This document shows, one piece after another, positions 1-64,000 of a DNA stretch of 64,000 nt. Numbering within the stretch: the first letter of the stretch is position 1; each line of letters opens with the position of its first letter. The DNA comes from Citrus sinensis (lineage: Eukaryota > Streptophyta > Magnoliopsida > Sapindales > Rutaceae). Location: positions 3,720,001 through 3,784,000 of the forward strand of contig NC_068564.1 in NCBI RefSeq assembly GCF_022201045.2, given 5' to 3'. A model generated the notes under the pieces. The model was not told the DNA's origin, ran no database searches, and was given only the letters and a program-made list of their open reading frames with translations. The position numbers and the translations under genes were made by a program.

Positions 1-1640
1 TAACTAGGTTACCTGCGAGATACATGCTTTTGGGAGAAACCTATACGGCTATCTCAGATGAACATGTACAAGATCCCACTAGTTACAACGAAGCTCTAAT
101 AGATAAAGATGTTGAATTTTGAAAAAGGCCATGAATCAAGAAATGGAATTTATGTATTCCAATAAAGTCTGGGAACTTGTAGAGGCACCAAATGGGGTAA
201 AATCTATAGGGTGCAAGTGGATCTACAAGAGAAAAAGAGGAGTAGACGGAAGGGTGGAAACATTTAAAGCAAGATTAGTAGCCGAAAGGTTTACTCAAAA
301 AGAAGGTATCAATTATGAGGAAACCTTTTCTCTGGTTGCTATGCTTAAATCCATCAGGATTCTGCTCTCCATTGCTGCAGTTCTAGATTATGAAATTTAG
401 CAAATGGATGTCAAGACTACCTTTCGTAATAGGCATCTTGAAGAAAACATCTACATGTAGTAACCAGATGGATTTATACAAAAAAGACCAAGAACACATG
501 GTATGTAAGTTGCAAAGATCCATTTATGGATTGAAGCAAGCATCCCGGTCATGGAACATCAGATTTGATCAAGCGATTAAATCGCTTGGATTCATTCAGA
601 ACATTGATGAACCATGAGTATACAAGAAAATTCAGGGAAAATTTGTAGCCTTCCTAGTTCTTTGTGTGGACAATATTCTCCTGATTGGAAACGATATATG
701 AGTATTGACTACAATAAAGATTTGGTTAGCAAAACAATTTGATATGAAAGACCTGGGAGAGATAAGTTATATTCTTGGTATCAAGTTACTACGAGACCGG
801 AAGAATAAAACTTCAGCCTTGTCTCAAGCGGTCTATATCGATAAGATGTTGGCTAGATTTAGCATGGAAAATTCCAAGACTGGTTTATTACCATTCAGAC
901 ATGGAATTACATTCTCTAAGGATCAATCACCTAAAACATCTGAAGAGATAGAGAGAATGAGACGAGTTCCCTATGCAGAAGTTGTGGGAAGTCTCATGTA
1001 TGCCATGCTTTGCACTAGGCCAGACATCTGTTTTGCGGTAAGGATGGTTAGCAGATATCAATTTAATCCTGGACCTCAAATACTGGACTGCAGTCAAGCA
1101 TATAATGAAGTATCTGAAAAGAACTAAAAATTATATGCTTGTGTATTCCGGTGATGATCTCATTCCAGTGGGTTATACTGATTCTGACTTTATGTCAGAT
1201 AAGGATTCCAGAAAATCAACTTCCGGCTATGTGTTTACATTAGGAAGTGGAGCTATTAGTTGGATGAGTGTGAAACAATCTTGTATCACAGACTCAACAA
1301 CTAAAGCTGAATATGTGGCTACATCTGAAGCTGCAAAAGAAGCTATATGGCTCCGCAAGTTCCTACGAAATCTTGAGGTGGTACCTGTTGTAACTGCACC
1401 CCATAAACTATTTTATGATAATGGTGGTGCGGAAACTCAATCTAAGGAACCAAGGAACCACAAGAAACAAAACATACTGACGGGAAGTATCATCTTATAA
1501 GGGAATAGTGTAGAAAGGTTATATGACAGTACCCCAAATGACATTAGATGCTAAATGGCAGATCTTATTACAATGGCCATTAGTGGGAAACCTTTATAAC
1601 CTGCACTTAGAGCCCTAGAGCATGTACAATATGCTAGATA
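1..1640 (+). pseudogene. Decayed Ty1/copia pol: reverse transcriptase and RNase H
   Basis: Translated fragments in three frames match the copia reverse transcriptase (RVT_2) followed by RNase H. Motifs seen in order are GCKWIYKRK, YGLKQASRSW, LGEISYILGIKL, VGSLMYA, TRPDI, then GYTDSDF, KSTSGYVF and KAEYVA. The frame breaks near 120 (one base lost after GAATTTT), at a TAG near 399 and at a TGA near 616. The RT active-site motif, normally YVDD, reads CVDN near 668-679, so catalysis would be lost even in an open frame. The gag and integrase parts lie outside the window on the left. The 3' LTR follows directly, after a purine-rich stretch. This is a dead element, and the family assignment is secure. 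Confidence 0.93.
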
Positions 1641-1663
1641 TGCTTTGAGAGCTAGTTGGAGAT

Positions 1664-3178
1664 TGTTGGGAAAATATGCTCTTTAAAAGCATATGTGTTT
1701 ATTTAATTGTAATAAACAATTTTTCTGATTAATAAAATAAATGAAGTATTTTATTCAAATATCTTAATTGCATTAATATTTGTATTAAAGTCCATTTAAT
1801 CATATTATATGTATTTATGTGATCACCATGTAGATTCACAGAAGACATAAATACAAGTTATCTTATGATTAAATAAATTTAGTTCGCAGTTGATAAATAA
1901 AGTTGGGCACTTTATTTAGGTATAGACTGTAATAAATTCATTGAATGATTTGTCTTAATCATGTATGAATTTATTGATGTAGTGCGACTACATTGAACAG
2001 GATCACATATGAGATTTAATTAACTTTGTAATAACTGTCAGACTTATTAAATCTCATAGGCATTGATTTTACTGTAATCTTAATCTTGAGTTAATTATGA
2101 TTTCATGATTGTAATTGTTATTCCATTTGAGTTACCAATGGGCACGACACATACTTGTGGTCAAGATTACCCGGTATCTTGGTGGGAGCAATTATGAGTA
2201 TTGGAGTTATGGATTAACAATATAGAATTTGTACAACACATCTCTTGATGGGTTTTCGGCACTTGATCATAGAATTCTCTGGCCAGAGTGTGTCAACATA
2301 TTTAGTATGTTGAAAATGATCATTAGAGAAAACCAGTAAGTATCAAGGAATAAGATGTTATTAAATTGATTGGACAGTTGAGATATTAATTTAATTAACG
2401 ATGTGGTACAAAGGATTGTGCAGTAAAGAAATCAATGTGGCTTGGGACGAATTATTATTCGAGCATACAATTATGGAAGTCAGTTCCAATCTTTTAGTGG
2501 AGTAGATTTAGAATTAAATAATTGGGCTAGTTTAATTACATGCCTAATTATTGTAGCCACTATTGTATGTTCCCAAATGATCCCCGAGTTAGCTCATTTA
2601 ATTGACTGCACCACTACTGGACTAATAAGTAAGATAACTAGTTATTTGGGTTAAAAGTCTAAATATATCATTTAGTGGGAGGCTCCATTTAATTAGCTTT
2701 TGTATAAGGGGCCTTATGTTATTTTACAAGGTGGGTCCCCTATTGAAAAAGAAAATAACGTGAGTTTTATTTAGGGCATTATTTGGAGCCTAGGGTTTTC
2801 ACTAAAGGGAGATATATAAAGCTTATTTTCTCAAAAGAAAAGGGAGAAGCCACTTTATACAGATCGGAGAATAAGATTTTTCTCTCTATTGTTGAGAGAA
2901 AAATTTTCTCGTGCTAGTTGCTTTGGTAGTGATAAAGGCGCCCACACGTCAAGTGCAGATCGAACTTGAGTCATAACCTGGAAGATCGTTGGTGACAGTT
3001 CGTGATTTAACAAGCGTGGTGGTGACGGATCGTGATCTAGGAGCCTAAATCACTTCAGCGGAAAAAGCCAACTCAGATTTTCAAGGTACGATTTCTGGAT
3101 TACGTATTCCTATATATTATATGAGAGCAGTCCTTAAAAGGTTTTATAAAATTTTAAAAACCTGATTTTTCCCCAACA
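1664..3178 (+). repeat. 3' LTR of the copia element
   Basis: It begins TGTTGGG and ends CCCAACA, a perfect 7-bp inverted terminal pair, immediately downstream of the RNase H remnant and a purine-rich tract (GTTGGAGAT). A TATA-like box TATATAAA lies at 2813-2820, suited to a U3/R boundary. At 1,515 bp it is long for a copia LTR. The 70-codon ORF inside (2442-2654) shows no family motif and is probably chance. The 5' LTR is outside the window, so the pair and the target duplication cannot be compared. Confidence 0.85.
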
Positions 3179-3560
3179 TATGTATCTCCATGCATGGGTT
3201 TTGGCTGACATTTGTCACAAGAAAAATGCCACATAACCTCTCCAATTGACTATAAGTTGCTTATATAAAGGCCAAGACTTCTTATTTTTAGGGAAGAGAG
3301 AAAAAATGGTAAAGAAATGCTGTCATTCTCTCTTTAGATTCTCTCTCTATAATCAAATTTGAAAGGTTGACTTGAGCGTCGGAGGGTTATTGCCAGCAAC
3401 CTCGGCACCCTTTGATAATTGTTTCTTTTTGCAAAACAATTAACCACAAGGAGACATGTGATTTGAGACACTTACCTCAAGGAAAAAAATAAGCCACAAA
3501 ACTCGATTTAGAAGAAAGTCCAAAACACAAATAAATCACTGTACATTGAGCAAAAATTTG
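3179..3560 (+). repeat. LTR-like fragment (R-U5 style)
   Basis: A TATATAAA box near 3260 is followed by CT-rich sequence and then TTGACTTGAGCGTCGGAGGG near 3366-3385. That motif resembles the U5 region of several plant LTR elements. No matching partner, PBS or clean ends are visible, so this is a tentative call on a short remnant. Confidence 0.35.
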
Positions 3561-4055
3561 CATCAACAAATGAGAATAATCTCTTTTCTTTAGTATAAAA
3601 TTGATCAACCAATCATAAACAATGTAATTAAAGCGGCTCTAATCTTAGAGATGGGGGGCTTTGCTTGAACTGTAACTTAGCAAATAAACAGTATTTGGGG
3701 GTGTGCCGGGGGGGGGGGGTGGTTGGGGAACCTCATGATTTCTGCTAGGTCGTTTAATTTAATAAACCTTCTTCTGGTTGATTTTCCCATCACCTTGTTT
3801 CAAGTTTCGAGTTTCATCGTCCTTAGACCTTCTCAGCTTTAAAGATGAATCCAGCTTGTAGTTATGGTTCAATTTATATAAAGGGATGCAAATACTGTCA
3901 CATTAGTCCCAAATACTAGCTTTGAAGTTTAATTCGACTGATAAAATTAATGAATAAGGACATCATTAGTTTCAGCAAATTATGTTGTTTCCTTACACTT
4001 TAAATATGCTATAATTGCGATACATGAAGAACAGGAATTCAAATGTAGATATCTT
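3561..4055. other. Intergenic, 3' flank of the GH9 gene
   Basis: AT-rich sequence with a short poly-G run near 3710-3718. I see no coding segment or RNA gene. It presumably contains the 3' UTR and polyadenylation region of the minus-strand endoglucanase gene. Confidence 0.5.
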
Positions 4056-6211
4056 CTAAGGATGAGGATATGCTTTGAAGTAAGACAATACTCCAACAAA
4101 AGGTGCATTTATGTATGTGGTAGGTTCTGATTGTGACCAATTAATCCTAGTATCATTGTACTGATCATTGATATCAGGTCCTCCAACAATTGCTCCTGTA
4201 AGCAAGTTAAAATTGGGATATTTGCTTTTGAAAAAAATGCTGCCCTCTAGACATTTTACATGCTTTGGATGTGTATCAATGGAAGGTAAGGAAGAGCCAC
4301 GATGATGTATTCTTCTGGGAAACTTTCTGCCATATCCCACCATGTATGACATACTCAAAGGATTGCTTCCTAGTAAATAATCAGCCTGCAGTCAATTTAA
4401 CACCAATTTCATGTAATGAATATAGAGTCATTCTCCAGTGCTGACTTTTGGCGTGTTACTTGAATTTCAAGTAATCAACAATAGATTATAGAGTCATTTT
4501 CTAATGCAGACGCCTATACGTCTTGAATTTAACATAGATTTTAGGCTAGATGAGAAATGTAGGAGCATACCTGGGTTTTTGCTACTTGTATGAGCCTGGA
4601 TGGAGTGACAGCTATATTGCCACACTCAAGGCTTCTATGGAACCTTGTCAAATAGCGTGAATAAACAAGGAGAAGAAAGGACATAGCTGTAACATGTTGC
4701 GAGTTACTTCCTCCAGGTTTGAACAGTAAACCACCTGATAAATTATATATATTACTCATTAACTTTCAATTTTTTTAAAAAAAATTATCTAAAATGTCTA
4801 CGCGTCTAACTCAGTTTGAGCTACAGAATGTTACCTGAAGAGTATGTGACAAGCTTGGTTGGTGATTCGGGCAATACAGAACAAATAAATTTGTCAGCGT
4901 GCCGAACAAAAGGATCGGATTTAGATGTATTCATCACCAACTGTGAAGACATCATATAATAAAAATATTAGATTTTGGATTAATGTGTTCTAATTGATTA
5001 TAAAGGGGAGAAAAAAATGTTGTATGTTTACTCTGGAAATGAGCACGTTGATGCCAGCATGCTTGGCATCCCATCCGAATTCTGCAAAGCTACCACCTAC
5101 GAATAGGGCTTCTTTGGATTGTCTCATGGTCGAATTTTCCAGGTAGTGAATGTTATCAACAACATATTTCATATAACTTTGTCTGTTGGTGGCTTTGAAT
5201 AACCAGGCTGCTGCCCATATTAATTCATCCTGGAAAGCAGAATCCATAAAATTCTGTACTTGTGAATTAAGTTTTGGGCAATAATGTTGCAAATGAATAA
5301 ATTTTAATTCTCTAGCTACTCTTTAGTCGATACCATATAGCCATCAAAATCGCAATAATAAGGGCAGACCCCACTCCCGACGCTGGTGTTATAAGAGCCC
5401 TGATACTGATCCGCAAATTGAAAAACCTATTCCAGGATTAAAAAAATAATAATAATAACGATAATGATTACTCGTCAATTGAAAACATATGTTAGATGAC
5501 TGGTTTGGTGCTCAAGTACCTGAGATGCTCTCTGGAGAAGAATTTTAGAGTATTGTGAATTAACGGACTTGAAAACAATGGAAGAAGCTGCTAATGCAGC
5601 TGCAATTTCAGCAGAAACCTCCGAACCGGGATTTGTTGTATTAACAACATAGGAGGTTCGAGGAGTGTCCATGTCTTCAGGTCTCTCCCAGCAATTGTGG
5701 TCAGCATTGGGCTCACCAACTTGAGCAATAACTTTTCCTGGAACGCTGGTGGCTTTCAGGAAATAGTCTGTTCCCCACTTCAGAGCTTCTTGTGCATTTT
5801 TCTGCTCTGGGCCCATATGACTGCCGAATTCTAATATGCTCCAAGCCAGCATCGTTGTTGTAAAAGCCATTGGAAAACTGAATTTTATGTTGTCGCCAGC
5901 ATCATAATAACCGCCCACCAAGTCTACCTGAAATTGTTCACCAAAATATTGTAAACGTGTTTTATTATCAGAGAATTGAATGTTCATCTAAACAGCGAGA
6001 GGCTTACACCAACATCAGTGCCGTCACGAAGAGCAGAATCCTTCCTCCAAGTCATCCTTTGAGTAGATGGTAGCTTCCCTGACCTCTGGCCTTCAAAGAA
6101 CAAAACACACTTCGACAATGCGTCGCCATAATCGTGTGAAGCCACTCCCACTACCAAAATCATCCCCACCAATCCTAACAACATTTGGATGCTTCTATAT
6201 TTTCCATTCAT
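4056..6211 (-). CDS. GH9 endo-1,4-beta-glucanase (endoglucanase), 7 exons
   Basis: Secreted glycosyl hydrolase family 9 enzyme that hydrolyses beta-1,4-glucan (cellulose or glucan) in the apoplast. Exons I resolve on the minus strand: 6211-6008, 5927-5520, 5426-5334, 5229-5032, 4940-4835, 4734-4571 and 4385-4056. All introns are GT-AG and the spliced frame is open for 500 aa, the usual length of plant class B enzymes. Residues 1-25 form a signal peptide ([15 protein letters not shown]) ahead of HDYGDAL. The catalytic YYDAGDN motif (D77, D80), the HHR motif (H418-H419) and the second GH9 signature (D469, E478 in QSEP) are all present. There is no membrane anchor (class A) and no C-terminal CBM49 (class C). 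The start is chosen because the signal peptide begins there. A small oddity is GYM in place of the usual GYQ at the exon 3/4 junction. A pseudogene copy and a last-exon copy lie upstream in the same orientation. Intactness is inferred from sequence; expression is unknown. Confidence 0.92.
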
Positions 6212-7189
6212 TTTTTATCTTTCAAGTTCTAACTCCTGTCAGCCCACCACCATTCACAAATGAAACTTAATTAAGCTTCTAAGTTCTAAGCAATGATGTG
6301 AAGTCTATGCAAGAAATTTATCACCTGTACCATTTCAGAATAGGTAGGAACATAAAGCTCTTGCATAAAATTTCAATGGCAAATATTATACTATAAAAAG
6401 AGGCACCGATTAATTGTTTTTAATCATGAGTAAATTCCTATATATGCAAGGTCCACACTGTAAGAGTCATAATTATTTGGCTTGATTATATTAAGCGGCA
6501 TTATGGTGGCAAATAGTGCCTGATTTAATTCTCTATAATTGGTACTTTCTTCTTTCCTTGGGAATTCAACATTGCAATGCTCATAAAACACAATAGAAAG
6601 GCTTAAAATTCTCTCCCTACGACTAGGGCAAACATATAGGTTGTCTTTGCACGGGGTAAAGAAAGGGCAAAAAATGATGTTCTTGTAGAAAATAAAGACA
6701 ACTGTAAAATGGATATCAAGATAAATAGAAAGAAAATAGAAGGCAAGTCAAAGAAGATAATCAAGAATTGATGGAAGAAAAATCAAGAGATTCAAGATTT
6801 CCAACTAAATTCATCCTTCTTTTCCATTTTTTCTTTTATTTATTTCCATGATTTCTCTCCAGTTGGTTTAATATTCCCATATACATCCTGCTAACTTTAT
6901 GTTGTATAATACTATCCAAATCAGGAGAGAATCAAACTTATGGTAACCCCAATTTTCTTCTCTTTTTTGGTCTAAGTATCCCAACTAGCTACTTCAATCA
7001 ATAAAGTTTCTTCTGTTTGAATTGACGCTGACCTTGGTCCAAGTTCCATTATCTTTTACCATTTTATAGAATGCAGCAATTGCCAAGAAAAAGCTAAAAG
7101 ATTCGTAAAATCGACACGTTTACTGAAGTTTCAGCTAGAAGATTCTGATTTCTGCTAGCTGCTAAGGATACTTAGATAAATAAAAGTTT
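6212..7189. other. Promoter-side region of the GH9 gene
   Basis: Non-coding. About 6290-6430 resembles 10580-10740 upstream of the pseudogene copy, including the shared words GTGAAGTCTATGC and ATATTATACTATAAAAA. The duplication therefore included upstream DNA. I could not define a clear TATA box for the minus-strand gene. Confidence 0.5.
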
Positions 7190-10100
7190 CTAAGGATTGG
7201 GATTTCCTTTGAAGTAAGCCAAAACTCCTACAAACGTTGCATTTATATTTGGCTCGGATTGTGAACAATTAAGCCGATTTTCTTGTAGTTACCATTGATA
7301 TCAGGTCCTCCAACAATTGCTCCTGTAAGCACATTCAAATTAGGATCCTGTCTTTTGAAGAATTTGTCGCCATCGTGACACTTTATACGCTTTGGATATT
7401 TAGCAATGGAAGGTAGTGTAGAGCCTCGATGATGTATACTTTGTGGGAACTTTTTGCCGTATCCCACCATGTATGACATTCTCAATGGATTGCTTCCTAG
7501 TAAATAATCAACCTGCATCCATTTTAACACTTTATTTTCAGGTAACCAATAGCTGATTAAATCAGTAGACAATACTCTTGCTGTTAAGAATCTTTTATAA
7601 GATATGTGTTAAGAATCTTTTATAAGATATGAATTCAACTGCATCTGATGCGTAAGCAATCAATTTTAGGGTGTGTTTGTAATTGCTGTTTTCTGTTTAG
7701 CTATGAAAGTACAGTAGCTATAAGGTATTTGATAAACACCAACATTTATAGGACAAAGAATATTTACTTCTCACCCTGTCGTTCATCGTTAGACAGAATG
7801 AGGTGTTTGATGAAATGAACTAGTTGTTCGACGTATTGTCTCAGTGAACAATTCTTCACCAGGCCTCATCAGCGATATCATTTACATGATCAGTTGGTGA
7901 CTAAGAAAATGTTGCTGACATGTTAGGTGAGTCATCAATTCTTTAAGAATATTTTAGATCCATTGCAGGTAAGCTAAAGGTTGAAGCGAAGAGAAACGCA
8001 ATTGTCCTTTGTAAAGGACAATGCGCAGCAGCTGTTAGATCAAAAGAGTTTATCTGAGAAGAAGATCATTACCCCATTTATAAGTGGTTGCCGCCAATTC
8101 CATATTTCATGGACGCAGGTTAGAAGCCAAAACAGCTGAGCTCAATGCCAAACATTGTCTTACTAGGTTACTGTCTTAATTTTTATCACTTTTGACAAAG
8201 AAAGTCTCCCGCAATATGTGCTGTTATTAGAACATAACAGCTGCACAGCCCACGACTGGAAATTAATAGTTGGGATCAAGAAGGCATACCTGTGTTTTCG
8301 CCACTTGTACAAGCCTAGATGGAGTGACAGCAATGTTGTCACACTGAAAACTTCTATTGAACCTTGTCAACTACTAAGAATAAACAAGAAGAATAAAGGG
8401 CAAAGCTGTAAAATGTTGCGAGTTGCAGCTTCCAGGTTTGAACATTAGACCACCTGATATGTGGATACTCTTTTTTCTTTTTTTTTTTTGGCAAAATGCA
8501 TATATCTTTTCAAATCAACTAGCTATTATTTTGTTTCTTAGGCAAGTTTGAGTTACAGAAAATACTACCACGAGAGTATGTGCCCATTTGGTAGGTGATT
8601 CATGCAATACAGAACAGATAAATTGATCGGCATGGCGTACAAACGGATAAGATTTGGAGGCGTTCATAACCCATTGTGAAGACAGGAAGGGAAAAAAAAA
8701 AAAAAGATGGTGCAATGATGTGTTGTATAAAATTGAGAACATGCAATGATGAGTTATAATTAGAAAACAGAGATGTCAATAATAGGATTATCCGGAAACA
8801 AGTATGCTTATGCCAGCATGCTTCCACTCCCATCCGAATTCTTAAAACATATCGCTGATAATCTCAGCTTTGTCAACAACATATTTCCAATATCTCTGTG
8901 TGTTGGTGGCTTTGAATAACCAGGCAGCAGCCCATATCAATTCATCCTGGAACACAAAATCTATAACATTTTTAACCTGTAAATTTAATTTTTGGATACT
9001 TTTGCCGAGCAGACTGCCCAATATTTTGTAGTCTGTACCATGTAGCCACTAAAATCGAAATAGAAAGGGCAGACCCACCTCCAAAGCTTGGATTATAAGA
9101 GCCGTGATACTGATCTGCAAATTGAAAGACCTACTCCAGGAAAAAAAAAAAAAAAGAATACTAAAGATCTTATAAATTCAAAACTTATTTTAATGAAAAA
9201 GAAACAATCTCAAGTACCTAAGATGCTCTCCGGAGAAGAAGATTGGAGTACTAAGAATCAGCAGACTTGAAGACGAATGAAGCTGCGAATGCTGCTGAGA
9301 TCTCAGCTGAAACTTCTGAACCGGGTTTTGTTGTATTAGCGACATACGAGGTCCGGAGACTGTCCATGTCTTCAGGCCTCTCCCAACAGTTGTGATCACT
9401 TTTGGGGTTACCAACTGAAGCAACAACTTTTCCAGGGATACTCGTGGCCTTCAGGAAATAGCATGTACCCCATTAATGCATGTTCGTGTTCTGAGCTCAT
9501 AAGATGACCAAATTCTAACATCTCCATGCCAGCACTGTTGTTGAGAAAGCCATCGGAAACTGAATTTTACGTTGTCAGCAGCGTCGTAATAATCTCCAGC
9601 TAGATCTAGCTGAAACATTTGTTACGTAATTAATGAGTATTGAATAAATAATAAAAATGTAATAAACAATTCATCAAATTATACCTTTAGTATCTATATA
9701 ATTGAACATAATCCTCCCACTGAAATTATTCAACTAACTAGAAAGTTGAGTGAAGACCAATTTTACAATTCAATTTTTTGCTCGAAAGCACCCACAATTA
9801 ACCACTTCCTAGTATGAGATTATACTTATTTTCTTAAGTTTTTTATTTATTACATGATGTGATTATTTACTTGTTTGTAAGTTATTTTCAATAGTGAAAT
9901 TTTTTGACATCACTATTAAAAAAAGAAAAGAGATTAGTACTTAAAAGGTTTTGGTCTTAGGCCTGAAATTTGCTGGAGTCATCCCTGTCCTCAAAAACGA
10001 AAGAAGTTTAAAGAAAGATAGATAAATTCATAGATAGATGGATAGACTTACACCAACATCAGAGCCATCCCGAAGAACACAATCCTTCCTCCAAATCATT

Positions 10101-10246
10101 CTTTGAGTAGAAGGCAATTTCGCAGACCTCTGGCCTTCAAAGAGCAAAATACGGTTTGGCCAAAGCATGCCCATAATCATGTGAAGCTGTCACTCTTACC
10201 ACTACCATCATCCCCACCAACCCTAACAATATTTTCCACTTATCAT
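7190..10246 (-). pseudogene. GH9 endoglucanase pseudogene (tandem copy 2)
   Basis: All seven exon equivalents of the intact neighbour can be followed in order and orientation, but most are broken. Exon 1 (about 10246-10062) has frameshifts and stops early. Exon 2 (about 9612-9217) has DAAD in place of the catalytic DAGD and a frameshift shortly after. Exon 3 (about 9148-9040) shifts frame at the VCPFY segment. Exon 4 (about 8952-8795) has an internal deletion and a stop. Exon 5 has lost its acceptor AG (CACAA for CACAG near 8692) and its donor region. Exon 6 (8453-8290) keeps the 164-bp length of copy 1 but carries two consecutive stops (TAGTAG). The last exon (7515-7190) is open to GNYKK and then shifts frame before the SEP signature. 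It cannot encode an active enzyme. The last-exon open frame (7243-7572) still shows [14 protein letters not shown] and HHRGS. Confidence 0.92.
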
Positions 10247-11120
10247 TTTTTTGTACCCTCCACCCACTACCTTAAGTGTTCTACTAGAGTTAAGAATGAT
10301 GAATTTGTTTGTTTACTAAGAAAATGGAAGGAAAAATCAGAGAAGCAAGAAAGAGAAAATCTTGTATTTTATTCATGAGTAAATTTGATTAGTTACACAC
10401 GTTCATATACTATGATATGGAATCTTCTTCATTCTGTTAACACACGCTGGATTAGCTAAGCTAGTAACGAAAACTAACTTGCCAGATAGGCAGCCACGTC
10501 AGCATGGATGTTTAACTAACAACATTAATCAGCATGTGATTAATGTTTAATCAATTTAATTATCTTAACAACTAGAAACTTAATCTTCAGTCATGTGAAG
10601 TCTATGCTGTGCAAATTTTCATACATTAACTACCATTTCAAAAAGGAGCTTGGAAATTTGTAGATTCTACTTGAAATCTAAAACGTAATATTATACTATA
10701 AAAATAGGAAGCCATTAAATTTTATTAATTATGGGTAATGCCTACGTTAGGTAACCATAAAAGTCAATTATTGTTTGCCTACATTAAAAGGTAATATAGT
10801 AATGCTAGCTAGTTGGCTCAAAATTTACCCAAAAATGATAAAAAGTAATAGCTGTTTGCCTCCGTTAAAGAAATTCTCCATCTAATGTTGGTGCAAATGA
10901 AATTATTTGATCCCTTGACCTCTTGCACCAACCAATAGATCTAGATCAACCAACTCAGTTATTCTTTTTGGGATGCATTTCAATAATTTAGTTATAAAAA
11001 AATTAAAAAATTAATTAACATGTCAATCAATAGCCATAACTAGCACTGCAATTCTTTCAAAACACAACTCTCCAGGACTCCATTCAGAAGAGAATTGGGC
11101 AAGTATTATACAAATTCTAA
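10247..11120. other. Intergenic between GH9 copies 2 and 3
   Basis: AT-rich and non-coding. The duplicated upstream block resumes at about 10580, so roughly 10260-10580 is absent upstream of the intact gene and may be an insertion. It contains a perfect 11-bp inverted repeat with a 5-nt loop at 10521-10547. I see no gene. Confidence 0.45.
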
Positions 11121-11445
11121 CTAGTGGGATACACTTTGAAGTAAGTCAAGACTCCAAAAAAAAGTTGCATTTATGCAGGTGGTTTGCTCGATCGATAGTT
11201 TCCAATTACCGATCATCCTTGAACTTATCATTGATATCAGGTCCCCAACAATTGCCCCAGTCAACACGTTCAAATTAGGATATTTCGTTTTGAAGAATTC
11301 ATTGCCATCATGTCATTTTAAGCGCTTTGGATATTTATCAATGGAAGGCAAAGTAGAGCCTCGATGATGTATTCTATGAGGGAACTCTTGGCCATATCCC
11401 ACCATGTAAGACATTCCCATTGGATTCTTCCTAGTAAATAATCTG
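11121..11445 (-). pseudogene. GH9 endoglucanase last-exon fragment (copy 3)
   Basis: The minus strand encodes [25 protein letters not shown] and DKYPKRLK. A stop follows, and further exon 7 sequence then appears ([14 protein letters not shown]) with a frameshift and no intact SEP signature. Exons 1-6 are missing: upstream of about 11445 the sequence passes into an LTR-like element. This is a truncated third member of the tandem family. Confidence 0.85.
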
Positions 11446-11486
11446 TTGAAATTAAACAACACCAGCCCAATATCAAGATCCAAGGG

Positions 11487-12000
11487 TGTTAGAAATAATT
11501 TGAAGTTCAAGCCCAAGCATGAGAAGGTTCTAAATTACGTGGTTATAAACTACATTATAATAATGGAGTGCAAATGAGTGAAGCAATAAGCTATATACTT
11601 TTTTAATGTGAGTGGAAATAATGGAGTACAAACAATAAGTTATATAGTTTTTTAATGTGAGTAATGGAATGTAAACGTGTAAGGCAATGTTGCGCATGGT
11701 TGTAATTTTTTCTTTGTTTTTTTAATGTGTGGACTGCAATGTATTTGCCAAACTATAAATACCCCTTTGCTTGTTTGTATAATCATCCGAGAAGAAATAA
11801 AAAACAAATAAGACATTTAGCCATTGGGTCTTGGTTTGTTTTAAGAGTGTTTCGTGAGTTCTTTTAGAGTGTGTTTTTAATTTCTTTGGATTTTTTTGTT
11901 TTACTCTTTTTATTCAACATAATCATTAATTGGAGAACACTTTTTAGTAGATTAAGGACGACTCAATTTAACCCCACAAAAATTGAACTGGTATCAAGAA
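11487..12000 (+). repeat. LTR-like element with PBS-like site
   Basis: The segment begins TGTTAGA, carries a CTATAAATAC TATA-like box near 11753 and reaches ACCCCACA at 11978. TGGTATCAAGAA follows at 11989, close to the TGGTATCAGAGC primer-binding site (initiator Met tRNA) used by copia and TRIM elements. No coding domains and no second LTR are visible. The neighbouring GH9 fragment ends about 40 bp to its left, so this element may mark the truncation point. Confidence 0.5.
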
Positions 12001-12689
12001 TCACACTAACTCAAAAGAAACCCATTGAGTCACTGACAGATCAATATCAGAGAAACGAAGAACAATGAAACCGTCATGGTTCGGTCAATGTCACCTACAT
12101 CCATGGGTGCAAAAGCTGCAGCCATTGTTCTTTCACTAATCTTTCATGGTAATGCAAGATTTTTAGTAGATCAAAATAAGACGCAAGCAAATTGATGCTC
12201 TGTTCATAAAGATTTTGGCCCTTTTATATAGCTCTGTTCATCAACCTTGAACTATTTCTCAGAGGTTTAAAAACTTTAGTCCTTACTATTAAAAACATGA
12301 AAAGACTACTTTGCCCTTGGGCTCTCTTATTTTGAATTACTACTACAAAACGATAGGAAATTTTACTTTCATTATTACCTCTTCTGATATGTACAGGTCT
12401 CTCGCTGATTTTTTTAATATTATTATTCTAATTACAATAGACTTCATTGAACTTCAAATTGAACTTTTTCATATGCGTGAGAGATTTTAAATCCTCAATC
12501 TCTTACTTCATTGCAAGAAATCAAACCAACTGATTTACCTGTCTTTGTTAAGACAAAATTAAAATGTCTTTTTAATATTGTTGTTTAAAATATAAGTGAG
12601 GATGATCCATTAGCAATGACCCTTATCAAAACACAGCAATTTCAATTCACAACTCTGGAGTATCGCCTGCCCCTGATCTAAAGCCAGTG
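12001..12689. other. Non-coding, possible element interior
   Basis: AT-rich sequence after the PBS-like site. It may include internal remnants of the LTR element. No recognisable protein motif in any frame. Confidence 0.4.
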
Positions 12690-12948
12690 GTTCGAAATTT
12701 TAAGACCTACTTATATCGATGGCTTTTTTAGCCCGCTTGGCTGGTCAAATTGGTCACCGGGCAACAATTTTGCACTTGACACTTTGTTTTATGGGGAGTA
12801 TAAGAATTACGAGCCTGGTTCTTCCACTAGAAAAAGGGTCAAGTGGAGAGGCTTTTGTGTTATAACTAGCGGTTCATTGTTGATAACCTTATAGCTGGCC
12901 GCACATGGCTAGCGGCTACTAACGTGGCATTCATTTTATGCATGTAAA
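12690..12948 (+). pseudogene. Pectinesterase C-terminal fragment
   Basis: The plus strand encodes the C-terminal part of a plant pectin methylesterase (demethylesterification of wall homogalacturonan): PLGWSNWSPGNNFALDTLFY, GEYKNYEPGSSTRKRV and KWRGFCVITSGS. After one frame change come DNLIAGRTWLAATNVAF. A stop precedes the first segment, and the catalytic part of the enzyme is not next to it. It is a broken gene remnant; the family assignment is clear. Confidence 0.85.
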
Positions 12949-13890
12949 TTGATCATTACTTATATATATAAGCATGCCTCTTTATTTTTTTTTAAATATA
13001 GACACACTGTTAAGCCATTCACGTGGTTAATAGGCTTAAAAACTAACTTTATTAAACAACACAACTTAAAAGTGTCTGTATGAAAAAAAAAAATTAATGT
13101 ATGTATGTATGTATGTGATTGTATGGCATATGAATACTGCGGTGATATATTATCCAATGTATTTATCTGTTAATAGCGACTTATTTTGTGCGATTTAAAA
13201 TTTAATTCAAACGTTTTATACTAGAATATGTATAATCATGTTATGATTTATATACCTAGAAAAAGAACTGAAGAATAAAATGTGGATACATTCTTTTTCT
13301 TTTGAGTGTGCTACTAACTTGCTTTTATAGGATGGGAATTTTCGGTGACAAGTCAAGTGAATTCAAACAAAGTTAATTGACTAATTGTTGAAGGAATTTG
13401 CCCAGTTGAATTGTTTCTTGAAAGATTCATGGAGAGTGATTAATCCAGCATGTAATTTACATTGGAATTTTTCCAAAAAAAATTTGCTTGAGAGATCAAC
13501 ATTCTTTAGAAGCTCCAATGTTTATGTACTCTTAGGTAATTTACTCCTTAATTATCCATACAAAAAGGGTTTTATCTTGACATTTTCTTAAAAAAAATCA
13601 ATTGGATTCATATTTTCAACAAGAGTGTATATGCAATAATTGTATTTGGAATCTCCGAATGAAAAATGCATGACAAAGCAAGTCCAAGCATTAGCCAAGG
13701 CCCTTGTGAGCCCATGCTCATGCTTATGGTGCCTCATGGCTCATGCTTATGGTGCCTCATCGAATTAATCAAATTCTTTGGTGTAAGGACTGATTTCGGC
13801 AGTTGGGATTTTAAAATGATCACAGTTTTTATCTCTTTGTTCAAAACTTGCTAGTCCGTCACGCTACCAACAACCTACCACCAATCTCGT
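12949..13890. other. AT-rich non-coding stretch
   Basis: Contains a short TATG microsatellite near 13098-13115. A 20-bp word (TCATGCTTATGGTGCCTCAT) is present twice at 13719-13738 and 13741-13760. The small ORFs here show no family signature. Confidence 0.45.
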
Positions 13891-13891
13891 G

Positions 13892-13899
13892 TATATATA
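13892..13899 (+). promoter_or_regulatory. Possible TATA box upstream of small ORF
   Basis: TATATATA, 67 bp upstream of the ATG at 13966. It may be the surviving promoter of an original pectinesterase gene. Inferred from position and sequence only. Confidence 0.35.
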
Positions 13900-13965
13900 T
13901 AGATTCATGCCCTCACATTTTCATAACCACAACAGGTACTAATTCAATTCTTTGAGCTTCCATTA

Positions 13966-14127
13966 ATGGCAATGAAGCTAAGCTTATTCGTGTTATTCAT
14001 ATCCTTAATTTCACTCTTTGCTCTTGCTCTCTTTCAAGCGTTGCCTCCTATGGCGTCGATTATTGGTGCCGCCTGTGTTGCGGAATGTGATGCCACGGGC
14101 AATGAACCCTCCTCGGGTCAAACGTAA
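13966..14127 (+). CDS. Small chimeric ORF, signal peptide plus antisense pectinesterase
   Basis: A 53-codon ORF begins MAMKLSLFVLFISLISLFAL, a convincing signal peptide, and a TATA-like box lies upstream. Beyond about residue 25 the DNA is the reverse strand of a pectinesterase exon (minus strand reads GFIARGITFRNTGG), so the C-terminal half is an antisense translation with no expected fold. GTAAGT overlaps the stop and could act as a splice donor. I infer a rearranged 5' end of a pectinesterase gene. Whether it is transcribed is unknown, and coding function is doubtful. Confidence 0.3.
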   Translation: MAMKLSLFVLFISLISLFALALFQALPPMASIIGAACVAECDATGNEPSSGQT

Positions 14128-14784
14128 GTTTTTACACAAATTGTGCATGAGTATTCTTTCCGTGGTCGTCCTAAGAACGTTTTCTATTTGCTTAGTATTG
14201 GCACAAGATCCAGTGTTACCATGACTCAAGAATTATGGATTAAAATTCCTGTATTTTGATTTGGGTCTGCTCTGCCTTGAGCAGTGGCCACGTTCTTCTG
14301 CTTATCTATCGGCCTTCTTGCATACATCATATAATTTTGTCAAACAACGGTGTCATTTCCAAAAACGAACTCAACTGCCATAGATGTAGGTTTTTTTTGT
14401 AGAATTGTATTTGTGAATGGGCGCTGAGAGTATCTTAGTAACCTTCAAAGATGCACTGATAGAATACAGAGAAATTAGAGCCTGATCGGAGGGCGACTGG
14501 TTATTTGGGTCGGTTATGTTGCGGAATGTGGTGCCATGGGCACCGCCAAAATTAAACATCATTACTTAGAACAGATAAAATTTGTAAAATGGATAAATTA
14601 TGAGCTTGCTTATATACCAACAGTCGCAGAGTTGAAAGTTGTGAAGCCATCGCCAACACTTCTGCTACCAGTAATAATCGTGGATGTCAATCCGTCACTG
14701 GCCAGCATAATGTTTTTCATTTTTTTACCAATCTCAAAATTCTCCTTGTAAACTCCTCTCTCAACATGCATCACAAATCTTGAT
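14013..14784 (-). pseudogene. Pectinesterase pseudogene, left arm of inverted pair
   Basis: Reading leftwards on the minus strand, the order is RFVMHVERGVYKENFEIGKK, NIMLASDG, TIITGSRSVGDGFTTF and NSATVG, with a GT donor at the usual pectinesterase intron position. Then come TTFRNITDPNN, a frameshifted version of the catalytic block (YIYG and nearby), and a decayed LSK..FLGRP segment near 14140-14220. A further GFIARGITFRNTGG exon piece is joined after that segment, so exon order is scrambled. Several stops and frameshifts rule out a functional enzyme. Confidence 0.82.
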
Positions 14785-14796
14785 GTCACGCTGAAG

Positions 14797-15735
14797 AGAA
14801 CGAGCAATGGGAGATTTGTGATACATATTAAGAAAGAAGTTAATAAGGGGAATCTTGAGATTAGTAATAAAATGAAAAACATTATGACGGTTGGTGATGG
14901 ATTGAAATAGACTATTATTACTGGCAGCAGAAGTGTTGATGGCGGCTTTACAATTTTCAACTGTGCAATTGTTGGTGCTCATAATTTATCTATTTTATAA
15001 ATTGTATCTATTCTAGGTAATGATGTTTAATGTTCTTTTGTTGGATTCAGCTTTGACAAGAGAAGCGTTCATTGCTTGTGGCATCACATTCCGCAACACA
15101 GCCACAAAACCAGTAAGCAGTCGCCCTCCAATCAGGCTTCGATTTCTCGATATTCTACAGTGCGGCTTTGAAGGTTAGCAAGATACTCTCAACATCCATT
15201 CACAAAGACAGTTCTGCAAAGAATGCGCTATCTATGGCACAGTTGAGTTCATTTTCAGAAATGCCGCCTTGTTCTGCAGAACTTTATGATTTGTGCGAGA
15301 CGGCCAATGGATCAGCAAAAGAATGTGATCACAGCTCAAGGCAGAACAACTAATCTAATACAAGAATTTTAATCTATAATTCTCGACTCATGAAAGCACC
15401 AAATCTTGTGCCAATGTTAAGCAAATTCAAAATATTCTAAGGACGACCATGAAAAGAATACTCATGTATAGTTTACGTGCAAACTTACCTTGATTCTTTT
15501 GTTGATCCTGCTAGTTAGCTCGAATAGAGTGACAATTTTGCTCTCAACACTCTATTTTACCTAGCGTTTTAGAACATTGGCCTGGTTGTATCAACTAGTC
15601 GGAGACTGAAGTGGCGCGGCTACCAGGTTATTACCAGCGGAACCAAAGCATTAAAGTTCACAGTTGAAAACTTCATTGCCGGAAACTCATGGTTGTCGGC
15701 GACTGGTTTGTCGTTTAGGACTGGCCTTTGATCAT
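14797..15735 (+). pseudogene. Pectinesterase pseudogene, right arm of inverted pair
   Basis: The plus strand carries RFVIHIKKEV, KNIMTVGDGLK, a stop, and TIITGSRSVDGGFTIF with a GT donor (14797-14974). Then come GITFRNTATKP, QDTLNIHSQRQFCKECAIYG and TVEFIF (15056-15350), and the LSKFK..GRP..KEYS segment (15400-15480). The C-terminal end follows as LKWRGYQVITSG, FTVENFIAGNSWLSATG (about 15608-15735). TAG codons, for example in FEG*QDTL, and frame changes break it. It starts within about 15 bp of the left arm and points the other way. Confidence 0.82.
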
Positions 15736-15949
15736 GTTCAACATTGATGTCCCCAAAAAAACTTCTAGATTGTGATGAACTTTACTAATACATATAGTGA
15801 TTCCAATAAAATAGAAAAATAAAATGGGTCTAATCATAATATTTACAAAAAAAAAAGAGTATCCTACATTTTAATTCAAGATATTATGTTGTACTAGTAA
15901 TATTCCTATAATATAAATGATGGTGGATCAAATGCTGAATTCACTAGTT
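15736..15949. other. AT-rich spacer
   Basis: No coding signal. It lies between the pectinesterase remnants and the 5'-truncated copia gag. Confidence 0.4.
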
Positions 15950-16521
15950 GTTGAATATAAATAGGAGGAAGATAATACAATTGTAAAAGCTACAATTTTA
16001 AGCCATATGCAAGATGAACTTATTCCTTTATTTGAAGATTATAAGATTGCAAAAGAAATGATGAAAGCCTTGCAAGCTAAATATAGTGCTAAATATCAAA
16101 CTCATGTACAATTGTTGCTTGAAAAATTTATTGGAATATACACGAAAGAGGGAAATGATGCGGTTAACCATGTCAATAATATGACACTGCTAGCTAAGGA
16201 ATTATCATTTTTAAGTAATATAATTATTGATAAAATGCAAGTTTCCATGGTTCTTAATAGCTTACCACCATCATGGGATTTGGTTGTTACATCATTGTTC
16301 AAATCAAGTTTTGACTATGGACAATTTAGCATCAATTTTAGTGCTGAAACAAGAAAGAAAGAATCACGGAAAACACTCAAATTGGACGATGATGGAGGAT
16401 TCTCCGAAGCCTTCTAATCAGTTCAAGAACCAAGAAAAAGGAAAGAAGAAAAATAAGAATAAGTGGCCAAATCCTTAAGATGAAAAAGATTAAGAAAAAT
16501 GAATGTTTCAAACGTAGCCAA
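15950..16521 (+). pseudogene. Ty1/copia gag (UBN2-type), 5' part of a split element
   Basis: The 136-codon frame at 16007-16417 contains MQDELIPLFEDYKIAKEMMK, ALQAKYS and VLNSLPPSWDLVV, the hallmarks of copia gag (capsid-like, UBN2 family). The frame then drifts through a lysine-rich linker to the start of a zinc knuckle (ECFKRSQ, with R replacing the second Cys) at 16499-16521. There a 6.46-kb element interrupts it. The rest of the knuckle (AGHFKKNCPK) resumes in frame at 22987. No LTR is visible upstream, so the element is 5' truncated. Confidence 0.88.
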
Positions 16522-17188
16522 CTACAACAAAAACATGTATTAGCGAGGGACACAATCCCTCGGTAAATATAAAAATTTCTCGGTAATACATATTACCGAG
16601 GGAAAATGTCCGTCGGAGTCCGTCGTGAAAACGCTTGTAGTTAATTCTATAATTCCCAGTCCTTCAGAAAAATGGATTATTACCAAGGGAAATATCCCTC
16701 GATAGAGAGCAAATACTTCCGTCGGAATTTTTATTCAAACGATGAATAAAATTATTGCCTAAGGACATATTTTCTCGGTAATGACATATTTCCAATGGAA
16801 TATATCCGTCGGTAAAAATTTGTAACCCTTGGAAAAATGAGACTCCAACCATATTTTGAACCCTCGGAAATATTGGATAGTCCCTTGGAAATATATTATT
16901 TTTTTGCCATTACGTTAATCAATTTGTACATGAATTATACAATCAAAGTGTAACAAAATTAAAACAATTACTAAAAGAAATCTAATAAGTTCATTATCAA
17001 AATTATAATCCAGTACATGTAACAAAGATAAATGCAATTCATTCATTGTTCAACTTCATATACATAAAATGATTCTTCATCTTCATTTGGTCTTACACTT
17101 CAAGAAGTTGGATTAGACATTCTTACTTCTCAAATATTCCATCAAATATTCTGCTCATCACTTGCAATTTGTTCCTCATCTTCATAAT

Positions 17189-18839
17189 TAACTATGGCCA
17201 ATGAGCCGCGCCGGCAAGTGTCGGCCCACCAATTTGGTGGGCCGTGCTGTGCCTACATTTTTTTTAGTTGAGCCCGGCACGGCCCACGGCACGAGCCCTC
17301 TCGTGCCGTGCTCATTCCATGCCCAAAAAAAGCCCACCAACTTTTTTTTTTTTTAGCGTGCCTAAAAAAGCCCACGTGCCTAGCGTGTTTTATTCAAGCC
17401 CACGTGCCTAGCATGCTTTATTCAAGCCCACGTGCCTGACGTGCTTTTTTAAGCCCACCAACATAATAATAATATTCACAATCATAATCATATTAATTTT
17501 TATTAAGAGAGCAATTAACATTTTATTATTAGTTTATCACAATTTCACAACTATATATTTTATTTCACAATAATCAATCATAATTCATAACACAACAATA
17601 TATAAATTTAATTCCATAGATCATAATAATAATTAATTAAAATTAAAAATACAATCCTCGAATAATCATTATAATAATTAATTTCTAAATGAACATCGGT
17701 CAAGATTCTCATAAGAGACATTAGACTCTTTGTTGTGTTTGAAAGATTGAGAAGATGCTAAACGCCGAGTGCAACAAGATTGGCAAAATGCTTTAATTAA
17801 ACAAATTGAGAGTTTGAATGTTGATCAAGATGGAGTGGATCCAGATTATGCAGAGTACTGAACATTGAAGTCACTTCCAAAGACTAGAGATTTTTTTTTC
17901 TTGTAACTTTTTCTGTAACTTTTTGAAACAATTTTTATTAGTGAGAAGGTTGTAAATTTGCAAATGATAGATGGTTCAGTAAGTGCCAACCTAGTTGGGA
18001 TGTACTGTTAACTATAGTGATGCAAATTACACCTAATTTTATTTGAATTACTAATATTATAATTGTACTTTAATTTCATTTAATGAAAATGTAATTTTTA
18101 ATTTATCATAATTTTTCTTGTGTATAAAATGGAAAATATTTCATTCACAAATGAAATGTATCTCTATTAAATATTAACTAAGTTATGATTTAATATTAAT
18201 CTGAAAAATATTTCATATGAAAAATATTTTATTATTAATTTTGTAAAAAAAATTATTTTTTTATTTATAATTTATAAATTTATGATATTTATAACCTTAT
18301 TTATTAAAATCATGATATTTAATTATTTACTTATTCATTTAATAAATTATAAACACAAATAAATAATTAAATAAATATCATAAATAAAATTATGATATTT
18401 ATAATTTTATTTATTAAAATCAAGATATTTACTTATTCATTTAATAAATTATAAACATAAAAGATTAGAATATTTATTTAAACTAAGATTTAATGATTTA
18501 AATTAATTTTTAAAAGTCTATGCTAAAAAATATATTAAAACATTTAATTTCAAGATATTGTACTTTAATTTCATAACATTTTATATTTACTTTTTGTTAA
18601 AAAACATTTACTTAAATATATTTTGGCCCACGTACTATTAATGGCTCACGGACCGTGTGCTAGCCCACTAATGAATCGTGCTTATTACGTGCTTTTTCGC
18701 GTGCCGTGCTTTAAGGCCCGCGTGCCTAAAATTCTAGGCCCGGCACGGCCCACATGTGTGCCATGCCGTGCCTCGTGCCTCATCGAAATGTGCTCGTGCC
18801 GTGCCGTACCCGTGCCGCCCGGCCCATTGGCCATCTTTA
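17189..18839. mobile_element. 1.65-kb hAT-type element
   Basis: Its inverted ends are TAACTATGGCCAATG on the left and, reverse-complemented, TAAAGATGGCCAATG on the right. They are flanked by a perfect 8-bp duplication TTCATAAT (17181-17188 and 18840-18847), the length expected for hAT. GC-rich ends rich in GGCACG and GCCCAC words surround an AT-rich core. About 17360-17460 has three degenerate 27-bp repeats of AAGCCCACGTGCCT. No convincing transposase remains, so it is a non-autonomous or decayed copy nested in the larger inverted-repeat element. Confidence 0.85.
17285..17310. repeat. Subterminal perfect hairpin of the hAT element
   Basis: CACGGCACGAG, a 4-nt loop CCCT, then CTCGTGCCGTG: an 11-bp perfect inverted repeat in the left end. 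It may be a transposase-binding or structural feature (inference). Confidence 0.6.
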
Positions 18840-18847
18840 TTCATAAT

Positions 18848-20688
18848 CTACAATAAGATCCTGCATTATTGGAAAACCACGTTTTTTTTTTTTTTTTTGA
18901 AAGGGGAAAACCACGTTGATAGTATTTAGTTATCAACATAATTGAAAACTATATTAATAGTATGCTGGTACTCTTTTAGCGTATAACAATTATCAAGCAA
19001 GCATAGGGCATTTCACAATTTTCCTTAGCAACGGTAATAAACTATTCTAAATGTATATCAATCATGTTCGATTACTCCAAATTTTCTTAAGTCAAATCCT
19101 CTTCGATTACTCCAAATTTACTTAAGTCAAATCCTCTATACAAGCACTGTCAAACTAATTCATGAATGAATCTGGATTCTATTTTGATGCATGAGATCAT
19201 AAAATAGTTAAATGAACTATGCAAAATATGATTTTTAACTACTAAATACACATGCTCAGAATATGTAACAATAATTGCCCAGCATACATACCTTTAATTT
19301 CTACAAACGAGCTCCTTGATACAAGTGTAAAGTCCTCAATCTGCCTTAAAAAAATCTACATGCTTACCCATCAATAAAATTTTTAAGTCATTTATCTGCG
19401 TCAAGTTTAAGGATATTTCAGGTACATACATCTTCATTTGGCTCAAATATGGAGCAAAATAAACAAACTAAAATTACCATATGCGGCTTTTAACATGTTC
19501 AAGAAATGTAGATGTCAAAACCCCATTTGGCTATATATTTTACATATATTAATTAGGCCAAACGGAGGAAGAAGTATGCAAAACTTATAGCCTGCAAAAA
19601 CTTCCTTATATTTACGTTTGCTTAAAACGTAAAAGAACTAAATTTAAAAAAAATTGAAAAAGAAAAGAAAGAAATAAAACAATATAGATTGACATCTCAC
19701 CCTTGCGTCAGTGAATAATATTAGGAAGTTGAGCATCTTCTTGAAATTCACTTTATCTCTGTAACAAGGGACAAGGCCATAATAATTTAATGTCATATAC
19801 TTGAATTAAACATGAACTCAACCTGAACAGAAGTAACATTTGAAACTTCAATCACGAATTAATCCTTAGCAATTTACTTGGACATTTTACTTAGTTAATG
19901 CAAAGTTTCGCAATTTCAACAATAGGCCACTGTAATAATTGTTTCCCAGATTTATCTAGCTAAAGTTTACTGGGAATTGCCAGCAAAATTAGTCCAAAAA
20001 CAGAGTTTTTAAATATAAACTTCAAAAGCTAGTCAACAGTTCTAACTAGTTTAAATAGTATTTAAAGCCAAATTACATGTACTTCAGTCATAAACCATTA
20101 TAATGAATCAATAAGTAATCAAACTACCAGCTTATATTCAATAAACCACGTGCGCTCATTCAATTCATATGGCATTATCTCAACGAAATGGGCGCGAATG
20201 CAACATATATTTTCCTAGTGTAAGTATCAGTTTCGGGCGTTGGGTATCCTTGGAAATCCACATCCCCTCCTCTCAAGTAATTACGACGGGGACAAGGAGG
20301 GCATAGGGACATAAGTAGAATCGGGGATGGATATGAGAATGTCGATCCTCCCCTCCCCCAAATCGCCATCCCTAGTAACAATAGGATTTTACAACTTTAA
20401 AATATCCTATTATACACTAGAAGCTATCAAACTAATGATGGTCATAATCTGAATAGAAAAAATATCAAAACAAGATAAATCACAAAGGATGTTGAACCAG
20501 AATATCAGAGAAATCAAGAGCTTGATTTCTATGGGCCCATTATTTATAACCGAGATAAAGTTTTTTCCTCTCAATTAAGCCTAGAACTTCTGCACTCTTT
20601 CAAAATAAAAATTTACTTTTTATTATCCAAGCTACAAACAAACAAAATCTTCATATAAAATATAAAATTTGGCTGTTCAAAAACTAAC
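18848..20688. other. Non-coding interior of the inverted-repeat element
   Basis: AT-rich, with no recognisable protein. A G/C-rich patch at 20215-20371 ends CCATCCCTAG. It resembles one end of another plant hAT element, but no partner end or duplication is visible. See also the poly-T micro-insertion at 18884-18904. Confidence 0.4.
18884..18904 (-). mobile_element. Poly(A) micro-insertion with 13-bp target duplication
   Basis: GGAAAACCACGTT occurs at 18871-18883 and again at 18905-18917, flanking only a T run followed by GAAAGG. On the minus strand this is a few bases followed by a poly(A) tail. The structure is what an extremely 5'-truncated LINE or SINE insertion would leave. Confidence 0.55.
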
Positions 20689-20804
20689 CTGTCACCAAGA
20701 GGTGATGATCCAGCCGTATAAGGAACAGAGACGGCAGCTCTCTTGATGGCAGAAACAAAAGCAACAATAACGGGAGAAGAAGAAGAATTAGCTCTCGAAT
20801 TCAT
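20689..20804 (-). other. Possible captured exon with splice donor
   Basis: The minus strand reads ATG, then MNSRANSSSSPVIVAFVSAI and RAAVSVPYTAGSSPLGD, and meets a good donor (CAG|GTTAGT) at 20688. Composition and the donor suggest a first exon of a host gene carried by the transposon. I do not recognise the protein and see no downstream exon with confidence. Confidence 0.3.
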
Positions 20805-21415
20805 GCAAGCAGGTTTGAAAAAAGGGGGGAAAGAAGTAAAATTAACAATACAAATAGTCCAAATCACAATTAGAATTCATCTAAATCAAAGCTATACATG
20901 CATTACGAAAGTATTAAAAAATTAATTGTTACAATAAAAGGCATGGGATTTTATTACATAGCGTTAGGTGCAGCTTGATGTCATCTAGGACTTCAAATCA
21001 AACGCACTACCTTTAATTCGGCAATCCCAACTTCTGGCAGTTCTTCAAATCGCTCAGGCACGACATGATTTGCAACAAAACCATCGGAACTCCGCCACCG
21101 TCGATCTACGAAATTGATGGTATATTTTCATCATTCTCATCGGAGCAAATTAAGGGATTTTGATGGAGGTCAGGAATTTCATTTCTATAATTCACTTTCT
21201 TTACCTCAATTTGGAGACGATTTCCTTAAAAAATTGCAAAATGTTTATTCATGGATGTGGGGGAAAAACTCACAAAGTGGTGAGCTAAAGCATGATATGG
21301 GTGTCATCGCTCGATATTAAAACCAAAAAAAAAAAAAATCCTATTTCCTAGGGCTCAATGATGCCGTCGCTCCAAATTTTGGCGCTATAATACCCGCCAA
21401 AAAAAAATCACTTTA
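20805..21415. other. Non-coding
   Basis: Contains ORFs of about 60-68 codons on the plus strand without known motifs. Nothing I can support as a gene. Confidence 0.35.
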
Positions 21416-21589
21416 CCGAGAGATTTTTGATATTTTTTTCCGAGGGAAATATTACCGTTGGTAATAATATGGAGGGAATTGCGTGGGATATACCTCGTTT
21501 CCCTGGTAATACTTAAAATATACCTCAGTTAATTAAAATTTGTAATTTTACACATACATATTTAAAAAAATAAGGGAAAGTATAAAAAT

Positions 21590-22720
21590 AGCCTCAAAAA
21601 ATGCTAACAAAAAATTAATACTCGACTCATTCAATTTACTTACTCGACTTATTTAATTGTCTTCACTTCTTACTCGATTGAATGCTCAACTTACCAGACT
21701 TCATACCCGACTTCATACTCGACTAGATACTCGACTTAGATGCTGGAGAAGCTATTCGGAGTTTAGAGACAAATAACTATTTTGGTCCAACCTTGGTAAG
21801 TTATACTCTTCGTCCTGTGGAAGGATCTAGGACTCTAGCAAAGCCTGCCGATTCAGTTTCTCAACCTGGCGAGGCACCTCCCCTTGACTTCATAAGGCAG
21901 AATCTTGAGATGATGACATCAATGCTAAAGAACTTTGGGGATAAACTTTCTCTAGAGATGAAAGCCAAATTGGAGAGTGAAATTAAAGGCCTTCTCAAAA
22001 GGGTCAGCTCCATGCCCAATTCTTCCTCTTCCTAGTAAGAGTTTTAAGATGTAGGTTCTCTAGTTAGGTTGTTTATTGATGTAGTGGCCCTTTCAGTAGA
22101 GACTAGATATCATTACAGTTCCCGGTTCTGAGGTTTGTATCACTTCTTACTCGACTGAGTGCTCAACGTACCAGACTTCATACCCGACTTCATACTCGAC
22201 TAGATACTCGACTTATTCAATTGCTTTCACTTCTTACTCGACTGAATGCTCAACGTACCAGACTTCATACCCGACTTCGTACTCGACTTATTCAATTGTT
22301 TTCACTTCTTACTTGACTAAATGCTCAACTTACCAGACTTCATACCCGACTTCGTACTCAACTAGATACTCGACTTATTTCATTGTCTTCACTTCTTACT
22401 CGACTGAATGCTCAACTTACCCGACTACTTACCCGACTTCGTACCCTACTTCGTACTCGACTTATTCAATTGCCTTCATTTCTTACTCGACTGAATGCTC
22501 AACTTACCACACTTCACTTCTTTAAAAATATTAATACTCGACTTAATACTCGGCCTCTTGAAAAATTACATAAATTTAACTTGACTTTTACTTAATACTC
22601 GACTCATTTAATATGCTTACTCGACTTCCTACTAGACCATATACTCAACTTACTTATCTTCAATTCTTACTCGACTAAATTCTCGACCTACCCGACTTCA
22701 TACTAGACTTCTTCTTGCAC
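21590..22720 (+). repeat. Degenerate ACTCGACTT minisatellite
   Basis: Built on words such as TACTCGACTT, TACCCGACTTC and AATGCTCAACTTACC, in higher-order units of about 76-88 bp. The phrase ACTTCTTACTCGACT recurs near 21665, 22141, 22229, 22305, 22391 and 22479. A non-repetitive block at about 21739-22140 interrupts the array. Confidence 0.75.
21739..22035 (+). other. Coding-like fragment inside the minisatellite
   Basis: An open stretch of about 98 codons ends at TAG. Segments include [60 protein letters not shown] and [15 protein letters not shown]. The C-terminal third looks helical and amphipathic. It is bounded on both sides by minisatellite sequence. I do not recognise the family. It may be a captured host fragment or a piece of another transposon. 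Confidence 0.4.
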
Positions 22721-22983
22721 TGAGAGGAAGAAAGGTGTGGATTCTTGATTTTTTTAAGGTTATTTTTTACTTTTCCTATTTTCCTGAGGTATATGTATGT
22801 AATAGAGTATAAATTTGATATTTAAGGATAAATTAGGGATATTTAAATAAAAAAACCCAATAATATGTGCATTTTTCTCTAATTACCTACGAAACCTTAA
22901 AGTCCCTCGGAATCAGACTATTCACCTAGGGGTTTTGAGGTCCCTTGAAAATAAATGGTCGGTAATATACATTTTTGTTGTAG

Positions 22984-24000
22984 TAAGCTGGACATTTCAA
23001 GAAAAATTGCCCAAAGATTAAAAGGATTGAAAAACTTGGGGAAAGAAATGAAAGAGGTTAATCTTACTGTCTCAAAAGCTTTCATAATGGAGCCTGGTTT
23101 GAATCATCAGTGGATAGACTCTAGAGCGACTTGTCACATGGAAAAATCAAAAAATGGCTTTCTCATATTTAAAGAGCTAGCACCTGAAGCACATCAATTA
23201 TTTATGGGAAATAATACATTCAGTGACGTGTTGGGTTTTGGGAGTTACAAAATATGTAATGATAAGTCTAATATTGTAATAAATGATGTATTGTATGCAC
23301 CAAGTGAAAGGCATAATTTTATGTCCGTATCTGAGTTGGATAAAAAAGGATTTGAGGTTAGGTTCAAGTATGAAAAGTTGATTGTTGGAAGAAATCGTCG
23401 AGTTTATGTAAGAGGTGATAAAATAGATGGCATGTATTGTATTGCAATTTATGATGGTAATAAAATAATTAATTATTTTTCAATGCTTTAGTCCAAGCTT
23501 AGTAAAATTGATTCTATATTTGGCCTCTATGACATATTAATAAAGATAAAATAAAAAGAATGCATAAAAAATGTACAATACCTAACATGCAAGATATAAA
23601 CTTTAAAATATGTCAACCTTGCGTACAAGTAAAGTTGTCCAGAAAATGATTTCTAAACATTGGCATTCATCTGAATCATTAAAAGTAATTCACATAGACA
23701 TTTGTGGATTTTTAAGAGTAAAAACACATAGAGGAATGGAATTTTTTTTACTTTCGTAGTTTCATTAATGATTACTCTTTTGGGCAAAAGATTAAATCTT
23801 GAAATAGTGATCAAGGTAGGGCATATATTTTAAATCTTTTTTGAATTTTTATAAAGAACATGGCATAAAACATCTAAATACAATGTCTTATACACCTCAA
23901 CAAAATAACATTATTAAAAGAAGAAATAGGACATTAATGTAAAAGACAAACTCTATAATGTCTCATTCTTATTAACTATTAATTTTTGGGGAGAGGCTCT
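22984..24000 (+). pseudogene. Ty1/copia zinc knuckle, protease and integrase remnants
   Basis: Continuation of the split copia element. GHFKKNCPK completes the zinc knuckle near 22987-23013. The 178-codon frame 22955-23491 then holds the aspartic protease region HQWIDSRATCHMEKSKNGF, where the normal DSGA active site reads DSRA. It also holds NVLYAP-like and pre-integrase (DGMYCI) motifs. Further right are integrase pieces in broken frames: ICQPCVQVKLSRK, HWHSSESLKVIHIDICG, EHGIKHLNTMSYTPQQN and RRNRTLM. Many stops occur. The reverse transcriptase is absent. Confidence 0.85.
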
Positions 24001-24701
24001 TAGTATATCAATGTGTTTTGTTAAGAGTGAACCATAATTCAATATACAAAATAAAAACAACAATGTCGGTTACAAGTACTTGCTGGAGACGACATGGCGG
24101 ATGGAAGCTCATATTGGATGTATGACAGTAATCCCATGTCAGATAAAGTTTGTTAAGTGAAAAACGTGTTTTGCACGTGACCACTTAACAACTTACTGCT
24201 TCAAAATGGCAAGCTTCTCATGTCGGTTAAACCACTTAATGTTAGCACATGTTCAGCACGTGGAAAACCTATTATAATAAGTTAAAAGAAGCAGGAATTT
24301 TTTGGGTTTGTTGCAACAAAACCCAGAAAATTCTTTGTAATCTAAATTGCAACATATAGTGTGAAGCAAGGCTGGCTTCAGGGTTGAGTTTCTAGGTGCT
24401 TCCATCCTTGTATAAAAGGCTCTAATCATCGTAATTTAGTGATTTTTCAATTCTTTGTAATCTCTTGGGAAAGCTTGTACCTTGTTCTTGCATTAATGGA
24501 AAGAATCATGGCCCTGTTTCTCAAGAGGATGTAGGCCTTAAAGGCTAAACCTCTATAAATCTTCTTTGTGTTATTTTATTGTTTAACCTCTGTTTTTAGA
24601 TTGTTTTGTTCTCAAATTAGCTAGTTAATCATTCTTGATCAAGATATCAGTGTGTAGCATTGTTCTTGGGGTCAAGATTGGATTGAGTTCTAATCTAAAT
24701 T
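24001..24701. mobile_element. Insertion inside copia integrase, solo-LTR-like
   Basis: The integrase reading breaks just after GEALL-like sequence near 24000 and resumes as TYILNRV at about 24703. Between them lies unrelated sequence with a TATAAAAGG box near 24412 and several TTTGTAATCT words, reminiscent of an LTR. Exact ends and a target duplication are not clear. A 21-bp direct repeat occurs at 24338-24358 and 24691-24711, the second copy overlapping the right junction. Confidence 0.45.
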
Positions 24702-24935
24702 GCAACATATATTTTAAATAGAGTCACCACAAAGTCCAAAGAATTAGTTTCTTATGAATATTGGACTAGTAGGACACCTGATTTTTCTAACCTAAGGATT
24801 TGGGGCTTCGAAGTTTATATCTTTAAACCTAAACCTTAAAGAAATAAGCTTGAAAATCAAACTTATGAATGCAAATTTATTAGGCAGCGGATAACAGTTT
24901 AGGATATAGATTTTATCATCCTTTAGAAAAAAATA
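24702..24935 (+). pseudogene. Ty1/copia integrase C-terminal remnant
   Basis: TYILNRVTTKSKELVSYEYW followed by FSNLRIWGF matches the end of the copia integrase (usually ILNRVPTK, PYELW, HLRIWG). The frame then decays. It marks the right-hand limit of the recognisable copia sequence. Confidence 0.75.
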
Positions 24936-26225
24936 TTATGATTAGACGATGTTAAGACTATTAAGCCTTTAATCTCAATAAGACTCACGAATCTTGATGA
25001 GTAGAAGGGGTAGTTGGGTTCTAAACCCACTTAATGGTTATTGGCCATCTTACACTTGAGGCATAGTTGCTACAGTATTTACTACAACGCTAAGCAGAAT
25101 CTCTAACGCATCCTTAACTATCACATTTAAATATCTTATGTCTATATGCAATCTAACAGTGACCACTTGTTAAACTAACATTAAACATAGCATTATATGC
25201 TTCAAACACTATTTGCACTACAAGTTGAATCTTTATATCTAATTATTCACTAATTTTAGATTAAGCATGGCCATATTCAAATTAAAATTAACTCAACTTA
25301 GGAAGTCCAATCTAAAGTCATGTATTGTATTAATTTGTTCCACTAAGTCAAGTCTTTTTAATGCTTTGTCTTAGCTAATATCCACTAAATGAGTGGTCAG
25401 CCGAAATAGAGATTTACAATATGTAAAATCAAGATTAAATACTACAGCAGATTCTAAGCAACGTATATATAAATGTTAAATAACCATTAAGCTCATTCAA
25501 AACCCAACTACATTAAAGTTTAGCTCATGATGAACTTTAACACAGTAAATAAGTGTTTGCCATGAAATACATAATAAAAGAGCAAATACAACAAGCAAAA
25601 TACAAGAATAAAGTCGAGATACATAAGGACCCAAGTGTCACGCTTTAGTCATTAAGTTTCTCTCCTTCTCCACGAGATACCCTTTGTTGCAACTCTGAAA
25701 TCTCATTTTCTTTTTTTTTCTTTTGAGCATGTGACGGCAATGGATTATTTATTTCCTTAAAAATGTGCCCTTTTATATCTTAGAATTAGGGCAACCAAAA
25801 GGCATGAAGACACATTTTTTCTATCAAATAGCACATGAAACAACCTAGACAATTTTTTCTGTGCTTGGTCTTGGATTGCTGTAGCAAGTGCTACAGCATT
25901 CTCTCTCGTTCAGACTTGTTTTTGTTCATGTGTAGATAAGCCTTTTGTTGTTTTTTGCAGGTATGTTGCTTTAGTAATGCAGTCCTTCTTCTCCACCATC
26001 CATCAACAAAGCAAGCGTTTTTTGAATCACCTACAATAGTACACTTAATCAGAGCATAAAATGGTCTCAAACACATTAAATTACTAAAGTTAAGCTTAAA
26101 TAGATACTTATTGCAAAATGTAACTAAAAATGGGATAAAAATCATTATTTACTCGCTAAGTGATACTAATTTAAAATTATAAATGTAATGATAACTCTCA
26201 TTTCATAAAGTTATAAGAGGATATT
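24936..26225. other. Intergenic, AT-rich
   Basis: No coding segment I can support. The minus-strand ORF near 25891-26145 has no known motif. Confidence 0.4.
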
Positions 26226-26269
26226 GAATTTCAAAAATTCTCCGTGAAAGATCTTATTCCTCATGCAAA

Positions 26270-28279
26270 GCGAATTTCAAAAAATTCTCCCTGAAAGATC
26301 TTTTCCCTCCTATTAAGGACCATACAACCCTCCTGAATATTTTTACTGCACAATTTAACTCCCCAAATCCTCTTGGTTTCCCAAATCCTCTTGATGTTGT
26401 TTGCTATGTACTTCAAAATTGTGCACGTCTATTTTCCAGCCGAATTTTGGACGATCAGGAAGAATGGGCAAGCCGCCAAATCTTCGAAAGAATGTCAGAG
26501 AAAGATTGCGTCAATTTAGTAGCATTTGAGTTGGGGTTCATGTACGATTTGCTCTACACCAAGGCAAAATTTATTTTTTCTGTATTCGGAATCTCGGCGC
26601 GCTGCTTTAGCTTCTTATCCTCTGTTACAGCATTAGTGCTCTTCTCAATCTTCATTGATATTCCAGCATACCCATTCGTTGACATCACCATCACTTACTG
26701 CTAATTGGTGCTATTTTCACGGACCTGTACGGATTCATCCTCCATCTCTTCTCTGATTGGACAAAGTTCACACTGGAAAGGAGACGATACACTGATAGTT
26801 CTGACAGAAATAATCTCACTGATATTTTTGGTGCTACCTTTTATTCTCATCCACTCTTGGGCAATCACAAGAGGTGGAGCAGATCGATGGGACAGCTTAA
26901 CTTAATGAGCTATTGCGTCAAAGACGAGACGATAACGGCCAAATCTGGCAAGTTACTTGCGACCATCAAAACTTTAGTTAATTTGGAGAATCAATGGTAC
27001 GTGACTTGGGCAGACGTCAGTGATGAGTTGGAGGAACTGATCTGCAGAGAGCTGAAAGAGAAAGTTGCCAGTTATACAAAACCTGAACCATTTTGCTCGA
27101 CTCCAGAAGGTCTAAGTATAATGACTGGGAAAGGTGATTATGTGCTTAAAAAAAGGTACGGTCTTGATCCTGAGACGTGGTTAATAGCTTCAGAACGTTA
27201 CGACTATAGCCTCCTTGCTTGGCATATTGCAACGGATCTGTGTTACTATGATGATCTCGACGAACATTGCCATGGAGATGCTGATAAACTTCATCCGATA
27301 TGTAAAATTAGCAAGTGCCTGTCGGATTATATGCTATATCTTCTAGTAGTATGTCCATCTCTGATGCCCGAAGAGAATTTTATGGACTCAAGATATGCGA
27401 ATACCTGTCAAGAGATCAACGACGATTACCGTGCTTGGCCCCTGATAAGCCGGTTGGAAGAGAGGACCCTGGTGCCTAAGGTAATTTAAAGTTGAAAACA
27501 GAGTTGTTTTCAGGAAATTTTTTTTTTTTTTTGGCCTTGAATTCATTTTCTTTTACATTTCTGATTTTTCTTTTTTTCTTAAATTCAATCCATCCAGAAT
27601 TCTACATTTACAAAGAACATAGAAAGCTCTAGAGGTATTATGTTAATTATGTTTTTAATATTTAATTTTAATTATTTACTCACGCAACCGTTGAAGTTCG
27701 GAGCACGAACCAAGTTCTAGGAATGTTACTCGTTATACCACAAGAGCTAAACCTTGGCTCCAGCTTTGTTTTACATTTCTCAAGTCTTTTTGCTTAAACC
27801 AACAAGCAAAAATTCTTACACTTTAGATCTTCTTAAAACTAATTAAGCACAGCAACCTTCCAACTTCTCCTCAATATCCTAACTAGCTAGATTATTAATT
27901 ACTTTTCATGTTTCAACAGAGTAAAAGTATTGAAGCTCGTCGGCATTTGTTGAGGACAGAGGGTGGGGAAAAGCCTCAATCAGCTTCAAAACGTGGACGT
28001 CAGCTTGGCAAGCGATTGCAGGAGCAGGAATCAGAAGTAGATTGGAGTAACGGAAGAAAGTGGGAAATGATAAGTGAAGTGTGGGTTGAAATGTTGGCGT
28101 ATGCAGCATCTCACGGTACGTGGAATGAGCATGGTCAGCACCTTAGAAATGGTGGAGAGCTGCCAACTCACGTTCGCCTTCTGATGGCTCATCTTGGCTT
28201 AAGTTCACAATATGATAAACACGGGATTTATCGTGATGTTTTGAATATGGAATTTGGAGAGTTTGTACTAAATGAATAA
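26270..28279 (+). pseudogene. DUF4220/DUF594 protein, 5'-truncated with a frameshift
   Basis: Plants carry many DUF4220-DUF594 proteins of about 650-750 aa; their function is unknown. Here the frame can be followed from about 26270 (FSLKDLFP, then ELGFMYDLLYTKAKF at about 26525). A two-base loss next to ITYC near 26700 shifts the frame. Reading continues to GNHKRWSRSMGQLNLMSYC and on to LEERTLVPK at 27480. A GT-AG intron, 27481-27919, joins KSIEARRHLLRTEGGEK and the DUF594 core KWEMISEVWVEMLAYAAS, HLRNGGELPTHVRLLMAHLG. The stop is at 28277-28279. The N-terminal membrane-spanning half of DUF4220 is missing and no suitable ATG is visible, so this is probably a pseudogene. If the frameshift were a sequence error, the 3' half would be intact. 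Confidence 0.8.
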
Positions 28280-30084
28280 TAAGGGATTTGTATTTATCAT
28301 TATCAGCATAGATCCTTATTTGTTAAATATATCAAATCTGAAATTTTATTAATTTTAAATTTTTTCTAAATTTACTTGTTTATTTTTAAATTATGTCTGA
28401 CTTTTAGACATTTTGCATTTAAATAAAAAAGTGAATTTTTGTAATTTTTATCTAAATAACAAAATGTTTGAATGAGAAGCAAATACTGTATTTTAAAAAT
28501 ATATTTATTTTATAAATAATAATACCCAATCCTTTTATTTGTTTTGACTTATAAAGACATAAATGTTAAATAATCATGTTTCATATGTTTTTTATTTATA
28601 AAAACAAACAATATATCCCTTATATTCAAAAATTAGAAAAAGAAAAACAAACAAGTTATTTAGATATTTATGTTTAAACTCATTTAAACTTCAACTAAAT
28701 TTAGATCTATTTCGATTTACCACCAAAAAAACAAAATTTACCATTCGAGTTTTTTAATTTATTTATGTTTTCTAATTTTCCTTAATTAACCTTTTTCTAT
28801 TTGACAAGGTTTTGAGTTATCTTATTATTTTGATTTCCTAACTGATATTTTTTTCCCATCAATCATGGACTAACAAGTGATTTCGACTTTAACATAAGAA
28901 GAGTCATTCTCTAGTGAGGATGACATTAAATCACAAAAAATATCTATTTTAATACATAGGATATTGGATTTTTTTTTAGTGCACCGAATTTTATAATTTT
29001 TTCATATTTAGTGGTACATCATTTTGTTAAAATAAAAGTATCTTCATTAGAAAATTATTCAATATAAAAAAACCATATTTTTCAATTTTTGAGAGGACAA
29101 AGTTTGTAGATTTTTTTCCTATGAAGATTTAGTTTGACTAATATATTCGTTATTTTATATATTAAGTTTATTTTATTTCTCTCATAATATAATCTTAAAA
29201 TTATTGTCTTCATTACCCCCCCCCCCAAACCAAAAAAAAATCTTTCTTTAAATTTTTAAATCATTATCTTTAAAAATTAGTAAAAATTATTTTTTAATCT
29301 GGTACAGTTTAGGCCAAAATTTTGAATCCCTATTCAGGATTTTTTTTTTAGTCAACCCTAATCATAAAAAAAAAACGATTTATCTAATACAACAACTCGA
29401 GAAATTAATTTAAAATTGTTAAATTTTTGAGCAAATTTTACTCATTTCACATTAGTAAAACTCAAGCCACAAGTCTATTTAAAATAAAATATACTCCTAA
29501 AATTACAAAATTAGATTTTTTTTTTCCTTTCAATAACTTAGTAGGGAAATAAACCCCTCACCTCATGTATTCGATTCTTTTCGTGGGTGAAACTTTAATG
29601 TTGATACATTGAGATATAAACCCTTTCTAGTGGAACCATTCTCAACCCAAAATTTGATCCGACTAGAATTGAACCCACTCGGTTCGGCAGTTAATATGCT
29701 GATGCCTAAAGTTGAGAAGTACGAAGATATTTTTGGTCTTAAAGAAAAGTTAAAAGAAATAGTGTCGATTCGTATTGTATTTTTGAACTCATTTGACCTA
29801 TAACAATCTGGCCAAATTTGACCATTTTAATGAATTTTATTAATTTTTTATTAAAAAAAAAGAATTAAGCTGGTTTGGGTTAGTAAGGGCATTTTAGTAA
29901 CTTTAAATGAATTTTAGGATAACCATGAAGGAAAAATACGGGTCAAAGCATTTTTATGTAATGATCCACTCTTGGCGCCAAAAATGGAAAAAACTATAAA
30001 TTAGGAACATATTCAGTACAAATCCCTAAAACAGTACAGAACATAACAGAAAGTCAAACTGTTCACCATTTCAATTTTAAAGAA
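28280..30084. other. AT-rich intergenic
   Basis: Long A/T runs and a poly-C run near 29217-29226. The 64-codon ORF at 29609-29803 has no recognised motif. The last part is presumably the promoter of the GH127 gene. Confidence 0.45.
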
Positions 30085-30095
30085 GATAAGAGATT

Positions 30096-30125
30096 ACTCC
30101 CCAAAAAAAAAAAAAAAAAAAAAAA
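30096..30125 (+). mobile_element. Poly(A) micro-insertion with 11-bp target duplication
   Basis: GATAAGAGATT at 30085-30095 and again at 30126-30136 flanks only ACTCCCC plus 23 A residues. The insertion sits about 30 bp upstream of the GH127 start codon, probably in the 5' UTR. Confidence 0.65.
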
Positions 30126-30152
30126 GATAAGAGATTTTCTTCTCTGTAATCA

Positions 30153-33100
30153 ATGAAAAAATGGATGTGTTCAATCGGGTTCTTCAAATTCTTGCTCACG
30201 TTTCTCCTCATCGTGTCAGCTGCTCAGGCTAAAGAGTGTACAAACGCTTATCCTGAATTAGCATCACATACATTCAGAAGCAACCTCTTGTCATCCAAAA
30301 ATGAATCATATATAAAACAGATTCACTCTCATAATGATCATCTGACGCCGTCGGATGACTCGGCGTGGCTGAGTTTGATGCCGAGGAAGATCCTGAGAGA
30401 GGAGGAACAGGATGAGTCGTTCAGCTGGGCGATGCTGTACAGGAAGATTAAGAATCCGGGTCAGTTTAAAGTGCCTGAACGATCTGGAGAGTTTCTGAAG
30501 GAAGTATCACTGCATGATGTTCGGTTGGGTTCTGATTCGATGCATTGGCGTGCACAGCAAACGAATTTGGAGTATCTGTTGATGCTTGATGTTGATAAAT
30601 TGGTATGGAATTTTCGAAAAACTGCCCGTTTGCCGGCGCCGGGGGAGCAATACGGCGGCTGGGAGGAACCATCCTGCGAGCTCCGGGGCCATTTTGTTGG
30701 TACAATTGCATTTTGCATTCATTTCAATGGAGTGTTACAGTTTTGTAGCCCAGAAGCTCTCTCGCTAGCGATGTGAGATGTCATAGATTCTTCAGATATT
30801 TATGGATTGGAAAACTTTTTTCTTACTAAAGAATATAATCTTTAGCAAAAAAAAAAAAAAAAACTAAAGAATATAATCTTGTTTAAGTGCCTTCATTAAA
30901 AAAAAATGGGTATAATGTACTAATTTAAGTTGATGTTTGGTGATAAAAATGAATTTTTTTACCTGCTTTCTCTTGTATTTTGATCAAAGCGAATAAAGAG
31001 AAATCAATAATTTTATGAAGAAAATAAAAATTTGGGTGAAAATAAATATTTCTTTTAGGGAAAAATTAGACTTAGTGGGGGCAGGTGCCCCCGCTGTAGC
31101 TCAACCACTAGTGTTAATTCATTGGGTATGCTAGCAAATGATTCTTAACGTTTATATTTTGGCTTCTTGAAGGGCATTACTTAAGTGCATCGGCATTAAT
31201 GTGGGCAAGCACTCACAATGAAAGTCTCAAAGAGAAAATGTCTGCTGTTGTCTCTGCTCTGTCAGCTTGCCAGAAAGAAACCGGTTCGGGGTATCTTTCT
31301 GCTTTCCCAACTGAACAATTTGATCGCCTTGAAGCACTAATTCCTGTCTGGGCTCCATATTATACAATTCACAAGGTGACTGTGTTTTGTTTCTATATTA
31401 AAGCCATAGCATTTGCTTGAAACTTATTCTATTTCACTTGCAGATCTTGGCAGGCTTACTGGATCAATACACATATGCGGATAACGCTGAAGCACTGAGG
31501 ATGACAACATGGATGGTTGAGTATTTCTACAATCGAGTGCAGAACGTGATAAAAAAGTACAGTATTGAAAGGCACTGGCAGACACTTAATGAAGAAGCTG
31601 GCGGCATGAATGATGTGCTGTACAAATTATTTAGCATAACGGTAGGTAATCCTAATTTTTCCAGTTAATTGGTTTTGTAATCTTGGTGGCATTTGATTCA
31701 ATTATGGTACTTTCCAAATGTACAATTGATCATGCATTTATGTACTATTGTTAAGTTTTCCTTCTGAAATGACTTATTTCATTTTTCCCAGCAAGATCCA
31801 AAGCACTTAATGTTGGCTCACCTTTTTGACAAACCATGCTTTCTGGGTTTACTTGCACTACAGGTAACCAACATCATTTTGCTGTTTATTGGCTCTTACA
31901 TTTCACTTTACCAGCGCCAAAAAAATTGAAGAAAAGAAAAAAATCTGTTGTGCTATTTGATTTTTCTAACTGACTAAAATTGGGATTTGTTCCTCATTCT
32001 TGATTTTAATTCGTATAAATTAGTTATTGTGCTTGTAGGCTGATGACATTTCTGGTTTTCATTCAAATACACACATCCCTATTGTTATTGGATCTCAAAT
32101 GCGATATGAAGTAACGGGTGATCAACTTCACAAGGTAAATTGCATAACATAAGTACATACTCAATAGAAACTATATCTATTGACCATAAGACAGTAATTT
32201 TTCCTTTTTGATGATATTTGAATTATGCTTGTAAGAGTGTCCTTGGAAAAATTTTAATCTTTGAATCATCTAATTTTGGTGTGGATTACCAGACGATATC
32301 GATGTTCTTCATGGATATTGTTAACTCTTCTCATACCTATGCAACAGGAGGGACATCAGTTGGAGAGTTCTGGTACTAATATTGGGCACTTCAATTTCAA
32401 GTTCTTGTTCATTCTTGCTTCAGCTTGAAGTCCATATTTTATCTGAAATTTTATCATTTTGTAGTTTAATGTCTTTATCTGATTTCTGGTAGTGTGCAGC
32501 TCCATTTCTGATTCCATGTTGTTCTTAATTCTCTTGCCTTTATGAATGAGAAGGTCAGACCCGAAGCGACTGGCAAGCAATCTGGATTCAAACACTGAAG
32601 AATCATGCACAACTTATAATATGTTAAAGGTATGATAGATAAAATTGCAAACTTTATAGATCTAGTTATGCACTGAGAACATATCTGGAAACGGATGTTT
32701 TTATATTTCTATCAGCATACCTTTTTACAAATTTTTGCTTATAAGTATACATGTATCAACTATCTACAACCATGTTGAAACTGATCTAATAGGCACAAGT
32801 TCATCAACCCGTAACCTTATGTCCTTACAAGGAAAGATTACACTACATTTCCTTTTCATCAAGTGTCCTTGTTCTTATCCAGCATATGCTGAATTGTCAC
32901 TGGTTATTCTTGTTGTCAAGACGAGATTATTTTCTATTTCCCTCCCAGCAGCAGTGTTTGAATTTCTAACTGATTTTATTGAACATCTTAACCTTACAGT
33001 TGTTTTCTTCAATAAGTGCTATTCATTGCAAGCAAATTCCCTTGAATTTGATAATGGGTTTTCTACTGTATTCTCTCATATAGTTGATTATATATGAATT

Positions 33101-35325
33101 CTTAGGGACATGTATGTTTGCATGTGGTAAAATCTTGATTTGGACACCACAAACTGTTGTTCAGCACCTACACATTGTATTTAACCTCACTTCTGGATTC
33201 TGCATATGTGGACATCTACAAAATGCAGATTGATTAATCAGATGAAAAAACAGAGCATACAATGCCGCTTTTCATCAAAACAGTGTGGTTTTGCTCCCAC
33301 ATTATGTTAAAGAGCAGACATGTGTACCTGAGAATTTCTTTATGCATCGTGTTAATGTGCATCTTAAGGGAGCATATTATTAGGAAGATTACTGGCATTT
33401 GTCATCTTATTGATGGCTGAAAATTACAGTAATCAACTAGAATCCAATTGCATTTTATGCTTTTAAATAATTTCCACTACATCACAGCCAATAATGGACT
33501 GACATTGATGGCTGAAAAGTTGTTATCTTATTCCTATACTTTCCTAGAAAACAACATTTCAATTTTTGGTCTATATCAGCATAAATTCTTCCATTTTTCA
33601 TTTCATATTTATCTGGATATTGTAGGTCTCCCGTCATCTGTTTAGATGGACAAAAGAAATTGCATATGCAGATTATTATGAGCGTTCCCTAACAAACGGT
33701 GTTCTAGGCATCCAACGAGGAACCGAGCCTGGAGTGATGATTTATCTGCTTCCTCTAGCCCCTGGAAGTTCCAAAGAAAGAAGTTATCATCATTGGGGAA
33801 CACCATTTGATTCATTTTGGTGCTGTTATGGCACAGGTCTAAGATTCAGGGCCGATTTAACAAGTCTCATTAGTTTGCTTTCTTAGATTTAGTAATTTAC
33901 TAGATTTTATTCTCACTGGCCGTATAGGAATTGAATCATTCTCAAAGTTGGGAGATTCCATATATTTTGAGGAGGAAGGAAAATATCCTGGTGTGTACAT
34001 CATCCAGTATATATCAAGCAGACTTGATTGGAAATCCGGACAGATTGTTGTGAATCAGAAAGTTGATCCTGTTGTCTCTTGGGATCCTTATCTTCGTGTC
34101 ACATTGACCTTTTCTTCAAAGGTAGCGGCTGTTAAAGTTATTGATTTACTTACAACACTGTATTAACAAATTTGAAATTAGTACTTAACCTGAATTTGAT
34201 ATATGCAGGGGTCAGGCCTAACAACTTCCTTGAATTTGCGAATACCAACTTGGACGAGTTCAAATGGAGCAAAGGCAACATTAAATGGCCAGGATTTGCC
34301 TCTACCATCTCCAGGTCAGAATACAATTATAATCTCTTAGATTGCTTGATTCTTTTTCGTCTTTTTAGAAGATAAGTAACTATCAGACATAATCCTGATG
34401 CAGGCAATTTTCTATCCGTCACTAAAACATGGAGCTCGGACGACAAATTAACCATTCAGCTGCCTCTCACTCTGAGGACAGAGGCTATTCAAGGTACTTT
34501 CGAGTGAGGTTAATGTTTACTATTTTATTTGTTTATTTTTCAATGTAACATCTATGACAAATTTTAATTTATTTCACAGATGATCGGCCTGAGTATGCTT
34601 CTATTCAGGCAATTCTTTATGGTCCTTATGTGCTTGCGGGTCATAGCATTGGAGACTGGGACATAACTAAGTCTGCTACATCACTTTCGGATTGGATAAC
34701 TCCAATTCCTGCCTCGTACAATTCTCAGCTTATTACTTTCACCCAAGAATACGGAAACACAAAATTTGTTTTAACAAACTCAAACCAATCAATCACGATG
34801 GAAAAATTTCCTAAATCTGGAACTGATGCTGCTCTTCACGCCACATTCAGACTCATCTTGAATGATTCATCTGGCTCTGAATTTTCATCACTCAACGATT
34901 TTATTGGCAAATCCGTTATGCTAGAGCCATTTGATTCTCCAGGAATGCTTGTAATTCAGCATGAAACTGATGACGAACTTGTTGTCACAGATTCTTTTAT
35001 TGCTCAAGGCTCTTCTGTTTTTCATCTGGTTGCCGGATTGGACGGAGGGGACAGAACAGTATCTTTGGAGTCAGAAACCTACAAAGGCTGCTTCGTCTAT
35101 ACTGCGTTTAACTTGCAATCGAGTGAAAGCACGAAGCTGGGTTGCATTTCAGAGTCAACAGAGGCCGGATTTAACAATGCAGCCAGCTTTGTAATAGAAA
35201 AAGGATTGAGTGAGTATCATCCCATCAGCTTCGTGGCAAAAGGAGCAAATAGGAACTTTCTTCTGGCGCCATTGCTGAGCTTAAGAGATGAATCTTACAG
35301 TGTTTATTTCGACTTTCAATCTTGA
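30153..35325 (+). CDS. GH127 (DUF1680) beta-L-arabinofuranosidase-like protein, 12 exons
   Basis: Glycosyl hydrolase family 127 protein, probably secreted, predicted to release beta-L-arabinofuranose from wall glycoproteins or arabinans. The plant substrate is not established. Exons: 30153-30699, 31173-31375, 31444-31641, 31792-31863, 32039-32134, 32293-32372, 32554-32629, 33626-33836, 33928-34121, 34209-34314, 34404-34493 and 34580-35325. All introns are GT-AG and phases match, giving 872 aa. Residues 1-27 form a signal peptide (FFKFLLTFLLIVSAAQA). The metal and nucleophile set known from bacterial GH127 is present: E415 and C417 (EESC), and C490-C491 (FWCCYG). The likely acid/base is E397 in GEFW. 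The helical toroid segment GHYLSASALMWA and the C-terminal beta domains follow family order. The longest intron is 996 bp (32630-33625). It looks functional, and no frameshift was found. Confidence 0.93.
30843..30862 (+). mobile_element. Poly(A) micro-insertion in GH127 intron 1
   Basis: ACTAAAGAATATAATCTT (18 bp) at 30825-30842 and 30863-30880 flanks only TAGC plus 16 A residues. It has the same build as the insertion upstream of the start codon but a different target and a different remnant. Confidence 0.65.
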
Positions 35326-37259
35326 AAAACAAACAGAACAGACATCTTTTGTTTTTCCCAGATGGTGGTAGCATTTGGTATCTGTATATATTCCTCAATA
35401 ATGGCTGACAAATATAGCGAAAAAGAATCCCGGCTACTCTTGTAAAATATTCTCTTTAAAGTGGAATGATCACAATCAATCTATTCTGAATTTACAATGA
35501 TATTTTTAGTTTCTAGGGGCAATTATTTTTGCTACGAATTTAAATCTGTTTACTCAATTCAATTTTTTTTTCCCAATTTACTTTCTTTATCCATATAATG
35601 TTATATAAAAATTTGAAAACCCTTCCATGTAATAGAGAATATTGAGATAGAGTAACGATGGTCGATTCACATTTGTGTGGTAATTTAGAAACAGAAAATG
35701 AAGATATAATCAGTCATAGATATACTGTTAAAGTCTTTAATAATTTCTTTGACGCTTCTGCTCACTCTTCTGCTGTGACTAAGTGATCGTATATCTGTAT
35801 ATTAAACATGAGATACCGTAACTTGTATTTCAAATGATATGCTATCACTAAAATTTTACTATTTAAATAAGATTTAATAATTAATATCACGTAGGTAAGA
35901 AAATGAGACAAATAATAAGTTTGTTCGTATTTATCTATTTAATTTTTTTTGAACATTTTATTACATGATTTTATCTCTATATTAACAAAAATAACAAAAC
36001 AACTAATAACATAATCCTTTTTTCTTATCCAAATTCTAATTTAGTCGAAGGGTGAGAGCGTCGTCAAACAATTTTTATCTGAAATAATTACTTTCCAAGT
36101 CTCTTTCAAAACACCCACAATAACTATGAAGTGTAATGATAATAACAATATAAAATGATAACAATAAATAACAATGAACCAAAAAAAAAAAAAAAAACTG
36201 TTGAAAATAGAATAGAGGGCAAGGATTTTTTCTTAGTTTTTTTCTTTCTCACCTAGTCTCTTTCATAATTTGATGAGTGGGTAGGAATGAATTTTGAATT
36301 TTTATGTTGACAATCAAACTAGTTTTTATTTTTATTTTTAACTTCATATATAATTAAGCCAGCCTTTTTTAACAAGATTTGAAAAACTAGGAGAGATAAA
36401 GAGAGAAATAGAATTTTAATCCTTAATATTGATCATTCATTCACTCTTACAAAATAGGTTTGGAAAAAAAGTCCGAGCTGGGTTTGACTTGTGTGTGTTG
36501 CATATCCGAATTAGGCTTCAAGCAAAAGGCCCGACCAAGGTTTGAAAGCCCAGATATAAATTTAAAAATAAAAACTTAGAGCAGGCCTTTTGACACCTTT
36601 TTTAACTCTTCATAAAATTTCTTTTTAATTAAAATTACGTAAATAATCAAATAAATTCAATCTAACATTTAAATAAATTATTCTTTTAATAAAAATTTTA
36701 GACCATCTCATCTCATAACTTCTTGTTATATTTTAAGTTCTAATTAAACAATATTATTTGAGAAACCTATAGGAATTTATAGTTATGGAGAAAAAATTAT
36801 ATAATAAAATAAAACAAATTTAAGATTTTGTGATTTTTATGAATTGTATAATAAAAATATTAAAATAAATGTTCTTTTTATGGTAAAATTTTATCGAAAG
36901 ATATCAATTTTAATTTACAAATTTATATTTAATCAATTAAGCTAGGGCCATTTTAGGCAAAAAATTCAAAAAGGAGTGTTACAAGAATTTTAGACAAGTG
37001 TTAAAAGCTCCATTCAAAAATATGATTTTTTTTTTAATGTATGTGAATAAAAAAATAAGAAAAAGAATGGGTTGAGAAGTTGGGAAAAGAAAATAAATAT
37101 ACAATTAATTGTAAACGTTTGTTCATATTTATCTCAGGGTAGGTAAGAAAATAAGATAAATAAAAAGTTTGTTCATATTTATCTATTTAATTTTTTTTAA
37201 ACGTTTTATCACATGATTTTTTATCTCTTTATTAACAAAAATAAGAAAGCAAAACAATT
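35326..37259. other. AT-rich intergenic with a direct repeat
   Basis: 3' UTR side of GH127, then non-coding DNA. About 35891-36020 is repeated at 37139-37267 (GTAGGTAAGAAAAT, TTATCTATTTAATTTTTTTT, ATTAACAAAAATAA and so on). The second copy is interrupted by the MITE. An A run lies near 36181-36198. Confidence 0.6.
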
Positions 37260-37267
37260 AATAATAT

Positions 37268-37862
37268 TAGGGGTGGGCACGGTTCGGTTCGAAATTAAAT
37301 AGAACCGATTTAAATCGATTATTTTATAAAAAGAACCAAATAAGAACCGAACTCAAACGGTTCTTTTCGGATCGGTTCGGTTCTTTCGGTTCTGGGCCTA
37401 TTGGGCCTATTTTGAATTTTTAAATTTTTAGCCCATTGGGCCTCATGAATGTAATAATTTTTTTCAACAATTAATTTATCCTAATTTTATTATAAATATT
37501 AACAATAAATACAAAGTATTCAAAACACATTTTATCACTAATATCTTACTAAATATTAATAAGATACTCCCAAAATATGAAATATTAAAATTTCAAAATA
37601 CATAACAAAACTCCAATACTCCATCTATATAAACATAATCATAATGTTATAAAGAGAAATAACACATGTTTGATTTGAATAAAATCAAAAAATAATTCGG
37701 TTTTTTGGTTCAGCTAAGTGAACCGAATACCAAACCGACATTTCGGTTTTTTTTACAAACGGTATATTCGGTTTTTAAAAAAAATAAAAACCGAACCGAA
37801 TTAGAAAAAACCGTCGGTTCGGTTCGGTTTTTTTAACACTACGGTTTTTTTGCCCACCCTTA
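37268..37862. mobile_element. 595-bp hAT-type MITE
   Basis: The ends TAGGGGTGGGCA and TGCCCACCCTTA form an imperfect inverted pair. They are flanked by a perfect 8-bp duplication AATAATAT at 37260-37267 and 37863-37870. The interior is full of GGTTCGGTT and AACCGAA words in both orientations, with no coding frame. The related sequence near 35990-36020 shows the equivalent site without the insertion. Confidence 0.9.
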
Positions 37863-37935
37863 AATAATATATCCTCTCATATCTATTTTACAAATTCCTC
37901 CTTTTTAATTTTAACTCCTCTCGTGAGACACTTTT

Positions 37936-39124
37936 TGTTAGAGTGCAATTTATGCACTAGTTTTGCATTATTTACTTCCCTTAATATCAATGTTTTGCAC
38001 TTAATAATAGTGATTTACTTATGTTTTACTTTTGTAGGTGCAATTCTATTGATTGATGATAAAATTGAGCTATAAGATGATGTTTAAGGATGATTGTTCT
38101 CTTGGAGAAATTATGAGCGTCAGAAGAACTTTGTTGATAAGGCGTGGGCGCGTGCTGTCAACTGCGGACCTGCAGTTTTTAGTTTAACGTGTTTTGTATT
38201 TTTGGTTATTTTTGTAATTACGAATTTAATATTTCAGATATTAGTATTTTATTTTAAATAGAATTCTAAAAGAGAGGAGAGAGAGAGTATTTAAGGGAGG
38301 AATCTATTGTGAAAAGGGGGGATTTTGGATTGGAGAAAAAGAAACCCTAGATCTAATTTTTCTCTTCTCTCTATGAGGAACTAAACCCATTTTTCTGGTT
38401 GAAGGTTAATGAAGCTTTGATTCATCACTACTGTGAGATCTTTCTTGTGCTTTAATTGTTTTATTACTTTTTGGGTATTTGTTTATTCTCTGAATTATTT
38501 TCATGATTATGTTTGTTAATTAGGTAATGGGCCACTATTTAATTATCAACTTAATCTATTGTCAATTAAAGGATTCATCGTATGAAGAATTTAATGTTTG
38601 TGACAAATAACATAGCAGAGAGTTGTGTTGTGAGAATAAACAATCTAATTTAAATGAATCATCATATGTGTTGATTAGGATTTGGGTCTCTCTGGTTTTT
38701 CAGGCTGTCAATTGATTAAATTCTATGATCGTATCTAGGGTTGTCTATTGATTAGGGAAATAACCAACGGTCGTACCTTGGTTATCGACTAGTTAAGGAG
38801 AGATTGGCTATTAGAAGGTCTCAGTAGCTATAACCGGTCTATTCATGAGTAATAATAATCTATATTTGAATCAATGATCAGTAGTCGAATCAAGCTGAGT
38901 TAATTCCTTCAACCAGAGCTTTCTCCAATTTGAATTACAACTTTAATTTGCATTCTTGTTATTTTAATTTGATTTTTATTATTGTCAACAATTCCCCTAT
39001 TTTACGTTTTACGTTTCAAAAGGATTTAATTAATTACCGATCTCTGTGGACACGACCCTGCTCAATCACTATACACAATTTATTTAGAGTAGGAATTTAT
39101 TTTTGTTGGCTTCGACAACCATCA
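37936..39124 (+). repeat. LTR 1
   Basis: Starts TGTTAGAGTGCAATTT and ends about ACCATCA, five bases before the PBS; 1,189 bp. A TATTTAAG TATA-like box lies at 38289-38296. The end is set by PBS position, so it could be a few bases off. Confidence 0.88.
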
Positions 39125-39129
39125 AATTT

Positions 39130-39147
39130 TGGCGCCGTTGCCGGGGA
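39130..39147 (+). other. Primer-binding site, tRNA-Asp type, unit 1
   Basis: TGGCGCCGTTGCCGGGGA is complementary over most of its length to the 3' end of plant tRNA-Asp, the primer typical of Athila-group elements. Confidence 0.88.
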
Positions 39148-39189
39148 TTGGTGTCATTTATTTAATCCTTTTTACGTTTTACTTGGTGT

Positions 39190-41550
39190 ATGGTTCGTTC
39201 TTCTCGTACAGGTACACTTTCGTTTGATCCTGAAATTGAGAAGACAGCTCGCCAGCTGAGACAGCAGACTAAGCGAGCTAAGCAACGATCCTCGTCGCCT
39301 TTGCTTTTTAAAACAGATACGGTGCCTAATTTAGTTGAATCATCTAGCGATTCGGAAGAACAAGTGATGGATAGACCTGCACCTGTAGAAAGAACTCTTA
39401 GAGAGTTAGCTGAACCAGACTTGAATCAGCAACCACTCTGCATTCAATATGTAGATTTGGAGGTAAATTTTGAATTAAAGTCTGGTCTTATTCATTTATT
39501 ACCCAAGTTTCATGGTTTTGCAGGTGAAGATCCTCATAAACATCTTAAGGAGTTTCATGTTGTGTGCTCAAGTATGAGACCACAAGGCGTGACTGAAGAG
39601 CAGATTAAGCTGCGTGCTTTTCCGTTCTCTGTAGATGGGCTAGCTAAAGATTGGTTGTATTACTTGCCTCCTGGATCGATTACAACGTGGAATGATTTGA
39701 AGAAGCAGTTCCTCGAGAAGTACTTTCCTGCTTCAAGAGCTGCTAACATCAGAAAAGACATTTGTGGGATCAGACAACTTCCTGGGGAGACTTTATATGA
39801 GTATTGGGAGCGATTCAAACAATTGTGTGCCAGCTGTCCTCAACATCAGATTTCTGATCAACTTCTTATTCAATATTTTTACGAAGGATTATCATTGATG
39901 GATAGGAGTATGATAGATGCTGCTAGTGGAGGCGTGTTGGTGAACAAGACCCCTACTCAAGCAAGGGAGTTGATCTCAAATATGGCTGCCAATGCACAAC
40001 AATTTGGCAGCAGACAAGATGCCACTTCAAGAACGGTGAATGAGGTAAATATTTCTTCTGTTGAACAACGTTTAGATAAACTTACTTCTCTTGTGGAAAA
40101 GTTTGTTGTAGGTAATGTGCAACAGGTGAAGACTTGTGGCATTTGTTACAATATGGGTCATTCAACTGATATGTGTCCTACACTTCAAGAAGAACCCGTT
40201 GAACAAGCCAATGCAGTTGGAGGATTTCCAAGCATGCCTCAGAGGAGGTATGATCCTTATGCACAAACATACAATCCAGGATGGAAGGATCATCCCAACT
40301 TCAGCTATGGAGTTAGGCCGTCAGGATTCCCACAACAGTATCCACCAAGACAACCAACACCTCCACAGTCAAACTCCAAGTCAGGTATACCTCTTGAAGA
40401 AATTGTTAAATCACTTGCGACTAACACTCAACAATTTCAGCAGGCAACTACGGCAAGCATTCAGAACTTGGAGAACCAAATGAGTCAATTGGCGACTGCA
40501 GTGAGCCGTCTGGAGTCTCAAGTATTAGGGAGATTGCCTTCACAATCTGAGGTGAATCCAAAGCAAAACGTTAGTGCTGTCATCCTTAGAAGTGGGAAGG
40601 AGTTGCAAGAGCCTAGTAAGAAAGTGACAAAGCATGTAGAAGATGAGCTTGAGAAGAATGAATTGATGCCTAAATCTCAAGATGCGCAACCCACCAGAGC
40701 GAAACCCCTACCTATTGTGATACCTCCTCCTTTTCCAAGCCGGTTTGCAAAATCCAAAAAGGAGGAACAAGAGAAAGACATCCTTGAGACATTTTGCAAG
40801 GTTGAGGTAAATATTCCTTTATTAGATGCTATAAAACAGATACCTCGATATGCTAAAGTCCTTAAGGAACTATGCACCTCTAAGAGAAAATTAAGAGGAG
40901 GTGAAAAAGTTCACATGGGGGAGAATATTTCAGCAGTTCTTCAAAAGAAACTACCTCCTAAGTGCAAGGATCCAGGTATGTTTACTATTCCTTGTAAAAT
41001 TGGTAGTGTTAGAATTGAAAAGGCTTTGTTAGATCTAGGAGCTTCTATTAATGTCATGCCTCGTTCTATTTATTCATCTTTGAATATTGGTCCATTAAAA
41101 GAAACTGGCGTGATAATTCAACTAGCCGATAGGTCTAATGCATATCCTGATGGGGTATTAGAAGATGTCTTAGTACAAGTTAATGAGTTAGTTTTTCCTG
41201 CTGATTTTTATGTACTTGATATGGAAGATGATAACTCCTCTAATTCTGTCCCAATTTTGCTAGGAAGACCTTTTCTTAAGACTGCTAGGACTAAAATGGA
41301 TGTACATAAAGGGACTCTCACTATGGAGTTTGATGGAGAGGTTATAGAATTCAATATGAATGATGCCATGAAATATCATAGTGATGAACATTCAGTATTC
41401 TCTGTGGATGTTATTAACCCTATAGTGCAGGAAGTTTTTTACAAGAAAAAGACGAAGACATTTCATGATAGAATGATTTTGAGAAAGGAGTTCTCTGTTG
41501 GTCAAAAAGTTCTTCTTTTTCATTCTAAACTTAAACTTTTTTTCGGGTAA
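39190..41550 (+). CDS. Gag-protease polyprotein fused to integrase C-terminal piece, unit 1
   Basis: Open frame of 786 codons, starting 43 bp after the PBS. Residues about 98-275 are a retrotransposon gag domain (FAGEDPHKHLKEF, LKKQFLEKYFP, YEYWERFKQLC). A CCHC zinc knuckle CGICYNMGHSTDMC is at 316-329. A Pro/Gln-rich linker and a short coiled-coil-like segment follow, and then a retroviral-type aspartic protease with active site DLGAS (D615) and LLGRPFLKT near 690. From about residue 750 the frame passes straight into the integrase C-terminal region (FHDRMILRKEFSVGQKVLLF). It ends early because of an extra T in a T run (LFFG then stop). Gag and protease look functional; pol has been deleted. 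Family order and the PBS point to the Tat/Athila group. Confidence 0.92.
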   Translation: MVRSSRTGTLSFDPEIEKTARQLRQQTKRAKQRSSSPLLFKTDTVPNLVESSSDSEEQVMDRPAPVERTLRELAEPDLNQQPLCIQYVDLEVNFELKSGLIHLLPKFHGFAGEDPHKHLKEFHVVCSSMRPQGVTEEQIKLRAFPFSVDGLAKDWLYYLPPGSITTWNDLKKQFLEKYFPASRAANIRKDICGIRQLPGETLYEYWERFKQLCASCPQHQISDQLLIQYFYEGLSLMDRSMIDAASGGVLVNKTPTQARELISNMAANAQQFGSRQDATSRTVNEVNISSVEQRLDKLTSLVEKFVVGNVQQVKTCGICYNMGHSTDMCPTLQEEPVEQANAVGGFPSMPQRRYDPYAQTYNPGWKDHPNFSYGVRPSGFPQQYPPRQPTPPQSNSKSGIPLEEIVKSLATNTQQFQQATTASIQNLENQMSQLATAVSRLESQVLGRLPSQSEVNPKQNVSAVILRSGKELQEPSKKVTKHVEDELEKNELMPKSQDAQPTRAKPLPIVIPPPFPSRFAKSKKEEQEKDILETFCKVEVNIPLLDAIKQIPRYAKVLKELCTSKRKLRGGEKVHMGENISAVLQKKLPPKCKDPGMFTIPCKIGSVRIEKALLDLGASINVMPRSIYSSLNIGPLKETGVIIQLADRSNAYPDGVLEDVLVQVNELVFPADFYVLDMEDDNSSNSVPILLGRPFLKTARTKMDVHKGTLTMEFDGEVIEFNMNDAMKYHSDEHSVFSVDVINPIVQEVFYKKKTKTFHDRMILRKEFSVGQKVLLFHSKLKLFFG

Positions 41551-41740
41551 ATTACGTTCTTGCTGGGTTGGACCTTTTATTGTTACTAATGTTTTTCCTC
41601 ATGGTGCAGTTGAGATTCGGAGTCCGACCTCTGACAGAGTTCTTAAGGTTAATGGTCATCGCTTAAAATCTTTTTATGAAGGTTTTTCGGTGAATATCGT
41701 GGAGGATGTGGCTCTCGAGAGTCCCAATTATGGAGATTGA
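41546..41740 (+). pseudogene. Integrase C-terminal tail, out of frame, unit 1
   Basis: GKLRSCWVGPFIVTNVFPHG, SDRVLKVNGHRLKSFYEGF: the last part of a Ty3/gypsy integrase, in a frame shifted by one base from the gag-protease frame. All four units share the shift. It is the only pol remnant in the unit. Confidence 0.85.
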
Positions 41741-41778
41741 TGCATAAATGTGTCTAGCCAAAGACATAAAACAAAGGC

Positions 41779-41801
41779 GCTTTTTGGGAGGCAACCCAAA
41801 T
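41779..41801 (+). repeat. Conserved hairpin after the integrase tail, unit 1
   Basis: The GCGCTTTTTGGGAGGCAACC region. TTTGGG and CCCAAA pair around AGGCAA. The GGGAGGCAACCCA word is familiar just after integrase in Tat/Athila elements. Its function is unknown. Confidence 0.5.
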
Positions 41802-42223
41802 GATTTATTTATTTTGGTTTTTGTCATATCTTCTTTTAATTTTGATTCAGATTTTTTTTTAAAAAAATAATGTGTTTGCTTATTTTGGTCAGAAGAAAAT
41901 TTTTGATAAGGCGTGCCCACGTCTTAACTAATAAGTACTTCTGTGATTTTTAACGTGAAATGGTTTTAAGGCGTGCCCACGTGCTTATTAGAAAAGTACT
42001 TCTGAAATTTTTTTTTTTTTTGTGTCTCAAAGTAGTTCATCATAAAAAAAAAATTATTTATTTATTTATTTATTTGAAAATTAAAAAAAAAACTTTTTTT
42101 TTTCTTTTCCTTTCTTTTCTTTCTTTTTTATATATATATTTTTTTTATTTGAAAAAAAAAACGAAAAAAAAATAAAATTTACTGTTCACAAAATCCCTAA
42201 TTCACAGAATTGGTTTTCTTCTC

Positions 42224-42830
42224 CAGCCTTCACCGAGCAGCCACGCAGCACCAGCGATCCACCATCGCGAACCAGCCCACGCAGCAGCAGCAGCAACTGT
42301 GCGCGCAGCCAGCTCCATCCCACGCGTGCGCATATTCAGCCTTCACCGAGCAGCCACGCAGCACCAGCGATCCACCATCGCGAACCAGCCCACGCAGCAG
42401 CAGCAGCAACTGTGCGCGCAGCCAGCTCCATCCCACGCGTGCGCATATTCAGCCTTCACCGAGCAGCCACGCAGCAACCCGCGAGCGCAGATCCAGCCTT
42501 TGCCTAGCAGCGCGCAGAACCAACGTCAGCCCAGCTCTCACGTGCAATCAACCCCAGCGCGCAGATCCAGCAACCCACTAGCGCAGCAGAACCAGCCCCA
42601 GTAGCGCGCAGCATCCCGCACGCAACCAGCATCACCAGCGCGCAATCAGCAATCCCCCAGCGCGCAGCAACAGCCGCAGCACGCAGATCCAGCGTCACCA
42701 GTTCGCAGCATCAGTCCCATCCGCGCGCAACTGAACCAGCAGCCGTGTACCCGCAAGCTCCAGTCGAGCAGCAATAGTCCGCAACCAGCCTACGACCTGC
42801 ATTCCAGCCGCATGAATCGAAATCTGTGAC
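42224..42830 (+). repeat. GC-rich block with 113-bp tandem repeat, unit 1
   Basis: A 113-bp unit beginning CAGCCTTCACCGAGCAGCCA starts at 42224, 42337 and 42450 (about 2.3 copies). A run of GCGCGCAGC, CAGCAGCAG and CCAGC words continues to about 42830. It contrasts sharply with the AT-rich surroundings. Overlapping ORFs are low-complexity Ala/Gln/Pro/Ser and probably not genes. Confidence 0.8.
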
Positions 42831-42993
42831 AAGATGGAGCAGAATTTGGCCGCATACTTCAAGAGTGTGGGATTTATCCCACCATTCCCGCCAAGCCCAT
42901 AGACGTTATGAGGATCAAAGCTCACAATTCAGGGAAGTTTTTGCCTTTAATCTTTTATCCTGACGCTTTAATTTTTATGTGAGCTTTGATTAT

Positions 42994-43036
42994 CTTACAT
43001 TGGGGACAATGTAAGTTCTTGGTGTGGGGGAGGGAT
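42994..43036 (+). other. Hairpin plus internal polypurine-like tract, unit 1
   Basis: CTTACATTG, loop GGGA, CAATGTAAG (perfect 9-bp stem, 42994-43015) is followed at once by TTGGTGTGGGGGAGGGATTT. The second motif closely resembles the true PPT before the next LTR, 1.4 kb downstream. Confidence 0.65.
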
Positions 43037-43039
43037 TTT

Positions 43040-44440
43040 TGCATTATTGATGTCTGGAATTATTGTTTTCACTCTACTTATTTTTTTTTTTTTCACTCTA
43101 CTCATCCTTAAATGATTTTGGAGTTAGTATGCTTTATATATTATTAATTTTCTTTTCCTTTATCTCTCACTACTCTTTTCCCATCTATCTCACATTATTT
43201 ACATCTATTTTTTTTTCTATCATACTTTTTCATCACTCACATTTTATCTTTCATTTTTTTTACTACATACATCTTTCTTGCTTATTATCCTTTTTACCTT
43301 TCCTTTTATATCTCACTCATACCTTCTTCTCATTCTACACCACTATTGATGGTTGATTCATTTGAAGAGTGTACAGGATTTGATGGCAAATTTACCAACT
43401 TTGTGAGGATTTGAGCCTATGAGCAACCACTTTGCTCTAATTATTTTTGTTATGTGAATATCAATCCTAGTTTGTTTATTCTAGAACTTGCTTTATTATG
43501 CATGTTGAAGCCACATTACAAGATTTTATGCATTAAAATGATAAGGGCAAACCATTTACCATTTTTCTATTCTCGCATTTTCCTTTTTCTCTACCCGAAG
43601 ACCTTTATTTGCTATCTTTGTTTGAGCCTTAACCATTACCCATCTAATTCTCTCCGTCTACTTAACCATTTTTCTTCTTTTTGAGCCTCAATTTAAGGAG
43701 ATTTTTGGACTCATTGTGTGGATATATTTTGTTGCTTTTTCTACCTTGTAATAAAGTTTCTCAATTAGATCAACAAGCATTATGCTTGAATTAAATTGTG
43801 CAAGGTTCGTTTCTTTTGTTTGATTCAAAAAAAAAAAACAACAACAAAAAAACAAAAAAAAAGAAAAAAAAAAGAAAAAAGAAAAATTGAAAAAAAAATC
43901 GAAATAAAAAATGTTTACATTCTTGGTGACTTGAGTAGAAATAAGCATTTTGATATCATAAGTTCATTCAATGAGTTCATTCTTCTCGTTTTGATCTCTT
44001 TTTCTTTCGTAAACCTTTCTTTTTCATTTAACACATTTAACCCCATTACAACCCTTTTAAGACCCTTAAATTTTTGCATTTTATTCATGTTTTGTGGATT
44101 GAGATGTGATATATGAGCAAGCTTATGGTAATAGCATTCTTTGATTTGATTTGAGTGGATAAATGACACCCTAAACACTTTGAGTGCATGGAGTGAAGTT
44201 ATTGAGAGGGCTATTACATCTTGTTGCACTTGAATTTTGAACGAATCTTCTTGGTGGTTGAATGTTCTTATTCTATCTTATGAAATTCTATGCTTTAAAA
44301 TCCTTGTCTCTCGAACGTTGAACGACTTAATTTCTTGAGGTATGCTTGCTTAAAATTATTTTTGGATGAGTTGAGATGAGAATTTAGTGGAGATTTGAGA
44401 TTAGTCTTGAGTTATATGCTTGAGGACAAGCATCATCTTG
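43040..44440. other. AT-rich 3' non-coding region, unit 1
   Basis: Pyrimidine-rich, then a poly-A/purine segment near 43827-43910, then sequence with no coding signature. ORFs of 76-106 codons on both strands are low complexity. The same region recurs in units 2-4. Confidence 0.6.
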
Positions 44441-44453
44441 GTGTGGGGGAATT
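44441..44453 (+). other. Polypurine tract before LTR 2
   Basis: GTGTGGGGGAATT lies directly before the TGTTAGAG start of the next LTR, the expected plus-strand primer site. Confidence 0.8.
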
Positions 44454-45642
44454 TGTTAGAGTGCAATTTATGCACTAGTTTTGCATTATTTACTTCCCTT
44501 AATATCAATGTTTTGCACTTAATAATAGTGATTTACTTATGTTTTACTTTTGTAGGTGCAATTCTATTGATTGATGATAAAATTGAGCTATAAGATGATG
44601 TTTAAGGATGATTGTTCTCTTGGAGAAATTATGAGCGTCAGAAGAACTTTGTTGATAAGGCGTGGGCGCGTGCTGTCAACTGCGGACCTGCAGTTTTTAG
44701 TTTAACGTGTTTTGTATTTTTGGTTATTTTTGTAATTACGAATTTAATATTTCAGATATTAGTATTTTATTTTAAATAGAATTCTAAAAGAGAGGAGAGA
44801 GAGAGTATTTAAGGGAGGAATCTATTGTGAAAAGGGGGGATTTTGGATTGGAGAAAAAGAAACCCTAGATCTAATTTTTCTCTTCTCTCTATGAGGAACT
44901 AAACCCATTTTTCTGGTTGAAGGTTAATGAAGCTTTGATTCATCACTACTGTGAGATCTTTCTTGTGCTTTAATTGTTTTATTACTTTTTGGGTATTTGT
45001 TTATTCTCTGAATTATTTTCATGATTATGTTTGTTAATTAGGTAATGGGCCACTATTTAATTATCAACTTAATCTATTGTCAATTAAAGGATTCATCGTA
45101 TGAAGAATTTAATGTTTGTGACAAATAACATAGCAGAGAGTTGTGTTGTGAGAATAAACAATCTAATTTAAATGAATCATCATATGTGTTGATTAGGATT
45201 TGGGTCTCTCTGGTTTTTCAGGCTGTCAATTGATTAAATTCTATGATCGTATCTAGGGTTGTCTATTGATTAGGGAAATAACCAACGGTCGTACCTTGGT
45301 TATCGACTAGTTAAGGAGAGATTGGCTATTAGAAGGTCTCAGTAGCTATAACCGGTCTATTCATGAGTAATAATAATCTATATTTGAATCAATGATCAGT
45401 AGTCGAATCAAGCTGAGTTAATTCCTTCAACCAGAGCTTTCTCCAATTTGAATTACAACTTTAATTTGCATTCTTGTTATTTTAATTTGATTTTTATTAT
45501 TGTCAACAATTCCCCTATTTTACGTTTTACGTTTCAAAAGGATTTAATTAATTACCGATCTCTGTGGACACGACCCTGCTCAATCACTATACACAATTTA
45601 TTTAGAGTAGGAATTTATTTTTGTTGGCTTCGACAACCATCA
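44454..45642 (+). repeat. LTR 2 (shared between units 1 and 2)
   Basis: Looks identical to LTR 1 over 1,189 bp. It has a PPT on its left and a PBS on its right, so it serves as 3' LTR of unit 1 and 5' LTR of unit 2. Confidence 0.9.
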
Positions 45643-45647
45643 AATTT

Positions 45648-45665
45648 TGGCGCCGTTGCCGGGGA
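45648..45665 (+). other. Primer-binding site, unit 2
   Basis: Same TGGCGCCGTTGCCGGGGA motif, five bases after LTR 2. Confidence 0.88.
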
Positions 45666-45707
45666 TTGGTGTCATTTATTTAATCCTTTTTACGTTTTAC
45701 TTGGTGT

Positions 45708-48068
45708 ATGGTTCGTTCTTCTCGTACAGGTACACTTTCGTTTGATCCTGAAATTGAGAAGACAGCTCGCCAGCTGAGACAGCAGACTAAGCGAGCTAAG
45801 CAACGATCCTCGTCGCCTTTGCTTTTTAAAACAGATACGGTGCCTAATTTAGTTGAATCATCTAGCGATTCGGAAGAACAAGTGATGGATAGACCTGCAC
45901 CTGTAGAAAGAACTCTTAGAGAGTTAGCTGAACCAGACTTGAATCAGCAACCACTCTGCATTCAATATGTAGATTTGGAGGTAAATTTTGAATTAAAGTC
46001 TGGTCTTATTCATTTATTACCCAAGTTTCATGGTTTTGCAGGTGAAGATCCTCATAAACATCTTAAGGAGTTTCATGTTGTGTGCTCAAGTATGAGACCA
46101 CAAGGCGTGACTGAAGAGCAGATTAAGCTGCGTGCTTTTCCGTTCTCTGTAGATGGGCTAGCTAAAGATTGGTTGTATTACTTGCCTCCTGGATCGATTA
46201 CAACGTGGAATGATTTGAAGAAGCAGTTCCTCGAGAAGTACTTTCCTGCTTCAAGAGCTGCTAACATCAGAAAAGACATTTGTGGGATCAGACAACTTCC
46301 TGGGGAGACTTTATATGAGTATTGGGAGCGATTCAAACAATTGTGTGCCAGCTGTCCTCAACATCAGATTTCTGATCAACTTCTTATTCAATATTTTTAC
46401 GAAGGATTATCATTGATGGATAGGAGTATGATAGATGCTGCTAGTGGAGGCGTGTTGGTGAACAAGACCCCTACTCAAGCAAGGGAGTTGATCTCAAATA
46501 TGGCTGCCAATGCACAACAATTTGGCAGCAGACAAGATGCCACTTCAAGAACGGTGAATGAGGTAAATATTTCTTCTGTTGAACAACGTTTAGATAAACT
46601 TACTTCTCTTGTGGAAAAGTTTGTTGTAGGTAATGTGCAACAGGTGAAGACTTGTGGCATTTGTTACAATATGGGTCATTCAACTGATATGTGTCCTACA
46701 CTTCAAGAAGAACCCGTTGAACAAGCCAATGCAGTTGGAGGATTTCCAAGCATGCCTCAGAGGAGGTATGATCCTTATGCACAAACATACAATCCAGGAT
46801 GGAAGGATCATCCCAACTTCAGCTATGGAGTTAGGCCGTCAGGATTCCCACAACAGTATCCACCAAGACAACCAACACCTCCACAGTCAAACTCCAAGTC
46901 AGGTATACCTCTTGAAGAAATTGTTAAATCACTTGCGACTAACACTCAACAATTTCAGCAGGCAACTACGGCAAGCATTCAGAACTTGGAGAACCAAATG
47001 AGTCAATTGGCGACTGCAGTGAGCCGTCTGGAGTCTCAAGTATTAGGGAGATTGCCTTCACAATCTGAGGTGAATCCAAAGCAAAACGTTAGTGCTGTCA
47101 TCCTTAGAAGTGGGAAGGAGTTGCAAGAGCCTAGTAAGAAAGTGACAAAGCATGTAGAAGATGAGCTTGAGAAGAATGAATTGATGCCTAAATCTCAAGA
47201 TGCGCAACCCACCAGAGCGAAACCCCTACCTATTGTGATACCTCCTCCTTTTCCAAGCCGGTTTGCAAAATCCAAAAAGGAGGAACAAGAGAAAGACATC
47301 CTTGAGACATTTTGCAAGGTTGAGGTAAATATTCCTTTATTAGATGCTATAAAACAGATACCTCGATATGCTAAAGTCCTTAAGGAACTATGCACCTCTA
47401 AGAGAAAATTAAGAGGAGGTGAAAAAGTTCACATGGGGGAGAATATTTCAGCAGTTCTTCAAAAGAAACTACCTCCTAAGTGCAAGGATCCAGGTATGTT
47501 TACTATTCCTTGTAAAATTGGTAGTGTTAGAATTGAAAAGGCTTTGTTAGATCTAGGAGCTTCTATTAATGTCATGCCTCGTTCTATTTATTCATCTTTG
47601 AATATTGGTCCATTAAAAGAAACTGGCGTGATAATTCAACTAGCCGATAGGTCTAATGCATATCCTGATGGGGTATTAGAAGATGTCTTAGTACAAGTTA
47701 ATGAGTTAGTTTTTCCTGCTGATTTTTATGTACTTGATATGGAAGATGATAACTCCTCTAATTCTGTCCCAATTTTGCTAGGAAGACCTTTTCTTAAGAC
47801 TGCTAGGACTAAAATGGATGTACATAAAGGGACTCTCACTATGGAGTTTGATGGAGAGGTTATAGAATTCAATATGAATGATGCCATGAAATATCATAGT
47901 GATGAACATTCAGTATTCTCTGTGGATGTTATTAACCCTATAGTGCAGGAAGTTTTTTACAAGAAAAAGACGAAGACATTTCATGATAGAATGATTTTGA
48001 GAAAGGAGTTCTCTGTTGGTCAAAAAGTTCTTCTTTTTCATTCTAAACTTAAACTTTTTTTCGGGTAA
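45708..48068 (+). CDS. Gag-protease polyprotein, unit 2
   Basis: 786 codons, translated identically to unit 1: gag domain, CCHC knuckle, DLGAS protease, truncated integrase tail and the same early stop after LFFG. Identity at this level means copying is too recent for selection to be inferred from comparison among units. Confidence 0.92.
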   Translation: MVRSSRTGTLSFDPEIEKTARQLRQQTKRAKQRSSSPLLFKTDTVPNLVESSSDSEEQVMDRPAPVERTLRELAEPDLNQQPLCIQYVDLEVNFELKSGLIHLLPKFHGFAGEDPHKHLKEFHVVCSSMRPQGVTEEQIKLRAFPFSVDGLAKDWLYYLPPGSITTWNDLKKQFLEKYFPASRAANIRKDICGIRQLPGETLYEYWERFKQLCASCPQHQISDQLLIQYFYEGLSLMDRSMIDAASGGVLVNKTPTQARELISNMAANAQQFGSRQDATSRTVNEVNISSVEQRLDKLTSLVEKFVVGNVQQVKTCGICYNMGHSTDMCPTLQEEPVEQANAVGGFPSMPQRRYDPYAQTYNPGWKDHPNFSYGVRPSGFPQQYPPRQPTPPQSNSKSGIPLEEIVKSLATNTQQFQQATTASIQNLENQMSQLATAVSRLESQVLGRLPSQSEVNPKQNVSAVILRSGKELQEPSKKVTKHVEDELEKNELMPKSQDAQPTRAKPLPIVIPPPFPSRFAKSKKEEQEKDILETFCKVEVNIPLLDAIKQIPRYAKVLKELCTSKRKLRGGEKVHMGENISAVLQKKLPPKCKDPGMFTIPCKIGSVRIEKALLDLGASINVMPRSIYSSLNIGPLKETGVIIQLADRSNAYPDGVLEDVLVQVNELVFPADFYVLDMEDDNSSNSVPILLGRPFLKTARTKMDVHKGTLTMEFDGEVIEFNMNDAMKYHSDEHSVFSVDVINPIVQEVFYKKKTKTFHDRMILRKEFSVGQKVLLFHSKLKLFFG

Positions 48069-48258
48069 ATTACGTTCTTGCTGGGTTGGACCTTTTATTG
48101 TTACTAATGTTTTTCCTCATGGTGCAGTTGAGATTCGGAGTCCGACCTCTGACAGAGTTCTTAAGGTTAATGGTCATCGCTTAAAATCTTTTTATGAAGG
48201 TTTTTCGGTGAATATCGTGGAGGATGTGGCTCTCGAGAGTCCCAATTATGGAGATTGA
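48064..48258 (+). pseudogene. Integrase C-terminal tail, unit 2
   Basis: Same out-of-frame tail as unit 1 (WVGPFIVTNVFPHGAVEI), with the same extra T upstream. Confidence 0.85.
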
Positions 48259-48741
48259 TGCATAAATGTGTCTAGCCAAAGACATAAAACAAAGGCGCTT
48301 TTTGGGAGGCAACCCAAATGATTTATTTATTTTGGTTTTTGTCATATCTTCTTTTAATTTTGATTCAGATTTTTTTTTAAAAAAATAATGTGTTTGCTTA
48401 TTTTGGTCAGAAGAAAATTTTTGATAAGGCGTGCCCACGTCTTAACTAATAAGTACTTCTGTGATTTTTAACGTGAAATGGTTTTAAGGCGTGCCCACGT
48501 GCTTATTAGAAAAGTACTTCTGAAATTTTTTTTTTTTTTGTGTCTCAAAGTAGTTCATCATAAAAAAAAAATTATTTATTTATTTATTTATTTGAAAATT
48601 AAAAAAAAAACTTTTTTTTTTCTTTTCCTTTCTTTTCTTTCTTTTTTATATATATATTTTTTTTATTTGAAAAAAAAAACGAAAAAAAAATAAAATTTAC
48701 TGTTCACAAAATCCCTAATTCACAGAATTGGTTTTCTTCTC

Positions 48742-49348
48742 CAGCCTTCACCGAGCAGCCACGCAGCACCAGCGATCCACCATCGCGAACCAGCCCACGC
48801 AGCAGCAGCAGCAACTGTGCGCGCAGCCAGCTCCATCCCACGCGTGCGCATATTCAGCCTTCACCGAGCAGCCACGCAGCACCAGCGATCCACCATCGCG
48901 AACCAGCCCACGCAGCAGCAGCAGCAACTGTGCGCGCAGCCAGCTCCATCCCACGCGTGCGCATATTCAGCCTTCACCGAGCAGCCACGCAGCAACCCGC
49001 GAGCGCAGATCCAGCCTTTGCCTAGCAGCGCGCAGAACCAACGTCAGCCCAGCTCTCACGTGCAATCAACCCCAGCGCGCAGATCCAGCAACCCACTAGC
49101 GCAGCAGAACCAGCCCCAGTAGCGCGCAGCATCCCGCACGCAACCAACATCACCAGCGCGCAATCAGCAATCCCCCAGCGCGCAGCAACAGCCGCAGCAC
49201 GCAGATCCAGCGTCACCAGTTCGCAGCATCAGTCCCATCCGCGCGCAACTGAACCAGCAGCCGTGTACCCGCAAGCTCCAGTCGAGCAGCAATAGTCCGC
49301 AACCAGCCTACGACCTGCATTCCAGCCGCATGAATCGAAATCTGTGAC
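48742..49348 (+). repeat. GC-rich block with 113-bp tandem repeat, unit 2
   Basis: Copy of the unit 1 block with the same 2.3 repeats. The G-to-A difference at 49147 lies within it. Confidence 0.8.
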
Positions 49349-49511
49349 AAGATGGAGCAGAATTTGGCCGCATACTTCAAGAGTGTGGGATTTATCCCAC
49401 CATTCCCGCCAAGCCCATAGACGTTATGAGGATCAAAGCTCACAATTCAGGGAAGTTTTTGCCTTTAATCTTTTATCCTGACGCTTTAATTTTTATGTGA
49501 GCTTTGATTAT

Positions 49512-49554
49512 CTTACATTGGGGACAATGTAAGTTCTTGGTGTGGGGGAGGGAT
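49512..49554 (+). other. Hairpin plus internal polypurine-like tract, unit 2
   Basis: Same 9-bp stem (49512-49533) and following purine tract as unit 1. Confidence 0.65.
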
Positions 49555-50956
49555 TTTTGCATTATTGATGTCTGGAATTATTGTTTTCACTCTACTTATT
49601 TTTTTTTTTTCACTCTACTCATCCTTAAATGATTTTGGAGTTAGTATGCTTTATATATTATTAATTTTCTTTTCCTTTATCTCTCACTACTCTTTTCCCA
49701 TCTATCTCACATTATTTACATCTATTTTTTTTTCTATCATACTTTTTCATCACTCACATTTTATCTTTCATTTTTTTTACTACATACATCTTTCTTGCTT
49801 ATTATCCTTTTTACCTTTCCTTTTATATCTCACTCATACCTTCTTCTCATTCTACACCACTATTGATGGTTGATTCATTTGAAGAGTGTACAGGATTTGA
49901 TGGCAAATTTACCAACTTTGTGAGGATTTGAGCCTATGAGCAACCACTTTGCTCTAATTATTTTTGTTATGTGAATATCAATCCTAGTTTGTTTATTCTA
50001 GAACTTGCTTTATTATGCATGTTGAAGCCACATTACAAGATTTTATGCATTAAAATGATAAGGGCAAACCATTTACCATTTTTCTATTCTCGCATTTTCC
50101 TTTTTCTCTACCCGAAGACCTTTATTTGCTATCTTTGTTTGAGCCTTAACCATTACCCATCTAATTCTCTCCGTCTACTTAACCATTTTTCTTCTTTTTG
50201 AGCCTCAATTTAAGGAGATTTTTGGACTCATTGTGTGGATATATTTTGTTGCTTTTTCTACCTTGTAATAAAGTTTCTCAATTAGATCAACAAGCATTAT
50301 GCTTGAATTAAATTGTGCAAGGTTCGTTTCTTTTGTTTGATTCAAAAAAAAAAACAACAACAAAAAAACAAAAAAAAAGAAAAAAAAAAGAAAAAAGAAA
50401 AATTGAAAAAAAAATCGAAATAAAAAATGTTTACATTCTTGGTGACTTGAGTAGAAATAAGCATTTTGATATCATAAGTTCATTCAATGAGTTCATTCTT
50501 CTCGTTTTGATCTCTTTTTCTTTCGTAAACCTTTCTTTTTCATTTAACACATTTAACCCCATTACAACCCTTTTAAGACCCTTAAATTTTTGCATTTTAT
50601 TCATGTTTTGTGGATTGAGATGTGATATATGAGCAAGCTTATGGTAATAGCATTCTTTGATTTGATTTGAGTGGATAAATGACACCCTAAACACTTTGAG
50701 TGCATGGAGTGAAGTTATTGAGAGGGCTATTACATCTTGTTGCACTTGAATTTTGAACGAATCTTCTTGGTGGTTGAATGTTCTTATTCTATCTTATGAA
50801 ATTCTATGCTTTAAAATCCTTGTCTCTCGAACGTTGAACGACTTAATTTCTTGAGGTATGCTTGCTTAAAATTATTTTTGGATGAGTTGAGATGAGAATT
50901 TAGTGGAGATTTGAGATTAGTCTTGAGTTATATGCTTGAGGACAAGCATCATCTTG

Positions 50957-50969
50957 GTGTGGGGGAATT
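50957..50969 (+). other. Polypurine tract before LTR 3
   Basis: GTGTGGGGGAATT directly before LTR 3. Confidence 0.8.
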
Positions 50970-52158
50970 TGTTAGAGTGCAATTTATGCACTAGTTTTGC
51001 ATTATTTACTTCCCTTAATATCAATGTTTTGCACTTAATAATAGTGATTTACTTATGTTTTACTTTTGTAGGTGCAATTCTATTGATTGATGATAAAATT
51101 GAGCTATAAGATGATGTTTAAGGATGATTGTTCTCTTGGAGAAATTATGAGCGTCAGAAGAACTTTGTTGATAAGGCGTGGGCGCGTGCTGTCAACTGCG
51201 GACCTGCAGTTTTTAGTTTAACGTGTTTTGTATTTTTGGTTATTTTTGTAATTACGAATTTAATATTTCAGATATTAGTATTTTATTTTAAATAGAATTC
51301 TAAAAGAGAGGAGAGAGAGAGTATTTAAGGGAGGAATCTATTGTGAAAAGGGGGGATTTTGGATTGGAGAAAAAGAAACCCTAGATCTAATTTTTCTCTT
51401 CTCTCTATGAGGAACTAAACCCATTTTTCTGGTTGAAGGTTAATGAAGCTTTGATTCATCACTACTGTGAGATCTTTCTTGTGCTTTAATTGTTTTATTA
51501 CTTTTTGGGTATTTGTTTATTCTCTGAATTATTTTCATGATTATGTTTGTTAATTAGGTAATGGGCCACTATTTAATTATCAACTTAATCTATTGTCAAT
51601 TAAAGGATTCATCGTATGAAGAATTTAATGTTTGTGACAAATAACATAGCAGAGAGTTGTGTTGTGAGAATAAACAATCTAATTTAAATGAATCATCATA
51701 TGTGTTGATTAGGATTTGGGTCTCTCTGGTTTTTCAGGCTGTCAATTGATTAAATTCTATGATCGTATCTAGGGTTGTCTATTGATTAGGGAAATAACCA
51801 ACGGTCGTACCTTGGTTATCGACTAGTTAAGGAGAGATTGGCTATTAGAAGGTCTCAGTAGCTATAACCGGTCTATTCATGAGTAATAATAATCTATATT
51901 TGAATCAATGATCAGTAGTCGAATCAAGCTGAGTTAATTCCTTCAACCAGAGCTTTCTCCAATTTGAATTACAACTTTAATTTGCATTCTTGTTATTTTA
52001 ATTTGATTTTTATTATTGTCAACAATTCCCCTATTTTACGTTTTACGTTTCAAAAGGATTTAATTAATTACCGATCTCTGTGGACACGACCCTGCTCAAT
52101 CACTATACACAATTTATTTAGAGTAGGAATTTATTTTTGTTGGCTTCGACAACCATCA
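50970..52158 (+). repeat. LTR 3 (shared between units 2 and 3)
   Basis: 1,189 bp, no difference from LTR 1 noticed. PPT on the left, PBS on the right. Confidence 0.9.
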
Positions 52159-52163
52159 AATTT

Positions 52164-52181
52164 TGGCGCCGTTGCCGGGGA
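52164..52181 (+). other. Primer-binding site, unit 3
   Basis: Same tRNA-Asp-type PBS, five bases after LTR 3. Confidence 0.88.
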
Positions 52182-52223
52182 TTGGTGTCATTTATTTAAT
52201 CCTTTTTACGTTTTACTTGGTGT

Positions 52224-54584
52224 ATGGTTCGTTCTTCTCGTACAGGTACACTTTCGTTTGATCCTGAAATTGAGAAGACAGCTCGCCAGCTGAGACAGCA
52301 GACTAAGCGAGCTAAGCAACGATCCTCGTCGCCTTTGCTTTTTAAAACAGATACGGTGCCTAATTTAGTTGAATCATCTAGCGATTCGGAAGAACAAGTG
52401 ATGGATAGACCTGCACCTGTAGAAAGAACTCTTAGAGAGTTAGCTGAACCAGACTTGAATCAGCAACCACTCTGCATTCAATATGTAGATTTGGAGGTAA
52501 ATTTTGAATTAAAGTCTGGTCTTATTCATTTATTACCCAAGTTTCATGGTTTTGCAGGTGAAGATCCTCATAAACATCTTAAGGAGTTTCATGTTGTGTG
52601 CTCAAGTATGAGACCACAAGGCGTGACTGAAGAGCAGATTAAGCTGCGTGCTTTTCCGTTCTCTGTAGATGGGCTAGCTAAAGATTGGTTGTATTACTTG
52701 CCTCCTGGATCGATTACAACGTGGAATGATTTGAAGAAGCAGTTCCTCGAGAAGTACTTTCCTGCTTCAAGAGCTGCTAACATCAGAAAAGACATTTGTG
52801 GGATCAGACAACTTCCTGGGGAGACTTTATATGAGTATTGGGAGCGATTCAAACAATTGTGTGCCAGCTGTCCTCAACATCAGATTTCTGATCAACTTCT
52901 TATTCAATATTTTTACGAAGGATTATCATTGATGGATAGGAGTATGATAGATGCTGCTAGTGGAGGCGTGTTGGTGAACAAGACCCCTACTCAAGCAAGG
53001 GAGTTGATCTCAAATATGGCTGCCAATGCACAACAATTTGGCAGCAGACAAGATGCCACTTCAAGAACGGTGAATGAGGTAAATATTTCTTCTGTTGAAC
53101 AACGTTTAGATAAACTTACTTCTCTTGTGGAAAAGTTTGTTGTAGGTAATGTGCAACAGGTGAAGACTTGTGGCATTTGTTACAATATGGGTCATTCAAC
53201 TGATATGTGTCCTACACTTCAAGAAGAACCCGTTGAACAAGCCAATGCAGTTGGAGGATTTCCAAGCATGCCTCAGAGGAGGTATGATCCTTATGCACAA
53301 ACATACAATCCAGGATGGAAGGATCATCCCAACTTCAGCTATGGAGTTAGGCCGTCAGGATTCCCACAACAGTATCCACCAAGACAACCAACACCTCCAC
53401 AGTCAAACTCCAAGTCAGGTATACCTCTTGAAGAAATTGTTAAATCACTTGCGACTAACACTCAACAATTTCAGCAGGCAACTACGGCAAGCATTCAGAA
53501 CTTGGAGAACCAAATGAGTCAATTGGCGACTGCAGTGAGCCGTCTGGAGTCTCAAGTATTAGGGAGATTGCCTTCACAATCTGAGGTGAATCCAAAGCAA
53601 AACGTTAGTGCTGTCATCCTTAGAAGTGGGAAGGAGTTGCAAGAGCCTAGTAAGAAAGTGACAAAGCATGTAGAAGATGAGCTTGAGAAGAATGAATTGA
53701 TGCCTAAATCTCAAGATGCGCAACCCACCAGAGCGAAACCCCTACCTATTGTGATACCTCCTCCTTTTCCAAGCCGGTTTGCAAAATCCAAAAAGGAGGA
53801 ACAAGAGAAAGACATCCTTGAGACATTTTGCAAGGTTGAGGTAAATATTCCTTTATTAGATGCTATAAAACAGATACCTCGATATGCTAAAGTCCTTAAG
53901 GAACTATGCACCTCTAAGAGAAAATTAAGAGGAGGTGAAAAAGTTCACATGGGGGAGAATATTTCAGCAGTTCTTCAAAAGAAACTACCTCCTAAGTGCA
54001 AGGATCCAGGTATGTTTACTATTCCTTGTAAAATTGGTAGTGTTAGAATTGAAAAGGCTTTGTTAGATCTAGGAGCTTCTATTAATGTCATGCCTCGTTC
54101 TATTTATTCATCTTTGAATATTGGTCCATTAAAAGAAACTGGCGTGATAATTCAACTAGCCGATAGGTCTAATGCATATCCTGATGGGGTATTAGAAGAT
54201 GTCTTAGTACAAGTTAATGAGTTAGTTTTTCCTGCTGATTTTTATGTACTTGATATGGAAGATGATAACTCCTCTAATTCTGTCCCAATTTTGCTAGGAA
54301 GACCTTTTCTTAAGACTGCTAGGACTAAAATGGATGTACATAAAGGGACTCTCACTATGGAGTTTGATGGAGAGGTTATAGAATTCAATATGAATGATGC
54401 CATGAAATATCATAGTGATGAACATTCAGTATTCTCTGTGGATGTTATTAACCCTATAGTGCAGGAAGTTTTTTACAAGAAAAAGACGAAGACATTTCAT
54501 GATAGAATGATTTTGAGAAAGGAGTTCTCTGTTGGTCAAAAAGTTCTTCTTTTTCATTCTAAACTTAAACTTTTTTTCGGGTAA
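52224..54584 (+). CDS. Gag-protease polyprotein, unit 3
   Basis: 786 codons with the same translation as units 1 and 2. Gag, CCHC knuckle and DLGAS protease are present; the integrase tail is cut by the shared frameshift. Confidence 0.92.
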   Translation: MVRSSRTGTLSFDPEIEKTARQLRQQTKRAKQRSSSPLLFKTDTVPNLVESSSDSEEQVMDRPAPVERTLRELAEPDLNQQPLCIQYVDLEVNFELKSGLIHLLPKFHGFAGEDPHKHLKEFHVVCSSMRPQGVTEEQIKLRAFPFSVDGLAKDWLYYLPPGSITTWNDLKKQFLEKYFPASRAANIRKDICGIRQLPGETLYEYWERFKQLCASCPQHQISDQLLIQYFYEGLSLMDRSMIDAASGGVLVNKTPTQARELISNMAANAQQFGSRQDATSRTVNEVNISSVEQRLDKLTSLVEKFVVGNVQQVKTCGICYNMGHSTDMCPTLQEEPVEQANAVGGFPSMPQRRYDPYAQTYNPGWKDHPNFSYGVRPSGFPQQYPPRQPTPPQSNSKSGIPLEEIVKSLATNTQQFQQATTASIQNLENQMSQLATAVSRLESQVLGRLPSQSEVNPKQNVSAVILRSGKELQEPSKKVTKHVEDELEKNELMPKSQDAQPTRAKPLPIVIPPPFPSRFAKSKKEEQEKDILETFCKVEVNIPLLDAIKQIPRYAKVLKELCTSKRKLRGGEKVHMGENISAVLQKKLPPKCKDPGMFTIPCKIGSVRIEKALLDLGASINVMPRSIYSSLNIGPLKETGVIIQLADRSNAYPDGVLEDVLVQVNELVFPADFYVLDMEDDNSSNSVPILLGRPFLKTARTKMDVHKGTLTMEFDGEVIEFNMNDAMKYHSDEHSVFSVDVINPIVQEVFYKKKTKTFHDRMILRKEFSVGQKVLLFHSKLKLFFG

Positions 54585-54774
54585 ATTACGTTCTTGCTGG
54601 GTTGGACCTTTTATTGTTACTAATGTTTTTCCTCATGGTGCAGTTGAGATTCGGAGTCCGACCTCTGACAGAGTTCTTAAGGTTAATGGTCATCGCTTAA
54701 AATCTTTTTATGAAGGTTTTTCGGTGAATATCGTGGAGGATGTGGCTCTCGAGAGTCCCAATTATGGAGATTGA
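54580..54774 (+). pseudogene. Integrase C-terminal tail, unit 3
   Basis: Same out-of-frame remnant as the other units. Confidence 0.85.
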
Positions 54775-55258
54775 TGCATAAATGTGTCTAGCCAAAGACA
54801 TAAAACAAAGGCGCTTTTTGGGAGGCAACCCAAATGATTTATTTATTTTGGTTTTTGTCATATCTTCTTTTAATTTTGATTCAGATTTTTTTTTAAAAAA
54901 ATAATGTGTTTGCTTATTTTGGTCAGAAGAAAATTTTTGATAAGGCGTGCCCACGTCTTAACTAATAAGTACTTCTGTGATTTTTAACGTGAAATGGTTT
55001 TAAGGCGTGCCCACGTGCTTATTAGAAAAGTACTTCTGAAATTTTTTTTTTTTTTTGTGTCTCAAAGTAGTTCATCATAAAAAAAAAATTATTTATTTAT
55101 TTATTTATTTGAAAATTAAAAAAAAAACTTTTTTTTTTCTTTTCCTTTCTTTTCTTTCTTTTTTATATATATATTTTTTTTATTTGAAAAAAAAAACGAA
55201 AAAAAAATAAAATTTACTGTTCACAAAATCCCTAATTCACAGAATTGGTTTTCTTCTC

Positions 55259-55865
55259 CAGCCTTCACCGAGCAGCCACGCAGCACCAGCGATCCACCAT
55301 CGCGAACCAGCCCACGCAGCAGCAGCAGCAACTGTGCGCGCAGCCAGCTCCATCCCACGCGTGCGCATATTCAGCCTTCACCGAGCAGCCACGCAGCACC
55401 AGCGATCCACCATCGCGAACCAGCCCACGCAGCAGCAGCAGCAACTGTGCGCGCAGCCAGCTCCATCCCACGCGTGCGCATATTCAGCCTTCACCGAGCA
55501 GCCACGCAGCAACCCGCGAGCGCAGATCCAGCCTTTGCCTAGCAGCGCGCAGAACCAACGTCAGCCCAGCTCTCACGTGCAATCAACCCCAGCGCGCAGA
55601 TCCAGCAACCCACTAGCGCAGCAGAACCAGCCCCAGTAGCGCGCAGCATCCCGCACGCAACCAGCATCACCAGCGCGCAATCAGCAATCCCCCAGCGCGC
55701 AGCAACAGCCGCAGCACGCAGATCCAGCGTCACCAGTTCGCAGCATCAGTCCCATCCGCGCGCAACTGAACCAGCAGCCGTGTACCCGCAAGCTCCAGTC
55801 GAGCAGCAATAGTCCGCAACCAGCCTACGACCTGCATTCCAGCCGCATGAATCGAAATCTGTGAC
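55259..55865 (+). repeat. GC-rich block with 113-bp tandem repeat, unit 3
   Basis: Same block and repeat number as unit 1. Confidence 0.8.
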
Positions 55866-56028
55866 AAGATGGAGCAGAATTTGGCCGCATACTTCAAGAG
55901 TGTGGGATTTATCCCACCATTCCCGCCAAGCCCATAGACGTTATGAGGATCAAAGCTCACAATTCAGGGAAGTTTTTGCCTTTAATCTTTTATCCTGACG
56001 CTTTAATTTTTATGTGAGCTTTGATTAT

Positions 56029-56071
56029 CTTACATTGGGGACAATGTAAGTTCTTGGTGTGGGGGAGGGAT
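56029..56071 (+). other. Hairpin plus internal polypurine-like tract, unit 3
   Basis: Same stem-loop (56029-56050) and purine tract. Confidence 0.65.
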
Positions 56072-57473
56072 TTTTGCATTATTGATGTCTGGAATTATTG
56101 TTTTCACTCTACTTATTTTTTTTTTTTCACTCTACTCATCCTTAAATGATTTTGGAGTTAGTATGCTTTATATATTATTAATTTTCTTTTCCTTTATCTC
56201 TCACTACTCTTTTCCCATCTATCTCACATTATTTACATCTATTTTTTTTTCTATCATACTTTTTCATCACTCACATTTTATCTTTCATTTTTTTTACTAC
56301 ATACATCTTTCTTGCTTATTATCCTTTTTACCTTTCCTTTTATATCTCACTCATACCTTCTTCTCATTCTACACCACTATTGATGGTTGATTCATTTGAA
56401 GAGTGTACAGGATTTGATGGCAAATTTACCAACTTTGTGAGGATTTGAGCCTATGAGCAACCACTTTGCTCTAATTATTTTTGTTATGTGAATATCAATC
56501 CTAGTTTGTTTATTCTAGAACTTGCTTTATTATGCATGTTGAAGCCACATTACAAGATTTTATGCATTAAAATGATAAGGGCAAACCATTTACCATTTTT
56601 CTATTCTCGCATTTTCCTTTTTCTCTACCCGAAGACCTTTATTTGCTATCTTTGTTTGAGCCTTAACCATTACCCATCTAATTCTCTCCGTCTACTTAAC
56701 CATTTTTCTTCTTTTTGAGCCTCAATTTAAGGAGATTTTTGGACTCATTGTGTGGATATATTTTGTTGCTTTTTCTACCTTGTAATAAAGTTTCTCAATT
56801 AGATCAACAAGCATTATGCTTGAATTAAATTGTGCAAGGTTCGTTTCTTTTGTTTGATTCAAAAAAAAAAACAACAACAAAAAAACAAAAAAAAAGAAAA
56901 AAAAAAGAAAAAAGAAAAATTGAAAAAAAAATCGAAATAAAAAATGTTTACATTCTTGGTGACTTGAGTAGAAATAAGCATTTTGATATCATAAGTTCAT
57001 TCAATGAGTTCATTCTTCTCGTTTTGATCTCTTTTTCTTTCGTAAACCTTTCTTTTTCATTTAACACATTTAACCCCATTACAACCCTTTTAAGACCCTT
57101 AAATTTTTGCATTTTATTCATGTTTTGTGGATTGAGATGTGATATATGAGCAAGCTTATGGTAATAGCATTCTTTGATTTGATTTGAGTGGATAAATGAC
57201 ACCCTAAACACTTTGAGTGCATGGAGTGAAGTTATTGAGAGGGCTATTACATCTTGTTGCACTTGAATTTTGAACGAATCTTCTTGGTGGTTGAATGTTC
57301 TTATTCTATCTTATGAAATTCTATGCTTTAAAATCCTTGTCTCTCGAACGTTGAACGACTTAATTTCTTGAGGTATGCTTGCTTAAAATTATTTTTGGAT
57401 GAGTTGAGATGAGAATTTAGTGGAGATTTGAGATTAGTCTTGAGTTATATGCTTGAGGACAAGCATCATCTTG

Positions 57474-57486
57474 GTGTGGGGGAATT
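57474..57486 (+). other. Polypurine tract before LTR 4
   Basis: GTGTGGGGGAATT directly before LTR 4. Confidence 0.8.
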
Positions 57487-58675
57487 TGTTAGAGTGCAAT
57501 TTATGCACTAGTTTTGCATTATTTACTTCCCTTAATATCAATGTTTTGCACTTAATAATAGTGATTTACTTATGTTTTACTTTTGTAGGTGCAATTCTAT
57601 TGATTGATGATAAAATTGAGCTATAAGATGATGTTTAAGGATGATTGTTCTCTTGGAGAAATTATGAGCGTCAGAAGAACTTTGTTGATAAGGCGTGGGC
57701 GCGTGCTGTCAACTGCGGACCTGCAGTTTTTAGTTTAACGTGTTTTGTATTTTTGGTTATTTTTGTAATTACGAATTTAATATTTCAGATATTAGTATTT
57801 TATTTTAAATAGAATTCTAAAAGAGAGGAGAGAGAGAGTATTTAAGGGAGGAATCTATTGTGAAAAGGGGGGATTTTGGATTGGAGAAAAAGAAACCCTA
57901 GATCTAATTTTTCTCTTCTCTCTATGAGGAACTAAACCCATTTTTCTGGTTGAAGGTTAATGAAGCTTTGATTCATCACTACTGTGAGATCTTTCTTGTG
58001 CTTTAATTGTTTTATTACTTTTTGGGTATTTGTTTATTCTCTGAATTATTTTCATGATTATGTTTGTTAATTAGGTAATGGGCCACTATTTAATTATCAA
58101 CTTAATCTATTGTCAATTAAAGGATTCATCGTATGAAGAATTTAATGTTTGTGACAAATAACATAGCAGAGAGTTGTGTTGTGAGAATAAACAATCTAAT
58201 TTAAATGAATCATCATATGTGTTGATTAGGATTTGGGTCTCTCTGGTTTTTCAGGCTGTCAATTGATTAAATTCTATGATCGTATCTAGGGTTGTCTATT
58301 GATTAGGGAAATAACCAACGGTCGTACCTTGGTTATCGACTAGTTAAGGAGAGATTGGCTATTAGAAGGTCTCAGTAGCTATAACCGGTCTATTCATGAG
58401 TAATAATAATCTATATTTGAATCAATGATCAGTAGTCGAATCAAGCTGAGTTAATTCCTTCAACCAGAGCTTTCTCCAATTTGAATTACAACTTTAATTT
58501 GCATTCTTGTTATTTTAATTTGATTTTTATTATTGTCAACAATTCCCCTATTTTACGTTTTACGTTTCAAAAGGATTTAATTAATTACCGATCTCTGTGG
58601 ACACGACCCTGCTCAATCACTATACACAATTTATTTAGAGTAGGAATTTATTTTTGTTGGCTTCGACAACCATCA
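57487..58675 (+). repeat. LTR 4 (shared between units 3 and 4)
   Basis: 1,189 bp, no difference from LTR 1 noticed. PPT on the left, PBS on the right. Confidence 0.9.
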
Positions 58676-58680
58676 AATTT

Positions 58681-58698
58681 TGGCGCCGTTGCCGGGGA
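58681..58698 (+). other. Primer-binding site, unit 4
   Basis: Same tRNA-Asp-type PBS, five bases after LTR 4. Confidence 0.88.
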
Positions 58699-58740
58699 TT
58701 GGTGTCATTTATTTAATCCTTTTTACGTTTTACTTGGTGT

Positions 58741-61101
58741 ATGGTTCGTTCTTCTCGTACAGGTACACTTTCGTTTGATCCTGAAATTGAGAAGACAGCT
58801 CGCCAGCTGAGACAGCAGACTAAGCGAGCTAAGCAACGATCCTCGTCGCCTTTGCTTTTTAAAACAGATACGGTGCCTAATTTAGTTGAATCATCTAGCG
58901 ATTCGGAAGAACAAGTGATGGATAGACCTGCACCTGTAGAAAGAACTCTTAGAGAGTTAGCTGAACCAGACTTGAATCAGCAACCACTCTGCATTCAATA
59001 TGTAGATTTGGAGGTAAATTTTGAATTAAAGTCTGGTCTTATTCATTTATTACCCAAGTTTCATGGTTTTGCAGGTGAAGATCCTCATAAACATCTTAAG
59101 GAGTTTCATGTTGTGTGCTCAAGTATGAGACCACAAGGCGTGACTGAAGAGCAGATTAAGCTGCGTGCTTTTCCGTTCTCTGTAGATGGGCTAGCTAAAG
59201 ATTGGTTGTATTACTTGCCTCCTGGATCGATTACAACGTGGAATGATTTGAAGAAGCAGTTCCTCGAGAAGTACTTTCCTGCTTCAAGAGCTGCTAACAT
59301 CAGAAAAGACATTTGTGGGATCAGACAACTTCCTGGGGAGACTTTATATGAGTATTGGGAGCGATTCAAACAATTGTGTGCCAGCTGTCCTCAACATCAG
59401 ATTTCTGATCAACTTCTTATTCAATATTTTTACGAAGGATTATCATTGATGGATAGGAGTATGATAGATGCTGCTAGTGGAGGCGTGTTGGTGAACAAGA
59501 CCCCTACTCAAGCAAGGGAGTTGATCTCAAATATGGCTGCCAATGCACAACAATTTGGCAGCAGACAAGATGCCACTTCAAGAACGGTGAATGAGGTAAA
59601 TATTTCTTCTGTTGAACAACGTTTAGATAAACTTACTTCTCTTGTGGAAAAGTTTGTTGTAGGTAATGTGCAACAGGTGAAGACTTGTGGCATTTGTTAC
59701 AATATGGGTCATTCAACTGATATGTGTCCTACACTTCAAGAAGAACCCGTTGAACAAGCCAATGCAGTTGGAGGATTTCCAAGCATGCCTCAGAGGAGGT
59801 ATGATCCTTATGCACAAACATACAATCCAGGATGGAAGGATCATCCCAACTTCAGCTATGGAGTTAGGCCGTCAGGATTCCCACAACAGTATCCACCAAG
59901 ACAACCAACACCTCCACAGTCAAACTCCAAGTCAGGTATACCTCTTGAAGAAATTGTTAAATCACTTGCGACTAACACTCAACAATTTCAGCAGGCAACT
60001 ACGGCAAGCATTCAGAACTTGGAGAACCAAATGAGTCAATTGGCGACTGCAGTGAGCCGTCTGGAGTCTCAAGTATTAGGGAGATTGCCTTCACAATCTG
60101 AGGTGAATCCAAAGCAAAACGTTAGTGCTGTCATCTTTAGAAGTGGGAAGGAGTTGCAAGAGCCTAGTAAGAAAGTGACAAAGCATGTAGAAGATGAGCT
60201 TGAGAAGAATGAATTGATGCCTAAATCTCAAGATGCGCAACCCACCAGAGCGAAACCCCTACCTATTGTGATACCTCCTCCTTTTCCAAGCCGGTTTGCA
60301 AAATCCAAAAAGGAGGAACAAGAGAAAGACATCCTTGAGACATTTTGCAAGGTTGAGGTAAATATTCCTTTATTAGATGCTATAAAACAGATACCTCGAT
60401 ATGCTAAAGTCCTTAAGGAACTATGCACCTCTAAGAGAAAATTAAGAGGAGGTGAAAAAGTTCACATGGGGGAGAATATTTCAGCAGTTCTTCAAAAGAA
60501 ACTACCTCCTAAGTGCAAGGATCCAGGTATGTTTACTATTCCTTGTAAAATTGGTAGTGTTAGAATTGAAAAGGCTTTGTTAGATCTAGGAGCTTCTATT
60601 AATGTCATGCCTCGTTCTATTTATTCATCTTTGAATATTGGTCCATTAAAAGAAACTGGCGTGATAATTCAACTAGCCGATAGGTCTAATGCATATCCTG
60701 ATGGGGTATTAGAAGATGTCTTAGTACAAGTTAATGAGTTAGTTTTTCCTGCTGATTTTTATGTACTTGATATGGAAGATGATAACTCCTCTAATTCTGT
60801 CCCAATTTTGCTAGGAAGACCTTTTCTTAAGACTGCTAGGACTAAAATGGATGTACATAAAGGGACTCTCACTATGGAGTTTGATGGAGAGGTTATAGAA
60901 TTCAATATGAATGATGCCATGAAATATCATAGTGATGAACATTCAGTATTCTCTGTGGATGTTATTAACCCTATAGTGCAGGAAGTTTTTTACAAGAAAA
61001 AGACGAAGACATTTCATGATAGAATGATTTTGAGAAAGGAGTTCTCTGTTGGTCAAAAAGTTCTTCTTTTTCATTCTAAACTTAAACTTTTTTTCGGGTA
61101 A
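58741..61101 (+). CDS. Gag-protease polyprotein, unit 4
   Basis: 786 codons. It differs from the other three by one residue, Leu to Phe in SAVI(L/F)RSGKEL, in the linker between the zinc knuckle and the protease (codon containing 60136). Domain content and the shared frameshifted end are otherwise the same. Confidence 0.92.
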   Translation: MVRSSRTGTLSFDPEIEKTARQLRQQTKRAKQRSSSPLLFKTDTVPNLVESSSDSEEQVMDRPAPVERTLRELAEPDLNQQPLCIQYVDLEVNFELKSGLIHLLPKFHGFAGEDPHKHLKEFHVVCSSMRPQGVTEEQIKLRAFPFSVDGLAKDWLYYLPPGSITTWNDLKKQFLEKYFPASRAANIRKDICGIRQLPGETLYEYWERFKQLCASCPQHQISDQLLIQYFYEGLSLMDRSMIDAASGGVLVNKTPTQARELISNMAANAQQFGSRQDATSRTVNEVNISSVEQRLDKLTSLVEKFVVGNVQQVKTCGICYNMGHSTDMCPTLQEEPVEQANAVGGFPSMPQRRYDPYAQTYNPGWKDHPNFSYGVRPSGFPQQYPPRQPTPPQSNSKSGIPLEEIVKSLATNTQQFQQATTASIQNLENQMSQLATAVSRLESQVLGRLPSQSEVNPKQNVSAVIFRSGKELQEPSKKVTKHVEDELEKNELMPKSQDAQPTRAKPLPIVIPPPFPSRFAKSKKEEQEKDILETFCKVEVNIPLLDAIKQIPRYAKVLKELCTSKRKLRGGEKVHMGENISAVLQKKLPPKCKDPGMFTIPCKIGSVRIEKALLDLGASINVMPRSIYSSLNIGPLKETGVIIQLADRSNAYPDGVLEDVLVQVNELVFPADFYVLDMEDDNSSNSVPILLGRPFLKTARTKMDVHKGTLTMEFDGEVIEFNMNDAMKYHSDEHSVFSVDVINPIVQEVFYKKKTKTFHDRMILRKEFSVGQKVLLFHSKLKLFFG

Positions 61102-61291
61102 ATTACGTTCTTGCTGGGTTGGACCTTTTATTGTTACTAATGTTTTTCCTCATGGTGCAGTTGAGATTCGGAGTCCGACCTCTGACAGAGTTCTTAAGGT
61201 TAATGGTCATCGCTTAAAATCTTTTTATGAAGGTTTTTCGGTGAATATCGTGGAGGATGTGGCTCTCGAGAGTCCCAATTATGGAGATTGA
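61097..61291 (+). pseudogene. Integrase C-terminal tail, unit 4
   Basis: Same out-of-frame remnant as the other units. Confidence 0.85.
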
Positions 61292-61774
61292 TGCATAAAT
61301 GTGTCTAGCCAAAGACATAAAACAAAGGCGCTTTTTGGGAGGCAACCCAAATGATTTATTTATTTTGGTTTTTGTCATATCTTCTTTTAATTTTGATTCA
61401 GATTTTTTTTTAAAAAAATAATGTGTTTGCTTATTTTGGTCAGAAGAAAATTTTTGATAAGGCGTGCCCACGTCTTAACTAATAAGTACTTCTGTGATTT
61501 TTAACGTGAAATGGTTTTAAGGCGTGCCCACGTGCTTATTAGAAAAGTACTTCTGAAATTTTTTTTTTTTTTGTGTCTCAAAGTAGTTCATCATAAAAAA
61601 AAAATTATTTATTTATTTATTTATTTGAAAATTAAAAAAAAAACTTTTTTTTTTCTTTTCCTTTCTTTTCTTTCTTTTTTATATATATATTTTTTTTATT
61701 TGAAAAAAAAAACGAAAAAAAAATAAAATTTACTGTTCACAAAATCCCTAATTCACAGAATTGGTTTTCTTCTC

Positions 61775-62381
61775 CAGCCTTCACCGAGCAGCCACGCAGC
61801 ACCAGCGATCCACCATCGCGAACCAGCCCACGCAGCAGCAGCAGCAACTGTGCGCGCAGCCAGCTCCATCCCACGCGTGCGCATATTCAGCCTTCACCGA
61901 GCAGCCACGCAGCACCAGCGATCCACCATCGCGAACCAGCCCACGCAGCAGCAGCAGCAACTGTGCGCGCAGCCAGCTCCATCCCACGCGTGCGCATATT
62001 CAGCCTTCACCGAGCAGCCACGCAGCAACCCGCGAGCGCAGATCCAGCCTTTGCCTAGCAGCGCGCAGAACCAACGTCAGCCCAGCTCTCACGTGCAATC
62101 AACCCCAGCGCGCAGATCCAGCAACCCACTAGCGCAGCAGAACCAGCCCCAGTAGCGCGCAGCATCCCGCACGCAACCAGCATCACCAGCGCGCAATCAG
62201 CAATCCCCCAGCGCGCAGCAACAGCCGCAGCACGCAGATCCAGCGTCACCAGTTCGCAGCATCAGTCCCATCCGCGCGCAACTGAACCAGCAGCCGTGTA
62301 CCCGCAAGCTCCAGTCGAGCAGCAATAGTCCGCAACCAGCCTACGACCTGCATTCCAGCCGCATGAATCGAAATCTGTGAC
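61775..62381 (+). repeat. GC-rich block with 113-bp tandem repeat, unit 4
   Basis: Same block and repeat number as unit 1. Confidence 0.8.
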
Positions 62382-62544
62382 AAGATGGAGCAGAATTTGG
62401 CCGCATACTTCAAGAGTGTGGGATTTATCCCACCATTCCCGCCAAGCCCATAGACGTTATGAGGATCAAAGCTCACAATTCAGGGAAGTTTTTGCCTTTA
62501 ATCTTTTATCCTGACGCTTTAATTTTTATGTGAGCTTTGATTAT

Positions 62545-62587
62545 CTTACATTGGGGACAATGTAAGTTCTTGGTGTGGGGGAGGGAT
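62545..62587 (+). other. Hairpin plus internal polypurine-like tract, unit 4
   Basis: Same stem-loop (62545-62566) and purine tract. Confidence 0.65.
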
Positions 62588-63990
62588 TTTTGCATTATTG
62601 ATGTCTGGAATTATTGTTTTCACTCTACTTATTTTTTTTTTTTCACTCTACTCATCCTTAAATGATTTTGGAGTTAGTATGCTTTATATATTATTAATTT
62701 TCTTTTCCTTTATCTCTCACTACTCTTTTCCCATCTATCTCACATTATTTACATCTATTTTTTTTTCTATCATACTTTTTCATCACTCACATTTTATCTT
62801 TCATTTTTTTTACTACATACATCTTTCTTGCTTATTATCCTTTTTACCTTTCCTTTTATATCTCACTCATACCTTCTTCTCATTCTACACCACTATTGAT
62901 GGTTGATTCATTTGAAGAGTGTACAGGATTTGATGGCAAATTTACCAACTTTGTGAGGATTTGAGCCTATGAGCAACCACTTTGCTCTAATTATTTTTGT
63001 TATGTGAATATCAATCCTAGTTTGTTTATTCTAGAACTTGCTTTATTATGCATGTTGAAGCCACATTACAAGATTTTATGCATTAAAATGATAAGGGCAA
63101 ACCATTTACCATTTTTCTATTCTCGCATTTTCCTTTTTCTCTACCCGAAGACCTTTATTTGCTATCTTTGTTTGAGCCTTAACCATTACCCATCTAATTC
63201 TCTCCGTCTACTTAACCATTTTTCTTCTTTTTGAGCCTCAATTTAAGGAGATTTTTGGACTCATTGTGTGGATATATTTTGTTGCTTTTTCTACCTTGTA
63301 ATAAAGTTTCTCAATTAGATCAACAAGCATTATGCTTGAATTAAATTGTGCAAGGTTCGTTTCTTTTGTTTGATTCAAAAAAAAAAAACAACAACAAAAA
63401 AACAAAAAAAAAGAAAAAAAAAAGAAAAAAGAAAAATTGAAAAAAAAATCGAAATAAAAAATGTTTACATTCTTGGTGACTTGAGTAGAAATAAGCATTT
63501 TGATATCATAAGTTCATTCAATGAGTTCATTCTTCTCGTTTTGATCTCTTTTTCTTTCGTAAACCTTTCTTTTTCATTTAACACATTTAACCCCATTACA
63601 ACCCTTTTAAGACCCTTAAATTTTTGCATTTTATTCATGTTTTGTGGATTGAGATGTGATATATGAGCAAGCTTATGGTAATAGCATTCTTTGATTTGAT
63701 TTGAGTGGATAAATGACACCCTAAACACTTTGAGTGCATGGAGTGAAGTTATTGAGAGGGCTATTACATCTTGTTGCACTTGAATTTTGAACGAATCTTC
63801 TTGGTGGTTGAATGTTCTTATTCTATCTTATGAAATTCTATGCTTTAAAATCCTTGTCTCTCGAACGTTGAACGACTTAATTTCTTGAGGTATGCTTGCT
63901 TAAAATTATTTTTGGATGAGTTGAGATGAGAATTTAGTGGAGATTTGAGATTAGTCTTGAGTTATATGCTTGAGGACAAGCATCATCTTG

Positions 63991-64000
63991 GTGTGGGGGA
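63991..64000 (+). other. Polypurine tract of unit 4, truncated by window end
   Basis: GTGTGGGGGA is the last ten bases of the window. By comparison with the other units, ATT and LTR 5 should follow. Confidence 0.75.

Follow-up and report, generated by a model that had tools for sequence, protein, structure and literature searches.

A five-unit tandem array of a gag-protease retrotransposon tracing to a single integration in Citrus sinensis

How does a retrotransposon come to stand several times head to tail at one chromosomal site, with each inner long terminal repeat (LTR) serving two neighbouring units? The question is raised by a locus of Citrus sinensis that begins within the window, by which we mean the whole 64,000-nucleotide stretch of DNA analysed (C9:3720001-3784000), and continues beyond its end; the genome searched comprised 299.7 Mb in 11 contigs. 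At C9:3757936-3791709, six LTRs alternate with five interiors and an LTR stands at both ends, which makes the locus a tandem retrotransposon array (Table 1). The LTRs start at C9:3757936, 3764454, 3770970, 3777487, 3784004 and 3790521, the last of them ending at 3791709, and all six are identical, each 1,189 bp long with TG...CA ends. The interiors of units 1 to 5 measure 5,329, 5,327, 5,328, 5,328 and 5,328 bp, a unit being about 6.5 kb and the whole array about 33.8 kb (33,774 bp) in length. The polypurine tract (PPT) GGTGTGGGGGAATT lies directly 5' of every inner LTR, and AATTT followed by the primer binding site (PBS)-like sequence TGGCGCCGTTGCCGGGGA, which we take to be of the tRNA-Asp type, lies directly 3' of LTRs 1 to 5.

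Table 1. Features of the array and its borders; positions are those of the window unless another sequence is named
Feature	Position	Strand	Remarks
Left target site duplication (TSD) CTTTT	37931..37935	.	Partner at C9:3791710-3791714, outside window; single CTTTT in C2 empty site
LTR 1, 1,189 bp, TG...CA	37936..39124	+	Identical to the other five LTRs
PBS-like TGGCGCCGTTGCCGGGGA	39130..39147	+	Same region after LTRs 1-5
Interior 1, 5,329 bp	39125..44453	+	
Gag-protease ORF of unit 1, 786 aa	39190..41550	+	Pfam matches Retrotrans_gag, Asp_protease_2
PPT 5' of shared LTR 2	44440..44453	+	
LTR 2, common to units 1 and 2	44454..45642	+	
Interior 2, 5,327 bp	45643..50969	+	
Gag-protease ORF of unit 2	45708..48068	+	
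LTR 3, common to units 2 and 3	50970..52158	+	
Interior 3, 5,328 bp	52159..57486	+	
Gag-protease ORF of unit 3	52224..54584	+	
LTR 4, common to units 3 and 4	57487..58675	+	
Interior 4	58676..64000	+	Last 3 bp beyond window end
Gag-protease ORF of unit 4	58741..61101	+	One missense difference at residue 466
LTR 5	C9:3784004-3785192	+	Outside window
Interior 5		+	Outside window
LTR 6	C9:3790521-3791709	+	Outside window
Right-flank Copia-type pol pieces	L009 8165-9085, L010 648-1100	reverse	Pfam

A sequence-only reading of the window had put LTR starts at 37936, 44454, 50970 and 57487 with spacings of 6,518, 6,516 and 6,517 bp, values that proved exact, and had described PPT-LTR-PBS junctions with inner LTRs serving two units, as is indeed the case at every inner LTR. 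The fifth LTR that it predicted just past the window is present, at window position 64004. Its head-to-tail arrangement with shared LTRs stands, whereas its count of four units gives way to five, since a sixth LTR closes a fifth interior.

One 5-bp TSD, CTTTT, surrounds the whole array, before LTR 1 and after LTR 6. No inner TSD occurs at the inner junctions, where the LTRs start after the PPT and end into AATTT-PBS. When the two flanks were joined without the array and used as a query, C2:2294078-2294188 matched at 100% over 111 bases across the insertion point, and the surrounding region (C2:2293001-2295200) is a paralogous unoccupied site with CTTTT once and no array. This paralog is 98.1% identical to the left flank over 1,021 aligned positions and then fully identical over the last 73 bp before the array; on the right, 43 bp including CTTTT are identical, after which the sequences diverge. 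The single TSD and the paralogous empty site together show a single integration: one insertion at C9 became five units. Genome-wide, the junction patterns of the family were found at 164 PPT-LTR and 170 LTR-PBS sites and reversed-pattern controls gave none, which, taken with a perfect 5-bp TSD whose motif occurs once in the C2 empty site, argues that the array is not a product of chance.

The flanks hold further mobile elements. A non-autonomous element of about 595 bp at window positions 37268-37862, presumably of the hAT type, ends 73 bp upstream of the array; its ends are TAGGGGTGGGCA and TGCCCACCCTTA, and it is bordered by a perfect 8-bp TSD, AATAATAT, at 37260-37267 and 37863-37870. The C2 paralog is without this element and has AATAATAT once. 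From about 0.45 kb to the right of the array there are pieces of a Copia-type pol in reverse orientation (RVT_2, E 1.5e-40; Pol_BBD, E 9e-25). Elsewhere in the window, fragments of a Copia reverse transcriptase (RT; RVT_2, E 1.5e-7) and a copia gag (Retrotran_gag_2, E 7.1e-15) were detected at 702-1127 and 15965-16417, and a minisatellite of 75/87-bp units with a 12-bp TACCCGACTTCA-like motif occupies 22140-22516. Pfam searches also recognised exons of host genes at 5478-5987 (-), 26228-27489 (+) and 30153-35325 (+), the matches being to glycosyl hydrolase 9, DUF4220, GH127 beta-L-arabinofuranosidase and, in a downstream ORF, AbfB below the cut-off; the ORF at 30153 gave an additional below-cut-off match to Elongin_A.

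What, then, is the element that is repeated? The Pfam scan of the array unit covered its 786-aa ORF, which matched Retrotrans_gag (E 4.8e-22) and, with 23.3 bits and slightly under the cut-off of 24.3, Asp_protease_2 (E 1e-4). Every unit keeps this gag-protease ORF open; units 4 and 5 each carry a single missense difference. Comparison with two longer relatives, at C5:18.74 Mb and C2:3.13 Mb, whose LTRs are 97-98% identical to that of the array, showed that one continuous stretch of about 2.8 kb is absent from the array unit, and in both comparisons the matches flanking the gap overlap by 5 nt, which is what a microhomology deletion would leave. In the C5:18.74 Mb relative, RT, RNase H and the integrase core all fall within the stretch (L027 3239-6050), this copy matching RVT_1 (1.4e-29), RT_RNaseH (1.1e-34), rve (5.5e-15) and ATHILA (3.8e-13); the C2:3.13 Mb relative (L029) matched ATHILA (2.1e-14) in a Pfam scan with its pol ORF outside the scan. 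An ATHILA ORF and RT/integrase are thus found in an autonomous relative sharing the LTR, as in the Athila lineage of Ty3/gypsy elements. Judging from these comparisons of sequence, the array unit appears to have arisen by deletion from an Athila-lineage element and would need proteins in trans. Non-autonomous LTR elements with gag but no RT are called TR-GAG, and the array unit likewise has gag and lacks the RT region, although TR-GAG names an element and not an array. Identity with a TRIM is ruled out by the 6.5-kb unit with its 786-aa ORF. Of 7,968 candidates scored in searches with the gag-protease protein, 1,689 matched at E <= 0.001; among the 120 matches listed are proteins of Citrus sinensis, C. 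clementina, Coffea, Sesamum, Ipomoea, Alnus and others, some of them with RT or integrase domains. Downstream of gag, the GC-rich region of unit 1 contains a 113-bp subrepeat (2.3 copies, 98% alike, 42224-42484), also seen at the equivalent place in the other three units of the window.

Four singleton substitutions in 26,640 bp and three homopolymer indels distinguish the five interiors. Of the substitutions, 1829 G>T and 3925 T>A belong to unit 5, 2650 C>T to unit 4 and 4695 G>A to unit 2; position 3925 lies at a T/A run. The only variant common to more than one unit is the length of an A-run in units 2 and 3, and no nested sharing of substitutions was found across the five interiors; the differences are star-like. 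The expected number of LTR substitutions, should LTRs mutate like interiors, is 1.07 by hand calculation, and the zero observed is unremarkable. Four substitutions in 33,774 bp correspond to 1.2e-4 per site. Taking a substitution rate of 1.3e-8 per site per year, the array would be about 9,000 years old (Poisson range roughly 2,500-23,000), an estimate that polishing of the continuous long reads (CLR) over such near-identical units could bias either way. Identical LTRs and interiors only four substitutions apart agree with the very recent event proposed from the window sequence.

Three of the four derived bases could be read in other copies of the family, and none was seen there: 1829 T in 0 of 13 readable copies, 2650 T in 0 of 12 (11 have C, one G) and 4695 A in 0 of two; for 3925 the number of readable copies was zero. 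Two LTR 41-mers, picked because the fetched copies outside the array lacked them, had six of six and six of seven exact genome matches within it, the marker with six of six lying at window positions 38509-38549; this indicates that the added units stem either from the resident copy or from a template common to both, and not from the dispersed copies of this haplotype that were seen. For a gag 41-mer chosen as private, 5 of 12 exact genome matches lie within the array, and gag variation is therefore common to other family copies. A 600-bp LTR query, for which 40 of 539 candidates were scored, matched at 100% only the six array LTRs, the next match being at 99%, and the other copies compared lie at a distance of about 1% or more from the array LTR. 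Nothing among these 40 scored candidates points to scattered near-identical copies of this haplotype as the source of the array.

Such near-identity also brings up the suspicion, voiced in the sequence-only reading, that an assembler had expanded a repeat, in which case one or two real units would have been multiplied during assembly or by the joining of tandem units. The unit count rests on one assembly, described in the assembly passages of PMC9832951 as built with CANU from 420x PacBio CLR data with 2-kb minimum overlaps, the authors having connected contigs by resolving tandem-repeat units. Three of the seven differences between units are homopolymer lengths and a fourth lies at the T/A run, as this explanation might lead one to expect. 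Against it, the unit-specific substitutions argue for distinct units, the same assembly contains two-unit arrays with TSDs of their own, and the LTR query met no dispersed copy at 100%. Moreover, the corrected-read N50 of 42.0 kb (PMC9832951) exceeds the length of the array and reads spanning 33.8 kb should for that reason exist. The suspicion is weakened, not removed, by the substitutions and the read length, given the CLR data and the joining of tandem units, and we regard expansion by the assembler as unlikely.

The arrangement recurs in the family. Using 117 of the 164 PPT-LTR and 125 of the 170 LTR-PBS sites, we counted at least nine inner LTRs at at least six loci, the C9 array with four of them included, and among the 86 paired interiors listed, 73 measure 4.5-7.5 kb versus 11 of 8.5-13.5 kb. 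The other tandem loci fetched have two units or fewer. Two of them, array A (L012-L013) at C5:18.15 Mb and array B at C5:16.95 Mb, are clean arrays of two units bordered by the TSDs ACATC and CTTAT, respectively. At three more, a truncated piece of gag comes after LTR-interior-LTR; it measures 453 bp at locus D (C9:6.83 Mb), 1,590 bp at C8:7.16 Mb and 428 bp at C3:29.60 Mb. The two gag pieces at C8:7.16 Mb differ at 51 of 1,588 positions and the two LTRs at 10 of 1,196; the divergence of gag exceeds that of the LTRs, and simple duplication is therefore not the explanation. Two related loci do not contribute to the nine inner LTRs: at C9:8.44 Mb a 3' partial interior precedes LTR-interior-LTR and the truncated end has no matching flank, and at C5:18.89 Mb there are three LTRs in the same orientation with only a 3' family interior piece between the last two, LTR differences of 35/1,193 and 64/1,174 marking this as an old locus.

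Family LTRs in opposite orientation accompany the three truncated loci: 5 bp from the outer LTR near locus D (L035-L036), beyond a 333-bp 3' interior piece at C8:7.16 Mb (L025-L026) and about 9 kb past the truncation at C3:29.60 Mb (L023-L024). A Citrus sinensis protein of 999 aa, P0001, contains gag-protease and then the start of a second gag, which ends in FPFSVDGLK, as expected from the truncated second unit at C9:6.83 Mb. Compared by eye, it agrees with a gene model that spans the inner LTR of this tandem; annotators should be warned that gene models may span inner LTRs of tandems in this way.

By which route did one insertion become five units? The sequence-only reading had offered unequal recombination between LTRs or a multimeric or circular intermediate, and both find support as alternatives, the single TSD and the empty site showing one integration. 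Our first choice, with a probability of about 0.5, is that one gag-protease-only copy of the Athila lineage integrated once and then multiplied in place by unequal exchange. A single such copy would have inserted on C9, making the CTTTT duplication; in an unequal exchange between sister chromatids its 5' LTR would have paired with the 3' LTR, giving LTR-interior-LTR-interior-LTR, after which whole units would mispair easily and further units be added. As each exchange can at most double the array, at least three would be required for five units. This route is consistent with the single TSD, the empty C2 site, the identical LTRs, the derived bases unseen in readable family copies and the sister arrays A and B with TSDs of their own. 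It is disfavoured by the units themselves, among which there is no direct trace of successive exchanges. Late duplication also predicts interiors less diverged than the outer LTRs. Units 1 and 5 of the C9 array differ by two interior substitutions versus none between first and last LTR, the interiors of array A by 9/5,269 versus 1/1,190 for its outer LTRs, and those of array B by 3/6,185 versus 0/1,188. Interior divergence is not below outer-LTR divergence in any of the three, contrary to the prediction, and this age test, with few changes, several of them in low-complexity runs, leans against late duplication.

The close rival to in-place exchange, to which we allow a somewhat smaller though still substantial likelihood, is that the array, or a precursor of at least two units, was inserted as DNA that already had multiple LTRs, produced from a read-through concatemer RNA, by template switching among co-packaged RNAs or from nuclear cDNAs or one-LTR circles that recombined ahead of a single integration. 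One TSD, star-like differences and identical LTRs would be expected here too, and the interiors of arrays A and B, at least as diverged as their LTRs, are in keeping with it. Array A lends some further support. At all three of its unit differences that are readable, that is, outside low-complexity runs and read in three or more family copies, the base of unit 1 is present elsewhere in the family: at interior offset 625 in the C5:18.89 Mb locus, at interior offset 2616 in both autonomous relatives and at LTR offset 214 in two LTRs of locus D. The background for such sharing is 17.0/297 (about 6%) for a random other base and 37/297 (about 12%) for the transition base. The pattern favours mixed templates or later gene conversion; it comprises a tiny sample of three sites noticed post hoc, of which one is a CpG and another has its match in a diverged copy only. 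On the other side, a cDNA carrying five units would have to be about 33.8 kb long, the one readable difference of array B outside A-runs is private against two copies, and the C9 array itself gives no sign of mixed templates, none of its derived bases being found in other readable family copies. Multiplication in place keeps its position as first choice; both routes were left open by Morales-Diaz et al. (PMC11899658) as well.

A broader, doubtful proposal is that the gag-only Athila-lineage elements of Citrus are born as arrays, by concatemeric cDNA, template switching among co-packaged RNAs or recombined one-LTR circles integrated in one step. It draws on the youth of the sister arrays, each of which has a TSD of its own, on interiors no younger than the LTRs and on the unit 1 bases of array A that other family members share. 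If true, tandem formation would be part of the replication cycle and not a matter of later chromosomal recombination.

The sequence-only reading went further and saw a retrotransposon turning into a satellite. McGurk and Barbash reportedly proposed in 2018 that tandems with shared LTRs are seeds of satellites, and the head-to-tail, near-identical units would suit an early stage of satellite DNA. The claim did not survive: there are five units at a single locus, host genes lie nearby in the window and the LTR markers (6/6, 6/7) are nearly confined to the array, which makes a satellite in the making highly improbable. Assignment to the satellite DNA class, which is typified by extended arrays of numerous monomers at several loci, is rejected, the array being one locus and the other family tandems fetched having two units or fewer. 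Nothing in the array suggests a new function; it appears to be a recent, copy-number-variable locus that is probably unstable.

Tandems with shared LTRs and one TSD are reported to be common in plants, arrays with one 5-nt TSD having been described in rice and tandems also in three dicots, Arabidopsis, almond and cotton, where Athila elements are enriched among them (PMC11899658). The TLI/IDENTAM structures of that survey (Morales-Diaz et al. 2025, PMC11899658) resemble the C9 array in the alternation of shared LTRs, the LTR ends, the single 5-nt TSD and the high identity, whereas the two loci that it presents in detail have two interiors and three LTRs as against five and six here. For Cassandra, arrays of up to 12 repeats are described, and at least 4,600 three-LTR structures are cited for BARE1 (PMC7215508). 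The Cassandra TRIM arrays share with the C9 array the long series of near-identical LTRs and interiors and the same two candidate mechanisms, but Cassandra, as portrayed there, lacks both gag and pol and contains 5S sequences, unlike the 6.5-kb C9 unit with its open gag-protease ORF (PMC7215508). Complex elements with three and more LTRs were found with LTRtype in Arabidopsis (PMC5379124), the examples given there being from species other than that of the C9 array. Our literature search found no published description of the C9 array, which does not show it to be unpublished. The C9 array is accordingly a clean new example of an arrangement described in other plants and not a new phenomenon. 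The 2025 survey, in the part that bears on mechanism, could not choose between chromosomal recombination and insertion of a ready-made tandem (PMC11899658). For that choice the C9 locus offers a closed TSD, a paralogous empty site and five near-identical units with a few unit-specific markers, and the sister arrays of fewer units that the family has elsewhere in this genome add to its value.
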